A stretch of DNA of 64,000 nt from Akkermansiaceae bacterium (GTDB lineage Bacteria > Verrucomicrobiota > Verrucomicrobiia > Verrucomicrobiales > Akkermansiaceae), in NCBI GenBank assembly GCA_903908495.1, contig CAIVSK010000088.1:1-64000 (forward strand). Direction: 5' to 3'. The position numbers and the translations under genes were made by a program. Positions 1-64,000 of this stretch are shown piece after piece (within the stretch, counting starts at the first letter, position 1; every line of letters starts with the position of its first letter). The notes beneath the pieces are model-generated. The model searched no databases and was not told the origin of the DNA. It worked only from the letters and a program-made list of their open reading frames with translations.

Positions 1-463
1 CGTCGGGCAGGGCTCCGGCGTTCAGCGCGGTGGCGATTTTGCCGCTGGCGGCAATCGTGCCGGATTGGACCAGCGCGCTGGAGGCCTCCGCCAGCGTGGC
101 CGGGTCAAGGGCGGGCACTGGCGCGTCCGGGGTGTGGGACAGCACGCCGGCGAGTTGCACCACAAAGGCGACGACCAGGCCGAGGCCGGCAAGGATGGGG
201 GCGACGGGCATGGCGCGCTTGGCCTCATCTTTCAAGTCCAGCAACATGATGATGAAAATGAACAGCACCATCACCGCGCCGGTGTAGACGAGGATTTGAA
301 TGACCCCGACGAAAAACGCGCTGAGGCCGACGAAGAGCCCGGCCAGGCCGACGAAGCAGGTGACCACGGCCAGCGCGCTGGCCACCGGATTGCGGCAGGC
401 GATGACCGCGGCACCGCCGGCGAGCATCACGGTGGAAAAAAGCCAGAAAAGGTAGGAGGGCAT
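1..463 (-). CDS. nuoJ: NADH-quinone oxidoreductase subunit J (partial, runs off the window start)
   Basis: Reverse-strand translation from ATG at 463: MPSYLFWLFSTVMLAGGAAVIACRNPVASALAVVTCFVGLAGLFVGLSAFFVGVIQILVYTGAVMVLFIFIIMLLDL, typical NuoJ; lies downstream of nuoI/nuoH. Absent from the ORF track because it is open at the edge. Confidence 0.93.
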   Translation of the reverse strand, partial: MPSYLFWLFSTVMLAGGAAVIACRNPVASALAVVTCFVGLAGLFVGLSAFFVGVIQILVYTGAVMVLFIFIIMLLDLKDEAKRAMPVAPILAGLGLVVAFVVQLAGVLSHTPDAPVPALDPATLAEASSALVQSGTIAASGKIATALNAGALPD

Positions 464-477
464 TGGGGGGGATGTTA

Positions 478-618
478 GAGGTTATTGATTATTAGTTATC
501 AGGAAAGAGGCCAGGGAAAAGTTGGGAGAGTTAGCGGAGTTCCTGGAGGCGGGTGGAGGGCGAAAGGGAAGTGTGACTATTAACCAATAACCGATAACCG
601 ATAACTCATAACCAATCA
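478..618. mobile_element. Gene-less heptamer-bounded inverted element between nuoI and nuoJ (element A)
   Basis: Left arm ggttatt-gattatt-agttatc; right arm ccaataa-ccgataa-ccgataa-ctcataa-ccaatca (period 7, inverted relative to the left arm). Fills the whole nuoI stop to nuoJ start gap. Confidence 0.6.
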
Positions 619-1185
619 CTACTTCAGTTCATTCCATTTGTTGACGAGACCGGTGCGGACGCCTCCGATTTGATAGAGCTTGTCCTTGTGGTGGACCATT
701 TCCTTGCGGCTTAGGCCGGTGATGACGTAGTCCTTGCGCAGGAAGATGGCCTGTTCGGGGCAGACTTCCTCGCACATGCCGCAGTAGATGCAGCGGATCA
801 TGTCGATGTCGAATGCGGCGGGGCGCTTCTCAACCTTGGCCCAGGGGTCGTCGGAGGGGATTTCGCCGGGGATGATCTTGATGGCCTTGGGCGGGCAGAT
901 GAATTCGCAGAGTTGGCACGAGACGCAGCGTTCGCGGCCTTGCTCGTCGGTGACCAGGGCGGGGGCACCGCGGTAGTACTCGGGCAGGTGCTCGTCCCAT
1001 TTTTGCTCCGGGTATTGCATGGTCACGCCGAGGCCGGAGGAGGCGAGGTCCTTGGCTCCCATGGACTTGCCCAGCAGCGACTTGACTGCGTGGGTCATGG
1101 TGAGAAAGAAGCCCTTGAAGAGCGCTGTCAGATAGATGGCCTCGCCGGGGCCGAGCTTGGGGCGTTGGAGTTTTACGACTGCCAT
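619..1185 (-). CDS. nuoI: NADH-quinone oxidoreductase subunit I (2x 4Fe-4S ferredoxin)
   Basis: CVSCQLCEFICPPKAI and CIYCGMCEEVCPEQAI motifs; operon context. Confidence 0.95.
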   Translation of the reverse strand: MAVVKLQRPKLGPGEAIYLTALFKGFFLTMTHAVKSLLGKSMGAKDLASSGLGVTMQYPEQKWDEHLPEYYRGAPALVTDEQGRERCVSCQLCEFICPPKAIKIIPGEIPSDDPWAKVEKRPAAFDIDMIRCIYCGMCEEVCPEQAIFLRKDYVITGLSRKEMVHHKDKLYQIGGVRTGLVNKWNELK

Positions 1186-1230
1186 GGGAGGGGGATTTAG
1201 CGGTTCTCTGTGAGCGGATCGGGGGCGGGA

Positions 1231-2484
1231 TCAGGCGCGGAGGATGGTGGGCTTGGCCTCGGAGGCTCTGGCGACCCAGATGATGGCCGCGGTGACGATG
1301 ATGAGCAACACGGCGCCGATGCCGGTGATGGCGATGGTGAGGAACGGGGCGGCCACGATCAGGGCGGCGAGGAAGACATTGACGAGGGCGGCCTCGAAGA
1401 AGACCACCCAGCCGAGTTTCATGAGTTGGTCGTAGCGGAAGCGCGGGATGGTCCAGCGCACCAGGATGAAAAACAGGATGAATGCTACCACCTTGGCGAG
1501 GAAGATGGCCAGGTGAATGAAGCCGCCGAAGCCGAAGCCGCCGAGGCTGAGGTTGGAGATCCAGGAGTCGGTGCCGAAACCCAACGACCAGCCGCCTAGG
1601 AAGATGGTGACGATGAGTGCGGAGCCGATGACCATGGCGGCGTACTCGCCCATGAAGAACATGGCGAATTTCATCGAGGAATATTCGGTGTGATAGCCGC
1701 CGACGAGTTCAGTTTCGCACTCCGGCAGGTCGAATGGCATGCGGTTGGTTTCCGCAAAGATGGAAATGGTGAAAATCAGGAACGACACCGCGGCCGGGAA
1801 CCAGAACAGCAGCTTGGACGATAGAGTATGGGTGGCGTCATGGCCCCACAGCGGCAGCAGCAACCAGCCGTGCTCGGCCTGTTGTTGGACGATGGTGCTG
1901 AGGTTGAGATCGCCGAAGTAGATGAGCACCGGGATGATCGAGAGGCCCATGGCGATCTCGTAGGAGATCATTTGGGCGGTCGAGCGGATGCCGCCGAGGA
2001 AGGGGAACTTCGAGTTGGACGACCAGCCGGCGATGGCGATGCCGTAGACGGTTAGTGATGCGACCGAGAAGATGAACAGGGGGCCGATGTCAAGATCGGC
2101 GATGACGAGCTTTTCGGTGTGGCCGAAGAGCGTGATGGGAGTGCCGAAGGGAATCACGCAGGCGGTGATGAGGGCCGGGGCCACGGTGAGCGCGGGGGCC
2201 AGCCAGTAGAACGCCTTGCGCACATGTTTGGGCGTGAAATCCTCCTTGAGAAAGAGTTTGATGCCATCGGCAACCGGTTGGATCAGTCCGCCGAGGCCAA
2301 GGATGCTGCAATCTTTCTTGAAGCCGAACAGGGTGAGGGGAATGCCCACCCGGTTGGGGCCGACGCGGTCCTGGATGATGGCGCAGAAGCGCCGCTCGAA
2401 AAAGACCGAGACCGGAACCAGCGGCAACACCACGCAGAACGTCAGCGCGATGATTTTGATGATGAGGATGAGGAGGAGGAGCAT
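1231..2484 (-). CDS. nuoH: NADH-quinone oxidoreductase subunit H
   Basis: Multi-TM protein with QDRVGPNRVG, ETNRMPFDLPECETELVGGYHTEYSSMKFAMFFMGEYA and PRFRYDQLMKLGW signatures. Confidence 0.96.
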   Translation of the reverse strand: MLLLLILIIKIIALTFCVVLPLVPVSVFFERRFCAIIQDRVGPNRVGIPLTLFGFKKDCSILGLGGLIQPVADGIKLFLKEDFTPKHVRKAFYWLAPALTVAPALITACVIPFGTPITLFGHTEKLVIADLDIGPLFIFSVASLTVYGIAIAGWSSNSKFPFLGGIRSTAQMISYEIAMGLSIIPVLIYFGDLNLSTIVQQQAEHGWLLLPLWGHDATHTLSSKLLFWFPAAVSFLIFTISIFAETNRMPFDLPECETELVGGYHTEYSSMKFAMFFMGEYAAMVIGSALIVTIFLGGWSLGFGTDSWISNLSLGGFGFGGFIHLAIFLAKVVAFILFFILVRWTIPRFRYDQLMKLGWVVFFEAALVNVFLAALIVAAPFLTIAITGIGAVLLIIVTAAIIWVARASEAKPTILRA

Positions 2485-2983
2485 TGGTTATTGGGAAGAT
2501 GGGTTATTGGTTATGGGTTATTGGTTATTGGGAAGATGGGGATGTGGCTCAGCATTCTCTTTGGCGGCGCGGCGCAGGTAGGAGATGTAACCGTTGGTGA
2601 GCTTGACGGCGGTGCTGATGAGGGCCCGGCCCTCGGTGAGAAGGGATGTTTCGATCAGATTTTCGTCGTTGGCCGTGATGAGATGATCGAGAATTTCCCA
2701 AACGGAGCCGCGCGAGTTGGAGCAGAATTTGGCGTTGTCGAGGTAATGGAACCGGCCGTAGCCCTCGGCGATATTCGCGGTGGTTGACCGGGACGCACGG
2801 ATCAATTGATCGGTCAGGCGGTAGATCTCCTCCTTTGGCAGCAGTGGCACGACCTTGCCGCGCACGAAAACGCGGAGCGCCCGGCATGCTTGCCAGCATT
2901 CCAAGTCCTCGAAAGATCTGAGCGGTTCGTCGTGCATTTTTCTTCCCAATAACTCTTAACCAACAACCCTTAACCAATAACCA
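2485..2983. mobile_element. Heptamer-bounded inverted element carrying a four-helix-bundle gene (element B)
   Basis: Left arm TTATTGG-TTATGGG-TTATTGG-TTATTGG (2504-2531); right arm CCAATAA-CTCTTAA-CCAACAA-CCCTTAA-CCAATAA-CCACTAA-CCGTTAA (2946-2994). Complementary orientation; gttattgggaaga / tcttcccaataac inverted ends; 4HB ORF inside. The right array runs past the nuoG stop codon at 2984-2986. Confidence 0.75.
2518..2937 (-). CDS. Four helix bundle protein (TIGR02436 / S23-IVP-like)
   Basis: MHDEPLRSFEDLECWQACRALR...LPKEEIYRLTDQLIRASRSTTANIAEGYGRFHYLDNAKF...SVWEILDHL; NIAEGYGR hallmark. Stop codon lies inside the heptamer array. Confidence 0.9.
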   Translation of the reverse strand: MHDEPLRSFEDLECWQACRALRVFVRGKVVPLLPKEEIYRLTDQLIRASRSTTANIAEGYGRFHYLDNAKFCSNSRGSVWEILDHLITANDENLIETSLLTEGRALISTAVKLTNGYISYLRRAAKENAEPHPHLPNNQ

Positions 2984-4741
2984 CTAACCGTTAATCACCC
3001 CCGCGGCGATGCGGGCGCGTTCGTTTTCGAGGAGGGGGATTTTGTAGCCGGTGTCGATGAGCGGGATGCCGGCGTTGGTGATTTTTGCCAGGTCGAGGCC
3101 GGTGAAGGCGGGGATGGTGGCGGCGAGTTGGGTGAAGATGTCCTCGAGATTGTGGATGGCGGGGTCCTCGCCGGTGATGGCGCGGATGAGGTCGCGCAAC
3201 ATTTCCCAATCATCGCGGGCGTTGCCCGGCGTGGCGGTGGCGCGGTTGAGGCGCTGCAGGCGGCCGCTCAGATTGACCATCGAGCCGCGCTTTTCGCTGA
3301 AGGCCGCGGTGGGCAGCACCAGGTGGGCGGCGTCGGCGGTCGGGTTGGCGAGCAGGTGGGTGTGGAGCAGAAACGCGAGCCGGCCGAGGTCTGCGGCCGT
3401 GAAGCCGGCATCGCTGATGATGTCTTCGCCGAGGACGATGAGTGCCTTGATGGAGCCGGCGCGCACGCCGTTGCGGATGCCGTCGAGGGCGGCGTAGGGG
3501 TCCTCGGTTGCCAGGACGAGTTTGGCACCGCTGGTGTTCGGGTTGCGGTCGGCGGCAATGAGCAGGGCGTCGGGCTCGGCGTAGCGGGGGACCAGCGCGA
3601 GGTGAGGCGTGCCGAGTTTTTGGGCGAGGATGCGGGTGAGGTGGAGTTCCTCGTTGGTCATGCGGGCGGAGGCGATGACGGCGATTTGATCCGGGGCGAC
3701 GGCCTTGAGCTGCGGGGCGATGATTTGGAGGGCCTCGGCCCAGGTCGCTTGGCGGTGGCGGGTGCCGGCCTTGGCGAGCGGTTCGGTGAGGCGGGCGGCG
3801 CTATCGATGTAGTGGAAATTGAGGCGGTGGGAATCCGGCATCCAATCCGAGTTGACGTCGTTGTTGCGGCGCGGGGTGATGCGGTGGATGGTGTTTTCGC
3901 GGGTCCACACGGTGATATTGGAGCCGGTGCCGCAGTTCACATCGATGGTCGGCGTTTCCTTGAGGAACCACACCCGCATCTGAAAACGGAAATCGTTGGC
4001 GGTGAGCGCGCCGACCGGGCAGAGGTCCACCGTGTTGAGCGAGTAGTTGGAATCCAACAGGTGCCCCGGATGCACCGTCAGGGTGGTGTGGGTGCCGCGC
4101 TGGGTGAAGCCGAGGACCGGCTCGCCGGCCACTTCGTCCATGAAGCGGATGCACCGGCTGCACAGGATGCAGCGCTCATCGTCGAGGCGGACGCGCGGGC
4201 CGATGGCGACGTTTTTGGGCTTCTTGACCTTCATATCGGCGAAGCGCGACACGCCGCGGCCGTGGCTGACGGAATTTTCCTGCAGGCGGCATTCGCCGGC
4301 CTGGTCGCAAATCGGGCAATCCAGCGGGTGATTGATCAGGAGAAACTCCATCACGCCCGCCTGGCAGGATTCGACGAGCTTGCTGGTGGTGCAGATGCCC
4401 ATGTTTTCGCTCACGGTATTGGCGCAGGCGATGACGGCGCGCGGACTCCACGTGATCGGCTCGTAGCCGAGGGTGTCGCGCTGCGGCTCCTGGCCGGGGG
4501 CGGGGCGGGGGGGCATGCCGACTTGCACCAGGCACATGCGGCAATTGCCCGAGGGGGTCAATTTCGGGTGGTAGCAATAATGGGGGACGGCGACCTGCAC
4601 TTGGCGGCAGGCTTCGATCATCCGTGTGCCTTTGGGAAATTGATGCCAGCAGCCGTTGATCTGCACATTGACCATGCCGATGGCGGCAGCAAGGTCTTTG
4701 GGCTGCCTGATTTCTAAAGTTGCCGAAGGGGTGTCGCTCAT
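2984..4741 (-). CDS. nuoG: NADH-quinone oxidoreductase subunit G
   Basis: 2Fe-2S and 4Fe-4S cysteine motifs (HYCYHPKLTPSGNCRMCLV, CPICDQAGECRLQ, CILCSRCIRFMDEV). Confidence 0.93.
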   Translation of the reverse strand: MSDTPSATLEIRQPKDLAAAIGMVNVQINGCWHQFPKGTRMIEACRQVQVAVPHYCYHPKLTPSGNCRMCLVQVGMPPRPAPGQEPQRDTLGYEPITWSPRAVIACANTVSENMGICTTSKLVESCQAGVMEFLLINHPLDCPICDQAGECRLQENSVSHGRGVSRFADMKVKKPKNVAIGPRVRLDDERCILCSRCIRFMDEVAGEPVLGFTQRGTHTTLTVHPGHLLDSNYSLNTVDLCPVGALTANDFRFQMRVWFLKETPTIDVNCGTGSNITVWTRENTIHRITPRRNNDVNSDWMPDSHRLNFHYIDSAARLTEPLAKAGTRHRQATWAEALQIIAPQLKAVAPDQIAVIASARMTNEELHLTRILAQKLGTPHLALVPRYAEPDALLIAADRNPNTSGAKLVLATEDPYAALDGIRNGVRAGSIKALIVLGEDIISDAGFTAADLGRLAFLLHTHLLANPTADAAHLVLPTAAFSEKRGSMVNLSGRLQRLNRATATPGNARDDWEMLRDLIRAITGEDPAIHNLEDIFTQLAATIPAFTGLDLAKITNAGIPLIDTGYKIPLLENERARIAAGVING

Positions 4742-4912
4742 GGGTCGTAAAGCGGGCCGGGCGTGGTGCGCGTGAGACGTCCGGTGCTAGTCGGCGGCCA
4801 ATATGTGGCCCCGCGCCGGACCCGGCAAGCGTGGTTTTGGGAAAAATATCGGTGGACTGGTTGGTCCGTGATTGCAGTGGCAGCGGGCGGGAAAGGGTGC
4901 TAGCGTCCCGCC

Positions 4913-5959
4913 GTGGATGCATTGATTCATCATCTGGAACAGGAACAGGAGCTTTCGTCACGCGAGGTCGAGGTGGCCGCCAACTTGCTGCTCAATCCAG
5001 CGGTGGAAGACGCCAAAAAGGAACGTTTACTCGAAGCGCTCGCCAACAAAGGTGAGACGCCGGCCGAAATTGCCGGGTTTGTGGAGGTCTTCCTCGAGCG
5101 GGCGGTGGACCCGCATCTGGGTTTGCTCGATCTGGACGGGCCCACCCTCGATCTGTGCGGCACCGGCGGCGACCAGCTCAGTTTGTTCAATGTCTCGACC
5201 ACTGCGATGTTCGTGGCTGCGGCGGGCGGTGCGATTGTCGTCAAGCACGGCAACCGCGGCATCACTTCGCCCAGTGGCGGAGCCGATGTGCTGGAAGCGT
5301 TGGGCATCCGCATTGATTTGCCTGCCGAGGGGTTTCGCCGCTGCCTGGAAAAGGCGGGGGTCGGCTTCATGTTTGCCCCGGCGTACCATCCGGCGTTCAA
5401 GGCCGTCGCGGGAGTTCGCAAATCGTTGGCCGCCCGCGGTGTGCGCACCATTTTCAACATCATCGGGCCCTTGCTCAATCCCGCCCAGCCGCAATGCCAG
5501 CTCGTCGGCGTGTTTGCCCGCGAATTGTGCCCGGCATTTGCCGAAATTCTGGAAAACCTCGGCCGCGACAGTGCCTGGGTGGTGCATGGCACCACCGGCG
5601 ACGGCCGCTCGGTGGATGAGGTGAGCTTGATGGGCTCCACGCGCATCTGCAAGGCCGGCACCTATCAAGATTTGGCGGACGAGGAGGTTCGGCCGCGCGA
5701 TTTCGGTCTGCAGCATGCCGAGATCAAGGATCTGCAGGGTGGTGATGCCAAGGCCAATGCGGCAATTCTGGAAGCCATCCTTGCCGGCCGCGACACCGGT
5801 CCCAAGCACGACATGGTGTTGCTCAATGCCGGGGCCGCCCTCGCCTGCGCCGGCTTGGCCGACGACCTTGGCGATGGCATTGAGGTGTCGCGTGAATTGC
5901 TCGCCAGCGGTGCCGCCCTGGCGCGTCTGCGCCTGTTGCAAAAGGCGGCGAAACGCTGA
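4913..5959 (+). CDS. trpD: Anthranilate phosphoribosyltransferase
   Basis: DLCGTGGDQLSLFNVSTTAMFVAAAGGAIVVKHGNRGITSPSGGADVLEALG and GPLLNPAQPQ motifs; GTG start. Confidence 0.95.
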   Translation: MDALIHHLEQEQELSSREVEVAANLLLNPAVEDAKKERLLEALANKGETPAEIAGFVEVFLERAVDPHLGLLDLDGPTLDLCGTGGDQLSLFNVSTTAMFVAAAGGAIVVKHGNRGITSPSGGADVLEALGIRIDLPAEGFRRCLEKAGVGFMFAPAYHPAFKAVAGVRKSLAARGVRTIFNIIGPLLNPAQPQCQLVGVFARELCPAFAEILENLGRDSAWVVHGTTGDGRSVDEVSLMGSTRICKAGTYQDLADEEVRPRDFGLQHAEIKDLQGGDAKANAAILEAILAGRDTGPKHDMVLLNAGAALACAGLADDLGDGIEVSRELLASGAALARLRLLQKAAKR

Positions 5960-5972
5960 GTGGCCCGTCCCT

Positions 5973-8690
5973 ATGCAACTCGTCTTTCGCGTTAATTACC
6001 GCACGGTGCCCGGCCAGTCGCTGTGGCTCAAGTTCGCGGCCCTGTTCACCGCCAGCGGCGTGCGCGTCGAACAGGTGCTGCCACTGCGCTGGCTCAACCC
6101 GCAGCAATGGGAAGGCAGCGTGGAATTGGAGGGAACCGGTCCCTTGCGCTTGTCCTATCACTATCAGCTGCGCCAGGAAAGCAACGGCTTGCAGTTGGAC
6201 GAGTGGTTGGCGCCACGGATCGTCGAGGTGGATCCCGCGGCGCGGGATTGCGTGGTGCTGGCGGACACCTGGTGTTCGGCAGGCACTCCCGACCATGCTT
6301 TGGAAACCAAGCCGTTCGCGGTGTTGTTGCCCAAACGCGGTCCGTTCGGGCCGCCCGCGGCCACCGCCGTTGCGGCCAACCACGAGTTTATGTTGCGGAT
6401 GGCGGCGGTGCCGCCGGGGCAGGCGCCCTGTCTGTTGGGCAGCGTGCGCGAGCTCGGCGACTGGGATGGCCAGCGGGCGCTGCCGCTGGAGGAAATTGCC
6501 GCCAACGTCTGGCGGGTGGCGCTGAGCCTGCCCGCGGCCGGCCACATCGAATACAAGTATGGACTGTGTGAGGCGGCGAGCGGGGACCTGCTCGCCATCG
6601 AGCAAGGCCCCAACCGGGTGCTTGCGAGCCTCCCCTGCGTGCCGCGGCAATGGACGCGGGTGAGCGACGAGGGCTTTGCCCGCAACCCCGATGCGTTGTT
6701 CCACGGTTGCGGGGTGGCGGTGCCCGTTTTCTCCCTGCGCAGCGCCCGCGGCCTCGGCGTTGGCGAGTTTGCCGACCTCGCCGCGTTGGCCGATTGGGCT
6801 GCTGCGACCGGGCTGCGGATGATTCAGATCCTGCCGGTCAATGATACCACCGCAGCCGGCGACTGGACAGATTCCTATCCGTATTCTGCCATCAGCGGGT
6901 TTGCCCTGCATCCGCTCTATCTGCGGATCGACGACCTGCCCTATCCGATGCCGGCGGAGTTTGCAGCGCAGGGCACCGCTGCGCGCCAACGCCTCAATCC
7001 GCTGCCGACGGTGGATTATGAGGAGGTGATGCGGGTCAAGCGCAACCTCACCCGCCAGATCTATCAGCACCATCAGGCCGCCCTGATGGCCGATGCTGGC
7101 ATTCACAAGTTCATTCAGGTCAATCGCGAGTGGTTGTTGCCCTACGCGGTGTTCTGCCTGTTGCGCGAGCGCTTCCAGACGGCCGACTTCACCTGCTGGG
7201 GCGAGTGGTCGAGCTACGACCGGGAGCGGGTGGATGGGCTGGCCAGCACGTCTGCCGCGAGCTGGCCGGAGGTTTTCTATCACATCTGGCTGCAATACGA
7301 ACTCGACCGCCAGTTGGCCGCCGCAGTGGGCCACATGCATCTACGCGGCATCGTCCTCAAGGGGGATTTGCCCATCGGTATCGACCGCCATTCCGTCGAG
7401 GCCTGGTCGTTGCCGCAGCTGTTCAAGATGTCCGCGCAGGCCGGCGCGCCGCCCGACGCCTTCGCCGTCAAGGGCCAGAACTGGGGGTTTCCGACCTATG
7501 ACTGGGACGCGATGCGGCGCGACGGCTATGCCTGGTGGCGCGCGCGTTTTGCCCATTTGGGCCGCTATTTCGATGCCTATCGAATCGACCACATCCTGGG
7601 GTTTTTCCGTATTTGGCAGATTCCGTTGGACCAAGTGGAAGGGATCATGGGGTGGTTTGAGCCGGCCCTTCCGGTGACCCTTGCCGAGTTGCACTCCCGC
7701 GGCATCCCGTTTGATTTCTGCCGTTTTTGCCGGCCCTACCTGCGCGAGCACTCGTTGGCCCAGCGCTTCGGCGAGGACGTCGGGTTTGTTAAAGACCAAT
7801 TCCTTGAGCCTTGCGGATATGACTATTGGAAGTTGCGCGATGAGGTGTCCACCCAGCGGCGGATTGTGGAGCATTTCGGCCCGGCGACGGAGCCCGGCGC
7901 TCCGGAGTGGGAGCGATTCGCACGGATCCGCGACGCCCTGTTGGATTGCGTGAGCGAAGTGCTGTTGTTCGAGGTGGCGGGCAGCGCCGCGAGCCTGTTC
8001 CACCCGCGTTGCCAGATGCGGACGACGCGTTCCTATCAGGAGTTGGACGACGACGTGAAGTGGCGTCTCGATGAGTTGTATGATGACTACTTTCACCGGC
8101 GGCAGGAGGATTTCTGGCAGGCTTGCGGCTATGAGAAGCTGCCGGTGATGCGGCAGGCCAGCAGCATGCTGTTATGCGGCGAGGATCTCGGCATGGTGCC
8201 GGCCTGCGTGCCCGGGGTGATGGCCGAGCTTGGCTTCCTCTCGCTCGAGATCCAGCGCATGCCCAAAACCCGCTACTCCGACTTTTCCCATCCGGCGGAC
8301 GCGCCCTATCTGAGTGTCGTCAGCCCGTCCACCCATGACATGCCCACGCTGCGCGAATGGTGGCGCGAGGACGGCAAACTCACCGGTCATTTCGCGTGGA
8401 GCATGTTGGGCGTGGATTTCCCCTCGCTCAACTTGTCCGGCGAGACCGCCGCGCGCATCATCGCGCTGCACCTCCACTCGCCGGCCATGTGGGCGCTCGT
8501 CCCGCTGCAGGACTTGCTGGCGATGGACGAATCCATCCGCCATCCCGAGCCCGCCGCCGAGCGCATCAACGTGCCCGCCATCATGCCCCATTACTGGCGC
8601 TACCGGATGTTGCTCGACTTGGAGCAACTCGCCGCCGCCGGGGAATTCAATCTGCGCCTGCGCGACATGGTCAGCGCAGCCCGACGCTGA
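5973..8690 (+). CDS. malQ: 4-alpha-glucanotransferase with N-terminal starch-binding (CBM20-like) domains
   Basis: GH77 motifs (LPIGIDRHSVEAW, FDAYRIDHILGFFRIWQIP, GEDLGMVPACVPGVM, SPSTHDMPTLREWW); N-terminal CBM20-like repeats. Confidence 0.9.
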   Translation: MQLVFRVNYRTVPGQSLWLKFAALFTASGVRVEQVLPLRWLNPQQWEGSVELEGTGPLRLSYHYQLRQESNGLQLDEWLAPRIVEVDPAARDCVVLADTWCSAGTPDHALETKPFAVLLPKRGPFGPPAATAVAANHEFMLRMAAVPPGQAPCLLGSVRELGDWDGQRALPLEEIAANVWRVALSLPAAGHIEYKYGLCEAASGDLLAIEQGPNRVLASLPCVPRQWTRVSDEGFARNPDALFHGCGVAVPVFSLRSARGLGVGEFADLAALADWAAATGLRMIQILPVNDTTAAGDWTDSYPYSAISGFALHPLYLRIDDLPYPMPAEFAAQGTAARQRLNPLPTVDYEEVMRVKRNLTRQIYQHHQAALMADAGIHKFIQVNREWLLPYAVFCLLRERFQTADFTCWGEWSSYDRERVDGLASTSAASWPEVFYHIWLQYELDRQLAAAVGHMHLRGIVLKGDLPIGIDRHSVEAWSLPQLFKMSAQAGAPPDAFAVKGQNWGFPTYDWDAMRRDGYAWWRARFAHLGRYFDAYRIDHILGFFRIWQIPLDQVEGIMGWFEPALPVTLAELHSRGIPFDFCRFCRPYLREHSLAQRFGEDVGFVKDQFLEPCGYDYWKLRDEVSTQRRIVEHFGPATEPGAPEWERFARIRDALLDCVSEVLLFEVAGSAASLFHPRCQMRTTRSYQELDDDVKWRLDELYDDYFHRRQEDFWQACGYEKLPVMRQASSMLLCGEDLGMVPACVPGVMAELGFLSLEIQRMPKTRYSDFSHPADAPYLSVVSPSTHDMPTLREWWREDGKLTGHFAWSMLGVDFPSLNLSGETAARIIALHLHSPAMWALVPLQDLLAMDESIRHPEPAAERINVPAIMPHYWRYRMLLDLEQLAAAGEFNLRLRDMVSAARR

Positions 8691-8735
8691 CGGGATTTGC
8701 TTGCGGGGCGGGAGGGATTGGCGCACATATTGGCT

Positions 8736-10943
8736 GTGAGAATTTTCCGGACACTGTGGCTGGCCATTCCGCTGGCATTTGGCCTTGGCTCGTGCGGGCG
8801 GAAGGCTGGCGATGCGGCGGCGGATGGCAGCGCAGCCACTGCGGTGCCGCAGTTGGCAAAGTCAGCCGATTGCAGCACCTGCCACCAGAACCTGGATAAG
8901 GCGTGGCGGGGCTCAATGCATGCCTTGGCGCATCGCAAGGTGGGCACGCTCGAGGATTCGTGGGCGTTCCGGGCCAAGCCGTTGGAGTTGGGCAAGGTGC
9001 GCTGGGAGTTTTCCGGCGGCGAGAGCGCGCCGCGCATCGCCTGGCAGGATAGTGCCTCGCAGGTGCCGCCCATCGCTCAGTCGCCGCAGATGGCCATCGG
9101 CTACCGGCCGCTGGTCCAATATGTGCTGGATTTCGGCAATGGCCGCTACCAGGTGCCCGACGCGTCGTGGGATCCGGTCAAGCAGGAATGGTTCAGCATG
9201 TTTGGCAGCGACCAGCGCCAACCGCAGGAATGGGGGCACTGGACCCAGCGCGGAATGAACTGGAACAGCCAGTGCGCCTACTGCCACTTCACCCGCTACC
9301 GCAAGAACTATCAGCCGGAGACGGATGGCTATGCCACCCGGTGGCTCGAACCAGGCGTCGGCTGCGCCCAGTGCCACGGCCCGTCGCGGACCACCCGCGC
9401 GGCTAACGAATGCATCATCGACACCAAGAAAAAGTACACCCCACAGCAGTGGATGCACGCCTGTGCCACCTGCCACAGCCGGCGCGAGGAATTTGATGAG
9501 AATTTCCAAATTGGCGACAATTTTTTCGACCACTACAATCTGGCGTTGCCGAGCCAGCCGGGTCTCTATCATCCTGACGGCCAGCAGATCGACGAGGATT
9601 ACAACTTCACGTCGCTGCTGCTTTCGCGGATGGGTCACAAGGGGATTTCCTGCATTGATTGCCACGATTCCCACGCCGCCACGCCGAAAGGTGGCAAGCC
9701 GGCGGTGGACACCAACCTGCTGTGCATGCAATGCCACGCCACCGGCCTGCGCGGCGCCATCGTCATCGATCAGTGGGCGCATTCGTTCCACAAGCCCGGC
9801 ACCGCCGGCAGTCGCTGCGTGGACTGCCACATGCCGAAAACCACCTACATGGGCCGCGACGCACGCAGCGACCACCGCTTTCCCAGCCCGGACCCCACAC
9901 TAACGAAAGAGTTGGGCACGCCCAACGCCTGCAACAATTGCCACGCCGACAAGGGCCTGGACTGGCAGATCGAGTGGACTAACAAATGGTACGGGCCGAC
10001 GAAAAAGCCGCTGGTGCGGGAACGCACGCGGGCGGTGGCGGCGGCCTTTGCCGGCACGCCGGCGGCCGTGGACAAGTTGTTTGCGGCGTTTGACGTTGAG
10101 GAAATCGCCGCCTGGCAGGCGACCCTGCTGCGCCTGATGGAACCGTGGTCCGGGGACTCGCGCGTCATCCAGCGGGCCGAACTCGCTGCAGTGCATCCCG
10201 ATCCGCTGCTGCGCGGGGCCGCCGCCTTCCTGCTCGCCCGGGTGCCCGCCAACGGGACGAAGTGGCAGCAGTTGGCCAAGGATCCTGTTAGGTCAGTGCG
10301 TCTCGAAGCCGGTTGGGGTGCGGTCGAGCGCCTGCCGAAGGACGCCGCCCTGTTGTTGGATATGGAAAAAGTGGCGCGGCATCAGGGGGACCAACCTGTC
10401 GGCCAGATGCGCTTGGCGCATTTGGCCACCCGTCGTGGCGACGCGGCGGCGGCGGAGGGGCACATGCGCAAGGCGGCGGACTGGGACCAAGGCTCGGCGG
10501 TGCCGCGGCGGGATCTGGCGGTCTATCTGGCGGGAATCGGCCGGACCCGCGAGGCGCTGCCGGTGCTGGAGGCGGCGGCGAAAATCGCGCCGAAGGACCC
10601 GGAGCTTCCCTATTTGAGCGCGTTGGCGCTGGCGGAAACCGGCGACCAGGCGGGCACCGAGGCGAAATTGCGCGAGGCAATCCGGCTCAACCCGCGCTTT
10701 GCCCGCGCTTACTACAACCTCGGGCTGTTATTGTCCGGCCAAGGCCACGACCAGGCGGCCATCATTTCCTTGCGCAATGCCGCGACGCTGGGACCCGATG
10801 ACCCGGAGTCGTCGTATGCTCTGGCCACCATCTATCTGCGCCTCGGCCAAACCGCCGCCGCCGCCACCGCCGCCCGCGAAGCGCTCCAGCGCAACCCGGC
10901 CCATCAGGGGGCGGCTGCGCTGTTGCGGTCTGTTGGACAGTGA
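8736..10943 (+). CDS. Multihaem c-type cytochrome with C-terminal TPR repeats (lipoprotein-like N-terminus)
   Basis: Eight CXXCH motifs (CSTCH, CAYCH, CAQCH, CATCH, CIDCH, CMQCH, CVDCH, CNNCH); LGSC lipobox-like signal; TPR-like C-terminus. GTG start inferred. Confidence 0.88.
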   Translation: MRIFRTLWLAIPLAFGLGSCGRKAGDAAADGSAATAVPQLAKSADCSTCHQNLDKAWRGSMHALAHRKVGTLEDSWAFRAKPLELGKVRWEFSGGESAPRIAWQDSASQVPPIAQSPQMAIGYRPLVQYVLDFGNGRYQVPDASWDPVKQEWFSMFGSDQRQPQEWGHWTQRGMNWNSQCAYCHFTRYRKNYQPETDGYATRWLEPGVGCAQCHGPSRTTRAANECIIDTKKKYTPQQWMHACATCHSRREEFDENFQIGDNFFDHYNLALPSQPGLYHPDGQQIDEDYNFTSLLLSRMGHKGISCIDCHDSHAATPKGGKPAVDTNLLCMQCHATGLRGAIVIDQWAHSFHKPGTAGSRCVDCHMPKTTYMGRDARSDHRFPSPDPTLTKELGTPNACNNCHADKGLDWQIEWTNKWYGPTKKPLVRERTRAVAAAFAGTPAAVDKLFAAFDVEEIAAWQATLLRLMEPWSGDSRVIQRAELAAVHPDPLLRGAAAFLLARVPANGTKWQQLAKDPVRSVRLEAGWGAVERLPKDAALLLDMEKVARHQGDQPVGQMRLAHLATRRGDAAAAEGHMRKAADWDQGSAVPRRDLAVYLAGIGRTREALPVLEAAAKIAPKDPELPYLSALALAETGDQAGTEAKLREAIRLNPRFARAYYNLGLLLSGQGHDQAAIISLRNAATLGPDDPESSYALATIYLRLGQTAAAATAAREALQRNPAHQGAAALLRSVGQ

Positions 10944-11020
10944 GCAGGGGTGAGGCGTCGGCGGGTTGCCCTGGATGGGCATGAATCCGCGCCGAGCTGC
11001 CTGCAGGCACCGGCGGGCGG

Positions 11021-11455
11021 TCAGGATGCGAGCGGGTTCCAGACTCTATCGAAGCCAAAACCTTGGAAGTGTTTGGCGTTGGCGGTGGCGAAGTGAGTGA
11101 CGCGGAAGTGCCTGAGCGTCACCGCGAGGCGGATGTCGTAGATCCGGCGCGCCGCGGCGCTGGTGCCAGCGTGATGCCACACTTCGTCCATGAGGCCAGC
11201 ACCCGGGTAGTCGAGGCACAGCCAAGCGGGGTTGTGGCGCAGGTTGTCAATTTTTCGGACGGCTTCTTTTGCGCCGAGAGGCTTGGTGCAGATGAGAGGA
11301 TTGCGCAGGAGGGTATAGACCTCCATCAAGACGAGTTCGCAAAGGGCAAAGTCCGGGTCGCCGACTTTGGATTCTAGAAACGCGCGGGCAGACGGGTGGT
11401 CAGCGTGGGATGCTTCCAGCGCGGGGAAAAGGATGTTGGTGTCGCAGACAGTCAT
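11021..11455 (-). CDS. PIN-domain (VapC-like) toxin
   Basis: MTVCDTNILFPALEASHADHPSARAFLES; paired with upstream antitoxin-like ORF. Confidence 0.85.
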   Translation of the reverse strand: MTVCDTNILFPALEASHADHPSARAFLESKVGDPDFALCELVLMEVYTLLRNPLICTKPLGAKEAVRKIDNLRHNPAWLCLDYPGAGLMDEVWHHAGTSAAARRIYDIRLAVTLRHFRVTHFATANAKHFQGFGFDRVWNPLAS

Positions 11456-11473
11456 GGGCCCGTGGGGTGATGG

Positions 11474-11746
11474 CTATTCGTGGGAAAGCATGACGGCGGC
11501 ACCCGCACCGAGGTTGGTGTGTTCCCGCCAATTGGGGTCGGTGAATGGGTCGATCCGAAGCTGGGTATTGGCGGGTGGATCCAGTGTCCAAGAGGCGGCG
11601 CTGCCAGTGGCGGCGAGCGGCCGGGTGGCGAGGAGAAGTTCAGCACCGCGGCGTAGCGTTTCCGCCAGAGACCATTCTTGCTGGGCGGCGAGCTGTTTGA
11701 TGCGGCCATAGAGATCGTCGGGGACTTGAAGTTGTGTCTTGATCAT
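11474..11746 (-). CDS. Putative antitoxin (ribbon-helix-helix-like)
   Basis: MIKTQLQVPDDLYGRIKQLAAQQEWSLAETLRRGAELLL; immediately upstream of the PIN toxin. Confidence 0.75.
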   Translation of the reverse strand: MIKTQLQVPDDLYGRIKQLAAQQEWSLAETLRRGAELLLATRPLAATGSAASWTLDPPANTQLRIDPFTDPNWREHTNLGAGAAVMLSHE

Positions 11747-11893
11747 GAGTGGAATTGGTGGCGCCATCAAAGTAATGGAGGCGGGGCGGAGTGTCAATGG
11801 CACCAGTGCCCGAACCTTCGGTGGCTGGCCAATCCGGGGAATGTTGGCACTTGGGGCTTGGCAGGCAGCGGCAAGTCCGGCACGCTCAGCCGC

Positions 11894-12208
11894 ATGTCAG
11901 AGACGGAAGTATCGGTCATCTTGATCCTGCTCGCGGTGTGCGTGGGGTTGTTGTTAGTGCTGGTGGGGCTGGCGGTCCGTGGCGGGCATCGTCTGCAGCA
12001 CATCGAGCGCTTGCTCAAGCCGCGCCAAACCGCCCGCGAGGCCGCCCGCGAGTCGGCGGTGGCGGTGGCCGGGAGTGCAGCGTCGCAGGGGGAGTTTGAG
12101 ACATTTTTAGCCGAAGATCCGGCGCGGCGGCAGCTCAGCAAGCAGGAGCAATTTGGTGCCTATCGCCGCTGGCGTCAGGACAAGGGCTTGAATTGGTCGA
12201 AGTCGTGA
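11894..12208 (+). CDS. Small single-TM hypothetical protein
   Basis: MSETEVSVILILLAVCVGLLLVLVGLAVRGGH... followed by a soluble charged tail. Confidence 0.6.
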   Translation: MSETEVSVILILLAVCVGLLLVLVGLAVRGGHRLQHIERLLKPRQTAREAARESAVAVAGSAASQGEFETFLAEDPARRQLSKQEQFGAYRRWRQDKGLNWSKS

Positions 12209-12212
12209 GGGA

Positions 12213-13103
12213 TTAGGCCAGCAGGATCACCCCGGTGATGATGCCGACGACGCAGGCACCCTTGGCGAGGCGGTTTTTTTCCCGGAAGAGGAAAATGCCC
12301 AGCAAGAATGCGACGACCACCGAGGCGCGGCGCACCGGCGAAATCAACGAAATCAGCGCGCCGGGTTGCGCGATGGCGGTGAAGTAAAGGATGTCCGCTC
12401 CTAACAGCGTGATCCCGATCGTCGGAATCGCCCAGTGCCAGTGAAACGCGTGGCGGTGGCCCAGGCGCCGCCACAGCGCCAGAGGCGGCACCAGGATGAG
12501 GCTGGTGTAGATGGTGAACCAGGCCTGCACCTGGGTGGGGCTGAGGTGGGCGGCTTGCAGTAGGTATTTATCGTAGAGGGTGGACGCCGCGCCAAGCAGG
12601 GTGGCCCCGATCATGAAAAACACCGCCGGATTGCGGTGGAAATGGATGCCCTCGCGGCGGCCGACAAACGAGAACGCGAAGAACGACGCGAGGATGACGG
12701 CCACACCCAGCCATTGCTTCGGACTCGGGGACTCGTGAAACAGCAGCACCGCAAAAGTGATCGTCCACACCGGCCCGGTCGCCCGGATCGGCGCGGCGAT
12801 CGATAGCGGCAGCGACTTGATGCCGTAGTAGCCGCACAGCCACGAGGCCCCGACGAGCACCGCTTTGGCAAACAGCAAGCCGTGGCTGCCGGCCGAAATG
12901 CCGGTGACGTGGAGGAATCCGGCCGGCAGCGAGTCCGGTGCCACCGCCGACCACAGCACAAACGGCAGCCACACCAGCGCCCCGGCAGCGACGCTGCCGA
13001 ACAACACCGGCAGCACCGCATTGTCGTGCAGCGCGAGTTTCTTGAAATAGTCGTAAAACCCCAGCAGAAACGCGGAGGCGATGGTCAGAATCAGCCAGGA
13101 CAC
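12213..13103 (-). CDS. EamA/DMT-family transporter
   Basis: About 10 TM segments with two EamA-like repeats (GPVWTITFAVLLFHESPSPKQWLGVAVILASFF). Confidence 0.8.
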   Translation of the reverse strand: MSWLILTIASAFLLGFYDYFKKLALHDNAVLPVLFGSVAAGALVWLPFVLWSAVAPDSLPAGFLHVTGISAGSHGLLFAKAVLVGASWLCGYYGIKSLPLSIAAPIRATGPVWTITFAVLLFHESPSPKQWLGVAVILASFFAFSFVGRREGIHFHRNPAVFFMIGATLLGAASTLYDKYLLQAAHLSPTQVQAWFTIYTSLILVPPLALWRRLGHRHAFHWHWAIPTIGITLLGADILYFTAIAQPGALISLISPVRRASVVVAFLLGIFLFREKNRLAKGACVVGIITGVILLA

Positions 13104-13151
13104 GCAGCGTGCTTAGGCGTCTGGCGGGAAATGGGAAGAATTTTCCGCGGC

Positions 13152-15536
13152 TTAGCGGAGCTTGACGCCAAGTTGGCTGGTCAGGGCGGTGAGCAGGCGC
13201 TGGTGGGCGGCGTCGACCTCCTCGGACTTGAGGGTGCGCTCGGCGGCGCGGTAATGGAAGCGATAGGCGAGGGACTTGCGATCGGCCGCCAGCTTGACGC
13301 CGGCGGGATCGGTGAACACGTCGAAGCATTCATAGGCCACCAGCAAGGGTTCGGCCGCCTTGTCGATGACCGCCTCAAGCTGGGCGTTGGCGGTGGCCAG
13401 CGGCAACTCCATCGCGGCATCGCGCGACGAGCCGGGGAATTGCGGCAGATCCACCACGTGATTGATGCCGCCGAGCAGCTTGCGCAGTTTGGCCAAGTCC
13501 AGCTCGGCCACGTACACCGGCGCGGTGAAGTCGAGCTCGCGTTCGCGGGCGGGAGCGAGCCGGGCGAAAACCCCGACGATCTGGGCGTCCACCTTGATGT
13601 CGCAAGCGAGCACAAAGCCCGGCCGATCCTTGGGCGTGAAGCGGATCTCACGCCCGCCAAGCAGGCTCGAAAGGATGGCTTTGAGGTCGTACAGGTCGGC
13701 ATCGCGCGCGGGTTGCGCCCAACCGGACGGGCTGGTGGGGCCGGCCAGCAGGATCGCCAGCGAGTCACTTTCCTGGTCCTTCGCCTTGCCGCCGCCGGCA
13801 TTGCGGAACACCCGCCCCAATTCAAAAAACCGCAGCGATTTCACTTGCTGGCCGACGTTTCTGGCCGCCGAGGCGAGCAGGCCCGGCACCAGGCTCGGGC
13901 GCATCACCGCGTGATCCTCGCTGAGCGGCAACTTCACCCGGATGAGGTCGCCATCCAGCAGCGGCCGCGACAGCAACGCATCGCCCACCTGGTGGCCGGC
14001 GATGAGCTTGATGGTCTGGCATTCGTACAAGCCAAGCGCCGCCAAGCGCCGCCGCATCACCATGTCCGCATCGTAGGCGGCATCACTCGGGCTGGCCGGC
14101 ACAAAAGTGCCTGCCAAGCGCGACGGCACGTTGTCGAGTCCGTGGACGCGGGCGATTTCCTCCACCAGGTCGATGTGGCGCTGCAGGTCGGCGCGGAACG
14201 ACGGCACCTCCCAGGTGGCGTCCGCCAACTCGGTCAGGCCGAGCCGCGTCAGGATGGCAGCGGCGTCCCGCAGGCTGATCGAGCCGCCCATGAGTTGGTT
14301 GAGCTTGGCGGCATCGAGGGCGACCGGATGGGTCAGCACCGGAGCCTCGCCTGCCACCAGCGTGGTGGGCTCTGCCGTGCCGCCGGCGGTTTCCAAAATG
14401 AGTTTGACCGCCAGCGCCGAGGCGGTGAACACGCCCGCCGGATCCACCCCGCGCTCGAAGCGGTAGGACGAATCCGAGGACAACGCGGTGCGGCGCGACG
14501 TGCGGCGGATGCCCGCAGGGGTGAAATACGCCGATTCCAGCAATATATCGTGGGTTGCTGCGGTCACGCCGCTGTCGGCACCGCCCATCACGCCGCCGAG
14601 GGCGAGGGCGCGGCCGGAGCCATCGCCGATGACGAGGTCGCCGGTGGTTAGAACATGTTGGGTGGCGTCGAGGGCGAGAAACACCTCGTCCTGCGCGGCG
14701 TGGCGCACGACGATGCCGCCGCTGAGTTTGGCCGCATCGAAGGCATGCAGCGGCTGGCCGAGCTCGTGCAACACGTAGTTGGTGACGTCGACGATGTTGT
14801 TGATCGGCCGCTGGCCGATGGCTTCCAAGCGTTGCTTGAGCCAGGCCGGACTGTCCTTGACGGTGACGCCGGAAATGCGCACCGCGGTGTAGAGCGGGCA
14901 GGCGGCGGGGGCGTCGATGCGGATGGAAGAAGTGGGCGAGACGCCCACGCTCCTTGTTGGGATATCCAGCAGTTTGAGCGGGGTTTTGAGCAAGGTGGCC
15001 AGCTCGCGGGCCATGCCGCGGTGGCTGAGGAGGTCCGGGCGGTTGGGGGTGACCTCCAACTCGAGCAAGACATCGGAGTCGAACATCTCCTTGAGCGGCA
15101 TGCCGATCCGGGAATCCGGCGGCAGGATGAGCAAGCCGTCCTCGCCGGCCGGCAGGCCGAGTTCCGCGGCGGAGCACAGCATGCCGCGCGATTCCACCTT
15201 GCGCATCACCGTCTCACTGATGGTGAAACCACCGGGCAGCGCGGTGCCCGGCAACGCGCAGGGGACCTTGTCGCCCACCTTGTAGTTTTGCGCGCCGCAC
15301 ACAATCTGGCGCCAGCTGCCTTCGCCCGCGTCCACATGGGTGACCTTGAGGCGGTCGGCGTGCGGGTGTTGGACAGCCTCCATCACCTGCGCCACCACGA
15401 TTTTTTCCGAGGTGATGCCTTCGATGACGATGCCTTCAACCTCCACTCCGGCAAAGGTGAAAAGGTCGTCGATTTCCTTGATCGATTTGCCAGTCAGATC
15501 GAGGTGGGTGGCCAGCCAATTGAGGGAGATGTTCAT
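13152..15536 (-). CDS. pheT: Phenylalanine--tRNA ligase beta subunit
   Basis: MNISLNWLATHLDLTGKSIKEIDDLFTFAGVEVEG start; tRNA-binding domain, B3/B4 and B5 domains, C-terminal FDX-ACB domain. Confidence 0.95.
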   Translation of the reverse strand: MNISLNWLATHLDLTGKSIKEIDDLFTFAGVEVEGIVIEGITSEKIVVAQVMEAVQHPHADRLKVTHVDAGEGSWRQIVCGAQNYKVGDKVPCALPGTALPGGFTISETVMRKVESRGMLCSAAELGLPAGEDGLLILPPDSRIGMPLKEMFDSDVLLELEVTPNRPDLLSHRGMARELATLLKTPLKLLDIPTRSVGVSPTSSIRIDAPAACPLYTAVRISGVTVKDSPAWLKQRLEAIGQRPINNIVDVTNYVLHELGQPLHAFDAAKLSGGIVVRHAAQDEVFLALDATQHVLTTGDLVIGDGSGRALALGGVMGGADSGVTAATHDILLESAYFTPAGIRRTSRRTALSSDSSYRFERGVDPAGVFTASALAVKLILETAGGTAEPTTLVAGEAPVLTHPVALDAAKLNQLMGGSISLRDAAAILTRLGLTELADATWEVPSFRADLQRHIDLVEEIARVHGLDNVPSRLAGTFVPASPSDAAYDADMVMRRRLAALGLYECQTIKLIAGHQVGDALLSRPLLDGDLIRVKLPLSEDHAVMRPSLVPGLLASAARNVGQQVKSLRFFELGRVFRNAGGGKAKDQESDSLAILLAGPTSPSGWAQPARDADLYDLKAILSSLLGGREIRFTPKDRPGFVLACDIKVDAQIVGVFARLAPARERELDFTAPVYVAELDLAKLRKLLGGINHVVDLPQFPGSSRDAAMELPLATANAQLEAVIDKAAEPLLVAYECFDVFTDPAGVKLAADRKSLAYRFHYRAAERTLKSEEVDAAHQRLLTALTSQLGVKLR

Positions 15537-16089
15537 GAAGAGATAGTGGATAGTGGATCGTGGATCGTGGATTGTGGATCGTGGATAGAAGAGGTCGGCG
15601 CTATGGGAGTTTTTCGTTGTGGTGGAGTTCCACGCCTCGGATGAAGAGATACATGGATTTTGACAACTGTGTGAGCCGCTCATGCAATGACGTGAAGAGT
15701 TCCGTGTCCCGAAGCGATTCGGTCTCTTTTAGGGTCTCGAGATGGTCAATGGTTTCGAGAGCTGATGCATAGGCATAGTCGAGGAAACGGATATACTCCG
15801 GCTTGTGGCGGCGGCGGCCATAGCCTTCGACGATATTGGATTTCACCGACTTCATGCTGCGGCGGATCTGGGCACCTTCTTCGTAGAGTTCGAATTTCGG
15901 CAGAATTTTCAATGTCATTTGATGGATCTCGACCACCAGCTCGCGCGCCAGCTCCCAGATCCGCAGCTTTTTGTAACCAAATGTCTCCGTGTCCATCTTC
16001 TATCTTCTATCTTCTATCTTCTATCTTGTATCTTTTATCCACGATCCACGATCCACGATCCACGATCCACGATCCACGATCCACGATCC
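15537..16089. mobile_element. Heptamer-bounded inverted element carrying a four-helix-bundle gene (element C)
   Basis: Left array TAGTGGA-TAGTGGA-TCGTGGA-TCGTGGA-TTGTGGA-TCGTGGA-TAGAAGA (15544-15592); right array 4x TCTTCTA, TCTTGTA, TCTTTTA, 7x TCCACGA (15996-16086). Reverse complements of each other; occupies the full pheS-pheT gap. Confidence 0.8.
15601..15996 (-). CDS. Four helix bundle protein (TIGR02436 / S23-IVP-like)
   Basis: [65 protein letters not shown]...[17 protein letters not shown] hallmark. Its start codon overlaps the first heptamer. Confidence 0.92.
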
Positions 16090-17106
16090 TCACGCAAACT
16101 GTCGCAAAAACCGCACGTCATTCTCGATGAGCAGCCGGATGTCCTTGATGCCCCAGCGGATCATGGCGAGGCGGTCGAGGCCCATGCCGAAGGCGAAGCC
16201 GGTGGTGGTTTGCGGGTCGTAGGCGCGGTCCTTGCGCGAGGTGTTGATGGCGTCAAACACGGCGGGATCGACCATGCCGCAGCCGGCGACCTCGATCCAG
16301 CGCGGCGCCTGGCCCTTGATTTGGAGTTTGACGTCGATTTCGAAACTCGGCTCGGTGAAGGGGAAGAAATGCGGGCGGAAGCGCACTTCGGTGGTGGTGC
16401 CGAAGAGCTCGCGGAAGAAATATTCGAGGGTGCCCTTGAGATCGGGCAACGAGACATCGCTGCCGACGGCGAGGCCTTCGAGCTGGTTGAAAACCGAGAG
16501 GTGGGTGGCATCAATCTCATCGCGGCGATAGGCCGAGCCCGGTGCGATGATGCGGATGGGCGGCGCTTGGCCTTCCATGCTGCGGATTTGCACGCTGGAG
16601 GTGTGGGTCCGCAACAATTTGCCGCTATCAAAGTAGAATGTGTCCTTTTCGTTGCGGGCCGGATGATCGGCGGGCGTGTTGAGGGCATCGAAGCAATGGA
16701 ATTCGTCCTCGATCTCCGGTCCATCCGCCAGCACAAACCCCATCCGGCGCAAAATTCCGATGGCTTGGTCGCGGATCTGGGTGAGCGGGTGCAGCGCTCC
16801 AAGCGGCAGCGCGCGGGCTGGCAAGGTGGGATCGATGCCGGCCAGCGCCGCGCGGTCGGCGATTTCACGCAACGCGGCCTGCTTGGCGTCGAGGGCGGCG
16901 CTGATGGCGGCGCGGGCGGCGTTGAGGAGTTGGCCGACGGCGGCCTTGTCCTCCTTGGGCACGTCCTTGATGCCGGCGGAGGCCAGGGTGAGGCTGCCCT
17001 TCTTGCCGAGCACGGCGACGCGGGCGTCGTCCAACCCCCGTTCGGTGGTGGCGGCGGCGATGTGGGCGAGGGCGTCAGTTTCGATGGATCCGATTTGCTC
17101 CTTCAT
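16090..17106 (-). CDS. pheS: Phenylalanine--tRNA ligase alpha subunit
   Basis: HPLTQIRDQAIGILRRMGFVLADGPEIEDEFHCFDALN; GFAFGMGLDRLAMIRWGIKDIR. Confidence 0.96.
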   Translation of the reverse strand: MKEQIGSIETDALAHIAAATTERGLDDARVAVLGKKGSLTLASAGIKDVPKEDKAAVGQLLNAARAAISAALDAKQAALREIADRAALAGIDPTLPARALPLGALHPLTQIRDQAIGILRRMGFVLADGPEIEDEFHCFDALNTPADHPARNEKDTFYFDSGKLLRTHTSSVQIRSMEGQAPPIRIIAPGSAYRRDEIDATHLSVFNQLEGLAVGSDVSLPDLKGTLEYFFRELFGTTTEVRFRPHFFPFTEPSFEIDVKLQIKGQAPRWIEVAGCGMVDPAVFDAINTSRKDRAYDPQTTTGFAFGMGLDRLAMIRWGIKDIRLLIENDVRFLRQFA

Positions 17107-17190
17107 GGGAAAGGCGCTGGCAATAGCCGGAAACCCGCCCCAGGTCAAAGCCAAGTTCATCGACGCCGCAGCCGCGGCGTTTGGCGGGCG

Positions 17191-18828
17191 CTATTTCTTT
17201 TTCCGCAGGAAGGGTGGCAGATCGAGGTCCTCGCCGTCCACAACATTGGGCGACTGGCCCTCGAAGCGGCCCCGCGGGGTGGAATCGAAGGACAATTCGT
17301 TCTGCGGGACCTGGGACTTGACGCCGAGTTTGAGCTTGGGTGCCTCGGCCTCATCGTCAAGACCGGCGCTGAACGGGTCGGGCTGAGGTGCGGGCGTGGG
17401 GTCGGCGTCCGGATCGCTGGCGGAATCGGCGTCAGGCGAGGGGGATCTGCCCCAGATGGCCTTGGACGGGATGCTGGAGCGGGCGATGGGCTTGAACACG
17501 TACGGCTTGTCCTCGGGCAGCGGGTCCTCGATGGGAGCGGACGCTGCGGCGGACACCGCGCTATCGCGGGCGGCCGGTTGCGCTGTTTCGGCTGGATCCG
17601 GGGTGGCCGCGGTGGCGGGTTCGGCGGGGGCATCGCCCCCATCAAACAGCGACGGGATGCCGGTCTCCGCAGCTGGGGTCCGCCGCGGCTTGGAGGGAGC
17701 GGGCGCGGCCGGCAGCGCATCCAACGAAACATCGCGGGGCGGGGCCGCTTCTGGAGCGGGAGTCGGCAGCAGGGGGGGGGGCGCCGCCGCGCTGCTTGCG
17801 GAATCCGCGAGGGGAGTTTCCGCGGTGCTGCTGGTGGCGCGCGGGGAGGCGGCCAGCGAGTCTTCCGGCAAGGCGCTGATCAGGGTGACCGACAGGCTGT
17901 CGCCCATGGCGGGATCCACCACCGCTCCGAACAGGACATGCGCGCTCTCCGGTACGAACTTCTGCAGGCGCTGCATGAGGAGTTCAACCTCGTAAAGCGT
18001 TAGGTCCTCGCCGCCGCAGAGGTGGACCAGCACCGTTTGGGCGGCCTTGAGCAGCGCTCCCTGGTCGAGCAGCGGGCTGGCCAAGGCATTGCGCAGTGCA
18101 CTGGCGGCGCGGTCCTTGCCCTTGGCAATGCCAGAGCCGAACAAGCAGCGCGAGCGGTTGGTGCGCAGCGCGCTCATCAGATCGTCGAGGCCGATATTGA
18201 TGAGGCCCGGGCGCACGACCAGGCGGATGACCGCTTTGATCGATTCGCAGACCATGTGATCGGCGGCGGCAAACGCCTCATGAATCCCTTGTTTGGCAAG
18301 CACGAGTTCGCCCATGCGGTTGTTGTCAAAAGTGACCAGGGCATTGGCCAGCACCGCGAGTTCGTTGAGGGTGGTTTCGGCTTGCTCGCGGCGGCGGCGC
18401 CCTTCGAAGGCGAAGGGCATGGTGGCAAACACCACCACAAAAGCCCCTTCTTCACGGGCGATTCTAGTGATGACGGGAGCGGCCCCGGATCCGGTGCCTC
18501 CCCCCAGCCCGACGCAAATAAACACAATGCGCCTGCCCCGCAGCGCGTCGCGGATCTCCGTCTCGGCTTCAAGCATGGCCTGGTGGCCCAACTCGGGGTC
18601 GCCGCCGGCCCCCAGGCCTTTCGTAAGGTCGCGGCCAAGTTGGATTTTTTCCCCGGCCACGCAAGCCGAGAGGGTCCGCACATCGGTGTTGAGCGCAAGC
18701 AGTTCGGCGCCTTCCGTGCCGTCGAGGGCCACGCGTTCGAGCATATTGACGCCGGCGCCGCCGAGGCCGATGATTTTCACGGCGGAGCTGGGAAGGGTTG
18801 GCTGGGGAGTGCGATGGTAGGGAATCAT
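17191..18828 (-). CDS. ftsZ: Cell division protein FtsZ with long disordered C-terminal linker
   Basis: IGLGGAGVNML, VGLGGGTGSGAAPVI, C-terminal LDLPPFLRKKK peptide; adjacent ftsA/ftsQ. Confidence 0.94.
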   Translation of the reverse strand: MIPYHRTPQPTLPSSAVKIIGLGGAGVNMLERVALDGTEGAELLALNTDVRTLSACVAGEKIQLGRDLTKGLGAGGDPELGHQAMLEAETEIRDALRGRRIVFICVGLGGGTGSGAAPVITRIAREEGAFVVVFATMPFAFEGRRRREQAETTLNELAVLANALVTFDNNRMGELVLAKQGIHEAFAAADHMVCESIKAVIRLVVRPGLINIGLDDLMSALRTNRSRCLFGSGIAKGKDRAASALRNALASPLLDQGALLKAAQTVLVHLCGGEDLTLYEVELLMQRLQKFVPESAHVLFGAVVDPAMGDSLSVTLISALPEDSLAASPRATSSTAETPLADSASSAAAPPPLLPTPAPEAAPPRDVSLDALPAAPAPSKPRRTPAAETGIPSLFDGGDAPAEPATAATPDPAETAQPAARDSAVSAAASAPIEDPLPEDKPYVFKPIARSSIPSKAIWGRSPSPDADSASDPDADPTPAPQPDPFSAGLDDEAEAPKLKLGVKSQVPQNELSFDSTPRGRFEGQSPNVVDGEDLDLPPFLRKKK

Positions 18829-18928
18829 GGGGAATAGTTGGTTAGAGAGGGGTCGGGGCGGGTAATCCGGGATTTTATCCCAAGATGGAAATTAGAAACC
18901 ACGGATTACTCGGGCATCGGATTGCGGA

Positions 18929-20143
18929 TTATTTGCCGAAGGGCCAGAACAGTCGGCTGACCTTGCCAAAGAGCCCGGGCGGGGCGGCGCGCTCGGTCTC
19001 GAGAATTTGGGCGTAGCGGATCAGGCCGATGGCGGTGGCGTACTGGGGGTCTTTGAAGCTGGCCTGCACGCCGCTGATCTCGGGCGGTTCGGGCCGATAG
19101 ATATCGCGGCCGAAGATATCATAGGCCAGTTCGCTGAAGCCGCGCATCAGGCTGGTGCCGCCGGTCAGGAAGATGCCGGCGCCGATGGACTTGACGGAAT
19201 CTTCCGGCAAGCGTTGCAGCACCAGGCGCAAGGTTTCCTCGAGGCGCTGGCGGATGATCTCGTTGAGGATGCTGCGGCGCACCTCCACTTCCGCGAACCC
19301 GCGGTCATCCACCAGCTTGGCCATGCCCACTGAACGCGATGGATCGGCCGAGGCATCGCCCTCCATGATCTTGAGCTTTTCCGATTTGGAAAATGGCAGG
19401 CCGGTGACCAGATGGATGTCGTTGGTGACGTGATCGCCCCCCACCGGAATGCAGCCGGAAGCGGCGATCGCCCCGTCCAGATAGAGGGCGTAGTCGGTGG
19501 TGCCGCCGCCGATGTCGATGACCAGCGCACCGCGCTCGCGCTGTTCGTGATCGAGCGCCATTTGCGCCGTGGCGATGGGGGAGAAGACGATGTCATCGAC
19601 TTCGAGCGGGGTTTCGCGCACCAGGCGGATGCTGTTTTGGATGCGCGCGCCGATGCCGTGCACGATGTGAAAATCCGCCTCGACGGTCTTGCCGTAAAGC
19701 CCGGCGGGGCTGGTCTTGTGCTCCAGTTCATCCAGCAAATAATTGCGGATAATCGGGTGAAGGTGAACGTGATCGGGCGGGATGTGAATGTCACGGGCGA
19801 TGGTGCGGGCCTCCTCGACGTGTTCCGGCGCGACGATCGACTGGCCCTCGGGCAGGCGGAAGGTGCCGCGGCTGTTGAGGCCTTGGATGTGCGCGCCGGT
19901 GACGGCCAGGTAGACGCTGCCGATTTCCACATCGCTGGCGTCCTCGGCTTTGACCAGGGCGTCCTTGAGGCAGGCGCGGGCTTGCGGGAAATCGTAGATC
20001 TCCCCCTTGCGCACCCCGGCGGTCTTGGTGGTGCCGATGCCAAGGATTTTAACTGCGGTGTCGGGCCTGACCTCGCCCACAACAATGCAGGTTTTACTGG
20101 TGCCGATTTCCAGTCCGACATGAATTTTCGAGTGGCGTGCCAT
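18929..20143 (-). CDS. ftsA: Cell division protein FtsA
   Basis: VGLEIGTSKTCIVVGEV, DIGGGTTDYALYLDG, FLTGGTSLMRG; dcw context. Confidence 0.94.
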   Translation of the reverse strand: MARHSKIHVGLEIGTSKTCIVVGEVRPDTAVKILGIGTTKTAGVRKGEIYDFPQARACLKDALVKAEDASDVEIGSVYLAVTGAHIQGLNSRGTFRLPEGQSIVAPEHVEEARTIARDIHIPPDHVHLHPIIRNYLLDELEHKTSPAGLYGKTVEADFHIVHGIGARIQNSIRLVRETPLEVDDIVFSPIATAQMALDHEQRERGALVIDIGGGTTDYALYLDGAIAASGCIPVGGDHVTNDIHLVTGLPFSKSEKLKIMEGDASADPSRSVGMAKLVDDRGFAEVEVRRSILNEIIRQRLEETLRLVLQRLPEDSVKSIGAGIFLTGGTSLMRGFSELAYDIFGRDIYRPEPPEISGVQASFKDPQYATAIGLIRYAQILETERAAPPGLFGKVSRLFWPFGK

Positions 20144-20165
20144 TGCGATTGAAGCGGATAGGGGG

Positions 20166-21446
20166 TCAGTTCCGGTTGAGGAGGGCTTTCATGTCGCGGT
20201 TGCGGCGATCCTGCCGGCCGGTTTGGAGAGTCGGTTCGGCTACCGGCACGGCCTTCGGCGGCGCGGTCTTCAGTGGCACGGACTTCAGTGGCACGGCCTT
20301 CGGCGGGGTGGCCTTTGGCGGGGTGGTCTTCGGCGGCACGGTCTTCAGCGGCACGGTCTTTGGCGGGGTGGTCTTCGGCGAGGCGGCCTCCGTGTTGGCG
20401 GCGGCGGGCAATACTGCTAGTTTCGCAGGGGGACTGGCATCCTGCCTGTCTTGGTCGGCGGGCTTCCAGCCTGTTGTTTCATGAGCAGACAGGCTGGAAG
20501 CGCTGTCTTCCCTCACAGGCGGGATGCCTGTTTTCCGGTCAGAGAGCGCGCCGCCGCCAGCATTGGACGCGATGGCGACGGTGACCGGGACGTTTTCCTT
20601 GGGAATCAAATTGATGGTGGCGATGACGTAGCCCTTGGTTTCGGCATGATTGAGGGCGGCGCGCAGGTTGGCCATTTGGCGCGCATGGTCGCCCAGACCG
20701 AGGGTGGCGACGGTGCCTTCGCGGGTGGTTAGGGCGAGCGACCAGGCGTTGGCTTGTTTGATTGAATCGATCCAATGGCCAGCGTCCGGATCGCTGGCGC
20801 GGGCACTGGTCAGCAGGCGGGTGCAGCGCTGCAACTCGGGTTGCAGGATTTTCTTGCCAACGGCGATGGCCTCCTTGTCGCGGGCGGGTAGCAGAATGAT
20901 GGGCAGGGCACCGGCTGCCTCGAACTGGCGGGCGGGACACGGATAGGCGATGTCATGGTCATCCACCAGCATCGCCCCGACCTGCCGCGCGGCGGGGAGG
21001 CCGGCGTCCGGGCAGGCGATCCAGGCCAGCGGTGTGCGGGCGGTGACGCGCACCACCAGGGTGCCGGGCAATTGCCGCTCGACCCGTGCGGCGGAGATTT
21101 GCGGAAGCGCGGCGAGGGATTTGGCGATGGCCTCCCGATCCAGCCGAAACAGGTTGGAGCGCAGGTCGATGCCAGTGAGTTTGACAAAATCCAGTTCGTC
21201 GATGGCCGGGTTGGGATTGAGGTCGACCGCTTGCAAACGGAAATCCGCGTTGTCGTAAAACGCCCAGCGGACACCCAGCCGGACGCCCCAGGCGGACCCG
21301 CCGAGGAGGGCCAGCAGGCACAGCGGCTTGAAACTGCGAAACAACAACTTGAAAAAGCCGATGCGCAACATCCGGGAGGACCACACGCGGGCATGCAGCA
21401 CGTTGTCGCGGGCAATGCTGCGGGATTTGTTAGTGCGGCGGCTCAT
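20166..21446 (-). CDS. ftsQ: Cell division protein FtsQ-like with PPK-repeat C-terminal extension
   Basis: N-terminal TM, POTRA-like region (FRLDREAIAKSLAALPQISAARVERQLPGTLVVRVTARTPLAWI); between ddl and ftsA. Confidence 0.8.
   Translation of the reverse strand: MSRRTNKSRSIARDNVLHARVWSSRMLRIGFFKLLFRSFKPLCLLALLGGSAWGVRLGVRWAFYDNADFRLQAVDLNPNPAIDELDFVKLTGIDLRSNLFRLDREAIAKSLAALPQISAARVERQLPGTLVVRVTARTPLAWIACPDAGLPAARQVGAMLVDDHDIAYPCPARQFEAAGALPIILLPARDKEAIAVGKKILQPELQRCTRLLTSARASDPDAGHWIDSIKQANAWSLALTTREGTVATLGLGDHARQMANLRAALNHAETKGYVIATINLIPKENVPVTVAIASNAGGGALSDRKTGIPPVREDSASSLSAHETTGWKPADQDRQDASPPAKLAVLPAAANTEAASPKTTPPKTVPLKTVPPKTTPPKATPPKAVPLKSVPLKTAPPKAVPVAEPTLQTGRQDRRNRDMKALLNRN
20235..20405. 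repeat. Short tandem repeat encoding (T/V)PPK(T/A)VPLK-type repeats
   Basis: Repeated units such as ggcacggtcttcagc / ggcggggtggtcttc (about 15 bp) encode TPPKTVPLKTVPPKTTPPKATPPKAVPLKSVPLKTAPPKAVP. Confidence 0.75.
20436..20528. repeat. REP-like nested palindrome inside ftsQ coding sequence
   Basis: Inner perfect IR GCTTCCAGCCTGT (20462-20474) / ACAGGCTGGAAGC (20489-20501); outer IR GGCATCCTGCCTGT (20436-20449) / ACAGGCGGGATGCC (20515-20528), 13/14 matched. Confidence 0.8.
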
Positions 21447-21478
21447 GGCGGGGCGGGGTGGGTGGGGCTGGCGCGGGA

Positions 21479-22402
21479 TCAGGTGGGTTGGCGGAGTTGG
21501 AGCGAGAGCTTGGCGATGGTCAGGCAGAGGTCGGGAAACGAGATGCCGAAGGCCGCCGCTGCCTTTGGCAGCAGGCTCGTCTCGGTCATGCCGGGAATCG
21601 TGTTGGCCTCAAGCACATAGGGGCGGTTGTGCGAATCGAGCAACACATCGACGCGCGAGTAGATCTCGATGCCCAGCGCCCGGTGGGCTGACAGCGCGGC
21701 TTGCTGGACGAGCCGGGTGGTTGCCGCATCCAGCACGGCGGGGCAGTAGTAATCGCTGCCGGCGCTGCCGCTGAGCCAGGGGTATTTGTTAGCCAGATCA
21801 TAGAACCCGCTGCGCGGGGCGATGTGGACGATGGGCAGGGCGGCATCGTCGAGGATGCCGACGGTGAGTTCCTTGCCCTCGATGAATTCCTCAACCAGGA
21901 TGTCATCGCAATAACGCGCGGCATCGGCCATGGCGGCGGCGGCATCCGCCTGCTCGCGAACAATGTGCACCCCCACGCTGGAGCCCTCACGCGGCGGCTT
22001 GACCACAAACGGTGCGGCCAGCGCCGGTAGCCGCGGCCCGCCGGATACGTCGACAATCTCGCCGCGGGGAGTGGGGACCTGGCCGGCCAGAAAGGCGGCT
22101 TTGGCGAGATTCTTGTCGAAGGCCAGGCGGCTGCTGGCGGCCCCCGCACCGGTGTAGGCGACGCCCATTTTGTCTAGCAATTCCTGCAGTTGTCCGTCTT
22201 CGCCAAAGGTGCCATGGATGACGTTGAAGGCCAGATCGGTGCCGGCCGGCAAGGCGAGGCGGGTGCTGGTGACGTCCACGGCCACGGCGTTGAGGCCGAG
22301 CCCGGTGAGGGCCTTGAGCACGGCGGCACCGGAGGCCAGCGAGATCTCGCGCTCAGAGCCCGGGCCGCCCATCAACACGGCGATTGTTTTTAAACTAAGC
22401 AT
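21479..22402 (-). CDS. ddl: D-alanine--D-alanine ligase
   Basis: VLMGGPGSEREISLASG, KPPREGSSVGVH, EANTIPGMTETSLLPKAA. Confidence 0.95.
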   Translation of the reverse strand: MLSLKTIAVLMGGPGSEREISLASGAAVLKALTGLGLNAVAVDVTSTRLALPAGTDLAFNVIHGTFGEDGQLQELLDKMGVAYTGAGAASSRLAFDKNLAKAAFLAGQVPTPRGEIVDVSGGPRLPALAAPFVVKPPREGSSVGVHIVREQADAAAAMADAARYCDDILVEEFIEGKELTVGILDDAALPIVHIAPRSGFYDLANKYPWLSGSAGSDYYCPAVLDAATTRLVQQAALSAHRALGIEIYSRVDVLLDSHNRPYVLEANTIPGMTETSLLPKAAAAFGISFPDLCLTIAKLSLQLRQPT

Positions 22403-22411
22403 GGGTCTTCA

Positions 22412-24712
22412 TTAGAATTGCGCTTCGTCGTCACCGAGGATTTTCACTTCGGTTTCCAGTTCGATGTGGCGCTGGTGTTGGGCTTGGTGGCGGATGGCTT
22501 CGATGAGGTTGAGGATATCCGTGGCGCTGGCACCGCCCTGGTTGATGATGAAATTGCCATGTATCTCGGACACCGCGGCGTGGCCGACGGTCAACCCCTT
22601 GAGGCCGAGACTATCGACGAGCCTGCCGGCGGCAATCGCCTCGGGATTGCGGAACACGCAACCGGCGGAGGCTGATACGGGCTGGGTGGCGCGGCGTTTT
22701 TCGCGGCACTCGTCCCACCGCTGCTTGATGTTAACGGAGGTGTCCGGCTTGCCTTTGAAAACCGCCTGGAGGGCGAAGTTGCGGCGCAACTCGGCGACGT
22801 TGCGATACTGGGTGACGATTTCCGCGCGTTCGCGGGTGCGGATGACGCCGTCCTCATCCAAGAACGTGACCCGCACGATCTGGTCAAATGTTTCCAGCCC
22901 CATGGCCCCGGCATTCATGCGCAAGGCACCGCCGACATTGCCCGGAATGCCTTCCATCCACTCGAAGCCGCCAATGCCGTGGCTGGCGGCAAAGCTGGCC
23001 AGTTTCTTGAGCCTCACCCCGGCGCCGGCCACGATGAGGCCCCTCCCGTCCAGCGAAACCTCGGAAAACACGCCGCCGGTGGGATGAATCACCGCGCCGC
23101 GGATGCCGCCATCGCGGACCAGCAAGTTCGAGCCGCGGCCCACCACGCGCACCGGGATGCCGCGGGCGCGGCAGTACTCGACCAGAAACGCGAAGCCATA
23201 GAAACTGTGCGGCTCGAGCCAGTATTGGGCAGCCCCCCCCACCAGCAGGGTGGTGTGGCGCTTCATCGGCTCATACAAGCTGCCGGTGATTTCGCCCGGC
23301 GGCATGAGCCCGCACATTTCCTCAAGCACCTTGAGGTCCGCCGCAATCCGGCTGCCGGCTTCGTGGACATTGCCGGCACCGAGGGTCAGCAGCAAGTCGC
23401 CGGGCTTGAGCACATTGCCCACCGCATGATGGGCGGTGGCGAGGTCGGGCACCGAGGTGACCGGCACGATCCCGTGGCGGTGCATCGCGGCGACGAGAGT
23501 CTCGCCGGAAACCCCGTCGATCGGTGCCTCGGAGGCCGGATAGACGTCGGTGATGAACACCCGGTCGGCCGCCTGCAGGACTTTGCCGAAATCCTCGGCG
23601 AGAGCCTGGGTGCGGGTGTAGCGATGCGGCTGGAACAACACGATGAGGCGCTCGGGCTTGAGCGAGCGGGCGGTTTGCAGGGTGGCGGCCAGTTCGCTGG
23701 GATGGTGGCCGTAATCATCGATGATGCGGTAATGGGGCGAGAGGTAGCGGGTCTCGAAGCGGCGTTTGGCCCCGGCAAAGGTGGCCAGCGCGCGGGCGAC
23801 GAGCGCAAACTCGGCCCCGCAACTATCCGCCAGAGCGATGGCGGCCAGGGCGTTGAGGATGTTGTGGTTGCCGGGAATGCCCAATTCAATGTCGCCGAGG
23901 ACGACACCGAGTTTTGTCACGGTGAACGCCGAGGATCCCTTGAGGTCGCGGACGTCCGTGGCGGTGTAATCGGCATCCTCCCACCCGTAGGAAAGTGCGT
24001 TGGCGCGCCCGGCGCAGACGTCGTGGGCCACCGGATCTTCGGCGCAATAGACCAGTTTGCCAGTGGTGTGATCGGCCAGCGTGGTGAAAACTTCGCGGAT
24101 GTGCTCGATGTCCCGGTAGAAATCGAGATGCTCCGGTTCGATGTTGAGAATCACCGCGTGCTCGGGATGATAGAGAACCAGCGTGCCATCGCTCTCGTCG
24201 CCCTCGGCAACCATGTGTTCGCCGTCCGCGATCCAGCGCGCGTTGCTGCCCAAAATCGGAATCTCCGCGCCGACGTAGTGGCTGGGTTTGAGGCCCGCTT
24301 CACGCAAGGCGTGCGCGGTCATGGCCGAGGTGGTGGTTTTGCCGTGGGTGCCGGCAATGATGATGCCCCGCTTGGTGTGCAGGATGGCGGCCAGGCATTC
24401 GGCGCGCCGCAACAGCGGGATGGCGGCGGCCACCGCGGCGGCATAGGCCGGATTGGCCGGCCGGATCGCCGAGGAATAAACCACGATGTCCGCGCCGCTC
24501 ACCGCCGAGGCCGTGTGCGGTGAGGAAAAAATCAGCCCCACCCCCTGCATCCGCTCGGTTTCCGCGCTGGTGACCCGGTCCGAGCCGCTGACCTTGTGGC
24601 CCAGGCCTAACAACAAGAGTGCCAGCCCGCTCATGCCCGAGCCGGCCACGCCGATGAGGTGAATGTGCAACGGCTGGTCTTGCCGGGTGAGACGTTGGGT
24701 GAGATCGGTCAT
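22412..24712 (-). CDS. murC/murB: MurC-MurB fusion: UDP-N-acetylmuramate--L-alanine ligase / UDP-N-acetylenolpyruvoylglucosamine reductase
   Basis: N-terminal MurC (HLIGVAGSGMSGLALLLLGLGHKVSGSD, GTHGKTTTSAM) continuing in frame into MurB (VVGRGSNLLVRDGGIRGAVIH, GIPGNVGGALRMNAGAMG, NFIINQGGASATDIL). Confidence 0.93.
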   Translation of the reverse strand: MTDLTQRLTRQDQPLHIHLIGVAGSGMSGLALLLLGLGHKVSGSDRVTSAETERMQGVGLIFSSPHTASAVSGADIVVYSSAIRPANPAYAAAVAAAIPLLRRAECLAAILHTKRGIIIAGTHGKTTTSAMTAHALREAGLKPSHYVGAEIPILGSNARWIADGEHMVAEGDESDGTLVLYHPEHAVILNIEPEHLDFYRDIEHIREVFTTLADHTTGKLVYCAEDPVAHDVCAGRANALSYGWEDADYTATDVRDLKGSSAFTVTKLGVVLGDIELGIPGNHNILNALAAIALADSCGAEFALVARALATFAGAKRRFETRYLSPHYRIIDDYGHHPSELAATLQTARSLKPERLIVLFQPHRYTRTQALAEDFGKVLQAADRVFITDVYPASEAPIDGVSGETLVAAMHRHGIVPVTSVPDLATAHHAVGNVLKPGDLLLTLGAGNVHEAGSRIAADLKVLEEMCGLMPPGEITGSLYEPMKRHTTLLVGGAAQYWLEPHSFYGFAFLVEYCRARGIPVRVVGRGSNLLVRDGGIRGAVIHPTGGVFSEVSLDGRGLIVAGAGVRLKKLASFAASHGIGGFEWMEGIPGNVGGALRMNAGAMGLETFDQIVRVTFLDEDGVIRTRERAEIVTQYRNVAELRRNFALQAVFKGKPDTSVNIKQRWDECREKRRATQPVSASAGCVFRNPEAIAAGRLVDSLGLKGLTVGHAAVSEIHGNFIINQGGASATDILNLIEAIRHQAQHQRHIELETEVKILGDDEAQF

Positions 24713-25821
24713 GCTGCGGAAAAAGTGGTTTCAATGGCGGCGCACACGCGCTCGGCGGCGTCGGCAATGCCGAGACTGCTGGCCGCCTGGCTCATCCGGC
24801 TGCGGGCGGCCGGATCCCGTAAAATCGAGGTGGCCAGGGCGGCGAGTTTGTCCGCGTCGAGCTCGCGTTCCTGCACCAGCACGGCGGCACCGGCGCGGGC
24901 GTAGACCTCGGCGTTGCGGGTTTGGTGATCGTCGGCGGCGAATGGATAGGGCACCAGGATCGAGGGTCGGCCGGCCAGCGCGATCTCAGTCAGACTCGAG
25001 GCTCCGGCGCGGGCAATGATGAGGTCGGCGATGGCGTAGGCGGATGGCATTTGGTCACAGAAACCGAGCACCTGATAGCCGTCGCGGCCGGCGGCGATTT
25101 GTGTGACGCGGGCACAATCGGAAGTGCCGGCGATGTGCAACACCTGGACGTCTGGCGGCCAGGTGGCGGCGGCCTGGGCGCAGAGTTCGTTGAGGCGGCG
25201 GGCCCCCTGGCTGCCACCGGTGATCACCACGGTCGGCCGCCCGCCATCCAGACCAAAGCTCGCCGCGGCGCTCGCCCGCTCAGGCAGCTGCGCCATTTCC
25301 GCGCGGGCCGGCGTGCCGGTGACGACACTGGCGCGGCCCGGGAAAAACGCCCCGGCCGCCTCCAACCCGAGGAAAATGCGGTCGCAAAACCGGCTGGTAA
25401 GGACGTTGGCGCGGCCCGGGCGGGCGTTGGAATCGTGGATGAACGTCTTGAGGCCCAGCACATGGCCGGCGTACACCGGCGGCAGCGAGGTGAAGCCCCC
25501 CATGCCCAGCACCGCATCCGCACCGAATGCGTGGATCACCCGTTTGCAGTGGCGGACCGACTTCCACAGACGCCACAAAAACGGCAGCATGCGCGGCGAT
25601 AAGGTCGGCGGCTTGGCCACCGCCGGCAGCGTCGCAAAGCGCAGCCGCGCATATTTCGCGCTCGCTTCCGCGTCCACCGGCTTCTCCGATATCAATAATA
25701 ACGCCTCGTGCCCGCGCGCCTCCATCGCCTCCGCCACCGCTATGCCGGGGAAGAGGTGACCGCCTGTGCCGCCACAGGCAATGAGGAGTTTACGGGACTT
25801 GAGCACAAACGATGAAATCAC
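24709..25821 (-). CDS. murG: UDP-N-acetylglucosamine--N-acetylmuramyl-(pentapeptide) pyrophosphoryl-undecaprenol GlcNAc transferase
   Basis: KLLIACGGTGGHLFPGIAVAEAM, ITGGSQGARRLNEL, ARAGASSLTEIALAGRPSILVPYPFAADDHQ. GTG start uncertain (25806 or 25821). Confidence 0.92.
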   Translation of the reverse strand: MISSFVLKSRKLLIACGGTGGHLFPGIAVAEAMEARGHEALLLISEKPVDAEASAKYARLRFATLPAVAKPPTLSPRMLPFLWRLWKSVRHCKRVIHAFGADAVLGMGGFTSLPPVYAGHVLGLKTFIHDSNARPGRANVLTSRFCDRIFLGLEAAGAFFPGRASVVTGTPARAEMAQLPERASAAASFGLDGGRPTVVITGGSQGARRLNELCAQAAATWPPDVQVLHIAGTSDCARVTQIAAGRDGYQVLGFCDQMPSAYAIADLIIARAGASSLTEIALAGRPSILVPYPFAADDHQTRNAEVYARAGAAVLVQERELDADKLAALATSILRDPAARSRMSQAASSLGIADAAERVCAAIETTFSAA

Positions 25822-25933
25822 TAACTGCTGCAGGCTTGCACAAAACCATTCTTGCCACGCCTTGGGGGAGATTTGAAACAAATCTTGATAATCCGGCAAT
25901 CCAGAAAGTGGGCGGATAGAAAATATTTTCCTG

Positions 25934-26170
25934 CTACAAGTGCCGGCGGACCTGATCGGTGACGTACCATTCTTCCACCTTGAGGCGGGCCCACGGGGTC
26001 TTGCGCAGAAACGTGAGGCTGGATTTGACGCTCGGATCAAACAGAAAACAACGAATCGGAATGCGCCGCGCCATTTCTTCCCACCCGTGCTGGTCCACCA
26101 AATACATCACAATCGATTCCAAGGTGATGCCATGCAACGGGTCATTGGGATGGGATGCGGGCGAGGGCAT
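25934..26170 (-). CDS. VF530-family (DUF2132) protein
   Basis: [62 protein letters not shown]. Confidence 0.85.
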
Positions 26171-26445
26171 GCAGCGGCGGGGCTGGGGGTTGGCGGGCGG
26201 CCTTGCGCTGCCGGCAACCGCCGCACACCTGCAAAACCACCGCACCCCAAGTAAACTCCAATCGCATCCCCCTGCACAAGCATTATCCGCAGCAACCGCT
26301 CCAGCCGTCCACCCCGTGGAATCCCCCCCACCACCGCCCCCGAAAAAATCCCCTCTGGAATATAATTTGTTCGCTTGAACACTTTTTGCTTGCAAGGCCG
26401 CCGATTCCGGCGTAAAAGACAGATGCATTCTAACCAATCAATCCG

Positions 26446-26964
26446 ATGAAAGACACTGCACTCGATCCCACCACGGCCACCGCCACCCCCAGCGCATCCC
26501 TCACCGAGCACGCCACCTCCAGCACAACACCCACCGAACGCGCCGCCGATTATGCCATCTACAAGCCCAACTCCCGCGGCAACGGCGGCGTCCTGCGCTT
26601 CAGCCTCAACCCGGCGAAGGCCGCCTTGTTCGTCGAAGCCGCCGCCCAGTGCGGCGATAAACAGTTCGACTGGGACAATAAAATCATCATGAAGTGGGGT
26701 CTCTCCGATGTCGGTTCGGTGCTGGCCACCCTCCAGGCCCGCCAGCCTCAGGCCAAGCTCTTCCACCAAACCGATAAAGCCAACAGCGCCTTCGACCTCA
26801 CCCTGCGTGACGACCCCGAACGCGCCCCTTACGCCCTGAGCATCTCCCGTCAGGACACCGCGGATAAATCCTTGCGCAAGGTCGCCATCCCCCTCACTCA
26901 CGCCGAAGCTGCGGTGCTGGAAGCCGCCCTGCGCGTCGCGGTCGGCCGCCTCATCGGTTGGTGA
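26446..26964 (+). CDS. Whirly/PC4-fold-like putative ssDNA-binding protein
   Basis: KQFDWDNKIIMKWGLSDVGSVLATL...KLFHQT...APYALSISRQ...KVAIPLTHAEAAVLEAALRVAVGRLIGW matches the spacing of plant Whirly (YDWEKKQ.FALS..EVG...FFHD...VPVT.AEF.V...A...A.P.I.GW). Confidence 0.55.
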   Translation: MKDTALDPTTATATPSASLTEHATSSTTPTERAADYAIYKPNSRGNGGVLRFSLNPAKAALFVEAAAQCGDKQFDWDNKIIMKWGLSDVGSVLATLQARQPQAKLFHQTDKANSAFDLTLRDDPERAPYALSISRQDTADKSLRKVAIPLTHAEAAVLEAALRVAVGRLIGW

Positions 26965-26979
26965 CCCGCCCTTCGGAGC

Positions 26980-27079
26980 GGCGGACTCCGATCCGCCGTG
27001 GCCCATGGTGAGCCAATGCGCGGTGGATAACCGCTTCCCATTGACCCATCATGGTCTTGGGCGATTCGGCAGATCGCCC
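26980..27079. repeat. BIME/MITE-like palindromic repeat, copy 1
   Basis: gcggactccgatccgccgtggcccatggtgagccaatg...cattgacccatcatggtcttgggcgattcggcagatcgccc; same architecture as the copy at 33803-33902. Confidence 0.65.
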
Positions 27080-27349
27080 CCCGCTTGGCGGACGTCTCCT
27101 GCGCTTGGCATGGGCAGGGGGACGGGGCTGTCCCCGCTCCGTCTCGGGCCACGCCACGCACAAGACAAAGCTGCCAAGCGGCCTCCCTCGCTCCCTGTTG
27201 GTTGCCGCGGGGCCGATCCTGCCGCCGTCCCGGCGCTTCAGTCTGGTTGTTAGAAACAGCCCTTGCCCTGGCAATCAGGCAACCGGTGCCTCTCACCCAA
27301 GGTGGAGGCATTCGATTTCAAACTCCGGCGGCAAATTCAAGCCGCCGTT

Positions 27350-27727
27350 TCAAGCCTCTGCGGTTTCCACAGCGGCGCTCGTTTCCTCGGCAGCGGCGGT
27401 TTCCTCAGAAGTCGTTTCTTCGGCAGCGGTTTCCTCGGCAGCGGTTTCCTCGACGAAGGTTTCCTCGGCGGCGGTATCGACCGCGGAATCGATGCCGACT
27501 TCAGCCTCGGTGGCCTTGGTGAGTTTTTTGGCAAGCTTTTTGGCAGGAGCCTTTTTGGCAAGCTTTTTGGCAGCGGGTTTCTTCGCGGCGGCAGCCTTGG
27601 CACCGGCGGACTTGGTGGAAACCGCCTTGTGTTTCACTGTCCCGCCAAGCTTCGCCTGCTCGTGCTTGCGCTTCAAATAATCCGCACGACGACGGCGTTT
27701 GATGATTTTATTCGATTGTTGGCCCAT
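27350..27727 (-). CDS. Small basic histone H1-like protein with acidic TAAEET-repeat tail
   Basis: MGQQSNKIIKRRRRADYLKRKHEQAKLGG...AAAKKPAAKKLAKKAPAKKLAKKLTK...EETAAEETAAEETTSEETAAAEET. Confidence 0.7.
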   Translation of the reverse strand: MGQQSNKIIKRRRRADYLKRKHEQAKLGGTVKHKAVSTKSAGAKAAAAKKPAAKKLAKKAPAKKLAKKLTKATEAEVGIDSAVDTAAEETFVEETAAEETAAEETTSEETAAAEETSAAVETAEA

Positions 27728-27849
27728 GGTTGGTGGCCACTGGGGTAAGCCCGAATGACGTGCGGAGCAAGCGCAAAACGCAAAAGAGTTTGCCAACCCC
27801 TGCTTTCGCATTCGACAAGCCCCCCTTGTCCGGCGCAAATTCCTGCCCC

Positions 27850-29010
27850 ATGGCAGGCCTCATCATCGCTCCCCGCGCACGCATTTTTCACGGACACGAG
27901 TGGATTTACTCCACCGAGATCAGGAAAACCTTCGGCGACCCGCAACCGGGCGACGTGATCACCCTCAAGGATTTTCGCGACCGGCCGCTCGGTTCCGCCA
28001 TCTACAATCCTCACTCCCAAATCGTCGCCCGCCGGTTTTCCCGCCGCCGCCAAGACCTCGACGTGGATTTTTTCACCCGCCGCATCCGCCAGGCCATCGA
28101 GCACCGCCGCCGCTGCGGCCTGGATGAAATGCTCTGCCGCCTGGTCTGGAGCGAATCCGACGGCATGCCCGGCCTCGTCATCGATCGCTACGGCCCCCAC
28201 CTCAGCGTCCAAACGCTGACCTTGGCCATGGATCAGCGCCGTGAACTCATTCGCGATGCGCTGGTGGCCTTGCTCGCCCCCACCTCCATCGTGCTGCGCA
28301 ACGATTCCCCGTTCCGCAAGGCCGAGGGCATGGAGCCCGGCATCGAAATGCTCTACGGCGAAAACCCCGGCCCCTTCGTCGTCCGCTCCAACGAACTGGA
28401 TTTTGAAATCGACCTCTACGACGGCCAGAAAACCGGCCTCTACCTCGACCAACTTCAATCCCACGCCGACGTCGCCCGCCTCGCCAAAGGCAAGCGGGTG
28501 CTCGATTGTTTCACCAACCAGGGCGGCTTCGCCCTGGCCTGCGCCAAGGCCGGGGCCGCCAAGGTCACCGCCGTGGACGTCTCCGCCAGTGCCTGTGAGG
28601 CAGCCCGCCACAACGCCACGCGCAACGGTCTGGACATCACGGTGCTCGAACACAACGTTTTTGATTTCCTCAAGCACGCCGCGCCGGATTACGACCTCAT
28701 CATTCTCGATCCGCCCAGTTTCACCCGCAACAAGAAGACCCTCATGGACGCCATGCGCGGCTATAAGGAAATCCACCTGCGCTCGCTCAAGTTGCTAGAC
28801 AAGGGCGGCCTCCTCTCCACCTTCTGTTGTTCCCATCACGCCTCCCGCGAACTCTTCCTCGAGAACCTCGTGGATGCCTCCGTCGATGCCAAAAAATCCC
28901 TCCGCCTCGTCTCAGAACACGCCCAGCGCGCCGATCACCCGGTCCTCATCTCCATCCCGGAGACCAGTTACCTCAAAGGCTTCACCGTCGAAGTCATCGC
29001 CGCGAGATAG
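27850..29010 (+). CDS. rlmI: Class I SAM-dependent rRNA methyltransferase (RlmI-like, PUA + MTase)
   Basis: IIAPRARIFHGHEWIYSTEI PUA start; FYDGQKTGLYLDQ-like DLYDGQKTGLYLDQ; VLDCFTNQGGFALACAKAGAAKVTAVDVS; DLIILDPPSFTRNKKTLMDAMRGYKEIHLRSLKLL. Confidence 0.85.
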   Translation: MAGLIIAPRARIFHGHEWIYSTEIRKTFGDPQPGDVITLKDFRDRPLGSAIYNPHSQIVARRFSRRRQDLDVDFFTRRIRQAIEHRRRCGLDEMLCRLVWSESDGMPGLVIDRYGPHLSVQTLTLAMDQRRELIRDALVALLAPTSIVLRNDSPFRKAEGMEPGIEMLYGENPGPFVVRSNELDFEIDLYDGQKTGLYLDQLQSHADVARLAKGKRVLDCFTNQGGFALACAKAGAAKVTAVDVSASACEAARHNATRNGLDITVLEHNVFDFLKHAAPDYDLIILDPPSFTRNKKTLMDAMRGYKEIHLRSLKLLDKGGLLSTFCCSHHASRELFLENLVDASVDAKKSLRLVSEHAQRADHPVLISIPETSYLKGFTVEVIAAR

Positions 29011-29094
29011 GGGGTAGACACAAGACTTGAAGCGGCCAGAGGCTGAACGCGAGACGGCTTGGGCCTGCGGGGAACGCCCCAGCGCCCCCGGTTT

Positions 29095-29209
29095 AGCCAC
29101 AGCGGCGCGGCGGGCTGCGCCCTTCTCGCCGCACTCCATGCATTGGCACGCATGGGCCGCGCAGGTGTGGAGTGCGCGTGGCAAGCGCCAGCGCGACACC
29201 GCTTTGGCT
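29095..29209. repeat. Nested palindromic intergenic repeat
   Basis: Outer AGCCACAGCGG (29095-29105) / CCGCTTTGGCT (29199-29209), 10/11; inner perfect CGCACTCCA (29130-29138) / TGGAGTGCG (29168-29176). Confidence 0.65.
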
Positions 29210-29239
29210 CGATGCCGGCGTGCACCGCAGCCCCCGGCC

Positions 29240-30280
29240 TCAGTAGATTTCGATATTCCGGGCTTCGAAGCCGCGCAGTGCGGCACGAAACTCGGTGGCG
29301 GCCTGGCGGCGCTTGACGGCTTCCAGCGCACTGAGGATTTCCGGCTTGGCTTGCTCGAAGCTGGCCGCCTCGGCGGGTTTGCGCGCGGTGACCTCGATGA
29401 GGTGCCAACCGAGCTTGCTGCGCAGCAGCGCGGGCTGATGCAGCGGCATCGCAAACAGCGGTCCGGCCAAATCCTCCGGCAGCCGCGCGCGGGTCATCCA
29501 GCCAAGCGCGCCGCCGCGATTCTTGGTCAGCGGGTCCTCGCTGACTTCGCGGACCAGCGTGCCAAAGTCTTTGGTTCCGGCGCTCAGGGCGGCCAACGCG
29601 GTGACCAGCTGTTGTTTCACCTCGTCGGGATTGAGATCAAGGGTGGGTCGGAAAACATGGCGGGCCTCGATGCGCTCGGGTGTGGCGATTTGGCCCTGGT
29701 TTTGCTCGAACCATTGACGCGCCTCGTCATCGGTGACGCCGATAAGCGGGGCGAGGCGCGACTCCACGTATTTGTCTTGCTGAATATGGGCGGCGAGGCG
29801 CTCGCGCAACGCCTGCCCGCTGGTGATGCCTTGGGATGCCATCGCGGAGTCCAGTGCTTCTTTGTTAGGAAAACCGGCGGTGAAGCGCTCCATTCGCGCG
29901 GTGATTTCCTCATCCGTGACTTTGAGTTCGGCGGCGTTGGCGCTGGCTTTGCTGCGGAGCAGTTCGTGATCGATCAGGTCATCGAGGGCGGCGCGGCGCA
30001 TGCGGGCAAGCTCCTGCGGGTCCAGCCCGGCCAGCGGCTTGCCGTCGCGCCACGAGCGCTCCTGTAGCGCCCGCTCGAGCTGGCTGCGGTGGATGTTGTA
30101 GGCGGCCACCCGCGCGACGACCGGGTCGGCGGTGGTGGCAACGGCTGCGGTGCCGCTGTGCTTGCCTTGCTTGATGAAGCGGAGAAATGGGCCATCGAAG
30201 ACGAACAAATCGCATAGCACGTAGGCAATGGTGAGTCCGTAGATGCCGAAGCGCAGCGCCGTTTTAGCAGAGTGGGTCAT
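29240..30280 (-). CDS. Peptidylprolyl isomerase (SurA/PpiC parvulin-like), membrane-anchored
   Basis: N-terminal TM (MTHSAKTALRFGIYGLTIAYVLCDLFVF); ARHVFRPTLDLNPDE, FGTLVREVSEDPLTKNRGGALGWMTRARLPEDLAGPLFAMP...KLGWHLIEVTAR. Confidence 0.88.
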   Translation of the reverse strand: MTHSAKTALRFGIYGLTIAYVLCDLFVFDGPFLRFIKQGKHSGTAAVATTADPVVARVAAYNIHRSQLERALQERSWRDGKPLAGLDPQELARMRRAALDDLIDHELLRSKASANAAELKVTDEEITARMERFTAGFPNKEALDSAMASQGITSGQALRERLAAHIQQDKYVESRLAPLIGVTDDEARQWFEQNQGQIATPERIEARHVFRPTLDLNPDEVKQQLVTALAALSAGTKDFGTLVREVSEDPLTKNRGGALGWMTRARLPEDLAGPLFAMPLHQPALLRSKLGWHLIEVTARKPAEAASFEQAKPEILSALEAVKRRQAATEFRAALRGFEARNIEIY

Positions 30281-30285
30281 GGGGG

Positions 30286-30400
30286 AGAGACAGAAGACCG
30301 CTTCGCTGTAAGACAGAAGACAGAAGACAAGAGAATCGGTCGAATCCGACAGAATTCTTTTCTTCTGTCTGGGAGCGCAGCGGTCTTCTGTCTTCTTTCC
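30286..30400. mobile_element. Gene-less heptamer-bounded inverted element (element D)
   Basis: Left arm agacagaagaccgcttcgctgtaagacagaagacagaagac; right arm tcttctgtctgggagcgcagcggtcttctgtcttc. AGACAGAAGACCGCTtCGCT / rc AGACAGAAGACCGCTgCGCT, 19/20. Fills the ldt stop to ppi start gap. Confidence 0.65.
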
Positions 30401-31596
30401 TATCGGATTTCCACGCTGGTGCCGGGACGGATGAGGGTGGGCAGGCGGATGGCGTCCCAGTTGGCGAGGCGGATGCAACCATGACTGCGGGCGCGGCCGA
30501 TGGTTTCCGGATTGGCGGTGCCGTGCAGGCCGATGCCGGGCTTGGTCAGACCGGCCCAGAAGATGCCGACCGGGCTATTGGGGCCGGGGGGGATTTCCAG
30601 AGATTCGGAGTCGCTGCTGCGTTTGCCGGTGTCGAGGAGTTGCTGGTCGTAGCGCCAGATCGGCAGTTCCACGGCGTTTCTAACCTCCCAGGTGCCGAAC
30701 TTGATGAAGCGCGGTTCGCCGGGGGTGATGGGAAACGAGGCGATGAGCCCGCGGTTGCGGCGGCAGGTGGTGGCGGCCTCGGTGTCGCTGCCGGGTTCGG
30801 CCACCACCAGTGCGGCGGGCGCGGCCTCGAAAATGCGCACCTGGTTGATTTTGGTGTCCACCACGGCGTGGCGCTGGCTCATGCCCTCATCGGCTTTGTA
30901 GGCGATGCCGGTGATATTTTCGATGCAGAACGGGGTCACGTTGGGCACGATGACGGAGTGGCGCGCCTCGAGGTTGTCGATTTTGTGGTTGCCATTGAGT
31001 TCGACCAGATACTCCTCACTGCAATGATAGCGCTCGGCCATGAATTCGGCGTTGCTGCGGTAGCTCATCTTTTTGCTCTTGGCTTGCCGGGTGTACTTGG
31101 TGGGCAGGTCCGGATTGACCCAATCCTTGGTCAGGTCCGGCACCACCGCCACGGCCAGCGGCGTGGGCACCGCCTTGCGCGCGGCATCGACCACCGCGAC
31201 CCAATCCTCGAGCGGATAGCCGTTGACCTCGTTCCAGGACTGCACCGCCAACTCGGTGAAACGCCCGGGCTTGCCATCGATGATGCCCGGCCCAAACAAC
31301 GCATCATCGAGGAAAATTTGCAGGCTCAAGGCGTCGTTGCCGGTGGGTTTGACGTTGGCTGCCACCTTGGGCTTGGCCGGTGTGATGGGAGTGTCCGGCG
31401 CGTCGGGATCCACCCGCGCGGCGCGGCGCAGCGGGCCGGGTTCGACGGCAGGGTCGGCGGTGCCGGGCAAGGAGCGGGCGGCGGCGGACTTGCTGGGCCG
31501 GGATGGGGCCGCGACGGAGACAGGCGTGGCGGCGGGTTGTGCGCCGGCGAGGGTGGCCGGGAGGACGACGAGGAGGAGGAGGCTGAATTTCGGCAT
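30400..31596 (-). CDS. L,D-transpeptidase (YkuD) family protein
   Basis: VGIFWAGLTKPGIGLHGTANPETIGRARSHGCIRLANWDAIRL (HGT...SHGCIRL catalytic motif); signal peptide. Confidence 0.92.
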   Translation of the reverse strand: MPKFSLLLLVVLPATLAGAQPAATPVSVAAPSRPSKSAAARSLPGTADPAVEPGPLRRAARVDPDAPDTPITPAKPKVAANVKPTGNDALSLQIFLDDALFGPGIIDGKPGRFTELAVQSWNEVNGYPLEDWVAVVDAARKAVPTPLAVAVVPDLTKDWVNPDLPTKYTRQAKSKKMSYRSNAEFMAERYHCSEEYLVELNGNHKIDNLEARHSVIVPNVTPFCIENITGIAYKADEGMSQRHAVVDTKINQVRIFEAAPAALVVAEPGSDTEAATTCRRNRGLIASFPITPGEPRFIKFGTWEVRNAVELPIWRYDQQLLDTGKRSSDSESLEIPPGPNSPVGIFWAGLTKPGIGLHGTANPETIGRARSHGCIRLANWDAIRLPTLIRPGTSVEIR

Positions 31597-31616
31597 GGAG
31601 GGGGGAAACAGTGAGA

Positions 31617-32930
31617 TTATGCGGGAACCATGGCAAAGGCTTCAAGGCGACCGGCGATGAGCGCGGGCACCACCGCGCATACGACAATATCGTCGCCTTC
31701 ATATTCGGTCGCGAGCACCTTGGCCTCGCGATGCAACAGGCTGACGAGCTCGGCGCGGTGTTGCGGGATGCGGTAATGTTTGCGGCATACCCGGTCGGCC
31801 AGCACCCGGGCACAGGCACTGAGCAATTCCTCCAGCCCCTGGCCGGTCACCGCCGAGGTCTCGATGGCATCGGGAAACTTTTGGCGCAAATAGGCCAACG
31901 CATCCGGGTCGGTGACCCGGTCGATTTTGTTCAAAATGGAGATGATCGGCTTGTCGCCGGCACCCAGTTCCGCCAGCACCTCGAGGGTGGTGTCGTGAAA
32001 GCGCTCGATTTCAAGCGCGGTGGCATCGTGCACGTGAATGAGGAAATCCGCCAGCACGGCTTCTTCGAGAGTGGCCTTGAACGCCTCCACCAAGCGGTGT
32101 GGCAGGCTGCGGATGAAGCCGACCGTGTCGGTGATGAGCAAGGGCTGGCCGTCGGGTAACGCGATGCGCCGGGTGGTGGTGTCGAGAGTGGCAAACAGCA
32201 TGTCCTTGGCCATCACATCGGAACCGCTCAGAATGTTGAGCAAAGTGGACTTGCCGGCGTTGGTGTATCCGACGATGGCACCGTGCGGGGTATCGACGCG
32301 CTCGCGCTCCTTGCGCTGGGTCTTGCGTTGTTTGCGCAACACCTCGAGCTCGCGCTTGGCCCGATCAATCGTTAGGTAAGCCAGCCGCCGGTCCACTTCA
32401 ATTTGCTTTTCGCCCATCCCGCGCGACGTCCCTCCGCCACCCTGGCCGCTCTGGCCGCCGCCCGATCCGGCCGATTCGCGGTCGAGGTGGCCCCACATCC
32501 GGGCCAGCCGGGGCAACGCGTATTGCATGCGTGCCAAATCCACTTGCAGGCGGGCTTCCTTGGTCTTGGCGCGTTTGGCAAAAATGTCCAGAATGACCTC
32601 CTCGCGGTCGATCACGGTGAGATCGGCGAGTTTTTCCCACTCGCGTTGCTGCGACGGGGCGAGGCCGTTGTCGATGACGATCACGTCGCACTCATGAGCG
32701 CGGGCGAGCTCGGCGAGCTCGGCGGCCTTGCCGATGCCGCAGAGCAATTTCTTGTGGATTTCGCGGCTGCGGACGAGCACCGACTCGACGACCTCAATAT
32801 CGAGGGTGCGCACCAACTCGCCGAGTTCCTCAAGCAGGGAGCCTGCCTCGGTGGCCTCGCGCGGATCGAAATAAATGCGCACCAGCAGCGCGCGTTCGAC
32901 CATCTCTGGTTTTTGTCTGACCTCAAACAT
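31617..32930 (-). CDS. hflX: GTPase HflX
   Basis: VIDNGLAPSQQREWEKLADLTVIDREEVILDIFAKRAKTKEARLQVDLARMQYALPRL; GYTNAGKSTLLN; NKID. Confidence 0.95.
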   Translation of the reverse strand: MFEVRQKPEMVERALLVRIYFDPREATEAGSLLEELGELVRTLDIEVVESVLVRSREIHKKLLCGIGKAAELAELARAHECDVIVIDNGLAPSQQREWEKLADLTVIDREEVILDIFAKRAKTKEARLQVDLARMQYALPRLARMWGHLDRESAGSGGGQSGQGGGGTSRGMGEKQIEVDRRLAYLTIDRAKRELEVLRKQRKTQRKERERVDTPHGAIVGYTNAGKSTLLNILSGSDVMAKDMLFATLDTTTRRIALPDGQPLLITDTVGFIRSLPHRLVEAFKATLEEAVLADFLIHVHDATALEIERFHDTTLEVLAELGAGDKPIISILNKIDRVTDPDALAYLRQKFPDAIETSAVTGQGLEELLSACARVLADRVCRKHYRIPQHRAELVSLLHREAKVLATEYEGDDIVVCAVVPALIAGRLEAFAMVPA

Positions 32931-32979
32931 CCGGCCAAGGAGTAACACACAATGCGGCGCGGCGCGATGCGAATTTTCA

Positions 32980-33345
32980 TCAATCCTGCGAACTGGCCGC
33001 CAGCGCCAACGAACTTCGCTGCAGGTGGCGCAGGTGGCCCCACAGGCCGCCGACCACGCCGCTGAGGCCAAACCCGAGCAGCAGCGGCGGCAGGGCGATG
33101 GTCAGCGCAATGCCCGGCACCCCGATGGCCAACAGCACTTCATCGGACAGAACGTGGGGTGAGATGATGTTGAAAACACGGGCCAGCCAGAGGCAGCCCG
33201 CGCCGAGCGCCATGATGACGGCTCCCGGCGAGCGACTCCCGCGGGCAATGCGGGCGGCGGCCAGCGCGACCAGACCCAGCCCGCACAGGCCGCCGACATC
33301 CAGCAGTTGCTGATGGTGAAAAATGGCCTCAACCGACGGGTTCAC
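32980..33345 (-). CDS. Small multi-TM hypothetical protein
   Basis: Hydrophobic ORF with GTG start; start overlaps the stop of the upstream ORF (GTGA), suggesting coupling. Confidence 0.55.
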   Translation of the reverse strand: MNPSVEAIFHHQQLLDVGGLCGLGLVALAAARIARGSRSPGAVIMALGAGCLWLARVFNIISPHVLSDEVLLAIGVPGIALTIALPPLLLGFGLSGVVGGLWGHLRHLQRSSLALAASSQD

Positions 33346-33752
33346 GGGATGGGATGGGTGAGGGCTTTGGCGACGGGAGCAGCGCTTGGAAGGATCCTGG
33401 CATGGCGCGCCATGCCGGTGCCAAACAGCAGCCAGCCGCCATTCATCACCACCAGCAACACCGTGTGCCAACCAAAGGTCTCGGCGACGGCAGCCCGGGG
33501 GTGTGCCAGCGCAGCGATGAGCCCCACTTCACGCATCGGCAGCAGCACCGCATAGCCAAAGCCCAGCAACAAGCCGCCGGCCACAATCAGACGCGCATTC
33601 CAGGCGCTGGTGGTCAGCGCAATCCGCCATGCGACGACCCCGAGGGAAATTCCCATCACGATCAGGAACATCGGGTGACACGCGTCGAGCAACGCGCATA
33701 GCGGCTGGGAGCATGAACGGTTCACGGCGCTACCTAAGGCAGTGCGTGGCAT
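33342..33752 (-). CDS. Small multi-TM hypothetical protein
   Basis: Hydrophobic ORF (MFLIVMGISLGVVAWRIALTTSAWNARLIVAGGLLLGFGYAVLLP...) overlapping the downstream ORF by 4 bp. Confidence 0.55.
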   Translation of the reverse strand: MPRTALGSAVNRSCSQPLCALLDACHPMFLIVMGISLGVVAWRIALTTSAWNARLIVAGGLLLGFGYAVLLPMREVGLIAALAHPRAAVAETFGWHTVLLVVMNGGWLLFGTGMARHARILPSAAPVAKALTHPIP

Positions 33753-33802
33753 TGCGCAAGAAATAGTTGCCTCGGATTAGATGAGTGGCGTGTGCCAGGG
33801 AA

Positions 33803-33902
33803 GGGCGATCTCCGAATCGCCCAGGACCATGAGTGGCCAATGGGAAACGGTGAGCACCCATACATTGACTCACCGTGGTCGAGTGCGATTCGGAGATCGC
33901 CC
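33803..33902. repeat. BIME/MITE-like palindromic repeat, copy 2
   Basis: Perfect 18-bp inverted repeat GGGCGATCTCCGAATCGC (33803-33820) / GCGATTCGGAGATCGCCC (33885-33902); internal ccatgagtggccaatg...cattgactcaccgtggtc. Confidence 0.85.
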
Positions 33903-33973
33903 CTCCCAGACGGAGCAAACCCAGCCTTGTCAGAGCGCGGGAAGTTGAATAACAACGGCAGTCCCACCCACTC

Positions 33974-35638
33974 ATGCCGCGCTATCCATTGTTTATCTTC
34001 GCCGCATTCATGCTGTTCGCATTCTCCAACAGTGTGGTGGGCGGCATCCCGCCAGCGCCCGCCAGCCCGGACGCTGGCGGCGTGGAGGCCCATCACTCCG
34101 CCTTTCCCAAGCCGCTGCATGCCTACGCGCCGGCTGCCGGCGGCTTGGTCGAGGTGCTTAAGGCGCGGGTCGTGGCGGAGCCGTTCAATCTGGCGGCCAG
34201 CGGCATTTTCCTCCTCGCCATCCTGCACACCTTCGCGTGCGGATTTTTCACCCGGCTCGCCCACAAGTTCGAACTGCTCCACCAGGTTGAATTGCGACAG
34301 CGCCGGGCCTTGGCCGAGCCGTCGCCGGACGGCCTGGAAGAGGTGTCATTTTTCGGCACGCTGTTTCACTTCCTGGGCGAGGTGGAGGTGGTGTTCGGAT
34401 TGTGGGTCATCGTGTTGGCCGCGGCCGCCTCCCACTATTACAGTTGGATTGAATTCAAACACTACCTCAGTGAGGGCTGCACCTTCACCGAACCGTTGTT
34501 CGTGGTGGTCATCATGACCATTGCGGCCAGTCGCCCGATCTTGCGGGTGGCAGAACAGACGCTGGCGCTGGCCGCCGGGCTGGGCAAGGGCAGTCCCGCC
34601 GCTTGGTGGCTGAGCGTGTTGATACTCGCACCGGTGCTCGGATCGTTCATCACCGAACCTGCGGCCATGACCATCGGCGCGCTGCTGTTGGCCAAGCGGT
34701 TTTTCCCGTGCAAGCCGTCGGCACCCCTGGCATATGCCACACTGGGTTTGCTGTTTGTCAACATCTCGGTGGGCGGTACCCTCACCAGTTTTGCCGCCCC
34801 GCCAGTGCTCATGGTAGCCGCCAAATGGGGTTGGGACACGCCGTTCATGATGCTGCATTTCGGCTGGAAAGCACTGCTGGGGGTGATCCTGTCGAGTCTG
34901 CTCTATCGCCTGTGGTTCGGCCGGGAATTGCGCCGTCTCGGGGACTCGTCCAGCGCCTTGGCAGTGGGTTCTGCCCCTGCCCCGGCCGGCGAGCAGCGCG
35001 ACACCCCGGTTCCGGGCTGGGTCACCGGCGTGCATCTGGGGTTTCTGGCGTGGACGGTTTACGCCGCGCACTATCCGGTGCTGTTCATCGGCGGCTTTTT
35101 GTTCTTCACCGGGTTCTTGGCCGCCACCCAGCATCACCAAAACGCCGTGTCCTTGCGCAGTCCCATCCTGGTCGGCTTTTTCCTGGCCGGGCTCGTCATC
35201 CACGGCGGTTGTCAGGCGTGGTGGATCGAACCGGTGATGATGGGCTTGCGCGAGCAGGCACTGATGATGGGCGCGACGTTGCTGACCGCCTTCAACGACA
35301 ACGCGGCGATCACCTATCTGGCAGCACAAGTCGATGGCATCGCCGACTCGGCCAAATACGCGGTGGTGGCTGGCGCGGTGGCCGGTGGCGGCCTGACCGT
35401 GATTGCCAACGCCCCCAATCCGGCCGGCCAAAGCCTGCTGGCTCGGTTTTTCAAGTTCGGCATTTCGCCCCTTGGCCTGGCGTTGGGGGCCATTCCTCCC
35501 ACCATCATCGTCTATCTGTGCCTCCTGCTGCTGCCTAGCGGGCAGACGGCGGCCCACCCGCCGGCACCCGCGGCGCAGGACCTGCCAACCGCTGCCACGG
35601 CAGCAAAACCGCTTCCGAGCCTGCCTGGCCGAGAGTGA
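33974..35638 (+). CDS. Putative Na+/H+ antiporter (NhaD-like)
   Basis: Multi-TM; signal peptide; EPAAMTIGALLLAKRFFP, NISVGGTLTSFAAPPVLMVAAKWGWD, TAFNDNAAITYLAAQ motifs. Confidence 0.8.
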   Translation: MPRYPLFIFAAFMLFAFSNSVVGGIPPAPASPDAGGVEAHHSAFPKPLHAYAPAAGGLVEVLKARVVAEPFNLAASGIFLLAILHTFACGFFTRLAHKFELLHQVELRQRRALAEPSPDGLEEVSFFGTLFHFLGEVEVVFGLWVIVLAAAASHYYSWIEFKHYLSEGCTFTEPLFVVVIMTIAASRPILRVAEQTLALAAGLGKGSPAAWWLSVLILAPVLGSFITEPAAMTIGALLLAKRFFPCKPSAPLAYATLGLLFVNISVGGTLTSFAAPPVLMVAAKWGWDTPFMMLHFGWKALLGVILSSLLYRLWFGRELRRLGDSSSALAVGSAPAPAGEQRDTPVPGWVTGVHLGFLAWTVYAAHYPVLFIGGFLFFTGFLAATQHHQNAVSLRSPILVGFFLAGLVIHGGCQAWWIEPVMMGLREQALMMGATLLTAFNDNAAITYLAAQVDGIADSAKYAVVAGAVAGGGLTVIANAPNPAGQSLLARFFKFGISPLGLALGAIPPTIIVYLCLLLLPSGQTAAHPPAPAAQDLPTAATAAKPLPSLPGRE

Positions 35639-35699
35639 GGGATGCGGATTTGGCGACATTGCCCTTGTCAAAACGGACTTGATCTTGCACCTTTCGGCC

Positions 35700-35897
35700 A
35701 TGGCTGCCGAATTGTCTCCTGAATACATCGCCACGCTTCGCCGCACGACTGGGGCTCAAAAGTTGCGGGTGGCCTTCGCGTTGTATTGGTCCGCGCGTAA
35801 ACTCAAGGCGGCAGCCCTGCGCCATCAGCACCCCAGTTGGTCCGAGGTGGAGGTGCAGCTCATGGTAAAACACATCTTCCTCCATGCCTCCACCTGA
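35700..35897 (+). CDS. Small helical protein coupled to nucleotidyltransferase
   Basis: MAAELSPEYIATLRRTTGAQKLRVAFALYWSARKLKAAALRHQHPSWSEVEVQLMVKHIFLHAST; 3' end overlaps the next ORF start (35884). Confidence 0.6.
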   Translation: MAAELSPEYIATLRRTTGAQKLRVAFALYWSARKLKAAALRHQHPSWSEVEVQLMVKHIFLHAST

Positions 35898-36462
35898 CGA
35901 GCCATTCTTGATTTTCATCCGCAAGCTCAATGAACTGGGAGTTCGTTACATGGTTAGCGGAAGCGTCGCTGCCATTTTTTATGGTGAGGCCCGCATGACC
36001 AATGATGTGGACATTGTGGTGGTTCTGCAACGTCGCGACATTCCCAAGATCGAGGCGGCTTTTCCTGATGAGGAATTCTACCGGCCTCCAGCAGTGGTCA
36101 TCGAATTGGAGCTTGCCCGTTCCCAACGGGGCCACTTCAACCTGATTCATCACGCAACTGGATTCAAAGCGGATATTTATCTGTGCAGCGACTCATTGCA
36201 CAGGTGGGGTATTTCCCGGGTCCAGACGGTCGATCTCGACGAGGATCAAATCGTTTTAGCACCGCCTGAATACGTGATATTGCGGAAACTGCAGTTTTTC
36301 AAAGAAGGCGGCTCGGAGAAACATCTGCGCGACGTCAGCCGGATGCTGGCCGCGACGGGCGAAACTTGGGAGGCGGGGGTTCTGGATACGTTGCTCGCTG
36401 AATACCACCTTGAACCAGAATGGCAGAGAGTCGTGGCTTTACTGGAGCGGGATCGGCGCTGA
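35884..36462 (+). CDS. Nucleotidyltransferase-fold protein (AbiEii/MNT-like)
   Basis: YMVSGSVAAIFYGEARMTNDVDIVVVL (G[S]..A..YG..R.T.D.D), PEYVILRKLQFFKEGGSEKHLRDV. Confidence 0.8.
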   Translation: MPPPDEPFLIFIRKLNELGVRYMVSGSVAAIFYGEARMTNDVDIVVVLQRRDIPKIEAAFPDEEFYRPPAVVIELELARSQRGHFNLIHHATGFKADIYLCSDSLHRWGISRVQTVDLDEDQIVLAPPEYVILRKLQFFKEGGSEKHLRDVSRMLAATGETWEAGVLDTLLAEYHLEPEWQRVVALLERDRR

Positions 36463-36628
36463 GCTTGCTCGCGGCCAATCGAATTTCGCCCACCAGCTTG
36501 CCGCTCCATGCCCCACAGTTCTTGACAGGCGGGGGAAAACCCCACACGCTCGCCACTGTCAGTCGATCCTTGGGTGCAAACCGCGGGTCGGTCGTCGTTC
36601 TAACAATCAAACAACCCCATCTGCAGTC

Positions 36629-38371
36629 ATGAACGAGTCCCCCCGTCCCAAGCCACTGTTTTACATCGTCCTCGGTCTGGTCGTTGCCGCCTTGCTGGCC
36701 TATGGCTTCCGCAGCGTGCTGTTTCCCTCGGCCAAGGACCATGCGGTGGGCTCCATTTCCGCAAGTGATCTGGTCAAGGGCGGCGGCGTGGAAGCTCAGG
36801 ACGCCAACGTCCCCACCACCGTCAAGGAATACAACTTCAAGCCCAGCGAGAAACTGCCGCCGGTCAAGGACACCAGCAACTATGAGCCGTTGCAGGAACG
36901 CACCGTCAAATTCGCCCTCAATGTGTGGGCCGGCTGGGCACCCATCATCCTGCAAAATGACGGCGGCGCCGCCGGCAAAGTCTGGACCACTCCCAGCGGC
37001 CAGCCATTCAAGGTGGAACTCGTCCTCATCGATAACCCGATTTCCATGCGCGACGCCTATGCCGCCGGCAAGGTCCACGTCGGTTGGGCCACGCTGGACA
37101 TGATGCCGCTGTTCATGGACCAACTCAAGAATGACAAGCGGATCTTTCCGCGCGTCTTTCAACAGGTGGACTTTTCCAACGGTGGCGACGGCATCGTCAT
37201 CCGCCGCTCCGCCGCGCACAACCCCGCCAGCCCCACCATCAGCGACCTGCGCGGCAAGAAAGTCGTCCTCGCGCAGAATTCGCCGTCCGAATACTTCGTG
37301 CTCAACGCCCTGGTCAATGGCGGTGTGCAGCCCGGCGAGGTGAACTTCGTTTACACCGAGGATGCGTTCCAGGCCGCTGCCGCCTTCAGCGCCGATAAGT
37401 CGATCGCCGCGTGTGTCTCCTGGGCGCCGGATATCTACAACCTCAGCGCGCTGCCAGCCAATCACATGCTGGTTAGCACCGCCACCGCTAACAAGCTCAT
37501 CGCCGACGTGTGGTTTGCCCGCGCCGACTTTGCCCGCGACCATCCCGATATCTGCGAGGGCCTGGTGCGCGGAATCTTCGAGGGCATGGCCAAAATGAAA
37601 ACCGACGCCGGCAAGAAACTCGCAGCCTCCCACATGTCCAAGCTCTATAGCATCCCGGAAAAGGACACCCTCGGCATGCTCGGCGACGCCCACTCGACCA
37701 ATTACGCCGAAAACCGCGAGTTCTTCATGAACCAGAACAACCCGGCCAATTTCGAGCGCACCTGGAGCAGCGCCTATTTCCTCTATCGGAAAATGAACCG
37801 CATCCAACAACAGGTCCCCTTCGATCAGGTGATGGATTTCTCCATCCTGCAGAAACTCGCCGACGAGGAACCCTACAAGACCAGCCGCAATGACTATCAG
37901 ATCAACTTCGCGCCCAAAACCGTCCAATCCATCAAGGCCGAGGGCAATGAGATTCTAACTAAAGTCATCACGGTGCATTTCTCCCCCAATTCGGCGGACT
38001 TGCGCAAGACCGTCACCGTGCGCGAGGATGGCCACGACGTCGAAAAACCCTACGACCCGAATGTGGATCTGGTCCTCGAGGAAGTGGGCAAGCTCGCCGC
38101 CCAGTACGGTGCCGCCAATATCATCATCGAAGGCCACACCGATTCGAGCATGCGCGGCGAGGTCAGCGTCGAGATGGTCAAGGAGCTTTCCGGCAACCGC
38201 GCCGCCGCCGTCAAAACCGAACTCATCAAGAAGTTCCCCACCTTCAATCCCAACCAGTTTGTGGTGGAGGGCGTGGGTTGGGACCGCCCCGCCGATCGCG
38301 ACGATCCGACCAATCACGCCAAGAACCGCCGCGTGGAAATCAAGGTCATCGCGTTGGAAAACCCGGAATAA
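36629..38371 (+). CDS. ABC substrate-binding protein (NMT1/TauA-like) fused to OmpA-like peptidoglycan-binding domain
   Basis: N-terminal TM anchor; VWAGWAPIILQNDG, PTISDLRGKKVVLAQNSPSEYFVLNAL; C-terminal IIIEGHTDSSMRGEVSVEMVKELSGNRAAAVKTELI...GVGWDRPADRDDPTNHAKNRRVEIKV (OmpA). Confidence 0.88.
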   Translation: MNESPRPKPLFYIVLGLVVAALLAYGFRSVLFPSAKDHAVGSISASDLVKGGGVEAQDANVPTTVKEYNFKPSEKLPPVKDTSNYEPLQERTVKFALNVWAGWAPIILQNDGGAAGKVWTTPSGQPFKVELVLIDNPISMRDAYAAGKVHVGWATLDMMPLFMDQLKNDKRIFPRVFQQVDFSNGGDGIVIRRSAAHNPASPTISDLRGKKVVLAQNSPSEYFVLNALVNGGVQPGEVNFVYTEDAFQAAAAFSADKSIAACVSWAPDIYNLSALPANHMLVSTATANKLIADVWFARADFARDHPDICEGLVRGIFEGMAKMKTDAGKKLAASHMSKLYSIPEKDTLGMLGDAHSTNYAENREFFMNQNNPANFERTWSSAYFLYRKMNRIQQQVPFDQVMDFSILQKLADEEPYKTSRNDYQINFAPKTVQSIKAEGNEILTKVITVHFSPNSADLRKTVTVREDGHDVEKPYDPNVDLVLEEVGKLAAQYGAANIIIEGHTDSSMRGEVSVEMVKELSGNRAAAVKTELIKKFPTFNPNQFVVEGVGWDRPADRDDPTNHAKNRRVEIKVIALENPE

Positions 38372-38377
38372 ACCGCC

Positions 38378-39430
38378 ATGGCTGATCTTGATTCCAAGAC
38401 CCCCGGTGCCGCTCGTCGGCGCGGTTGGCTGGGCAACTGGTGGCAGCGGGTCGGTACCTTGCGCGATGTGCCCACCCAGCTGGAAGGCATGCTCCTGAGC
38501 CTCGCTTGCATCGTCGGCGTGCTGGTCATCTGGTGGATCATCACCGTGGGTGATGGCGACCATCGCCTGGTGGACGCGTACACCTTGCCCAGTCCGGCGG
38601 CCACCTTTGCCTCGTTCCCCTTGCTGTGGGAGCGCGGCCTGTCACTTGGTGCGCTCACCAGCTTGTCGCGGGTGTTTGGCGGCTTTCTGATGGCCGCGGC
38701 CATCGGGGTGCCCCTGGGTCTGATCTCGGGCAGTTATCTGCGCGTCGGCGCGTTCTTCAAACCGGTGAGCATCTTCGGCCGCAACGTGCCCATCGCGGCA
38801 CTCATTCCGCTGACGTTGATCTGGTTTGGCACGGCCGATGTGCAGAAAGTCATGTTCATCTTTCTGGCAGCGGTGGCTTTCATCCACTTTGATTCCAGCT
38901 CGGCGGCGCGCGCCGTGCCCGACCGGTTTCTGGAAACCGCCTACACCCTGGGCGCACGCCGCAATTGGACCAAGGGTCTGCGCCTGTGCGTCATCATCGC
39001 GCTGGCCTATTCCATGGTGGCCTCCCTCGGCTGGTCGTTGCTGCAAGAGCATGTTAGATTGGCTGCCGACGTGAAGAGCGCGGGGTTCTGGCTGCGTGCG
39101 CTGTTAGGATTTGCGCTTGGCATCGGGTTGTGGTTCCCGCTGCTGAGCCATCAGGTGTTGCGCAAGGTGGTGGTGCCCATGGCGATGCCCGATGTGGTCA
39201 ACAGCCTGCGGCTGCTGTTCGGCCTGGCCTTCGGCTACATCATGCTGGCGGAAGTCATCAATCCCAAGCACGGCCTGGGCGCGCTCATCATCACCAGCCA
39301 GCGGCAGGGCCCGCGCGAACATATCTATCTGTGTCTGCTCATCATCGCCCTGCTCGCCTGGGGCATCGACCGCTTCATCCTCATGATTCAACGCCAAGCC
39401 TTTCCCTATTTGAAATATGGCCAGGATTGA
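38378..39430 (+). CDS. ABC transporter permease (SsuC/TauC-like)
   Basis: EAA-type loop; AAAIGVPLGLISGSYLRVGAFFKPVSIFGRNVPIAALIPLTLIWFGTADVQKVMFIFLAAV. Confidence 0.88.
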   Translation: MADLDSKTPGAARRRGWLGNWWQRVGTLRDVPTQLEGMLLSLACIVGVLVIWWIITVGDGDHRLVDAYTLPSPAATFASFPLLWERGLSLGALTSLSRVFGGFLMAAAIGVPLGLISGSYLRVGAFFKPVSIFGRNVPIAALIPLTLIWFGTADVQKVMFIFLAAVAFIHFDSSSAARAVPDRFLETAYTLGARRNWTKGLRLCVIIALAYSMVASLGWSLLQEHVRLAADVKSAGFWLRALLGFALGIGLWFPLLSHQVLRKVVVPMAMPDVVNSLRLLFGLAFGYIMLAEVINPKHGLGALIITSQRQGPREHIYLCLLIIALLAWGIDRFILMIQRQAFPYLKYGQD

Positions 39431-40307
39431 TATCCCGGCAGGCAGCGCCCCCTGCGAAATCGCTCCCGTTGCGGCCAACGGGACCCTCCGGCGCATCGTC
39501 GAGTTCGACCGTGTTAGCAAGACGTATCTCCCCGGCACACGCAAGGAATTCACCGCCATCCGCGATGTGACGTTCCATGTGGAGGACAAGCCCGACGTCG
39601 GCGAGTTCATCGGCATGCTCGGCCCCAGCGGCTGCGGCAAGAGCACCGTGCTGCGCCTCATCGCCGGCCTCGCCCCGCATTTTCCCGCCACCTCGGGCAC
39701 GGTGCTGGTGGACGGCGTGCCGGCCGAAGGCCCGGGTCCGGACCGCGGCTTCGTGTTCCAGGACTATGCGAATTTCCCCAACCGCACCGTCTTGGACAAC
39801 GTCGCGTTTGGCCTCGAATGCGCCCACGTCCCGCAAAAGGAACGCCTCGAACGCGCCTGGGAATGGCTCGGCAAGGTCGGCCTCAACGCCAAGAACGACG
39901 CCTATAAATTTCCCTATCAACTCAGCGGCGGCATGAACCAACGCGTCGCCATCGCCCGCACCCTGATTCTCGGCCCGCGCATCATCCTGATGGACGAGCC
40001 GTTTGGCGCGCTCGACCCCGGCACCCGCCAAAACATGCAGGACTTGTTAGTCGCGTTGTGGAAGGAACTCGAGGCTACCGTCTTTTTCGTCACTCATGAC
40101 GTCGGCGAGGCCGTCTTTCTGGCCGACCGCTTGTATATCTTCAGCCCCTCGCCCGGCTCCATCGTCCAGCAGATGGCCATCACGCCACCCGACCGCAAGA
40201 GTGTGGAAATGCAGGCCGTGCCCGCGTTCCAACAATCCGTGCGCGAGGTGCGCCACCTGCTCGATCAGGCCGGGCGCGTCAGTCCCACCGCCCCCACTCC
40301 CGCATGA
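39417..40307 (+). CDS. ABC transporter ATP-binding protein (SsuB/TauB-like)
   Basis: GPSGCGKSTVLRLIAG, QLSGGMNQRVAIARTL, ILMDEPFGALDP, FVTHDVGEAVFLADR. Confidence 0.95.
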   Translation: MARIDIPAGSAPCEIAPVAANGTLRRIVEFDRVSKTYLPGTRKEFTAIRDVTFHVEDKPDVGEFIGMLGPSGCGKSTVLRLIAGLAPHFPATSGTVLVDGVPAEGPGPDRGFVFQDYANFPNRTVLDNVAFGLECAHVPQKERLERAWEWLGKVGLNAKNDAYKFPYQLSGGMNQRVAIARTLILGPRIILMDEPFGALDPGTRQNMQDLLVALWKELEATVFFVTHDVGEAVFLADRLYIFSPSPGSIVQQMAITPPDRKSVEMQAVPAFQQSVREVRHLLDQAGRVSPTAPTPA

Positions 40308-41191
40308 GCGACCCATCAGGCATTCTCGATAGCGTGAAGCTTGCCGCCAAGTGGCACTGGAACTTGCTAGGTGTGGGTGCCGGCACGGTCCTCGCGCTGC
40401 TCAGCCCGCTGCCATTGGGCCTGCTCGCCATCGTTGGCGGTCTCGAGCTGGCGTACCTCGGGTTTCTCGGGCTCAACCCGCGGTTTCAAGCGGTGCTGCG
40501 TGCCCAGCGCAAGGCGGCCGACACCGTGCCGGAGGTTGCCAGCGGCGTGCGGCTCCAACAAATGTTGGGGTTTCTGGCGGCGGCCGACCGCAACCGCTTC
40601 GAAACCCTGCGCCGGCGCTGCGCGGAATTGCTGGACTTGCGCAACACCATGGACTCGAAGGAAGTCTCCGCCGGCAGGGAGGGCTTCCGCGGCGAATCGC
40701 TCGATCAGATGTTGTGGCTGTTTCTCAAACTGTTGCATCAGAAGGCCGGGCTGGACCGCTTCCTCGCCACCACCGAGCGCAGCTCCATCGAGGCCGAGCT
40801 GACACGCGCCGAAGACCAGCTCAAGGACGCCCTGGCCCGCAGCACCGACGGCGTGGAAAGCCGCCTGGCCACCACCATCCGGGAGCGCAGCGAAACGATC
40901 CGGGAGCGCTTGGACAACCATCGCAAGGCCGGCGACAACCGCGAGTTGGTATGCGCGGAAATCGACAAAACCGAACAACAGATCAACCAGCTCTGCGAGG
41001 TCGGCATGACCTTGCGCGACACCAGCGAACTCTCCGCCCAGGTCAGCGCCGTCTCAGCCTCGCTGCAAATGTCAGAGCGCGTCCTTGCCGATACCTCGGT
41101 CGGCTCGCTCTTCCTCGACCAACCCGCCCCGCCGCTGCTCTCCGGTCTGGCGGCGGGCCCGCCTCCCATCTCCAGGCGGGCCGCCAACTGA
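40304..41191 (+). CDS. Coiled-coil membrane-associated hypothetical protein in ABC operon
   Basis: 4-bp overlap with the ATPase gene; hydrophobic N-terminal segment then a long helical region. Confidence 0.7.
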   Translation: MSDPSGILDSVKLAAKWHWNLLGVGAGTVLALLSPLPLGLLAIVGGLELAYLGFLGLNPRFQAVLRAQRKAADTVPEVASGVRLQQMLGFLAAADRNRFETLRRRCAELLDLRNTMDSKEVSAGREGFRGESLDQMLWLFLKLLHQKAGLDRFLATTERSSIEAELTRAEDQLKDALARSTDGVESRLATTIRERSETIRERLDNHRKAGDNRELVCAEIDKTEQQINQLCEVGMTLRDTSELSAQVSAVSASLQMSERVLADTSVGSLFLDQPAPPLLSGLAAGPPPISRRAAN

Positions 41192-41281
41192 ACCGGCATC
41201 GTCACCGCCCGATCCAGCGCCACGCTTTCAAAGACGTTTTTATAATTGGGGGATCCTCCAGTCGCGCCCGGTCCGCCCACA

Positions 41282-41318
41282 AAAAAAACCGGCACCCCCG
41301 TTAGAGGGCGCCGGCCTT
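41282..41318 (-). terminator. Rho-independent terminator downstream of pnp
   Basis: Minus strand: GCCGGCGCCCTCTAACGGGGGTGCCGGTTTTTTTT (stem CCGGCGCCC/GGGTGCCGG followed by a T run). Confidence 0.88.
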
Positions 41319-41331
41319 GGAATGCAATGGC

Positions 41332-43488
41332 TTAGACGATGGCGGCGGGCTCGGCCGCTTCGGCGGCTTGGGCGGCCTCCGCTTTCTGGTCGCGCAGCCA
41401 GGCGCGGTGGCTCATTTTCACGCGGCCTTTTTCATCGACGCCGACGCACTTGGCGGTGACGATATCGCCTTTCTTGACGACGTCCTCGACATTTTCGGTG
41501 CGGCCTTCGGCGAGTTCGGAGACGTGAATGAGGCCGTCCTTGCCTGGGAGCACTTCCATGAAGGCGCCGAAGGCGGTGACGGAAACCACTTTGCCGGTGT
41601 AGTTCTTGTTGACCTCGATTTCCTGGAACATGCGTTCGATCATGTCCTTGGCACGCAGCAGACCTTCCTCCTTGGAGGCATAGATGTGAACCGTGCCGTC
41701 GTCCTCGATGTTGATCTCGGCGCCGGACTCGGCCTGGATGCCCTTGATGTTCTTGCCACCAGGCCCGATGAGTTCGCCGATGCGATCGGGCGGGATTTTC
41801 ACCGTGACGATGCGCGGGGCATGCGGGCTGAGCTGGTTAGGCGTGGTGATGCTTTCGGCCATCTTCTCCAACACCTTGGTGCGGCCGGCCTTGGCGATGT
41901 GAATGGCTTCCTCGAGCATGGCGATGGGCAGGCCGGGGAGTTTCAAGTCGAGTTGATAGCCGGTGACCCCTTCGCTGGTGCCACAGAGTTTGAAGTCCAT
42001 GTCGCCGTAGAAGTCTTCCGAGCCGATGATGTCCAGCAGCATCTTGTAGGACTTGAGCGCGCCTTGTTCGTTAGACTCGGTGACCAGGCCGACCGAGATG
42101 CCGCCGACCGGGCGGACGAGCGGGACCCCGGCGTCGAGCAACGCCATGGTGCCGGCGCAAACCGAGGCCATCGAGGTGGAGCCGTTGGATTCGGTGACTT
42201 CCGAGGACACGCGGATGGCGTACGGGAAGTCCGCCTCATCGGGGATGACCGGCTCGATCGAGCGCTCGGCGAGCGAGCCGTGGCCGATTTCGCGGCGGTT
42301 GATGCCGCCCATGCGGCCGGTTTCGCCCACCGAGAACGGAGGGAAGTTGTAGTGCAGGATGAAGCGCTTGCTGTCATCGCCACCGCAGTAGTTATCGAAA
42401 TTTTGTTTTTCGTCGGCCGGGGCCAGGGTGGTGATGGCCAGCGCCTGGGTTTCCCCACGCGAGAACAGGGCCGAGCCGTGAACCCGCGGCAGGGTGCCCA
42501 CTTCGCCGTAGAGCGAGCGCAGGTCGCCGATGCTGCGGCCATCGGCGCGCAGGCCTTTTTCCATGATGGAAATGCGGAACGCCTTTTTTTGCAGATACTC
42601 GAACGCTTGCTCGACGTCGAAGTCGGTGGCTTCCGGCGCACGCTCCTTGATGGCGGCTTCCACTTCGTTGCGCAGGGCGCCGACCTTCTTGGCGCGCTCG
42701 GTCTTGGTGGGGGCGTAGATGGCACCCTCGATGCGGTCGCCGGCGATTTCGTAGGCGATTTCCAGCAGGTTGTCCTTGGCCAGGATCGGGGTGAAATCGC
42801 GCTTGGCCTTGCCCGCCAGCAGGACGAGTTCCTCTTGCATGGCGACGAGCTGGGTGACGGCAAGCTGGGCGAAATGCAGCGCCTTGATGAACTCCTCTTC
42901 GGGCAGTTCGTCGGCCTGACCTTCGATCATGATCACGTCGTTCTTGTTGCCGACGTAAATGAGGTCCAGATCGCTTTCGGCGCGTTGGGCGAAAGTCGGG
43001 TTGATGAGGAACTTGCCGTTGACGCGGCCGACGCGCACGGCACCGATCGGGCCGCCGAATGGAATGTCGGAGAGGCAGAGGGCGGCGGAGGCGCCATTCA
43101 TCGAGAGGATGTCGGCGTCGTTTTCGGCATCCGCGCTGAGCAGAATGGCGATGATCTGGGTGTCATAGAAATAGCCCTTCGGAAACAACGGCCGCAGCGG
43201 GCGGTCGGTCATGCGGCAGGTGAGAATTTCCTTTTCGGTGGGGCGGCCTTCGCGCTTGAAGTAACCACCGGGGAAAACGCCGGCGGCGGAGGCCTTTTCC
43301 TTGTATTCCACCGACAGTGGGAACCAGGTCTGGCCGGGTTTCACCTTGGTCGCGGACACAGCCGTAACGAGGATGATGGTGTCACCGCAACGAACGGTCA
43401 CGGCACCGTCGGCGAGTTTGGCGAGTTTGCCGGTTTCGATGGTAATGGGGTTTGAGCCGACTTGGCTCGTCAGTGTGTGGATATTCAT
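41332..43488 (-). CDS. pnp: Polyribonucleotide nucleotidyltransferase
   Basis: RNase PH repeats (ILTCRMTDRPLRPLFPKGY, GSALFSRGETQALAITTLAP), KH (IGPGGKNIKGIQAESGAEINIEDDG) and S1 domains. Confidence 0.97.
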   Translation of the reverse strand: MNIHTLTSQVGSNPITIETGKLAKLADGAVTVRCGDTIILVTAVSATKVKPGQTWFPLSVEYKEKASAAGVFPGGYFKREGRPTEKEILTCRMTDRPLRPLFPKGYFYDTQIIAILLSADAENDADILSMNGASAALCLSDIPFGGPIGAVRVGRVNGKFLINPTFAQRAESDLDLIYVGNKNDVIMIEGQADELPEEEFIKALHFAQLAVTQLVAMQEELVLLAGKAKRDFTPILAKDNLLEIAYEIAGDRIEGAIYAPTKTERAKKVGALRNEVEAAIKERAPEATDFDVEQAFEYLQKKAFRISIMEKGLRADGRSIGDLRSLYGEVGTLPRVHGSALFSRGETQALAITTLAPADEKQNFDNYCGGDDSKRFILHYNFPPFSVGETGRMGGINRREIGHGSLAERSIEPVIPDEADFPYAIRVSSEVTESNGSTSMASVCAGTMALLDAGVPLVRPVGGISVGLVTESNEQGALKSYKMLLDIIGSEDFYGDMDFKLCGTSEGVTGYQLDLKLPGLPIAMLEEAIHIAKAGRTKVLEKMAESITTPNQLSPHAPRIVTVKIPPDRIGELIGPGGKNIKGIQAESGAEINIEDDGTVHIYASKEEGLLRAKDMIERMFQEIEVNKNYTGKVVSVTAFGAFMEVLPGKDGLIHVSELAEGRTENVEDVVKKGDIVTAKCVGVDEKGRVKMSHRAWLRDQKAEAAQAAEAAEPAAIV

Positions 43489-43722
43489 AGTTTCTTTTTT
43501 GTGTTTCTTTGTTCTGCTTCTTGCTGACAGTGCATTGAGCCTGCGCGGCGGGATTGCCGGGCAGGCGTTCATTGCGGTGGGTTGCGGACTGGCCGAGGTC
43601 CGTGCCAACGGGCAGGGACTGGGGGGCCGGGTTCCGCCGGTACCGTGCGAATAATCGAACGTCGGTGCCGTTTTGCGGAACGGCCGCGGGGTTACCCTCG
43701 CGGCCGCACTGCGGAGATGGAA

Positions 43723-43980
43723 TTAGCGGCGGAGGCCCAAGCTCTGAATGATCTGCTTGTAGCGATCCTCGGACTTGCCCTTGATGTAATCCAAGTGCTT
43801 GCGGCGCATCGAGACGAGCTTGAGGAGACCGCGGCGCGACGAGAAGTCTTTGCTGTGGATATTCAAGTGATCGGTGATGTGGTGGATCCGCTGGGTGAGC
43901 AGGGCCACTTGATAGGGGGCGCTGCCGGTGTCTCCTTCGTGGAGCTGGAATTCTTTCAGGTTGATGGTATGGTCACTCAT
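43723..43980 (-). CDS. rpsO: 30S ribosomal protein uS15
   Basis: EGDTGSAPYQVALLTQRIHHITDHLNIHSKDFSSRRGLLKLVSMRRKHLDYIK. Confidence 0.96.
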   Translation of the reverse strand: MSDHTINLKEFQLHEGDTGSAPYQVALLTQRIHHITDHLNIHSKDFSSRRGLLKLVSMRRKHLDYIKGKSEDRYKQIIQSLGLRR

Positions 43981-44266
43981 AATAGTCGGGGATGGATCCA
44001 GCATGTCAGCCGGAACGTCCTAGGTTGGGGGTTCGCGCTGAAATTAGGCCCGAAACCGCGCGTGGCAAGCTAAATGGCGGTGCGACGGAGGAAATTTTAT
44101 TTCAGCGGGCCCGGGGCGCGCATGACAGGAACGCGGCCAAAAGGGTGGCACTTTCATAATGCCAGACATTATGCGATGATCCAGTCATGATGTTATTGAC
44201 GTCGGTGGTTGCCAACAGCTGGACTGTTGGACGAAAGGGTGGGTTCAGGCTCCAGTATATTGACAA

Positions 44267-46798
44267 ATGATGAGTTTTTCCGTGTTTGATCACAATGGGC
44301 TTCCGCCAGCCTCGACTCCCCCTGGATTTTCGTCGCCCCCCATGGTTCCATCTGGTAGGGTCGTGAATTCATTAGGTTTGAAATGCCCGGTGAATATAGG
44401 GCAGGGCAGGGGAGTGGCCGCGTTTCTACTCATCACAGTCGCCGGGTTGCAGGGTGGGACGATCCATATCGGTGATTCCGCGGCTGCGCCGACGCAACCC
44501 GCCGCTGCTGCTCCGGCGGTGGCTGGCGCGCCGCAATCCCTGCCGGAGGCCGGTATCGATCAGTTGAGCTTTGGCGATGTTGATTCCGAGCGTGATCATG
44601 GCTTCAAGGCTGAGCGCAGCGAGTCATTCCAGGGAGGTCTCAGCCAACCCGCGCGCCGCTTGCTCGCCGGCGGTCCCAATTTCTGGGAAGGCGGCTCGCT
44701 GGAATGGTCGATGAAAGTCGACCCGCAAAAGCAAAACTACCTCAGCGTGAAGTTGTGGGGCTCTGACAAGGGGCACCAGTACGGGCGTCTCATCCTCTTT
44801 GCTGAGGGGCTCCAGGTCGGCTATCGACACGAGAGCGATCATGACCTCCTCAATCAACTCGATGACGATGCCCTCGCTCCTGGCCGATTTATCTATGTCA
44901 CGCTGCCGCTTCCGCCACAGCTCACCGAGGGCAAGACCCGGCTGAATTTGAAGATCATCGCGACGGGGCCGATCTGGTTCTACGGTCAGGATTTCGAGCA
45001 GTATCAGAAGCCATTCACCGCTCCCTCGCGCGGCATCTATCGTGCCTACACCCACACCGGGACGCGCTTTGTGCCGGCAGCTTCCGAGCAACAGGGCGGG
45101 ATACCGGTGGCCAAAGCACGCGCCACGGCCGGACCGGAGGTCATTGTGAAGTCCAAGGAAATCGTCATCGACCGGCTCAAGCGGCTGCTGGAAGGTAATG
45201 GAATCCCCACCAACCAAAAGGGCCGCGCGGAACAACTCGACCTGCTTTCCGAGGCCTATCAAACGCGCTGGACGCCCGCCTACAAGGATCCACGGGTCAC
45301 CAAACGGATCGTCCGCATCGGCGATGCCATGGCGGCAGACTTCCTGAAAGACGCAAAATTCATCGAGCAGGATTGGGGCGGTGGCGGTTGCCTCGGGCAG
45401 GCGGTCATGCTCAGTTGGCCGGAGCTCCACCGCGATCTGGAGGAACGCATCGATGTGGACGGCACCACGATGAGCCGCAGTGACGCCTGGGCCCCGCTGC
45501 TCAGACACAGCGTGGAGTTCTGGCGCAGCCACCGCAGGTCATTCACCAACCAGTCGATGATCGTCGATATGGGCATCCACCTCTCCAACAGCGCACTGCG
45601 TTTGTTGGACCCTGCCAGCGCTCTGCCCGAAGCACGCACCCTGGCATTCCTCTATCAATCAACCGGCATCCAGCCATGGCTGGGCAGCGACACCAAGGAT
45701 GGCGGCAGCGAGGCACCCCACGGCAGGAACTACCGCCTGATCACCCGCAAGGGCCTCTCGCGAGAACTCGGATACGTCGGCTCCTACGGCGAGACGATCC
45801 TGCCTTTCGCCCGCGACATGGCCACGCTGACAGGCGACCGCAAGCTCCGCGAGCAAGTCCGCAAAATGCAGGATGCGCGCCTGTTTTTCCGCTACCCATC
45901 GTTCGACGGCGATGGGTACCGCTGCATGAAACTTGTCAGCGAGATCGACAACCGGGTGGCGCATTACCCGTATTCCGGCAGCGCCTACGCCGCAGCCGAC
46001 GTCCGCGAGGCATGGTGGATGGAAACGGCGGCCCTGCTGCCCGACGATCCCGCCATCGTGGGGGCCGCCCAGCAATCGATGGAGGAAGGCCAATACTTCG
46101 ACCACGTCCAAAGCCGGTTGAAGGACGGCGATACCCTCGGCATGCTGCGCAACGTCGGCAACTGGGAGAAAGTCGCCGCGTTGCCGCAGAGTTCGCTGCG
46201 GCTGCCGATGACTCCGGGTCAGCCGGATTTTGCATTCGCAGATGAGGAAAACGCCGTGCTGGCGATCAAGCACGGCAACACCTCCCTGTTCGTCAATTTT
46301 TACTTTCGCGCCGAGCGGGCCGTCAACCGCGTGGCTCGGGTGTTCGAGTTGACGCCCGACATCACGCGCATCGCCACCGTCCGCAGCGACGTCGAGGTCA
46401 TCGCAAGCGGTGAGACCTACACGCGGCCGGATTGGATCGACCGGATTCGCAACCGCGGCATCACCCCTCCCGGCCAGGACATTCGCCAAGCCTGGGCTGG
46501 CGAAGTGATGCCGGTCTCGAAACGGCCCGATGACGCCGCGCAACCGAAGTACGGTGAATTCGGTCCGTTCGTCGGCAAGGCGGCGTTTTACTCGCTGCGC
46601 TACGGCGATTATCTGATCGGACTCAACACCACCGAGGACCGCAGCTACACCCTTGCGGTTCCCCGCGGCGTCCAGCAAGCGCCGGATCTCATCACCGGAC
46701 AAATGCTCCACCCTGCAGGAAGTGTCGTGGTTCCACCGCTTTCCACCGTGGTGCTTGATCTCGGGAAATCCACCCAATCCCCAAATCAAGGTGATTGA
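44267..46798 (+). CDS. Large secreted protein of unknown specificity, possible carbohydrate-active enzyme
   Basis: Signal-like hydrophobic segment; FWEGGSLEWSMKVDPQKQNYLSVKLWGSD beta domain followed by helical toroid-like region. Family not certain. Confidence 0.6.
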   Translation: MMSFSVFDHNGLPPASTPPGFSSPPMVPSGRVVNSLGLKCPVNIGQGRGVAAFLLITVAGLQGGTIHIGDSAAAPTQPAAAAPAVAGAPQSLPEAGIDQLSFGDVDSERDHGFKAERSESFQGGLSQPARRLLAGGPNFWEGGSLEWSMKVDPQKQNYLSVKLWGSDKGHQYGRLILFAEGLQVGYRHESDHDLLNQLDDDALAPGRFIYVTLPLPPQLTEGKTRLNLKIIATGPIWFYGQDFEQYQKPFTAPSRGIYRAYTHTGTRFVPAASEQQGGIPVAKARATAGPEVIVKSKEIVIDRLKRLLEGNGIPTNQKGRAEQLDLLSEAYQTRWTPAYKDPRVTKRIVRIGDAMAADFLKDAKFIEQDWGGGGCLGQAVMLSWPELHRDLEERIDVDGTTMSRSDAWAPLLRHSVEFWRSHRRSFTNQSMIVDMGIHLSNSALRLLDPASALPEARTLAFLYQSTGIQPWLGSDTKDGGSEAPHGRNYRLITRKGLSRELGYVGSYGETILPFARDMATLTGDRKLREQVRKMQDARLFFRYPSFDGDGYRCMKLVSEIDNRVAHYPYSGSAYAAADVREAWWMETAALLPDDPAIVGAAQQSMEEGQYFDHVQSRLKDGDTLGMLRNVGNWEKVAALPQSSLRLPMTPGQPDFAFADEENAVLAIKHGNTSLFVNFYFRAERAVNRVARVFELTPDITRIATVRSDVEVIASGETYTRPDWIDRIRNRGITPPGQDIRQAWAGEVMPVSKRPDDAAQPKYGEFGPFVGKAAFYSLRYGDYLIGLNTTEDRSYTLAVPRGVQQAPDLITGQMLHPAGSVVVPPLSTVVLDLGKSTQSPNQGD

Positions 46799-46844
46799 CG
46801 ATCGTCCTTGAAAAATGCCGGTGCCCTTGCTAAGCTGTTTCACC

Positions 46845-47114
46845 ATGATAACCACCCTTACTGGCAAGAATCAGATCACCATTCCCGCCTCGTTCGCCGC
46901 CCGCTACCGGATGCAGCGAGGTACCCGGATCGAGTGGATCGCGGGTGCCCTGCCTGACGAATTCCACTGCCGCGTAGTGCCTGACCCGGCGACGCTTGCC
47001 CGGGAGTTGTATGGAGCCGGGCGCAAGTACTTGCTGCCTGGAACGCAAGATCCGATTGTGGAATTCATCACGGAGCGTGCCCAGGATGACGCCATGCGGG
47101 AGGCCTCGCTGTGA
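46845..47114 (+). CDS. AbrB/SpoVT-type antitoxin (VapB-like)
   Basis: MITTLTGKNQITIPASFAARYRMQRGTRIEW; overlaps the toxin start. Confidence 0.88.
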   Translation: MITTLTGKNQITIPASFAARYRMQRGTRIEWIAGALPDEFHCRVVPDPATLARELYGAGRKYLLPGTQDPIVEFITERAQDDAMREASL

Positions 47115-47527
47115 TGTATCTTTTGGACACTTCCGCGGTCCTCGCCCACTTTTTTGCGGAGCCGGGAGGTGGGGAAGTCGCCGCATTGCTGAAGGACGGC
47201 AAGGATTCGGTGGCCTTGGCTGCTCCCAGCTGGGTCGAGCTTGACCGGAAGCTCGGCGCGCTAATCCCCGATGCGGCCGAAGCCGAACGCGTCTTCCGTC
47301 ACTACACTCGCAGCCTTTGCGCGTTGGTGCCGCTTGACGCTGCCGCCACGCTAGCCGCCATCCGCATCCACCGCGCCAGCCCCATCCGCCTGCCAATGGT
47401 GGACGCCCTCATCGCCGGTTGTGCCGCGGCCGCCGGCCTCACACTCGTGCATCGAGACTCCCACATGGACGCCATCCCAGCCGGCGAACTGAAAATGCTC
47501 CGGCTACCCGACAAGTGGACCGTCTGA
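47114..47527 (+). CDS. PIN-domain toxin (VapC-like)
   Basis: MYLLDTSAVLAHFFAEPGGGEVAALL...PMVDALIAGCAAAAGLTLVHRDSHMDAI. Confidence 0.92.
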   Translation: MYLLDTSAVLAHFFAEPGGGEVAALLKDGKDSVALAAPSWVELDRKLGALIPDAAEAERVFRHYTRSLCALVPLDAAATLAAIRIHRASPIRLPMVDALIAGCAAAAGLTLVHRDSHMDAIPAGELKMLRLPDKWTV

Positions 47528-47740
47528 CGACAAACGAGGCTTCGCCTCAGGCCCGAATATAATGCCAGTCATTATGTTGTTGACGGCCGAGGATCCCAAT
47601 TTAATGGCAAGGCCATCACCGCTGCGGGGGCCGGCGAGGGTATGCCGCAGAGAATTGCAACCTCGTTCCCGTTGGATGCCCCGGGAGTTGCGTCATTGAC
47701 CAGCGTGGTTGCTATTTCGCCGGTCGGGTGGGCGATGGTG

Positions 47741-49660
47741 TCAGTGGGCGATGGCCTGGGCCTGCTGTTTGAAAAGGTCGCCGAGTTCGTCGGCGGTAGG
47801 GGCGTTGACCAGATCGCGCAAATGGCCGAGGGCGTGCTCGTTGAGAAACTCGCGGACCCGCTCGGAATTGGCGAAGAGGTCCACTTCGATGAGGATTTTG
47901 GGTCCGGCCGGGGTGCTGATGACAGGATAGACCGGCTGGCTGGGCTTGTCGCCGGTGTTGGCGCGGACGGCGACGGTGGTCCAGGTGATGCCGTGGGCCA
48001 CGGCGATGACGGCGGCGGCGGATTTGGCTTTGCGGGCGCCGCTGATTTCGTAGCCGAGGTTGCGCAGCACGCGGGCCGGGCTTTTTTCGGGGTCGAGCCA
48101 GGCGGTGAGGGCGAGGGCGTCGGCAACGTTGCCGGCGCGGATGGCATTGAGCCAGGAGGCGACGAGCGAGCGGGCCTCGGATTCGGGCGGGGCGTTGCCT
48201 GCGAAGGGGGTGGCGAGGTGTGTGCTATTAGACAGGCAGCGTGTGCGCCAGGTGTCGGCCCAGCGTTTGGTCTCGCCGTCGGCCCAGGTTTTGGCGGCCA
48301 GCAGGTTGCCCTCGGCATCGTCGTCGGGCTGCAATCCGGCGAGCAGCTGCCAACCGGCGTCGGATTTTTCGAAGAAGAACACCCGCAGGTCGAGGCGGTC
48401 GGGTTCGCGCACCGAAAAATATTGGAAACTCGCGGCCGCTACCGAGTCGGTCGCGAAAAACCCCAAGGCTTGCGGGTGGCGGACGCAGGCGGGATCATGC
48501 AAGGCACCCCAAGCGCCGGCGGCCCGAGTGCAGCCGAGGCGCGCGGTCTTGTTGCTGCCGTCCAGATCGAGGATGGCGATGAGCGGCTGCATGGTCGGCG
48601 CGCGGAGGGCTTGGTCCAGGGCCTTGACGGCCTCCGTTGGCGATGCCAGCGGCTGCGCCGGGATGCTCCGGCGCAGGGCTGCCGGGTAGAGGGCGAAGCG
48701 CTTGTCGTCCTGATCGACGTCCGCAGCGGCGTCGGGGTGCGAGTCTTTGGTGGTGAAAAATGCGGGCGGCGGATCCACCTGCCAAAGGCCGTCGGCTTTT
48801 TTCGAGAGGTCCAATTCGACGAGTTCCAACTGCGGTTGGGTGGGGTTGCCAGGGGAGCCGGTGGGGTCGAGGCAAACGACGGAGATCGACGCGGCATCCT
48901 GGTCGACGACGCTGCGCAACACGTCCGGGGCGACGAGCAGGCGCCACGGACGCTTGACGGTCAGAGGCTCGGCTGCGGCGGCTTCGGCGGCTTGCAGGCG
49001 CGTGTTCCAAGCGTCGGGGAGCTGCGGTTGGAGTCCGCCTAACAAACCAAGCATGACCGGCAGTTGTTGCTTGGCGCAAGCCTCGAGGAAGCGCTGGCCG
49101 ACGGCGTCGGGTTCGAGTTGGCGCAAGGTCTCGGGCGGGAGATCGGCGGCGATGGCCTGGCGCATCCGGGCGGTGGTTTGTTGTTGGATGGCGTCGAGCT
49201 CGACGACCTGTTGCTCGAGCATCCATGCCTCGAGGGAGTCGAGGCGTTTGCGCAGGCCCGGGGCGTAGCCGACGCCGGTGTTGTCGAACGAGGCGAGGAC
49301 CGGGGCGGGCAGCCAGGTTTCGCCACGTTTGACGAGGGCCACGGCGAACACGCGGAGGCGGTTGGGATCGAAGCCGCCGACCTTGCGCACCAACACGGCG
49401 GCGAGGTTGTCATCGAGTTTGGCGGTGCTGGCCTCCAAGGTGCCATTGCCGAGGTCGGAGGCGTTGCGTTCCATGCGGCGGGCGATTTCGCGGCGCTTGG
49501 CTTCATCGGTATTGGCGGTGAGAGCGGTATCGCCGCCGGGCTCAAGGTTGAGCTTGCCGGCGCGGACCTTGTAGAGAAACTCGACGGCCACTTGGGCCGG
49601 TTCACGGGGACCGGCCAATGCCACCAGCGGCAATGCGAGCATCAGGTAAAGTGCTTTCAC
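47741..49660 (-). CDS. Secreted hypothetical protein (639 aa)
   Basis: Signal peptide MKALYLMLALPLVALA; long uninterrupted ORF with consistent composition; no recognised domain. Confidence 0.7.
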   Translation of the reverse strand: MKALYLMLALPLVALAGPREPAQVAVEFLYKVRAGKLNLEPGGDTALTANTDEAKRREIARRMERNASDLGNGTLEASTAKLDDNLAAVLVRKVGGFDPNRLRVFAVALVKRGETWLPAPVLASFDNTGVGYAPGLRKRLDSLEAWMLEQQVVELDAIQQQTTARMRQAIAADLPPETLRQLEPDAVGQRFLEACAKQQLPVMLGLLGGLQPQLPDAWNTRLQAAEAAAAEPLTVKRPWRLLVAPDVLRSVVDQDAASISVVCLDPTGSPGNPTQPQLELVELDLSKKADGLWQVDPPPAFFTTKDSHPDAAADVDQDDKRFALYPAALRRSIPAQPLASPTEAVKALDQALRAPTMQPLIAILDLDGSNKTARLGCTRAAGAWGALHDPACVRHPQALGFFATDSVAAASFQYFSVREPDRLDLRVFFFEKSDAGWQLLAGLQPDDDAEGNLLAAKTWADGETKRWADTWRTRCLSNSTHLATPFAGNAPPESEARSLVASWLNAIRAGNVADALALTAWLDPEKSPARVLRNLGYEISGARKAKSAAAVIAVAHGITWTTVAVRANTGDKPSQPVYPVISTPAGPKILIEVDLFANSERVREFLNEHALGHLRDLVNAPTADELGDLFKQQAQAIAH

Positions 49661-49722
49661 TGGCGCAAATTATAGCAGGTCCGCCGCGCGGACGAAAGCC
49701 CGGATTGTGGGCAATTTCGCCT

Positions 49723-50859
49723 TCATTCCTCCACCCGCAGCAATTCCGGCAAGGCACCGGGCACCCCGGCCAAGCGCGGGATCGCCTCCCAGGCGTCGCG
49801 CTCGCCGAGCGTCCGTTGCAGCAGTCGGCGGGTCATTTGGCCGCCGTTTTTGGGCTCCGGGATGAGCGGTCGGAGCGGGTCGCCGGGGGCCTCCAACTCC
49901 AATTGCCAGGCCCGTTTGAGGCGGCTGTCGACCATGCCCTTGCGTTCGCCCCACAGCCGGTACTCGCCGCTGCGCAAGTCGGCCAGCCACACGCCGGACT
50001 TGTTAGATCGGGCGATCCACCAGCCGTCGGCGTAGTTTGCCACCCGTTTGGCCTCGCGGGTATCGGCCACCTTGGCAAAGGCCTGGCGGTTGCGCGGGTA
50101 AACCGTCCAGCGCAGCGGGGTGGAGTGCCACTCGAAGACGGAGCGGTAGCCGACCCAGACTTCGTCGCCGCGATCCACCAAGCCGCGCCACAGCAGGAGG
50201 TTCCACGGGGTGGGGGATTCCATCCGGCGCTCGAAAACGGTGCCGCGGCGGGCTAAATCCGCAGCAAACCCGGCTGATGCGGCCGATTTCGCCAGCACTG
50301 CGAGCGCCAAATAGCCGCCGCTCGCGCCCACGCCCCACCACCACCGGCGGCGGCGTTTGGCTTGCTCCTTCTTGCCGCCGCGCAGCCACACCAGACTCAG
50401 CAACATCACCACCAGCGGCAGCGCGAAGCAAACGTCGCCCGCTCCTAGCAACCCGAACGCCACCCGCGGCGCCGGCAACGGCCACAGCAGCTGCACACCC
50501 GGCAGCGCGAGGCTGTCGATGAGCAGACGGGCGGCACCCACCGCGGCGACCAACCCGCCGGCCTGGCGCCGGGTCACCTTGCCGTGCCGCCACAACTGGA
50601 CCAGCCAGCGGGGCAGCGCCAGGGTGAGTATCAGCAGCAGCAGCAGCGAGTGGCTTGCGGCGTCGGCAGACGCGAGCTTGGCGGACGTGGATAGAAACAG
50701 GCCCGTCAGCGCGTCGAGCCCATCCGGCGCGATGCCCAGCAGCGCGCCCCAGCCCAACGCCCGGTTGCCCATGCGCTTGGCGAGCATGATTTCTGCGAGC
50801 GCCGCGCCCACCGCCGCATGCGTGATCCAATTCATCCCGCGCCAGCTGTTCCCGGCCAT
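49723..50859 (-). CDS. Metal-dependent hydrolase, YbcI/DUF457-like inner-membrane protein
   Basis: MNWITHAAVGAALAEIMLAKRMGNRALGWGALLGIAPDGLD...ASHSLLLLLILTLAL. Confidence 0.72.
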   Translation of the reverse strand: MAGNSWRGMNWITHAAVGAALAEIMLAKRMGNRALGWGALLGIAPDGLDALTGLFLSTSAKLASADAASHSLLLLLILTLALPRWLVQLWRHGKVTRRQAGGLVAAVGAARLLIDSLALPGVQLLWPLPAPRVAFGLLGAGDVCFALPLVVMLLSLVWLRGGKKEQAKRRRRWWWGVGASGGYLALAVLAKSAASAGFAADLARRGTVFERRMESPTPWNLLLWRGLVDRGDEVWVGYRSVFEWHSTPLRWTVYPRNRQAFAKVADTREAKRVANYADGWWIARSNKSGVWLADLRSGEYRLWGERKGMVDSRLKRAWQLELEAPGDPLRPLIPEPKNGGQMTRRLLQRTLGERDAWEAIPRLAGVPGALPELLRVEE

Positions 50860-51059
50860 GCCCGATCCGTCAACTGGAAATTGGCAAAATGCCCCACGAC
50901 GCGGGATTTTGCTCCAAATGTTGAAAGTTTCGATTGCGTTGTGCGTCTGATGGACGGTAAACTTATCTCAGGCATTGTCACTAGGTGGCGCTGTCGGGTG
51001 TAGTGACCAAGTGGATACTCGATACCTACTTGGGCTTGATTTCGACCCCCAAAACCCGC

Positions 51060-54000
51060 ATGAAATTACCATTCAAGGGCCGCCGGCCCAGGGCTTTCGC
51101 CTTAGTCATCACCTTGGCGCTGATGGTGCTTCTCACGCTCATCGTGGTCGGTTTATTGTCACTTTCCAGCGTCGCGCTGAGGACTTCGACCCAAGGCGAG
51201 GCGATGGCCACGGCGCGGGCCAATGCGCGGCTGGCCCTGATGTTGGCGCTGGGTGAACTCCAGCGCAGCGCCGGCCCGGACCAACGCGTCACCGCGCGGG
51301 CCGATATCCTCGATGACAAAATCGCCAACCCGAAAATCACGGGCGTGTGGGAGTCGTTGGAGATCAAGGCGAGTGCGCCACCGTCGGCGGACACCTATAA
51401 GATGGCGGCCAAGGATGCGAAGTTCCGCGCCTGGCTGGTGTCCTACCCCGATCCGGCGACCTCCCGCAAGGCCGCCTTTGCCCACTCGGCGGTGAGTTCT
51501 CCGGTGACGCTGTGGGGCAGCGGCAGTGTCGGTGCCAAGGCCAGCGCCAGAGATTGGGTGAGCGCAACGAAGGTGGCGCTCGTCGCCGCGGGCCGCACGG
51601 CCCCAAGCGGGGCCTTGGCGTGGGCGGTGCTCGACGAGGGCCTCAAGGCGCGCGTCAACACGCCCTACATCGACGGGGCCACCGCGGTGGCCGCCAAAAC
51701 CGTGCAACTCGGCGCTGGCGAGCGCCCCGGCGTCGAGTTCATCGACGGGTTTTCCGGCATGAATCGCCAGCTGTTTGACAAGGACAAGCCGGAGTTCGCC
51801 ACCATTGAAAAAGGTATCAGCCGCCTCAATTACGGCCTGGTCGGGCAGAAGCTTGGCAAAGTCACCCGCGAGGCGTTGCAGGCCGTGACGCATGACATCA
51901 CCACCCAATCCATCGGTCTGTTCACCGACACCGCGCACGGCGGCTTCAAGCAGGATTTCCACTTGCTGACCAACACGACGACCCTGCCGACGATCTATCA
52001 GGGCAAGGGGATTTACGCCACCCGGCTGGGGATGAGTGCGGCCGCGGCACCCTCCGATCCGCCGTGGGCGTCGATCCTGCAATTCAGCCGCTTGTATCGT
52101 GACAAGCTGCTCAAGGACGCCAGCGGTGTGCCCTATCTCAAGGCCCAGTGGCCAGGCGGATGGCAGGCTGCCACCGGCACGGCCCCGTCGCTCACGGTCA
52201 ACCGTGCGCCGCCGCCCGGGGTTGTGCTGCTGCCGACGCTGGCCAAAGTCCAGATGCTCTTCAGCCTGATCGGGCACGATCTCTACAGCTACCCGCCGCC
52301 GGTCGGCAGCGTGATCCCGCCGGATGCGCCGGGATTGCACTTTCCGCAGTGTGACCATTTCCGCGGGACGCCATTTTGTTATGACCTGCACCTGCTCTAC
52401 ACGCCCATTGTCACGCTCCACAACCCATACAACGTGGCGCTCGATTGCAGCGATTTGCGGGTGCAATTTCTCAACGTGCCCTTTGCGATGCAGGTGTTCC
52501 GCAACGGTCTGCCGCAAAGCAACGGCCTGGTGCCCTTGGAGATGATGTATGCCTTAAATGACCACGGTGAGACCAGCAAGGTTTTCGGCATGAATTTGAA
52601 GAGCAAGGGCACCGACGGCAAGCCCGGGGCGGCTGCCTTCCGGCTGCTGCCCGGTGAAGTCAAAGTGTTCTCGCCCTACATCGATCCGACCCGCTCGTAT
52701 GCCGACGAATTCAGCGGCGGGCGCCAGTATTGGGACATTTATGTGAGCACCCATATCACCGATAACATCGACTCCATCCCCGGTTGGCGGGGCGACGGCA
52801 TCGGCTTCGACTGCGACTGGTTGGCGGGCAGCCAAGCGGTGGACGGTCTCGCCGCCAACGGCCACTGGAGTTCCTGTTATGGCTTGGCCAGGGACGACCT
52901 CATCCACGTCCTCTTCGCGCCCTTGAGCATCCCGCTCAGCAATAACAAGTTTGTCGTGCAGATGTCCTCCGCCAGCGGCGGTTCGGGCGGCACCCCGGCG
53001 GTCATCAGTGCCATCGAAATCAATTATGAATCGCCCACCGGGCTGCAGGACTTCATCATCGGTAAAGCTGGCACCCTGCGCTATCCCAAGACCGGCACGG
53101 TCCGCGGGGTGGACATGGTGGACCATTCGACGACGCCGATTCGCGACTACGTCCATCCCAAACCTTTCGCCATGCTCAGCGTGCAGGCCAAGACCACGTC
53201 CGGCGCTCGCGATGCCAGCAACGAGGACGGCACCCTGGCCACCAAGCCGTGGAGTTTCGCCCACGCGGTTGCGGCGGTGTCGTCGCAGAAGATCCCCACC
53301 GAGCACCCGGCCAACCAATCCCACGAAATCGACCTGCAACTCCTCGAAAAGGGAGCCTCCAACCTGGTGCAGGTCGATCCGCAGGACCGCGGCAATTTCA
53401 TCTCCGGCCACACGCCCTTCAACGGCATCAAGTTCGGCGGCCTCTACGATATTCCGCTCGCCCCGCTGCAAAACTTCGCCTCCCTCAACGGCGCCAACCC
53501 CGGCGGTGCCTCCGGCTACCTGCCGCGTTTTGCCCAACCCATCGGCAATTCCTGGGCCCATCCGCTCATCAACCCGGCCAAACTCACCGAGGTCAATAGC
53601 TCCGGCAATTACCTCGATCATTCGTTTTTGCTCAATCTCGCGTTTTACGACAGCTTCTATTTTTCCGGTCTGGCGGCCCAGAGCGGGCCGTTTGGCAACG
53701 GCAAAGCCACCGCCGCCCTGGCCACCGACTTTGCCGCCGGCAAGCCGCTGGACGACCCGCGCCTGCAGCTGCATTTGCCTAACAACCGTCCCGCCTCTGA
53801 TCTGGCGGCCGAGGTGGCCAAGGCCGACGCCTACACCCGCATCGCCGCCTGGCAATTGATGCAGGGGGCGTTCAACATCAACTCCACTTCCGTCCTGGCG
53901 TGGAAGGCGATGCTGGCGTCCATTCACGATTCGCAGGCACTGGTCAACCAACTCAACAAGTCCGCCCAGCCGCCGGGCTCGAAACTCGTCACCCTCGGAG

Positions 54001-54674
54001 CCGAGAAAAAATCCGAGGCGCGCATCAGCCGCTTCCGCCTGCCGGCATCTGTTTCGGCGGCGGGTGGTGGTGATCCGCGCGACGGCTATTGGCTCGGCCC
54101 GCGCGAATACACGGATCACCAGTTGCAGGCACTCGCCGAAAGCATCGTCAAGCAGGTCCGCCTGCGCGGCCCGTTCCTGTCGATGGCCGAATTTGTCAAC
54201 CGCCAGCTCGGCACCGCCCAGACGGCCCAATGCGGCGCCATGCAGCAAGCCATCGATGACACCGCACTCAACCAGGGCATCGCCGTGGATCCCGCCGTCA
54301 ACGCCGGCTATGAAATCGCCGCCGCCGCCGTGGCCAAGTACAAGTATGCGAATGCGCTGGCCGGCATCGGCCCGAGTTATCAAGGCGCACCGGGGTATCT
54401 GACCCAGGCGGACCTGCTCAACGTGTTAGGCAATGCCGCCACGCCACGCTCGGACACCTTCACCATCCGCGGCTACGGCGAGGCGCGCGACCCTGCCGGC
54501 AAGATTCTGGCCAAGACCACCTGCGAGGCGGTGGTGCAACGCTTCCCTGAGTGGGTCGATCCGGCCGACCCGGTCGAAACCGCCCCGGACAAGCTCACCA
54601 GTCAGCCTAACAAGAACTTCGGCCGCCGTTTTGTCATCACCTCGCTGCGCTGGCTCAGCCCGAACGAAATTTAG
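51060..54674 (+). CDS. Verru_Chthon cassette protein A-like (large pseudopilin-type protein)
   Basis: RRPRAFALVITLALMVLLTLIVVGLLSLSSVALRTSTQGEAMATARANARLALMLALGELQRSAGPDQRVTARADI, characteristic N-terminus of the TIGR02600-type family. Confidence 0.82.
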   Translation: MKLPFKGRRPRAFALVITLALMVLLTLIVVGLLSLSSVALRTSTQGEAMATARANARLALMLALGELQRSAGPDQRVTARADILDDKIANPKITGVWESLEIKASAPPSADTYKMAAKDAKFRAWLVSYPDPATSRKAAFAHSAVSSPVTLWGSGSVGAKASARDWVSATKVALVAAGRTAPSGALAWAVLDEGLKARVNTPYIDGATAVAAKTVQLGAGERPGVEFIDGFSGMNRQLFDKDKPEFATIEKGISRLNYGLVGQKLGKVTREALQAVTHDITTQSIGLFTDTAHGGFKQDFHLLTNTTTLPTIYQGKGIYATRLGMSAAAAPSDPPWASILQFSRLYRDKLLKDASGVPYLKAQWPGGWQAATGTAPSLTVNRAPPPGVVLLPTLAKVQMLFSLIGHDLYSYPPPVGSVIPPDAPGLHFPQCDHFRGTPFCYDLHLLYTPIVTLHNPYNVALDCSDLRVQFLNVPFAMQVFRNGLPQSNGLVPLEMMYALNDHGETSKVFGMNLKSKGTDGKPGAAAFRLLPGEVKVFSPYIDPTRSYADEFSGGRQYWDIYVSTHITDNIDSIPGWRGDGIGFDCDWLAGSQAVDGLAANGHWSSCYGLARDDLIHVLFAPLSIPLSNNKFVVQMSSASGGSGGTPAVISAIEINYESPTGLQDFIIGKAGTLRYPKTGTVRGVDMVDHSTTPIRDYVHPKPFAMLSVQAKTTSGARDASNEDGTLATKPWSFAHAVAAVSSQKIPTEHPANQSHEIDLQLLEKGASNLVQVDPQDRGNFISGHTPFNGIKFGGLYDIPLAPLQNFASLNGANPGGASGYLPRFAQPIGNSWAHPLINPAKLTEVNSSGNYLDHSFLLNLAFYDSFYFSGLAAQSGPFGNGKATAALATDFAAGKPLDDPRLQLHLPNNRPASDLAAEVAKADAYTRIAAWQLMQGAFNINSTSVLAWKAMLASIHDSQALVNQLNKSAQPPGSKLVTLGAEKKSEARISRFRLPASVSAAGGGDPRDGYWLGPREYTDHQLQALAESIVKQVRLRGPFLSMAEFVNRQLGTAQTAQCGAMQQAIDDTALNQGIAVDPAVNAGYEIAAAAVAKYKYANALAGIGPSYQGAPGYLTQADLLNVLGNAATPRSDTFTIRGYGEARDPAGKILAKTTCEAVVQRFPEWVDPADPVETAPDKLTSQPNKNFGRRFVITSLRWLSPNEI

Positions 54675-54756
54675 GCTTTGCCCAACTCTCACCATGAGAT
54701 GAAGGCACGAATCGGTCCTTGGAGTGCTTTGCGGGGGCTGACCGTCGTGTTGGCTA

Positions 54757-54791
54757 GCAAAAACCCCCGTCCGGCGGGGCCGGGCGGGGGT
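54757..54791 (-). terminator. Rho-independent terminator downstream of the RRM gene
   Basis: Minus strand: CCCCCGCCCGGCCCCGCCGGACGGGGGTTTTTGC. Confidence 0.85.
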
Positions 54792-54823
54792 GGTTGGGAA
54801 TGCGCTGAGGCGCGACTGGTGGG

Positions 54824-55849
54824 TTAGACCAGCGTCGCTTTGATCTCCTCAGTGGCTTCGGCTGCCACGGGTAGCGGACTGGCCGCTGCCGCAGGCTCGT
54901 GAACCGGCGTGGGTTCGATGATGGTGGTGATCTCCGTCGTGGCCTCGAGGCTCTCGGCGGTCACTGTGGGTGATTCCTCCGTGCTGGCAACTGCGGCCGG
55001 GGTGGCGACGACCGGGGCCGGACGCGGGCGGCGCTCGGGGCGCTCGGGGCGCTCCGGACGATCATCGCGTTCTTCCTTGTCTTCGCGCTCATCCATGCCC
55101 TTGGATTGGGCACCGGAGACGGTCAGCTTGCGGCCCATAAAGGGCTGGTCGTGAAGCACTTCCACGGCGCGCTTGGCTTCGTCCACGTGGAGCATTTCCA
55201 CAAAGCCGTAACCTTTCGAGCGGTGGGTGCTGCGGTTGTAGACGATTTCCACGTTGCGCACCCCGCCGATCCCTTTGAAGAGATCCTGCAGGTCGCTTTC
55301 CGAGACATCGTACGACAGGTTGCCAACGTAGACCCGCGGGGATTCCACGCTGCCGCGCTCACCTCCACGGTTGCGCTCGCCGCCGCGCGGCCCGCGCTCC
55401 TGGCTCCGCTCCCGCTGGCGTTCGCCGTCGCGGCGCTCGCTATCGCGGCGCTCGCCGCCGGCATCCGCTTCACCTTCGCCGGTGCGCACGTTGCGGGTGT
55501 TGGATTTTACCTTTGGTTCAAGCGCCGGGCGGGCGGCTTCGGGTGGGCGGGCGGGACGGACGGGCGGACGGGCCGGTGCCTTGAAGACGCCGATGCCGAC
55601 GAGTTGGAGCAATTTTTGCCACCACTTCAGTTTGGGTGGGGCATGCTTGCGCAGCGGTGCGGCGTTCGGGTTGGCGGGGGCGTTGGGATTGCGACCCTGT
55701 GACTGGCTGCGGTTATCGCGGTCATAGGAGGAATCGCGGCCCTGGCCGCGGCTGCCCTGTTGGTTGTTATTGCGTCGGTTTTGGCCGCCGCGTGAGCGGC
55801 GTCGTTTGGGGTCTCCCGGAGTGTGGGAGTGTTGTGTTGCATTCGACAT
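54824..55849 (-). CDS. RRM-domain RNA-binding protein with disordered basic/RG-rich flanks
   Basis: RVYVGNLSYDVSESDLQDLFKGIGGVRNVEIVYNRSTHRSKGYGFVEMLHVDEAKRAVEVL (RNP1 KGYGFVEM, RNP2 VYVGNL). Confidence 0.92.
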   Translation of the reverse strand: MSNATQHSHTPGDPKRRRSRGGQNRRNNNQQGSRGQGRDSSYDRDNRSQSQGRNPNAPANPNAAPLRKHAPPKLKWWQKLLQLVGIGVFKAPARPPVRPARPPEAARPALEPKVKSNTRNVRTGEGEADAGGERRDSERRDGERQRERSQERGPRGGERNRGGERGSVESPRVYVGNLSYDVSESDLQDLFKGIGGVRNVEIVYNRSTHRSKGYGFVEMLHVDEAKRAVEVLHDQPFMGRKLTVSGAQSKGMDEREDKEERDDRPERPERPERRPRPAPVVATPAAVASTEESPTVTAESLEATTEITTIIEPTPVHEPAAAASPLPVAAEATEEIKATLV

Positions 55850-56491
55850 GGTTTAGCATGGGTGTCGTGGTTTCAGGCGGCCCGGCGCGGCGGGCGGAGA
55901 TGCCCGGCGAAGCTGGTATGGACCTGCGTGCTGACCAATCTGCGCCAACCGCCGGCTTATTGGTGCCGGGGTGAGGTTCCGCTGCGGTGCGGAGTGGACA
56001 TCACCAAGGTTGGAGCTGATCGGCTTGCGCCGCCGCCCGTTTGAGACAAGAAGTTCCGGTTTCCGTGACGCCATCCGGTCGGTGTCACCCGGTTGCGGGT
56101 GCAAGGCGGAAGGCTAGAGGCCGGATGCGGGCAGCGGAGGGAGGGAAAATCCTGCTCGAAAAAAGCCTAGGGGGTTTTGCGGCTTTGGCAAGAACGATCG
56201 CCGCGGAAGCTCAAAAACTTCCCTCGCCGTCCATGGCAGCGGCTCTCGCGCTCATGAGCCCAACCGGGTATTTTCAGGCCATTTTATGGAGCACGATTTT
56301 CAATTCAATCGCAAAAGGGCCTGCTGGGTTTCAATCCAACCGCCCTGGCGCCCCGCCGCGGGACCGTTCATTAGGGATTGCCATGGGCTGCGGGGCGGGT
56401 GATGCTGGTGGTGCCATCTGCGCCACGGCCTGTTCTAACATGCCTGCCGGGTTCGGCTGTTGGAAACCCGCCCCGCCACCCACTCCCAGCC

Positions 56492-57388
56492 ATGCGCGCC
56501 CTGCCACTGTTTCTCACCTGCCTGTCCGTCGCCCTGCTGCAAGCCGGGGAGCCGCCATACCTCTACCCGCAAACCGACGCCTTTAAGCAGGACCTCGCAG
56601 CCGCCCGGCTGAAGGGGCTTTCCCTAACTGATTACCACATTCACATCCGCGGCGGCATGACCCTGGAGAAGGCCGGGCTGCGCCAGGAGCACAGCGGCAT
56701 CCGCAGCGCCGTGCTGGAGAACTTCGGCCGCGAGTGGCCGCTGTGCGACACCCCCACGCTCAAGGCCTTCATCGACCTCCATTCACAGCCGCTGCCTAAC
56801 GGCCAGCGCCTGCCCGTCGGCATCCAGGTCAACGACCGCGACTGGTTCAAACAGATCGATCAGGCCCAGTTCCAGCGTCTCGACTACGTTCTGGCCGACA
56901 CCATGATCATGGGCGTCACCGGCGAGGGCAAGCCGCGCCGGTTGTGGTTGCCCGAGGTGACCATTGCCGATCCCGAGGCGTGGATGCAGGAGTATCTGGC
57001 CCACAACCTGCGCATTCTCGACGAGCCGATTTCGATCCTGGCCAATCCGACCTACCTGCCGCCCTGCATCGCCCACCTCTACGACCAGTTGTGGACAGAG
57101 GCCCGCATGCGCCAGATCATCGCCAAGGCGGTGGCCAAGGGCGTCGCGCTGGAAATTCAGGCCGGTTCGGACTTTCCGAAACCCGATTTTCTCAGGCTCG
57201 CCAAGGGCATGGGCGCAAAATTCTCGTTCGGCACCAACAACTTCGACGACAAGACCAAGGATCTCGCGCGCTGGTTCCAAGCCATCGCCCTGCTCGACCT
57301 CCAGCCCGCCGACCTCGCCGCGCCCAAGTTGGCCACTCTCCCGCCCGCGCCGACCCTGGACCTTCCATCCGCTGGTCCTCACAATTAG
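56492..57388 (+). CDS. Secreted amidohydrolase/PHP-like hydrolase (putative)
   Basis: Signal peptide; LSLTDYHIHIRGGMTLEKA metal-binding HIH motif; ALEIQAGSDFPKPDFLRLAKGMGAKFSFGTNNFDDK. Confidence 0.65.
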   Translation: MRALPLFLTCLSVALLQAGEPPYLYPQTDAFKQDLAAARLKGLSLTDYHIHIRGGMTLEKAGLRQEHSGIRSAVLENFGREWPLCDTPTLKAFIDLHSQPLPNGQRLPVGIQVNDRDWFKQIDQAQFQRLDYVLADTMIMGVTGEGKPRRLWLPEVTIADPEAWMQEYLAHNLRILDEPISILANPTYLPPCIAHLYDQLWTEARMRQIIAKAVAKGVALEIQAGSDFPKPDFLRLAKGMGAKFSFGTNNFDDKTKDLARWFQAIALLDLQPADLAAPKLATLPPAPTLDLPSAGPHN

Positions 57389-57438
57389 AAATTGCATCGC
57401 ACGTCAAATCGGCTATCGTACCAGGGTTGGAGTGTACG

Positions 57439-58728
57439 ATGAGACCGTGGATGGTCATGCTCTTGGCGGGATTGGCTTGCGGGTCGTTGTTGGACCTGCA
57501 GGGGGCGACTGTGGGTCGGGCGCGGATCCAAGGGGCGATCGGGCCAGCCACGGTGAGTTACCTCGGGCGGGCGCTGGAGGTGGCTGCTGCGCGCAAGGAC
57601 CGCTGCCTGATCATCGAGCTGGATACGCCCGGCGGTTCGCTCGATTCCACCAAGGAGATCGTCCAGAAGTTTTACGCGGCCAAGGTGCCCACAGTGGTAT
57701 ACGTGGCTCCCGACGGGGCCTGGGCCGGCAGCGCGGGGTGTTTCATCACGCTGGCGGCGGATGTGGCGGCCATGGCACCGGGCACCAGCATCGGGGCGGC
57801 GCACCCGGTCTCGATCGGGCCCGGCGGTGAGGCGGCCACCAGTGACGTGATGAAGCAAAAGTTGGAGAATTTTGCCAGCAGTTACATCGCCGCGATTGCT
57901 GAGAAGCGCGGCCGCAACGTCGAGTGGGCGATGGCGTCGGTGGTCAGAAGTGAGTCACTCACGGCCAGCAAGGCGCTGGAACTCAAAGTCATCGACCTGA
58001 TCGCGGCGGATCTGCCGGAGTTGCTGCGCCAGCTCGATGAGCGTGAAGTGCGGGGCCGGGCGCTTGCAACGGCGGACGCTGTGGTGACGGATATACCGAT
58101 GACCTTGCGCGAGCGGATTCTGCAAGGCTTGTCCCACCCGGAGTTAATGATGATCCTGATGTTGGTGGCGATCTATGGCATCATCGGCGAGTTGAGCAAT
58201 CCCGGCGCGATCCTGCCAGGGGTGGCCGGGGCCATCGCACTGTTGCTGGTGCTGTACATGGCGACGGTGTTGCCGGTGAATGTGGCCGGTTTGGCGTTGA
58301 TCGGTTTGGCGATGCTGCTGTTTGGTGTTGATATCTTTGCGCCCACCCATGGCGTGCTCACCTTGGGTGGCACCATTGCGTTCTTTCTGGGCGCGCTCAT
58401 GCTGTTTGATCGCTCCGATCCGGTCTATCGAGTGTCGCTGGCCTATATCATTCCTGCCACGCTGCTGACGGCCGCGTTTTTCACCTTCGTCGTCGGAGCG
58501 GGGCTGCGGGCGCAGTCGCTGCCGCTCCGCGTCGGTCGGGAAATCATGTTAGGAAAAACCGCTGCGGCGTTGGCACCGATCAGCGCAGCCGGCGGCCGGG
58601 TTTTCGTCGAGGGCGAAACCTGGAACGCGGTGAGCGACTCCGCGATCGCAGCCGGAGAACCGGTGGAAATCGTCTCGATCAATGGACTGACATTGACGGT
58701 AAAGCCCAAACCCCCGCCCTCAATTTGA
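57439..58728 (+). CDS. NfeD-family membrane-bound ClpP-class serine protease
   Basis: LIIELDTPGGSLDSTKEIVQKFYAAKVPTVVYVAPDGAWAGSAGCFITLAADVAAMAPGTSIGAAHPV; NfeD TM and C-terminal OB domain. Confidence 0.93.
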   Translation: MRPWMVMLLAGLACGSLLDLQGATVGRARIQGAIGPATVSYLGRALEVAAARKDRCLIIELDTPGGSLDSTKEIVQKFYAAKVPTVVYVAPDGAWAGSAGCFITLAADVAAMAPGTSIGAAHPVSIGPGGEAATSDVMKQKLENFASSYIAAIAEKRGRNVEWAMASVVRSESLTASKALELKVIDLIAADLPELLRQLDEREVRGRALATADAVVTDIPMTLRERILQGLSHPELMMILMLVAIYGIIGELSNPGAILPGVAGAIALLLVLYMATVLPVNVAGLALIGLAMLLFGVDIFAPTHGVLTLGGTIAFFLGALMLFDRSDPVYRVSLAYIIPATLLTAAFFTFVVGAGLRAQSLPLRVGREIMLGKTAAALAPISAAGGRVFVEGETWNAVSDSAIAAGEPVEIVSINGLTLTVKPKPPPSI

Positions 58729-58753
58729 ACATCGCTAACCCCACCCGCAAGCC

Positions 58754-59536
58754 ATGGAAGAAATCATCGCCAAGCTCGTCAGCGCCACCGCTTGGGCGCT
58801 GCCCGTTATTATTCTGGCAGGCATCATCCTGCCGCAAGCAGTCCGCATCCTGCGCGAATACGAGCGCGGGGTGATTTTCCGCCTCGGCAAACTGTTGGAT
58901 GCGAAGGGACCGGGCCTCATCTTCCTCATCCCGATGGTCGATCGCATGGTCAAGATGGACTTGCGGGTCGTCACCATCGACGTCGCACGCCAGGAGGTCA
59001 TGACCCGTGACAACGTGCCCGCCACCGTGGATGCGGTGGTTTACTTTCGCGTCGTGGATCCCGTCGCCGCGGTGGTCAAGGTGGAGAATTACTGGAAGGC
59101 CACCTCGCTGATTGCCCAGACGACCTTGCGCAGCGTGTTGGGCCAGGCCCCGCTGGACGACTTGCTGGCGCAGCGCGAGTCGATCAATCTGCATCTGCAG
59201 GAGATCATCGACCGCCAAACCGAGCCGTGGGGCATCAAGGTCACGGCGGTGGAGGTCAAGGACGTGGCGCTGCCCGACAGCATGAAGCGGGCGATGGCCA
59301 AACAGGCTGAGGCCGAGCGCGAACGGCGCGCCAAAATCGTCAATGCCGAAGGCGAGTTTCAAGCGGCCGAGAAAATGGTGCAGGCCGCCGCGATGATCAG
59401 CAAGGAGCCCATCGCACTGCAACTGCGCTTCCTGCAAACCATGCGCGAGATTTCCAGCGAGCACAACACCACCACTTTCCTGCCCGTGCCGATTGATCTG
59501 TTCTCACCCTTCCTCAAAGGCCGGTCCAAGGACTGA
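58754..59536 (+). CDS. Slipin / SPFH-domain (stomatin-like) protein
   Basis: [71 protein letters not shown]. Confidence 0.94.
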
Positions 59537-59641
59537 CGGGTACTGCCGCGATGGGCGACAAGAACTTGGCGGCGGGCTGGTTCCGCCACCAAGTGGCACC
59601 TGAGGTCATGTCGTTTCCTCCGCGGTCAGGATGCCTGAGAC

Positions 59642-60307
59642 TCAGGATTTATCGGCCTTGGTCAGGCGCATGGCGACGAAATACAGGATGCAAACCACGA
59701 CCACGGCCGCGATGATCCAGGATGCCTCATGCTTGACGGTATGAATCAACTGGGACAGGTCGACGCCCTCGCCCTTGCGGAGGGCGGCCAATTGTTGGGG
59801 GTCGAGCTGGTTGCCGACTTTTTGGCCGAGCGCGGCGAGCACCCAACACCAAATGGCCGAACCGATAAGGGTCAGCGCGCTGAATTTGCCAAAGCCCATG
59901 CCGATGAGACCGGCCGGGATGGAGATCAAGTGGCGGATGACCGGCAGCAGGCGGGCGAAAAAGATGCCGCCGCCCTCGTAACGGTGCATGAAGCGCTCGG
60001 CCCGCAACACCTTGATTTGCGGCATGAAGAAATACCTGCCAAAGCGCAGCACCATGGGGCGTCCGACTAACAGGGCGGCCCAATACGTGATCGCCGCACC
60101 CAGCCACGAGCCGAAGGTGCCGGCCAGAATCACTCCCGTCAGGGTCATGCTGCCACTGCCCTGGGCGGCCAGAATCGCTGCCGGGGGGACCACCAACTCG
60201 CTGGGCACGGGGAAAATCGAGCTTTCCATCGCCATCAGCAGGATCACGCCGCCGTACCCCCATTCGTGCACCCAGTGGAACCATGTTTCAATGAAAGATT
60301 GCATCAT
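59642..60307 (-). CDS. DedA-family membrane protein
   Basis: MESSIFPVPSELVVPPAAILAAQG, FGRYFFMPQIKVLRAERFMHRYEGGGIFFARLLPVIRHLISIPAGLIGM. Confidence 0.92.
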   Translation of the reverse strand: MMQSFIETWFHWVHEWGYGGVILLMAMESSIFPVPSELVVPPAAILAAQGSGSMTLTGVILAGTFGSWLGAAITYWAALLVGRPMVLRFGRYFFMPQIKVLRAERFMHRYEGGGIFFARLLPVIRHLISIPAGLIGMGFGKFSALTLIGSAIWCWVLAALGQKVGNQLDPQQLAALRKGEGVDLSQLIHTVKHEASWIIAAVVVVCILYFVAMRLTKADKS

Positions 60308-60525
60308 ATGTGCCGCGAAGGATGCGCGGGAATCCACCGATGGCAAGCAGGAAGCGCCGGAGAGCCGCGCCGGCTCCGTCGGCGGGTGTGAGCGCGGGAG
60401 GTTCCGAAGCTTGAACGCCGGTGTGAACCATGGCGGCACTGGCGGCGGGGACGCCGCAGCCACGCCATCGGCTATTCATGGGCAGTGGCGGTCATTGGGC
60501 GCGGCGGTCGGTCCGCCCCCGGCGG

Positions 60526-61455
60526 TCACACTTTGTCGCCATTGGCCTGGAAGAACGCGAGGGTGGCGGCGAGGCCGGCTTCGAGGGAATGTTGCGGCAT
60601 CCAGCCGGCGGCGCGGAGTTTGGCGGCGCTGGCGCGGGAGTGTTTGACGTCGCCGGGGCGGGTGGCTGCGTGGAGAATCTGCGAGCTGGAGCCGGCGGCG
60701 GCGATGAGTTGGGCGGCGAGTTGGTTGATGCTCACCTGGCCGCCATAGCCGGCGTTGAAGACGCCGCTGACCCCGGGGGTTTGGGCGGCAAAGGTGAGGG
60801 CACCGACGATGTCCTTGACGTAAATGAAATCGCGGGTCTGCTCGCCATCGCCATAGACGGTGATGTTGTCATGGCGCAGGGCCTGCTCGATGAAGATGGG
60901 CACCGCGGCGGCATAGGCGCCCTTGGGGTCCTGGCGCGGACCAAACACGTTGAAGAAACGCAGCGCGGCGGTTTCCAGGCGGCCCTCGCGTTGATAGAGG
61001 TCGAGGTAGTACTCGCCATCGAGTTTGGTGATGGCGTACGGGCTCTTGGGCTCCGGCAGCATGGATTCGAGCTTGGGCACCGTCGGGTTATCGCCATAAA
61101 CGGCGGCGGACGAGGCGAGCACGAGCTTTTTGACGCCCGCGTTGGCGGCGGCTTCCAGCACGTTGAGCAGCCCGTGCACATTGATGTCGACGCACTCGGC
61201 CGGCTTGGCCATGGATTCCGGCACGCTGACCATGGCGGCGAGATGAAAGATATAGTCGACACCTTGAACGGCTTGTTCGACCAGTGCCCGATCGGTGACC
61301 GAGCCTTGGATGAAGGTGCAGTCGAGCCCGGCGAGGTTGTGTGGGTAGCCGCTGCGCAGATTGTCCAGCACGCGGATTTCACTCGCCACGCCCTGATAGT
61401 GCTCGACAAGATGGGAGCCGATGAAACCGCAGCCGCCGGTGATTAGAATATTCAT
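60526..61455 (-). CDS. NAD-dependent epimerase/dehydratase (UDP-glucose 4-epimerase-like)
   Basis: MNILITGGCGFIGSHLVEHY; SSAAVYGDNPTVPKLESMLPEPKSPYAITKLDGEYYL; RFFNVFGPRQDPKGAYAAAVPIF. Confidence 0.92.
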   Translation of the reverse strand: MNILITGGCGFIGSHLVEHYQGVASEIRVLDNLRSGYPHNLAGLDCTFIQGSVTDRALVEQAVQGVDYIFHLAAMVSVPESMAKPAECVDINVHGLLNVLEAAANAGVKKLVLASSAAVYGDNPTVPKLESMLPEPKSPYAITKLDGEYYLDLYQREGRLETAALRFFNVFGPRQDPKGAYAAAVPIFIEQALRHDNITVYGDGEQTRDFIYVKDIVGALTFAAQTPGVSGVFNAGYGGQVSINQLAAQLIAAAGSSSQILHAATRPGDVKHSRASAAKLRAAGWMPQHSLEAGLAATLAFFQANGDKV

Positions 61456-61483
61456 GGAAGTCGGTTGCTGATTTTTGAGTCTT

Positions 61484-62398
61484 CTACTCACTCAATCTTT
61501 CGGGATACTCGCCGGCGGCGATGAGTTGTTGGATGGAGGTGACGACGTGGGGCTTGTCGTCGGGATAGGTGACGCCGAACCAGTGGCTGGTGGTCGGGAT
61601 GACGGTGCAGTCGGATTTGTTGGATCGGATCAGGCTGTCAACGATGGTCGGGATGTAGTACTCGGATTTTTCGGCGGTGCCGTGGGCTTTCAAAAACTCG
61701 ATGAAGCCGTCCTCGAGCTGGTCGAAAAACCCGCGTCCGAAGGCCCAGAAATTCATCGATACCGGGCCGTTTTCGGCGACCGGTTTGCGGTTGCCGTCCA
61801 GCGCGGTGCCGCGCACCACCCCGTCGGTTTCGCGCAGGATATTGACGTATTCCTCGACGCCGGTGAGCAGGCCGCTGGGGTCGGTGGCGCAGATGCCACG
61901 GTTGACGTCGCCGTGGTCGGAGAGGGTGTTGACCAGCGGATAGCCGATCATCGCGTAGTGGGCCTTGCCGTTGACGGCTGGAGGGTGGCTGAGGAAGGTG
62001 GCGGCGCGCTGATAGGCATCGCGGCCGTAGAAGTCGTCGGCATTGATGACGGCGAAGGGTTCGTCGACGAGGGCGCGGGCGGCGCGCACCGCGTGGGTGG
62101 TGCCCCATGGCTTGCTGCGGCCGGCGGGCACCGTGAACGGGGCGGGCAGGTCGTCGAGCCGTTGGAACGCGTAGTCCACCGCGATGCGCTCGGCGAAGCG
62201 CGAGCCGATTCCCTGTTGGAACGCCTCGGCGAAGTCCTCGCGGATGATGAAGATGACGCGGCCAAAGCCGGCGCGGATGGCGTCAAACACCGAGTAGTCG
62301 AGGACGGTTTCACCGTTGGGGCCCATCGGATCGATTTGTTTGAGCCCGCCGTAGCGCGAGCCCATGCCGGCGGCGAGGACGAGGAGAGTTGGTTTCAT
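61484..62398 (-). CDS. Sugar-1-phosphate nucleotidyltransferase (NTP-transferase)
   Basis: LLVLAAGMGSRYGGLKQIDPMGPNGETVLDYSVFDAIRAGFGRVIFIIREDF. Confidence 0.88.
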   Translation of the reverse strand: MKPTLLVLAAGMGSRYGGLKQIDPMGPNGETVLDYSVFDAIRAGFGRVIFIIREDFAEAFQQGIGSRFAERIAVDYAFQRLDDLPAPFTVPAGRSKPWGTTHAVRAARALVDEPFAVINADDFYGRDAYQRAATFLSHPPAVNGKAHYAMIGYPLVNTLSDHGDVNRGICATDPSGLLTGVEEYVNILRETDGVVRGTALDGNRKPVAENGPVSMNFWAFGRGFFDQLEDGFIEFLKAHGTAEKSEYYIPTIVDSLIRSNKSDCTVIPTTSHWFGVTYPDDKPHVVTSIQQLIAAGEYPERLSE

Positions 62399-62538
62399 GG
62401 GGTGGATGCGGAGGGGGCTGGGTGGGTGTCTTTGCGCGAAAATTCACTGGTGGAACTCAAATACCACAGCAGCCCGGCACCGACGATGACGCTGAGGAAT
62501 ACCAGAACCACAAATGCCAGGCTGAGGAAGGATTTCAC
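62395..62538 (-). CDS. 47-aa single-TM small protein translationally coupled to the nucleotidyltransferase gene
   Basis: Read directly (below the ORF-track length cutoff): (V)KSFLSLAFVVLVFLSVIVGAGLLWYLSSTSEFSRKDTHPAPSASTP*; stop overlaps the downstream ATG (ATGA). Confidence 0.6.
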   Translation of the reverse strand: MKSFLSLAFVVLVFLSVIVGAGLLWYLSSTSEFSRKDTHPAPSASTP

Positions 62539-62581
62539 GCGGGGGCAATAAGGCGGATTTGGCGGGGAAAAGCCAGCCTCT

Positions 62582-62935
62582 TTATTGCCTTCTGCGCAAG
62601 GGAGATTTCACGATCCTGACAAGCTTCCCTGTCACGTCGGAATCCTGCTGAAGCGCCTCTTTGAGGCGGGTGGCAAGGGTGGTTGGGTCATGATCGACGG
62701 TGCAGACGATGATACCGGCGTGCTTGCCGCCGGAGTTGTGGAGGTGGATGAAGTCCCGCCGGTTCAGAGTCAGAACGGCGCGGCCCAGAGATGTGGCAAA
62801 CCGCAGAACGTCAGCATCGGAAATGCGCTGATTCGCCTTGCCTGAATCGAACGAGGTGAGCACGTCATGACCCAATGTCCGGAGCGTTTCGACGGCCCGC
62901 CGGGAAAATTTTTCGTTCGCGTAAAGTCGGGCCAT
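62582..62935 (-). CDS. DUF5615 PIN-like toxin
   Basis: MARLYANEKFSRRAVETLRTLGHDVLTSFDSGKANQRISDADVLRFATSLGRAVLTLNRRDFIHLH. Confidence 0.85.
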   Translation of the reverse strand: MARLYANEKFSRRAVETLRTLGHDVLTSFDSGKANQRISDADVLRFATSLGRAVLTLNRRDFIHLHNSGGKHAGIIVCTVDHDPTTLATRLKEALQQDSDVTGKLVRIVKSPLRRRQ

Positions 62936-62952
62936 CCTAGTGCTTGGTGGGG

Positions 62953-63183
62953 TCAGGCCTCGGCGTGGGCGGTCATTGCTGCATTGATTTCCGCCTGGTG
63001 TTTTTTCACGTATGCCCACGCCGTTGCGAGTTGCGCAGGCGTCAGACCAGGGAAATCGGAGAGGATATCAGCCTCCGAGCAACCCTGCCGCCGCATTTCC
63101 TCCGGGACCCACACGGGAATGCGCGTGCTGGCAATGCAGGCGTCGCCGCCGTTCACTCCGGGTGTCTTTTCAATGCCGGTCAT
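62953..63183 (-). CDS. DUF433 antitoxin
   Basis: TPGVNGGDACIASTRIPVWVPEEMRRQGCSEADILSDFPGLTPAQLATAWAYVKKH. Confidence 0.87.
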   Translation of the reverse strand: MTGIEKTPGVNGGDACIASTRIPVWVPEEMRRQGCSEADILSDFPGLTPAQLATAWAYVKKHQAEINAAMTAHAEA

Positions 63184-63425
63184 GGGTTCCTCCATAACGG
63201 CTTCACCATACCCCATGCTTGCTTCCCCGGCAAGCGGGCGGATAGCTGCGGTTGGCACAGGGACGCGCTCAAGAACCTTCCCAGGGGTGGCGGGGTCTAC
63301 CAGACTCGCAGCTTCTTTAACAAGGCTGGGATCAGGATCCGGCTCAGGTGCGGTGGGGTATTTCGCGGGCGTGTGGGTGACCGGGGGATGCGGCGAGGCG
63401 GGTTGACGTTTGATATTGGATAGAC

Positions 63426-63455
63426 GACAGGCGGGAGACCCGTCTGCCCTCACAG
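63426..63455. repeat. REP-like sequence related to the ftsQ-internal palindrome, overlapping the rsmB 3' end
   Basis: GACAGGCGGGAGACCCGTCTGCCCTCACAG; its reverse complement CTGTGAGGGCAGAC...CCGCCTGTC resembles CTGTGAGGGAAGAC...CCAGCCTGTC of the ftsQ element. Confidence 0.5.
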
Positions 63456-64000
63456 CCGAGACGACTGTGCTCCGACGCGCGCGGCGAAGGCGCCGTCGGT
63501 GTGGTCGCGGAACGGCAGTGCATCGCGGGTGGCCTGGAGGGTTAGCTCGGGGTGCGCGGCGAGAAAAGCCTCGATCTGGCCGAGGTTTTCGGCGGGCTCC
63601 AGCGAGCAGGTCGAGTACACGATGCGGCCGCCGGGCTTGAGGCAGGGCAGGGCGTTTTCCAGAATCAGGCGTTGGGTGCGGACGAGCGCATCGATGTCAG
63701 GGGCTTGGAGGCGCCAGCGGACATCGACGCGGCGGCGGATGACCCCGGTGTTGGAGCAGGGGACATCGAGCAGGATGCCATCAAACGAGTTATGCCAGGC
63801 GGGCGGGGCCGGCTGGGTCCAATCGTGGACGGCGATGGTGGCCTCGGCGGCGTTGAGGCGCTCGAGGTTTTGGCGCAGGCGGGGCAGGCGCTTTTCGTTG
63901 GAATCGGTGCACACGAGGGTGGCCGCCGAGCCCAGCGCCGCAGCAATCAGAAAGGCTTTGCCGCCGGGTGCGGCGCAGGCGTCGAGGATGCGCTCGCCGG
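63450..64000 (-). CDS. rsmB: 16S rRNA (cytosine-C5) methyltransferase RsmB-like (partial, runs off the window end)
   Basis: ERILDACAAPGGKAF, TDSNEKRLPRLRQNLERL, FDGILLDVPCSNTGVIRRRVDVRWR, GGRIVYSTCSLEPAENLGQIEAFL. Confidence 0.9.
   Translation of the reverse strand, partial: GERILDACAAPGGKAFLIAAALGSAATLVCTDSNEKRLPRLRQNLERLNAAEATIAVHDWTQPAPPAWHNSFDGILLDVPCSNTGVIRRRVDVRWRLQAPDIDALVRTQRLILENALPCLKPGGRIVYSTCSLEPAENLGQIEAFLAAHPELTLQATRDALPFRDHTDGAFAARVGAQSSRL

Follow-up and report, generated by a model that had tools for sequence, protein, structure and literature searches.

To our knowledge, the S23/IVP family of four-helix-bundle (4HB) proteins is often multicopy within a genome and has so far no known function. 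Among the closest described systems is the intervening sequence (IVS) of 23S rRNA in Coxiella and Leptospira, where inverted repeats form a stem whose loop holds an ORF of this PF05635 family. In Coxiella, 2-3 tandem GACAGAT heptamers (equivalent to AGATGAC) precede the ORF, and their copy number varies between strains (PMC4990558). Heptamers are also reported from Xanthomonas, in which intergenic GGGAATC arrays form about 70 inverted pairs per genome; they were published as G-quadruplex-type repeats, and a link to a four-helix-bundle gene was not found in the searched passages of that paper (PMC4692102).

The window, the entire 64,000-nucleotide stretch of Akkermansiaceae DNA analyzed here, contains four elements between neighboring genes, all of which had been recognized by a sequence-only reading as junctions bounded by inverted arrays of period 7, two with a TIGR02436-type ORF and two without:

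464..618, minus strand: element A, ORF-less, nuoI/nuoJ junction, word of TTGGTTA type
581-616 and ~479-502, minus strand: 5' arm and 3' arm of element A
2485..2983, minus strand: element B, nuoG/nuoH junction, word GGTTATT
~2940-2989 and 2485-2534, minus strand: 5' arm and 3' arm of element B
2518..2937, minus strand: 4HB gene of element B, PF05635 (E 2e-21)
15536..16089, minus strand: element C, pheS/pheT junction
15992-16089 and 15542-15592, minus strand: 5' arm and 3' arm (GATCCAC) of element C
15601..15996, minus strand: 4HB gene of element C, 131 aa, PF05635 (E 5e-25)
30286..30400, minus strand: element D, ORF-less hairpin, word GAAGACA

Inverted arrays of period 7 are confirmed at all four junctions, at the coordinates given by that reading. 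The element fills the stop-to-start gap of neighboring operon genes, and the 4HB gene is bounded by inverted AG-heptamer arrays. The first unit of the 5' arm of element B overlaps the nuoG stop, and its 4HB gene starts with an ATG at 2937, with a TTG at 2949 also open; element D separates an L,D-transpeptidase-like gene from the next gene downstream. With arrays counted at a score of at least 11, period 7 occurs in the window only at 581-612 (A), 2499-2531 (B), 15542-15586 and 15992-16089 (C) and 30310-30329 (D), and the same threshold returned none for control periods 5 and 11 and one for period 8. No Rfam match was found within the window. The 5' arm of element C consists of a GTGGATC array (16037-16089) followed by a GAAGATA array (15995-16039), and it is mainly GTGGATC that is mirrored at 15542-15592, which corrects the earlier description of C. 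Arm alignment (score 41 for C) and predicted folding indicate complementary termini that would form a stem round the ORF, as in the IVS; the predicted RNA folds have z-scores of -2.5 (A), -4.5 (B), -6.7 (C, -201 kcal/mol) and -7.0 (D, -58 kcal/mol). Many arrays of this genome are one-sided, a point against the IVS-like class proposed here.

The proteins of elements B and C match PF05635/TIGR02436 (S23, '23S rRNA-intervening sequence') above the curated cut-off. The AF2 model of the element C protein (pLDDT 90) has the four-helix-bundle fold of its best PDB match 2gsc (S23p; TM 0.82/0.92); homology extends to 2gsc and 2rld, and bAvd (4dwl) is a more distant fold match (TM 0.72/0.84). Xanthomonas S23p is a homopentamer, as cited in PMC4990558. 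The 4HB protein is under strong purifying selection (dN/dS 0.11-0.17), whereas the Coxiella IVS ORF is reported as probably not expressed. The proposed link to the 23S IVS is supported by the same protein family, the inverted arms and the Coxiella heptamers, which are of the AG type like the units of the A-D family. Unlike the IVS, which sits in 23S rRNA, these elements lie between protein-coding genes, outside any 23S rRNA gene, in the mRNA of many operons, and both of their arms are heptamer arrays. With a probability of roughly 0.6, we assign A-D to a class of elements, widespread in bacteria, that lie between cistrons and center on an S23/IVP 4HB gene. Such elements would be the operon counterpart of the 23S IVS, some forms bearing the ORF and others lacking it.

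The association of period-7 arrays with 4HB genes is far beyond chance. Across about 60 related genomes with 74 4HB genes, an array flanks 66% of these genes, and the figure for control window pairs is 1.5%. No other period exceeds 7%, period 14 being a harmonic, and about one third of the 4HB loci have no period-7 array at the threshold. The sequence-only reading had staked its proposal on such an enrichment, and arrays occupy 24 of 37 4HB gaps (65%) as against 14 of 241 other same-strand gaps (6%). Inverted period-7 arrays at 4HB genes recur in other phyla. As a side observation, GxxExxY genes have a parallel system, located at the same junctions as 4HB genes, with period 9 in place of 7.

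The heptamer word varies between elements, and the arms of one element match each other (19.2 versus 8.4 for mismatched arms). Matched arms also exceed mismatched ones among orthologous elements at the nrdB/nrdA and metK/ahcY junctions (p=5e-5 each), and therefore the arms evolve together. Words turn over alongside a conserved 4HB protein, and the word-protein link across junctions is weak, being equally strong in 27 of 500 permutations. When rotated to a common frame, the units share the consensus AG[TA]NNNN, one AG per seven bases, with 4.22 bits of unit information versus 2.98-3.24 for shuffled units. The words, described earlier as similar on both sides of one element but different between elements, are not unrelated: AG is common to all, A and B have a common word, and the D word GAAGACA is one base off the GAAGATA of C. 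The earlier argument that ends lacking a common sequence look locally generated is not supported as it was put: the AG core is shared, words are inherited at a junction, both arms drift together, and dispersed copies within a genome share a word. The backward-pattern control is invalid for CCAATAA arrays because these match that pattern too.

Perfect (CACTCTC)n runs, with copy number shifting by sevens between close species, show that local slippage does lengthen the arrays. These runs, and the description of heptameric repeats as abundant in bacteria (PMC4692102), would suit ordinary slippage-prone microsatellites in permissive intergenic DNA where 4HB genes happen to live; but arrays are rare in other gaps, the arms are inverted and matched with AG fixed, and GxxExxY genes have period 9, not 7. 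We consider this reading highly improbable, and a random-microsatellite origin is rejected on the enrichment and on the matched arms, including those within orthologous junctions.

4HB elements occupy at least 34 junctions. Since the orientation of the longest open frame is unreliable at high GC, neighbors were named from translations, with Pfam support for a few junctions, and the remaining names are a reading of the translations. In some Bacteroidota the 4HB gene is seemingly antisense to both neighbors, so operon co-orientation is not universal. The 4HB proteins of one junction mostly form one clade (19 label changes versus 39 when shuffled), with nested moves. Empty orthologous sites, the absence of which from all relatives was to count against the proposal, were found, and most relatives have no element at a given junction; the nuoG/nuoH junction measures 24-60 nt in most relatives and holds a 4HB element in three. 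At nuoI/nuoJ a 4HB element is present in six relatives, and element A is therefore probably an ORF-less remnant. The arms co-evolve. Most elements have stayed at one junction by descent, but some have moved to other junctions, and some have been lost wholly or in their ORF.

Long vertical retention is seen at complex-subunit gene pairs (nrdB/nrdA, gyrB/gyrA, pheS/pheT, cysD/cysN and nuo). Together with the strong purifying selection, retention at so few pairs would fit domesticated regulatory cassettes, in which RNA hairpins tune the stability or translation of the neighboring cistrons, the 4HB protein is an RNA-binding, TRAP-like autoregulator and mobility is only historical. A pentameric ring suits regularly spaced units, as in TRAP, a ring protein reading evenly spaced short motifs, and published TAACTGA heptamers adjoin start codons, just upstream of them (PMC4679880). 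We regard such cassettes as unlikely, given that most relatives have no element at a given junction, that degraded and ORF-less copies are common, and that the words are replaced although the protein stays conserved.

The coexistence of ORF-bearing and ORF-less forms, as first proposed, is supported and extends to dispersed copies. ORF-less copies scattered in the genome of the window share with the ORF-bearing elements both the word and an inner GGGAAGA/TCTTCCC motif. In Akkermansia, such copies with the same word occur at the same gatB junction as well as at other sites. GGGAATC arrays flank the accB/accC 4HB gene, the sole 4HB locus of the only array-bearing gammaproteobacterium among 369; this bacterium also has dispersed ORF-less relatives with the same word, matching the published, unexplained Xanthomonas repeats. 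Copies dispersed within one genome and sharing their ends, as in MITEs and insertion sequences, are thus present, and a gene between inverted repeats plus gene-less copies resembles RAYT/REP and MITE systems; unlike those, however, the 4HB protein is no transposase and the ends are period-7 arrays differing between lineages. A DNA transposon or MITE, with the arrays as terminal inverted repeats of iterated binding sites, a transposase acting in trans and the 4HB protein as an accessory, would account for the dispersed copies, for antisense copies in Bacteroidota and for the correlation of 4HB with Y1_Tnp counts (partial rho 0.57). However, GxxExxY and reverse transcriptase (RT) counts are likewise correlated with those of 4HB genes, and therefore general mobile load may explain the correlation. 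Because the flanks are too diverged, neither a target-site duplication nor the exact boundary of an insertion was discerned. With ends that also differ between lineages, this explanation appears less probable still than regulatory cassettes.

No mobilizing enzyme was found among the two candidates, Y1 transposase and RT. Unlike a RAYT/REP element, in which the repeat flanks a Y1 transposase gene, the 37 Y1 loci carry their own palindromic REP-like repeats and rarely period-7 arrays (5 loci), and Y1 transposase was set aside as the mobilizer despite its correlated counts. RT (PF00078) is absent from 44 of 87 4HB-bearing genomes, which rules it out as a necessary mobilizer, and the retro-copying suggested earlier found no direct evidence. 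Although bAvd of diversity-generating retroelements has the same fold, the window's contig has no RT, and the PF00078 matches of this genome sit on two other contigs.

For the IVS-like class preferred here, we infer RNase III cleavage, binding of the arrays by the 4HB protein and a mobilizing enzyme. The element would be transcribed together with its host operon, its arms would pair as a long RNA stem, and RNase III would cut this stem as in the 23S rRNA IVS, which would leave little burden on the operon. The 4HB protein may form a pentameric ring like 2GSC and bind the arrays at about one contact per heptamer, the contact point being the fixed AG every 7 nt; the complex could aid persistence and, rarely, movement through host or other trans-acting machinery. 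Slippage would change array length, and hairpin-templated correction would keep the arms matched.

More tentatively, these elements may represent a new selfish RNA-level class of bacteria in which inverted arrays enclose the gene for either a small ring-forming 4HB protein, with period 7, or a PDDEXK-type protein of the GxxExxY family, with period 9, unit length being tied to the protein family. If so, one mechanism would cover the 23S rRNA IVS and the Xanthomonas GGGAATC repeats, perhaps also TAACTGA and cyanobacterial heptamers, and the dispersed gene-less copies would be non-autonomous progeny. The association found here links the orphan S23/IVP family to a defined partner in the DNA, and it makes many of the heptamer arrays between genes, across several phyla, parts of an element and not random microsatellites. 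Separate published puzzles, the heptamers of the 23S IVS and the inverted heptamers of Xanthomonas, become one question: does a ring protein read one AG per seven bases?

The 4HB element (four-helix-bundle gene of the S23/IVP family within inverted heptamer arrays) is real and general, and no prior description of it as a class was found in the open-access literature searched. Strong lag-7 arrays in a self-comparison of the window are confined to the four gene junctions named in the sequence-only reading, and Tandem Repeats Finder concurs save for one weak row at 35359:

Element A: 464..618, minus strand, nuoI|nuoJ junction
Element B: 2485..2983, minus strand, nuoG|nuoH junction, word (7-base array unit) GGTTATT
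Element C: 15536..16089, minus strand, pheS|pheT junction, words GTGGATC and GAAGATA
Element D: 30286..30400, minus strand, word GAAGACA

That reading also placed a 4HB ORF in B and C only, and Pfam agrees: B and C encode PF05635 proteins, and A and D contain no 4HB ORF. The genome itself (G000; 6.19 Mb, 432 contigs) has its best named relatives in the Akkermansiaceae, e.g. Luteolibacter and Haloferula.

Of the family's 117 genomes, 87 carry TIGR02436 4HB genes. Among the 74 loci with full flanks, 66% carry a period-7 array (score at least 9) in either flank, against 1.5% of 480 control window pairs drawn from the same 20-kb regions; apart from 7, no period between 4 and 13 exceeds 7% of 4HB loci, and period 14 is a harmonic. 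The co-occurrence also holds in a stricter test with gaps between long ORFs as controls, with period-7 arrays in 24/37 4HB gaps versus 14/241 other same-strand gaps and 2/167 other gaps. No inverted array pair was found in 400 kb searched from two relatives.

The heptamer had been described as alike on both sides of an element and different between elements, and this proved correct. Alignment of an upstream flank with a reverse-complemented downstream flank scores 19.2 on average within one element and 8.4 between elements, the best among 20,000 random arm pairings averaging 9.9. Since arms are matched even within single orthologous junctions (nrdB|nrdA, 23.9 matched versus 11.6 mismatched; metK|ahcY, 19.4 versus 11.6; p=5e-5 each), the word shifts between species with both arms following. 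Array lengths of close species differ by multiples of seven. After rotation into one frame, the consensus of 72 units is AG[TA]NNNN, in which A and G each reach about 90%; its information content is 4.2 bits versus 3.0-3.2 for shuffled units. The window words fit loosely: GAAGATA and GAAGACA include AG, and the GTGGATC and GGTTATT types retain G and a purine-rich character.

At least 34 junctions hold 4HB elements by clustering of neighbour genes, including the Pfam-confirmed nrdB|nrdA, gyrB|gyrA, DHH gene|truB and MoxR|DUF58 and, named from translations, metK|ahcY, pyrR|pyrB, cysD|cysN, liv, nuo, sucC|sucD and pheS|pheT. Junction labels change 19 times on the 4HB tree (minimum 14) against a shuffled mean of 39, indicating mainly vertical inheritance with some moves, such as a MoxR|DUF58 clade nested within the nrdB|nrdA clade and one nuo clade distributed over several nuo junctions. 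Empty orthologous sites, which the earlier reading had proposed to seek, exist at nuoG|nuoH, where G000, G053, G082 and G033 carry a 4HB element and nearly all other relatives a 24-60 nt gap; G101 has a 162-nt stretch without an ORF. The dN/dS of 0.11-0.17 in three orthologous groups (Akkermansia pairs: dN 0.008-0.033, dS 0.07-0.67) argues that the 4HB protein is kept functional. The cysD|cysN junction holds 4HB elements in Akkermansiaceae (loci L107, L009, L012) and in a gammaproteobacterium (L365, G369), which suggests repeated use of the same junctions. One Akkermansia junction, 5' of a rhamnulokinase-like gene, holds, depending on the species, one of two different 4HB genes, and the arrays differ too (L288-L290 versus L284-L287).

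ORF-less forms accompany the complete ones. The nuoI|nuoJ junction, which in the genome under study carries the ORF-less A, is occupied by a 4HB element in six relatives. The B-type word recurs in the genome under study at about two dozen gene junctions, most without an ORF, some as inverted pairs and many one-sided, several sharing B's inner motif GGGAAGA/TCTTCCC. Upstream of a gatB-like gene in Akkermansia, the 4HB element is intact in G047, G113 and G078, and the copies of G038 and G028 are degraded. In G055/G063 this junction has an element without an ORF that shares its AGAGTGG arrays with the intact copies and whose interior is found again elsewhere in G063 and G047.

Outside Verrucomicrobiota, 35 loci (Planctomycetota, Desulfobacterota, Bacteroidota, Chloroflexota, Acidobacteriota and others) show period-7 arrays at 22, period 8 at 9 and period 9 at 7, with matched arms at 19.1 versus 9.0 mismatched. 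In Spirosomataceae-type Bacteroidota (L215, L224, L226, L227, L231, L233, L240) the 4HB gene is seemingly antisense to both neighbours, at what looks like one common junction. About 70 inverted pairs of GGGAATC heptamers per genome have been reported from Xanthomonas and left unexplained (PMC4692102). Three or more perfect tandem copies occur in 1 of 369 gammaproteobacterial genomes (G487; loci L362, L355, L358, L352), whose only 4HB locus, its gene broken by a stop or frameshift, sits within inverted GGGAATC arrays between accB and accC (names from our own reading); ORF-less inverted pairs lie elsewhere in that genome.

GxxExxY genes (TIGR04256, PDDEXK-type) of the same genomes form a parallel system, with inverted period-9 arrays at 8/29 loci and period-7 arrays at 0/29 by array score (examples among L144-L173: ACCGCCAAGACGCCAAG, ACAGGATTA) and matched arms at 21.7 versus 9.5. 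They share some junctions with 4HB elements, among them pheS|pheT (L145, L147, L148, L152) and, in G059, nuoG|nuoH (example locus of this junction, L050).

The arms are predicted to form stable RNA stems (z -6.7 in C, -7.0 in D, -4.5 in B, -2.5 in A). For the 4HB protein, 2gsc and 2rld are matches in both sequence and fold, and bAvd (4dwl) is a match in fold; S23p is described as a pentameric ring in PMC4990558. From these we infer a mechanism like that of the 23S rRNA intervening sequence (IVS), in which the element would be co-transcribed with its operon, the stem of paired arms may be cut by RNase III, and a ring-shaped 4HB protein might touch the arrays in 7-nt register. The Coxiella IVS has tandem GACAGAT (AGATGAC when rotated) ahead of the S23p ORF, the copy number being 2-3 depending on the strain (PMC4990558). 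The 4HB elements agree with the IVS in protein, inverted stem and heptamers and differ from it in lying outside 23S rRNA, the defining location; we therefore class them as a variant of the IVS kind.

Reverse transcriptase was rejected as a necessary mobiliser because about half of the 4HB-bearing genomes lack it, and the Y1_Tnp (Y1) transposase was rejected as mobiliser because its genes bear palindromic repeats of their own. Y1 loci in the family (L394, L396, L403 and others) have long flanking inverted palindromic repeats of RAYT/REP type. The number of Y1 genes per genome correlates with that of 4HB genes. Most genus g16 genomes (G016, G037, G046, G054, G062, G070) have neither 4HB genes nor Y1 transposases, the exception being G027 with 8 4HB genes and 10 Y1 transposases; this genus offers a natural contrast for tracing the mobiliser.
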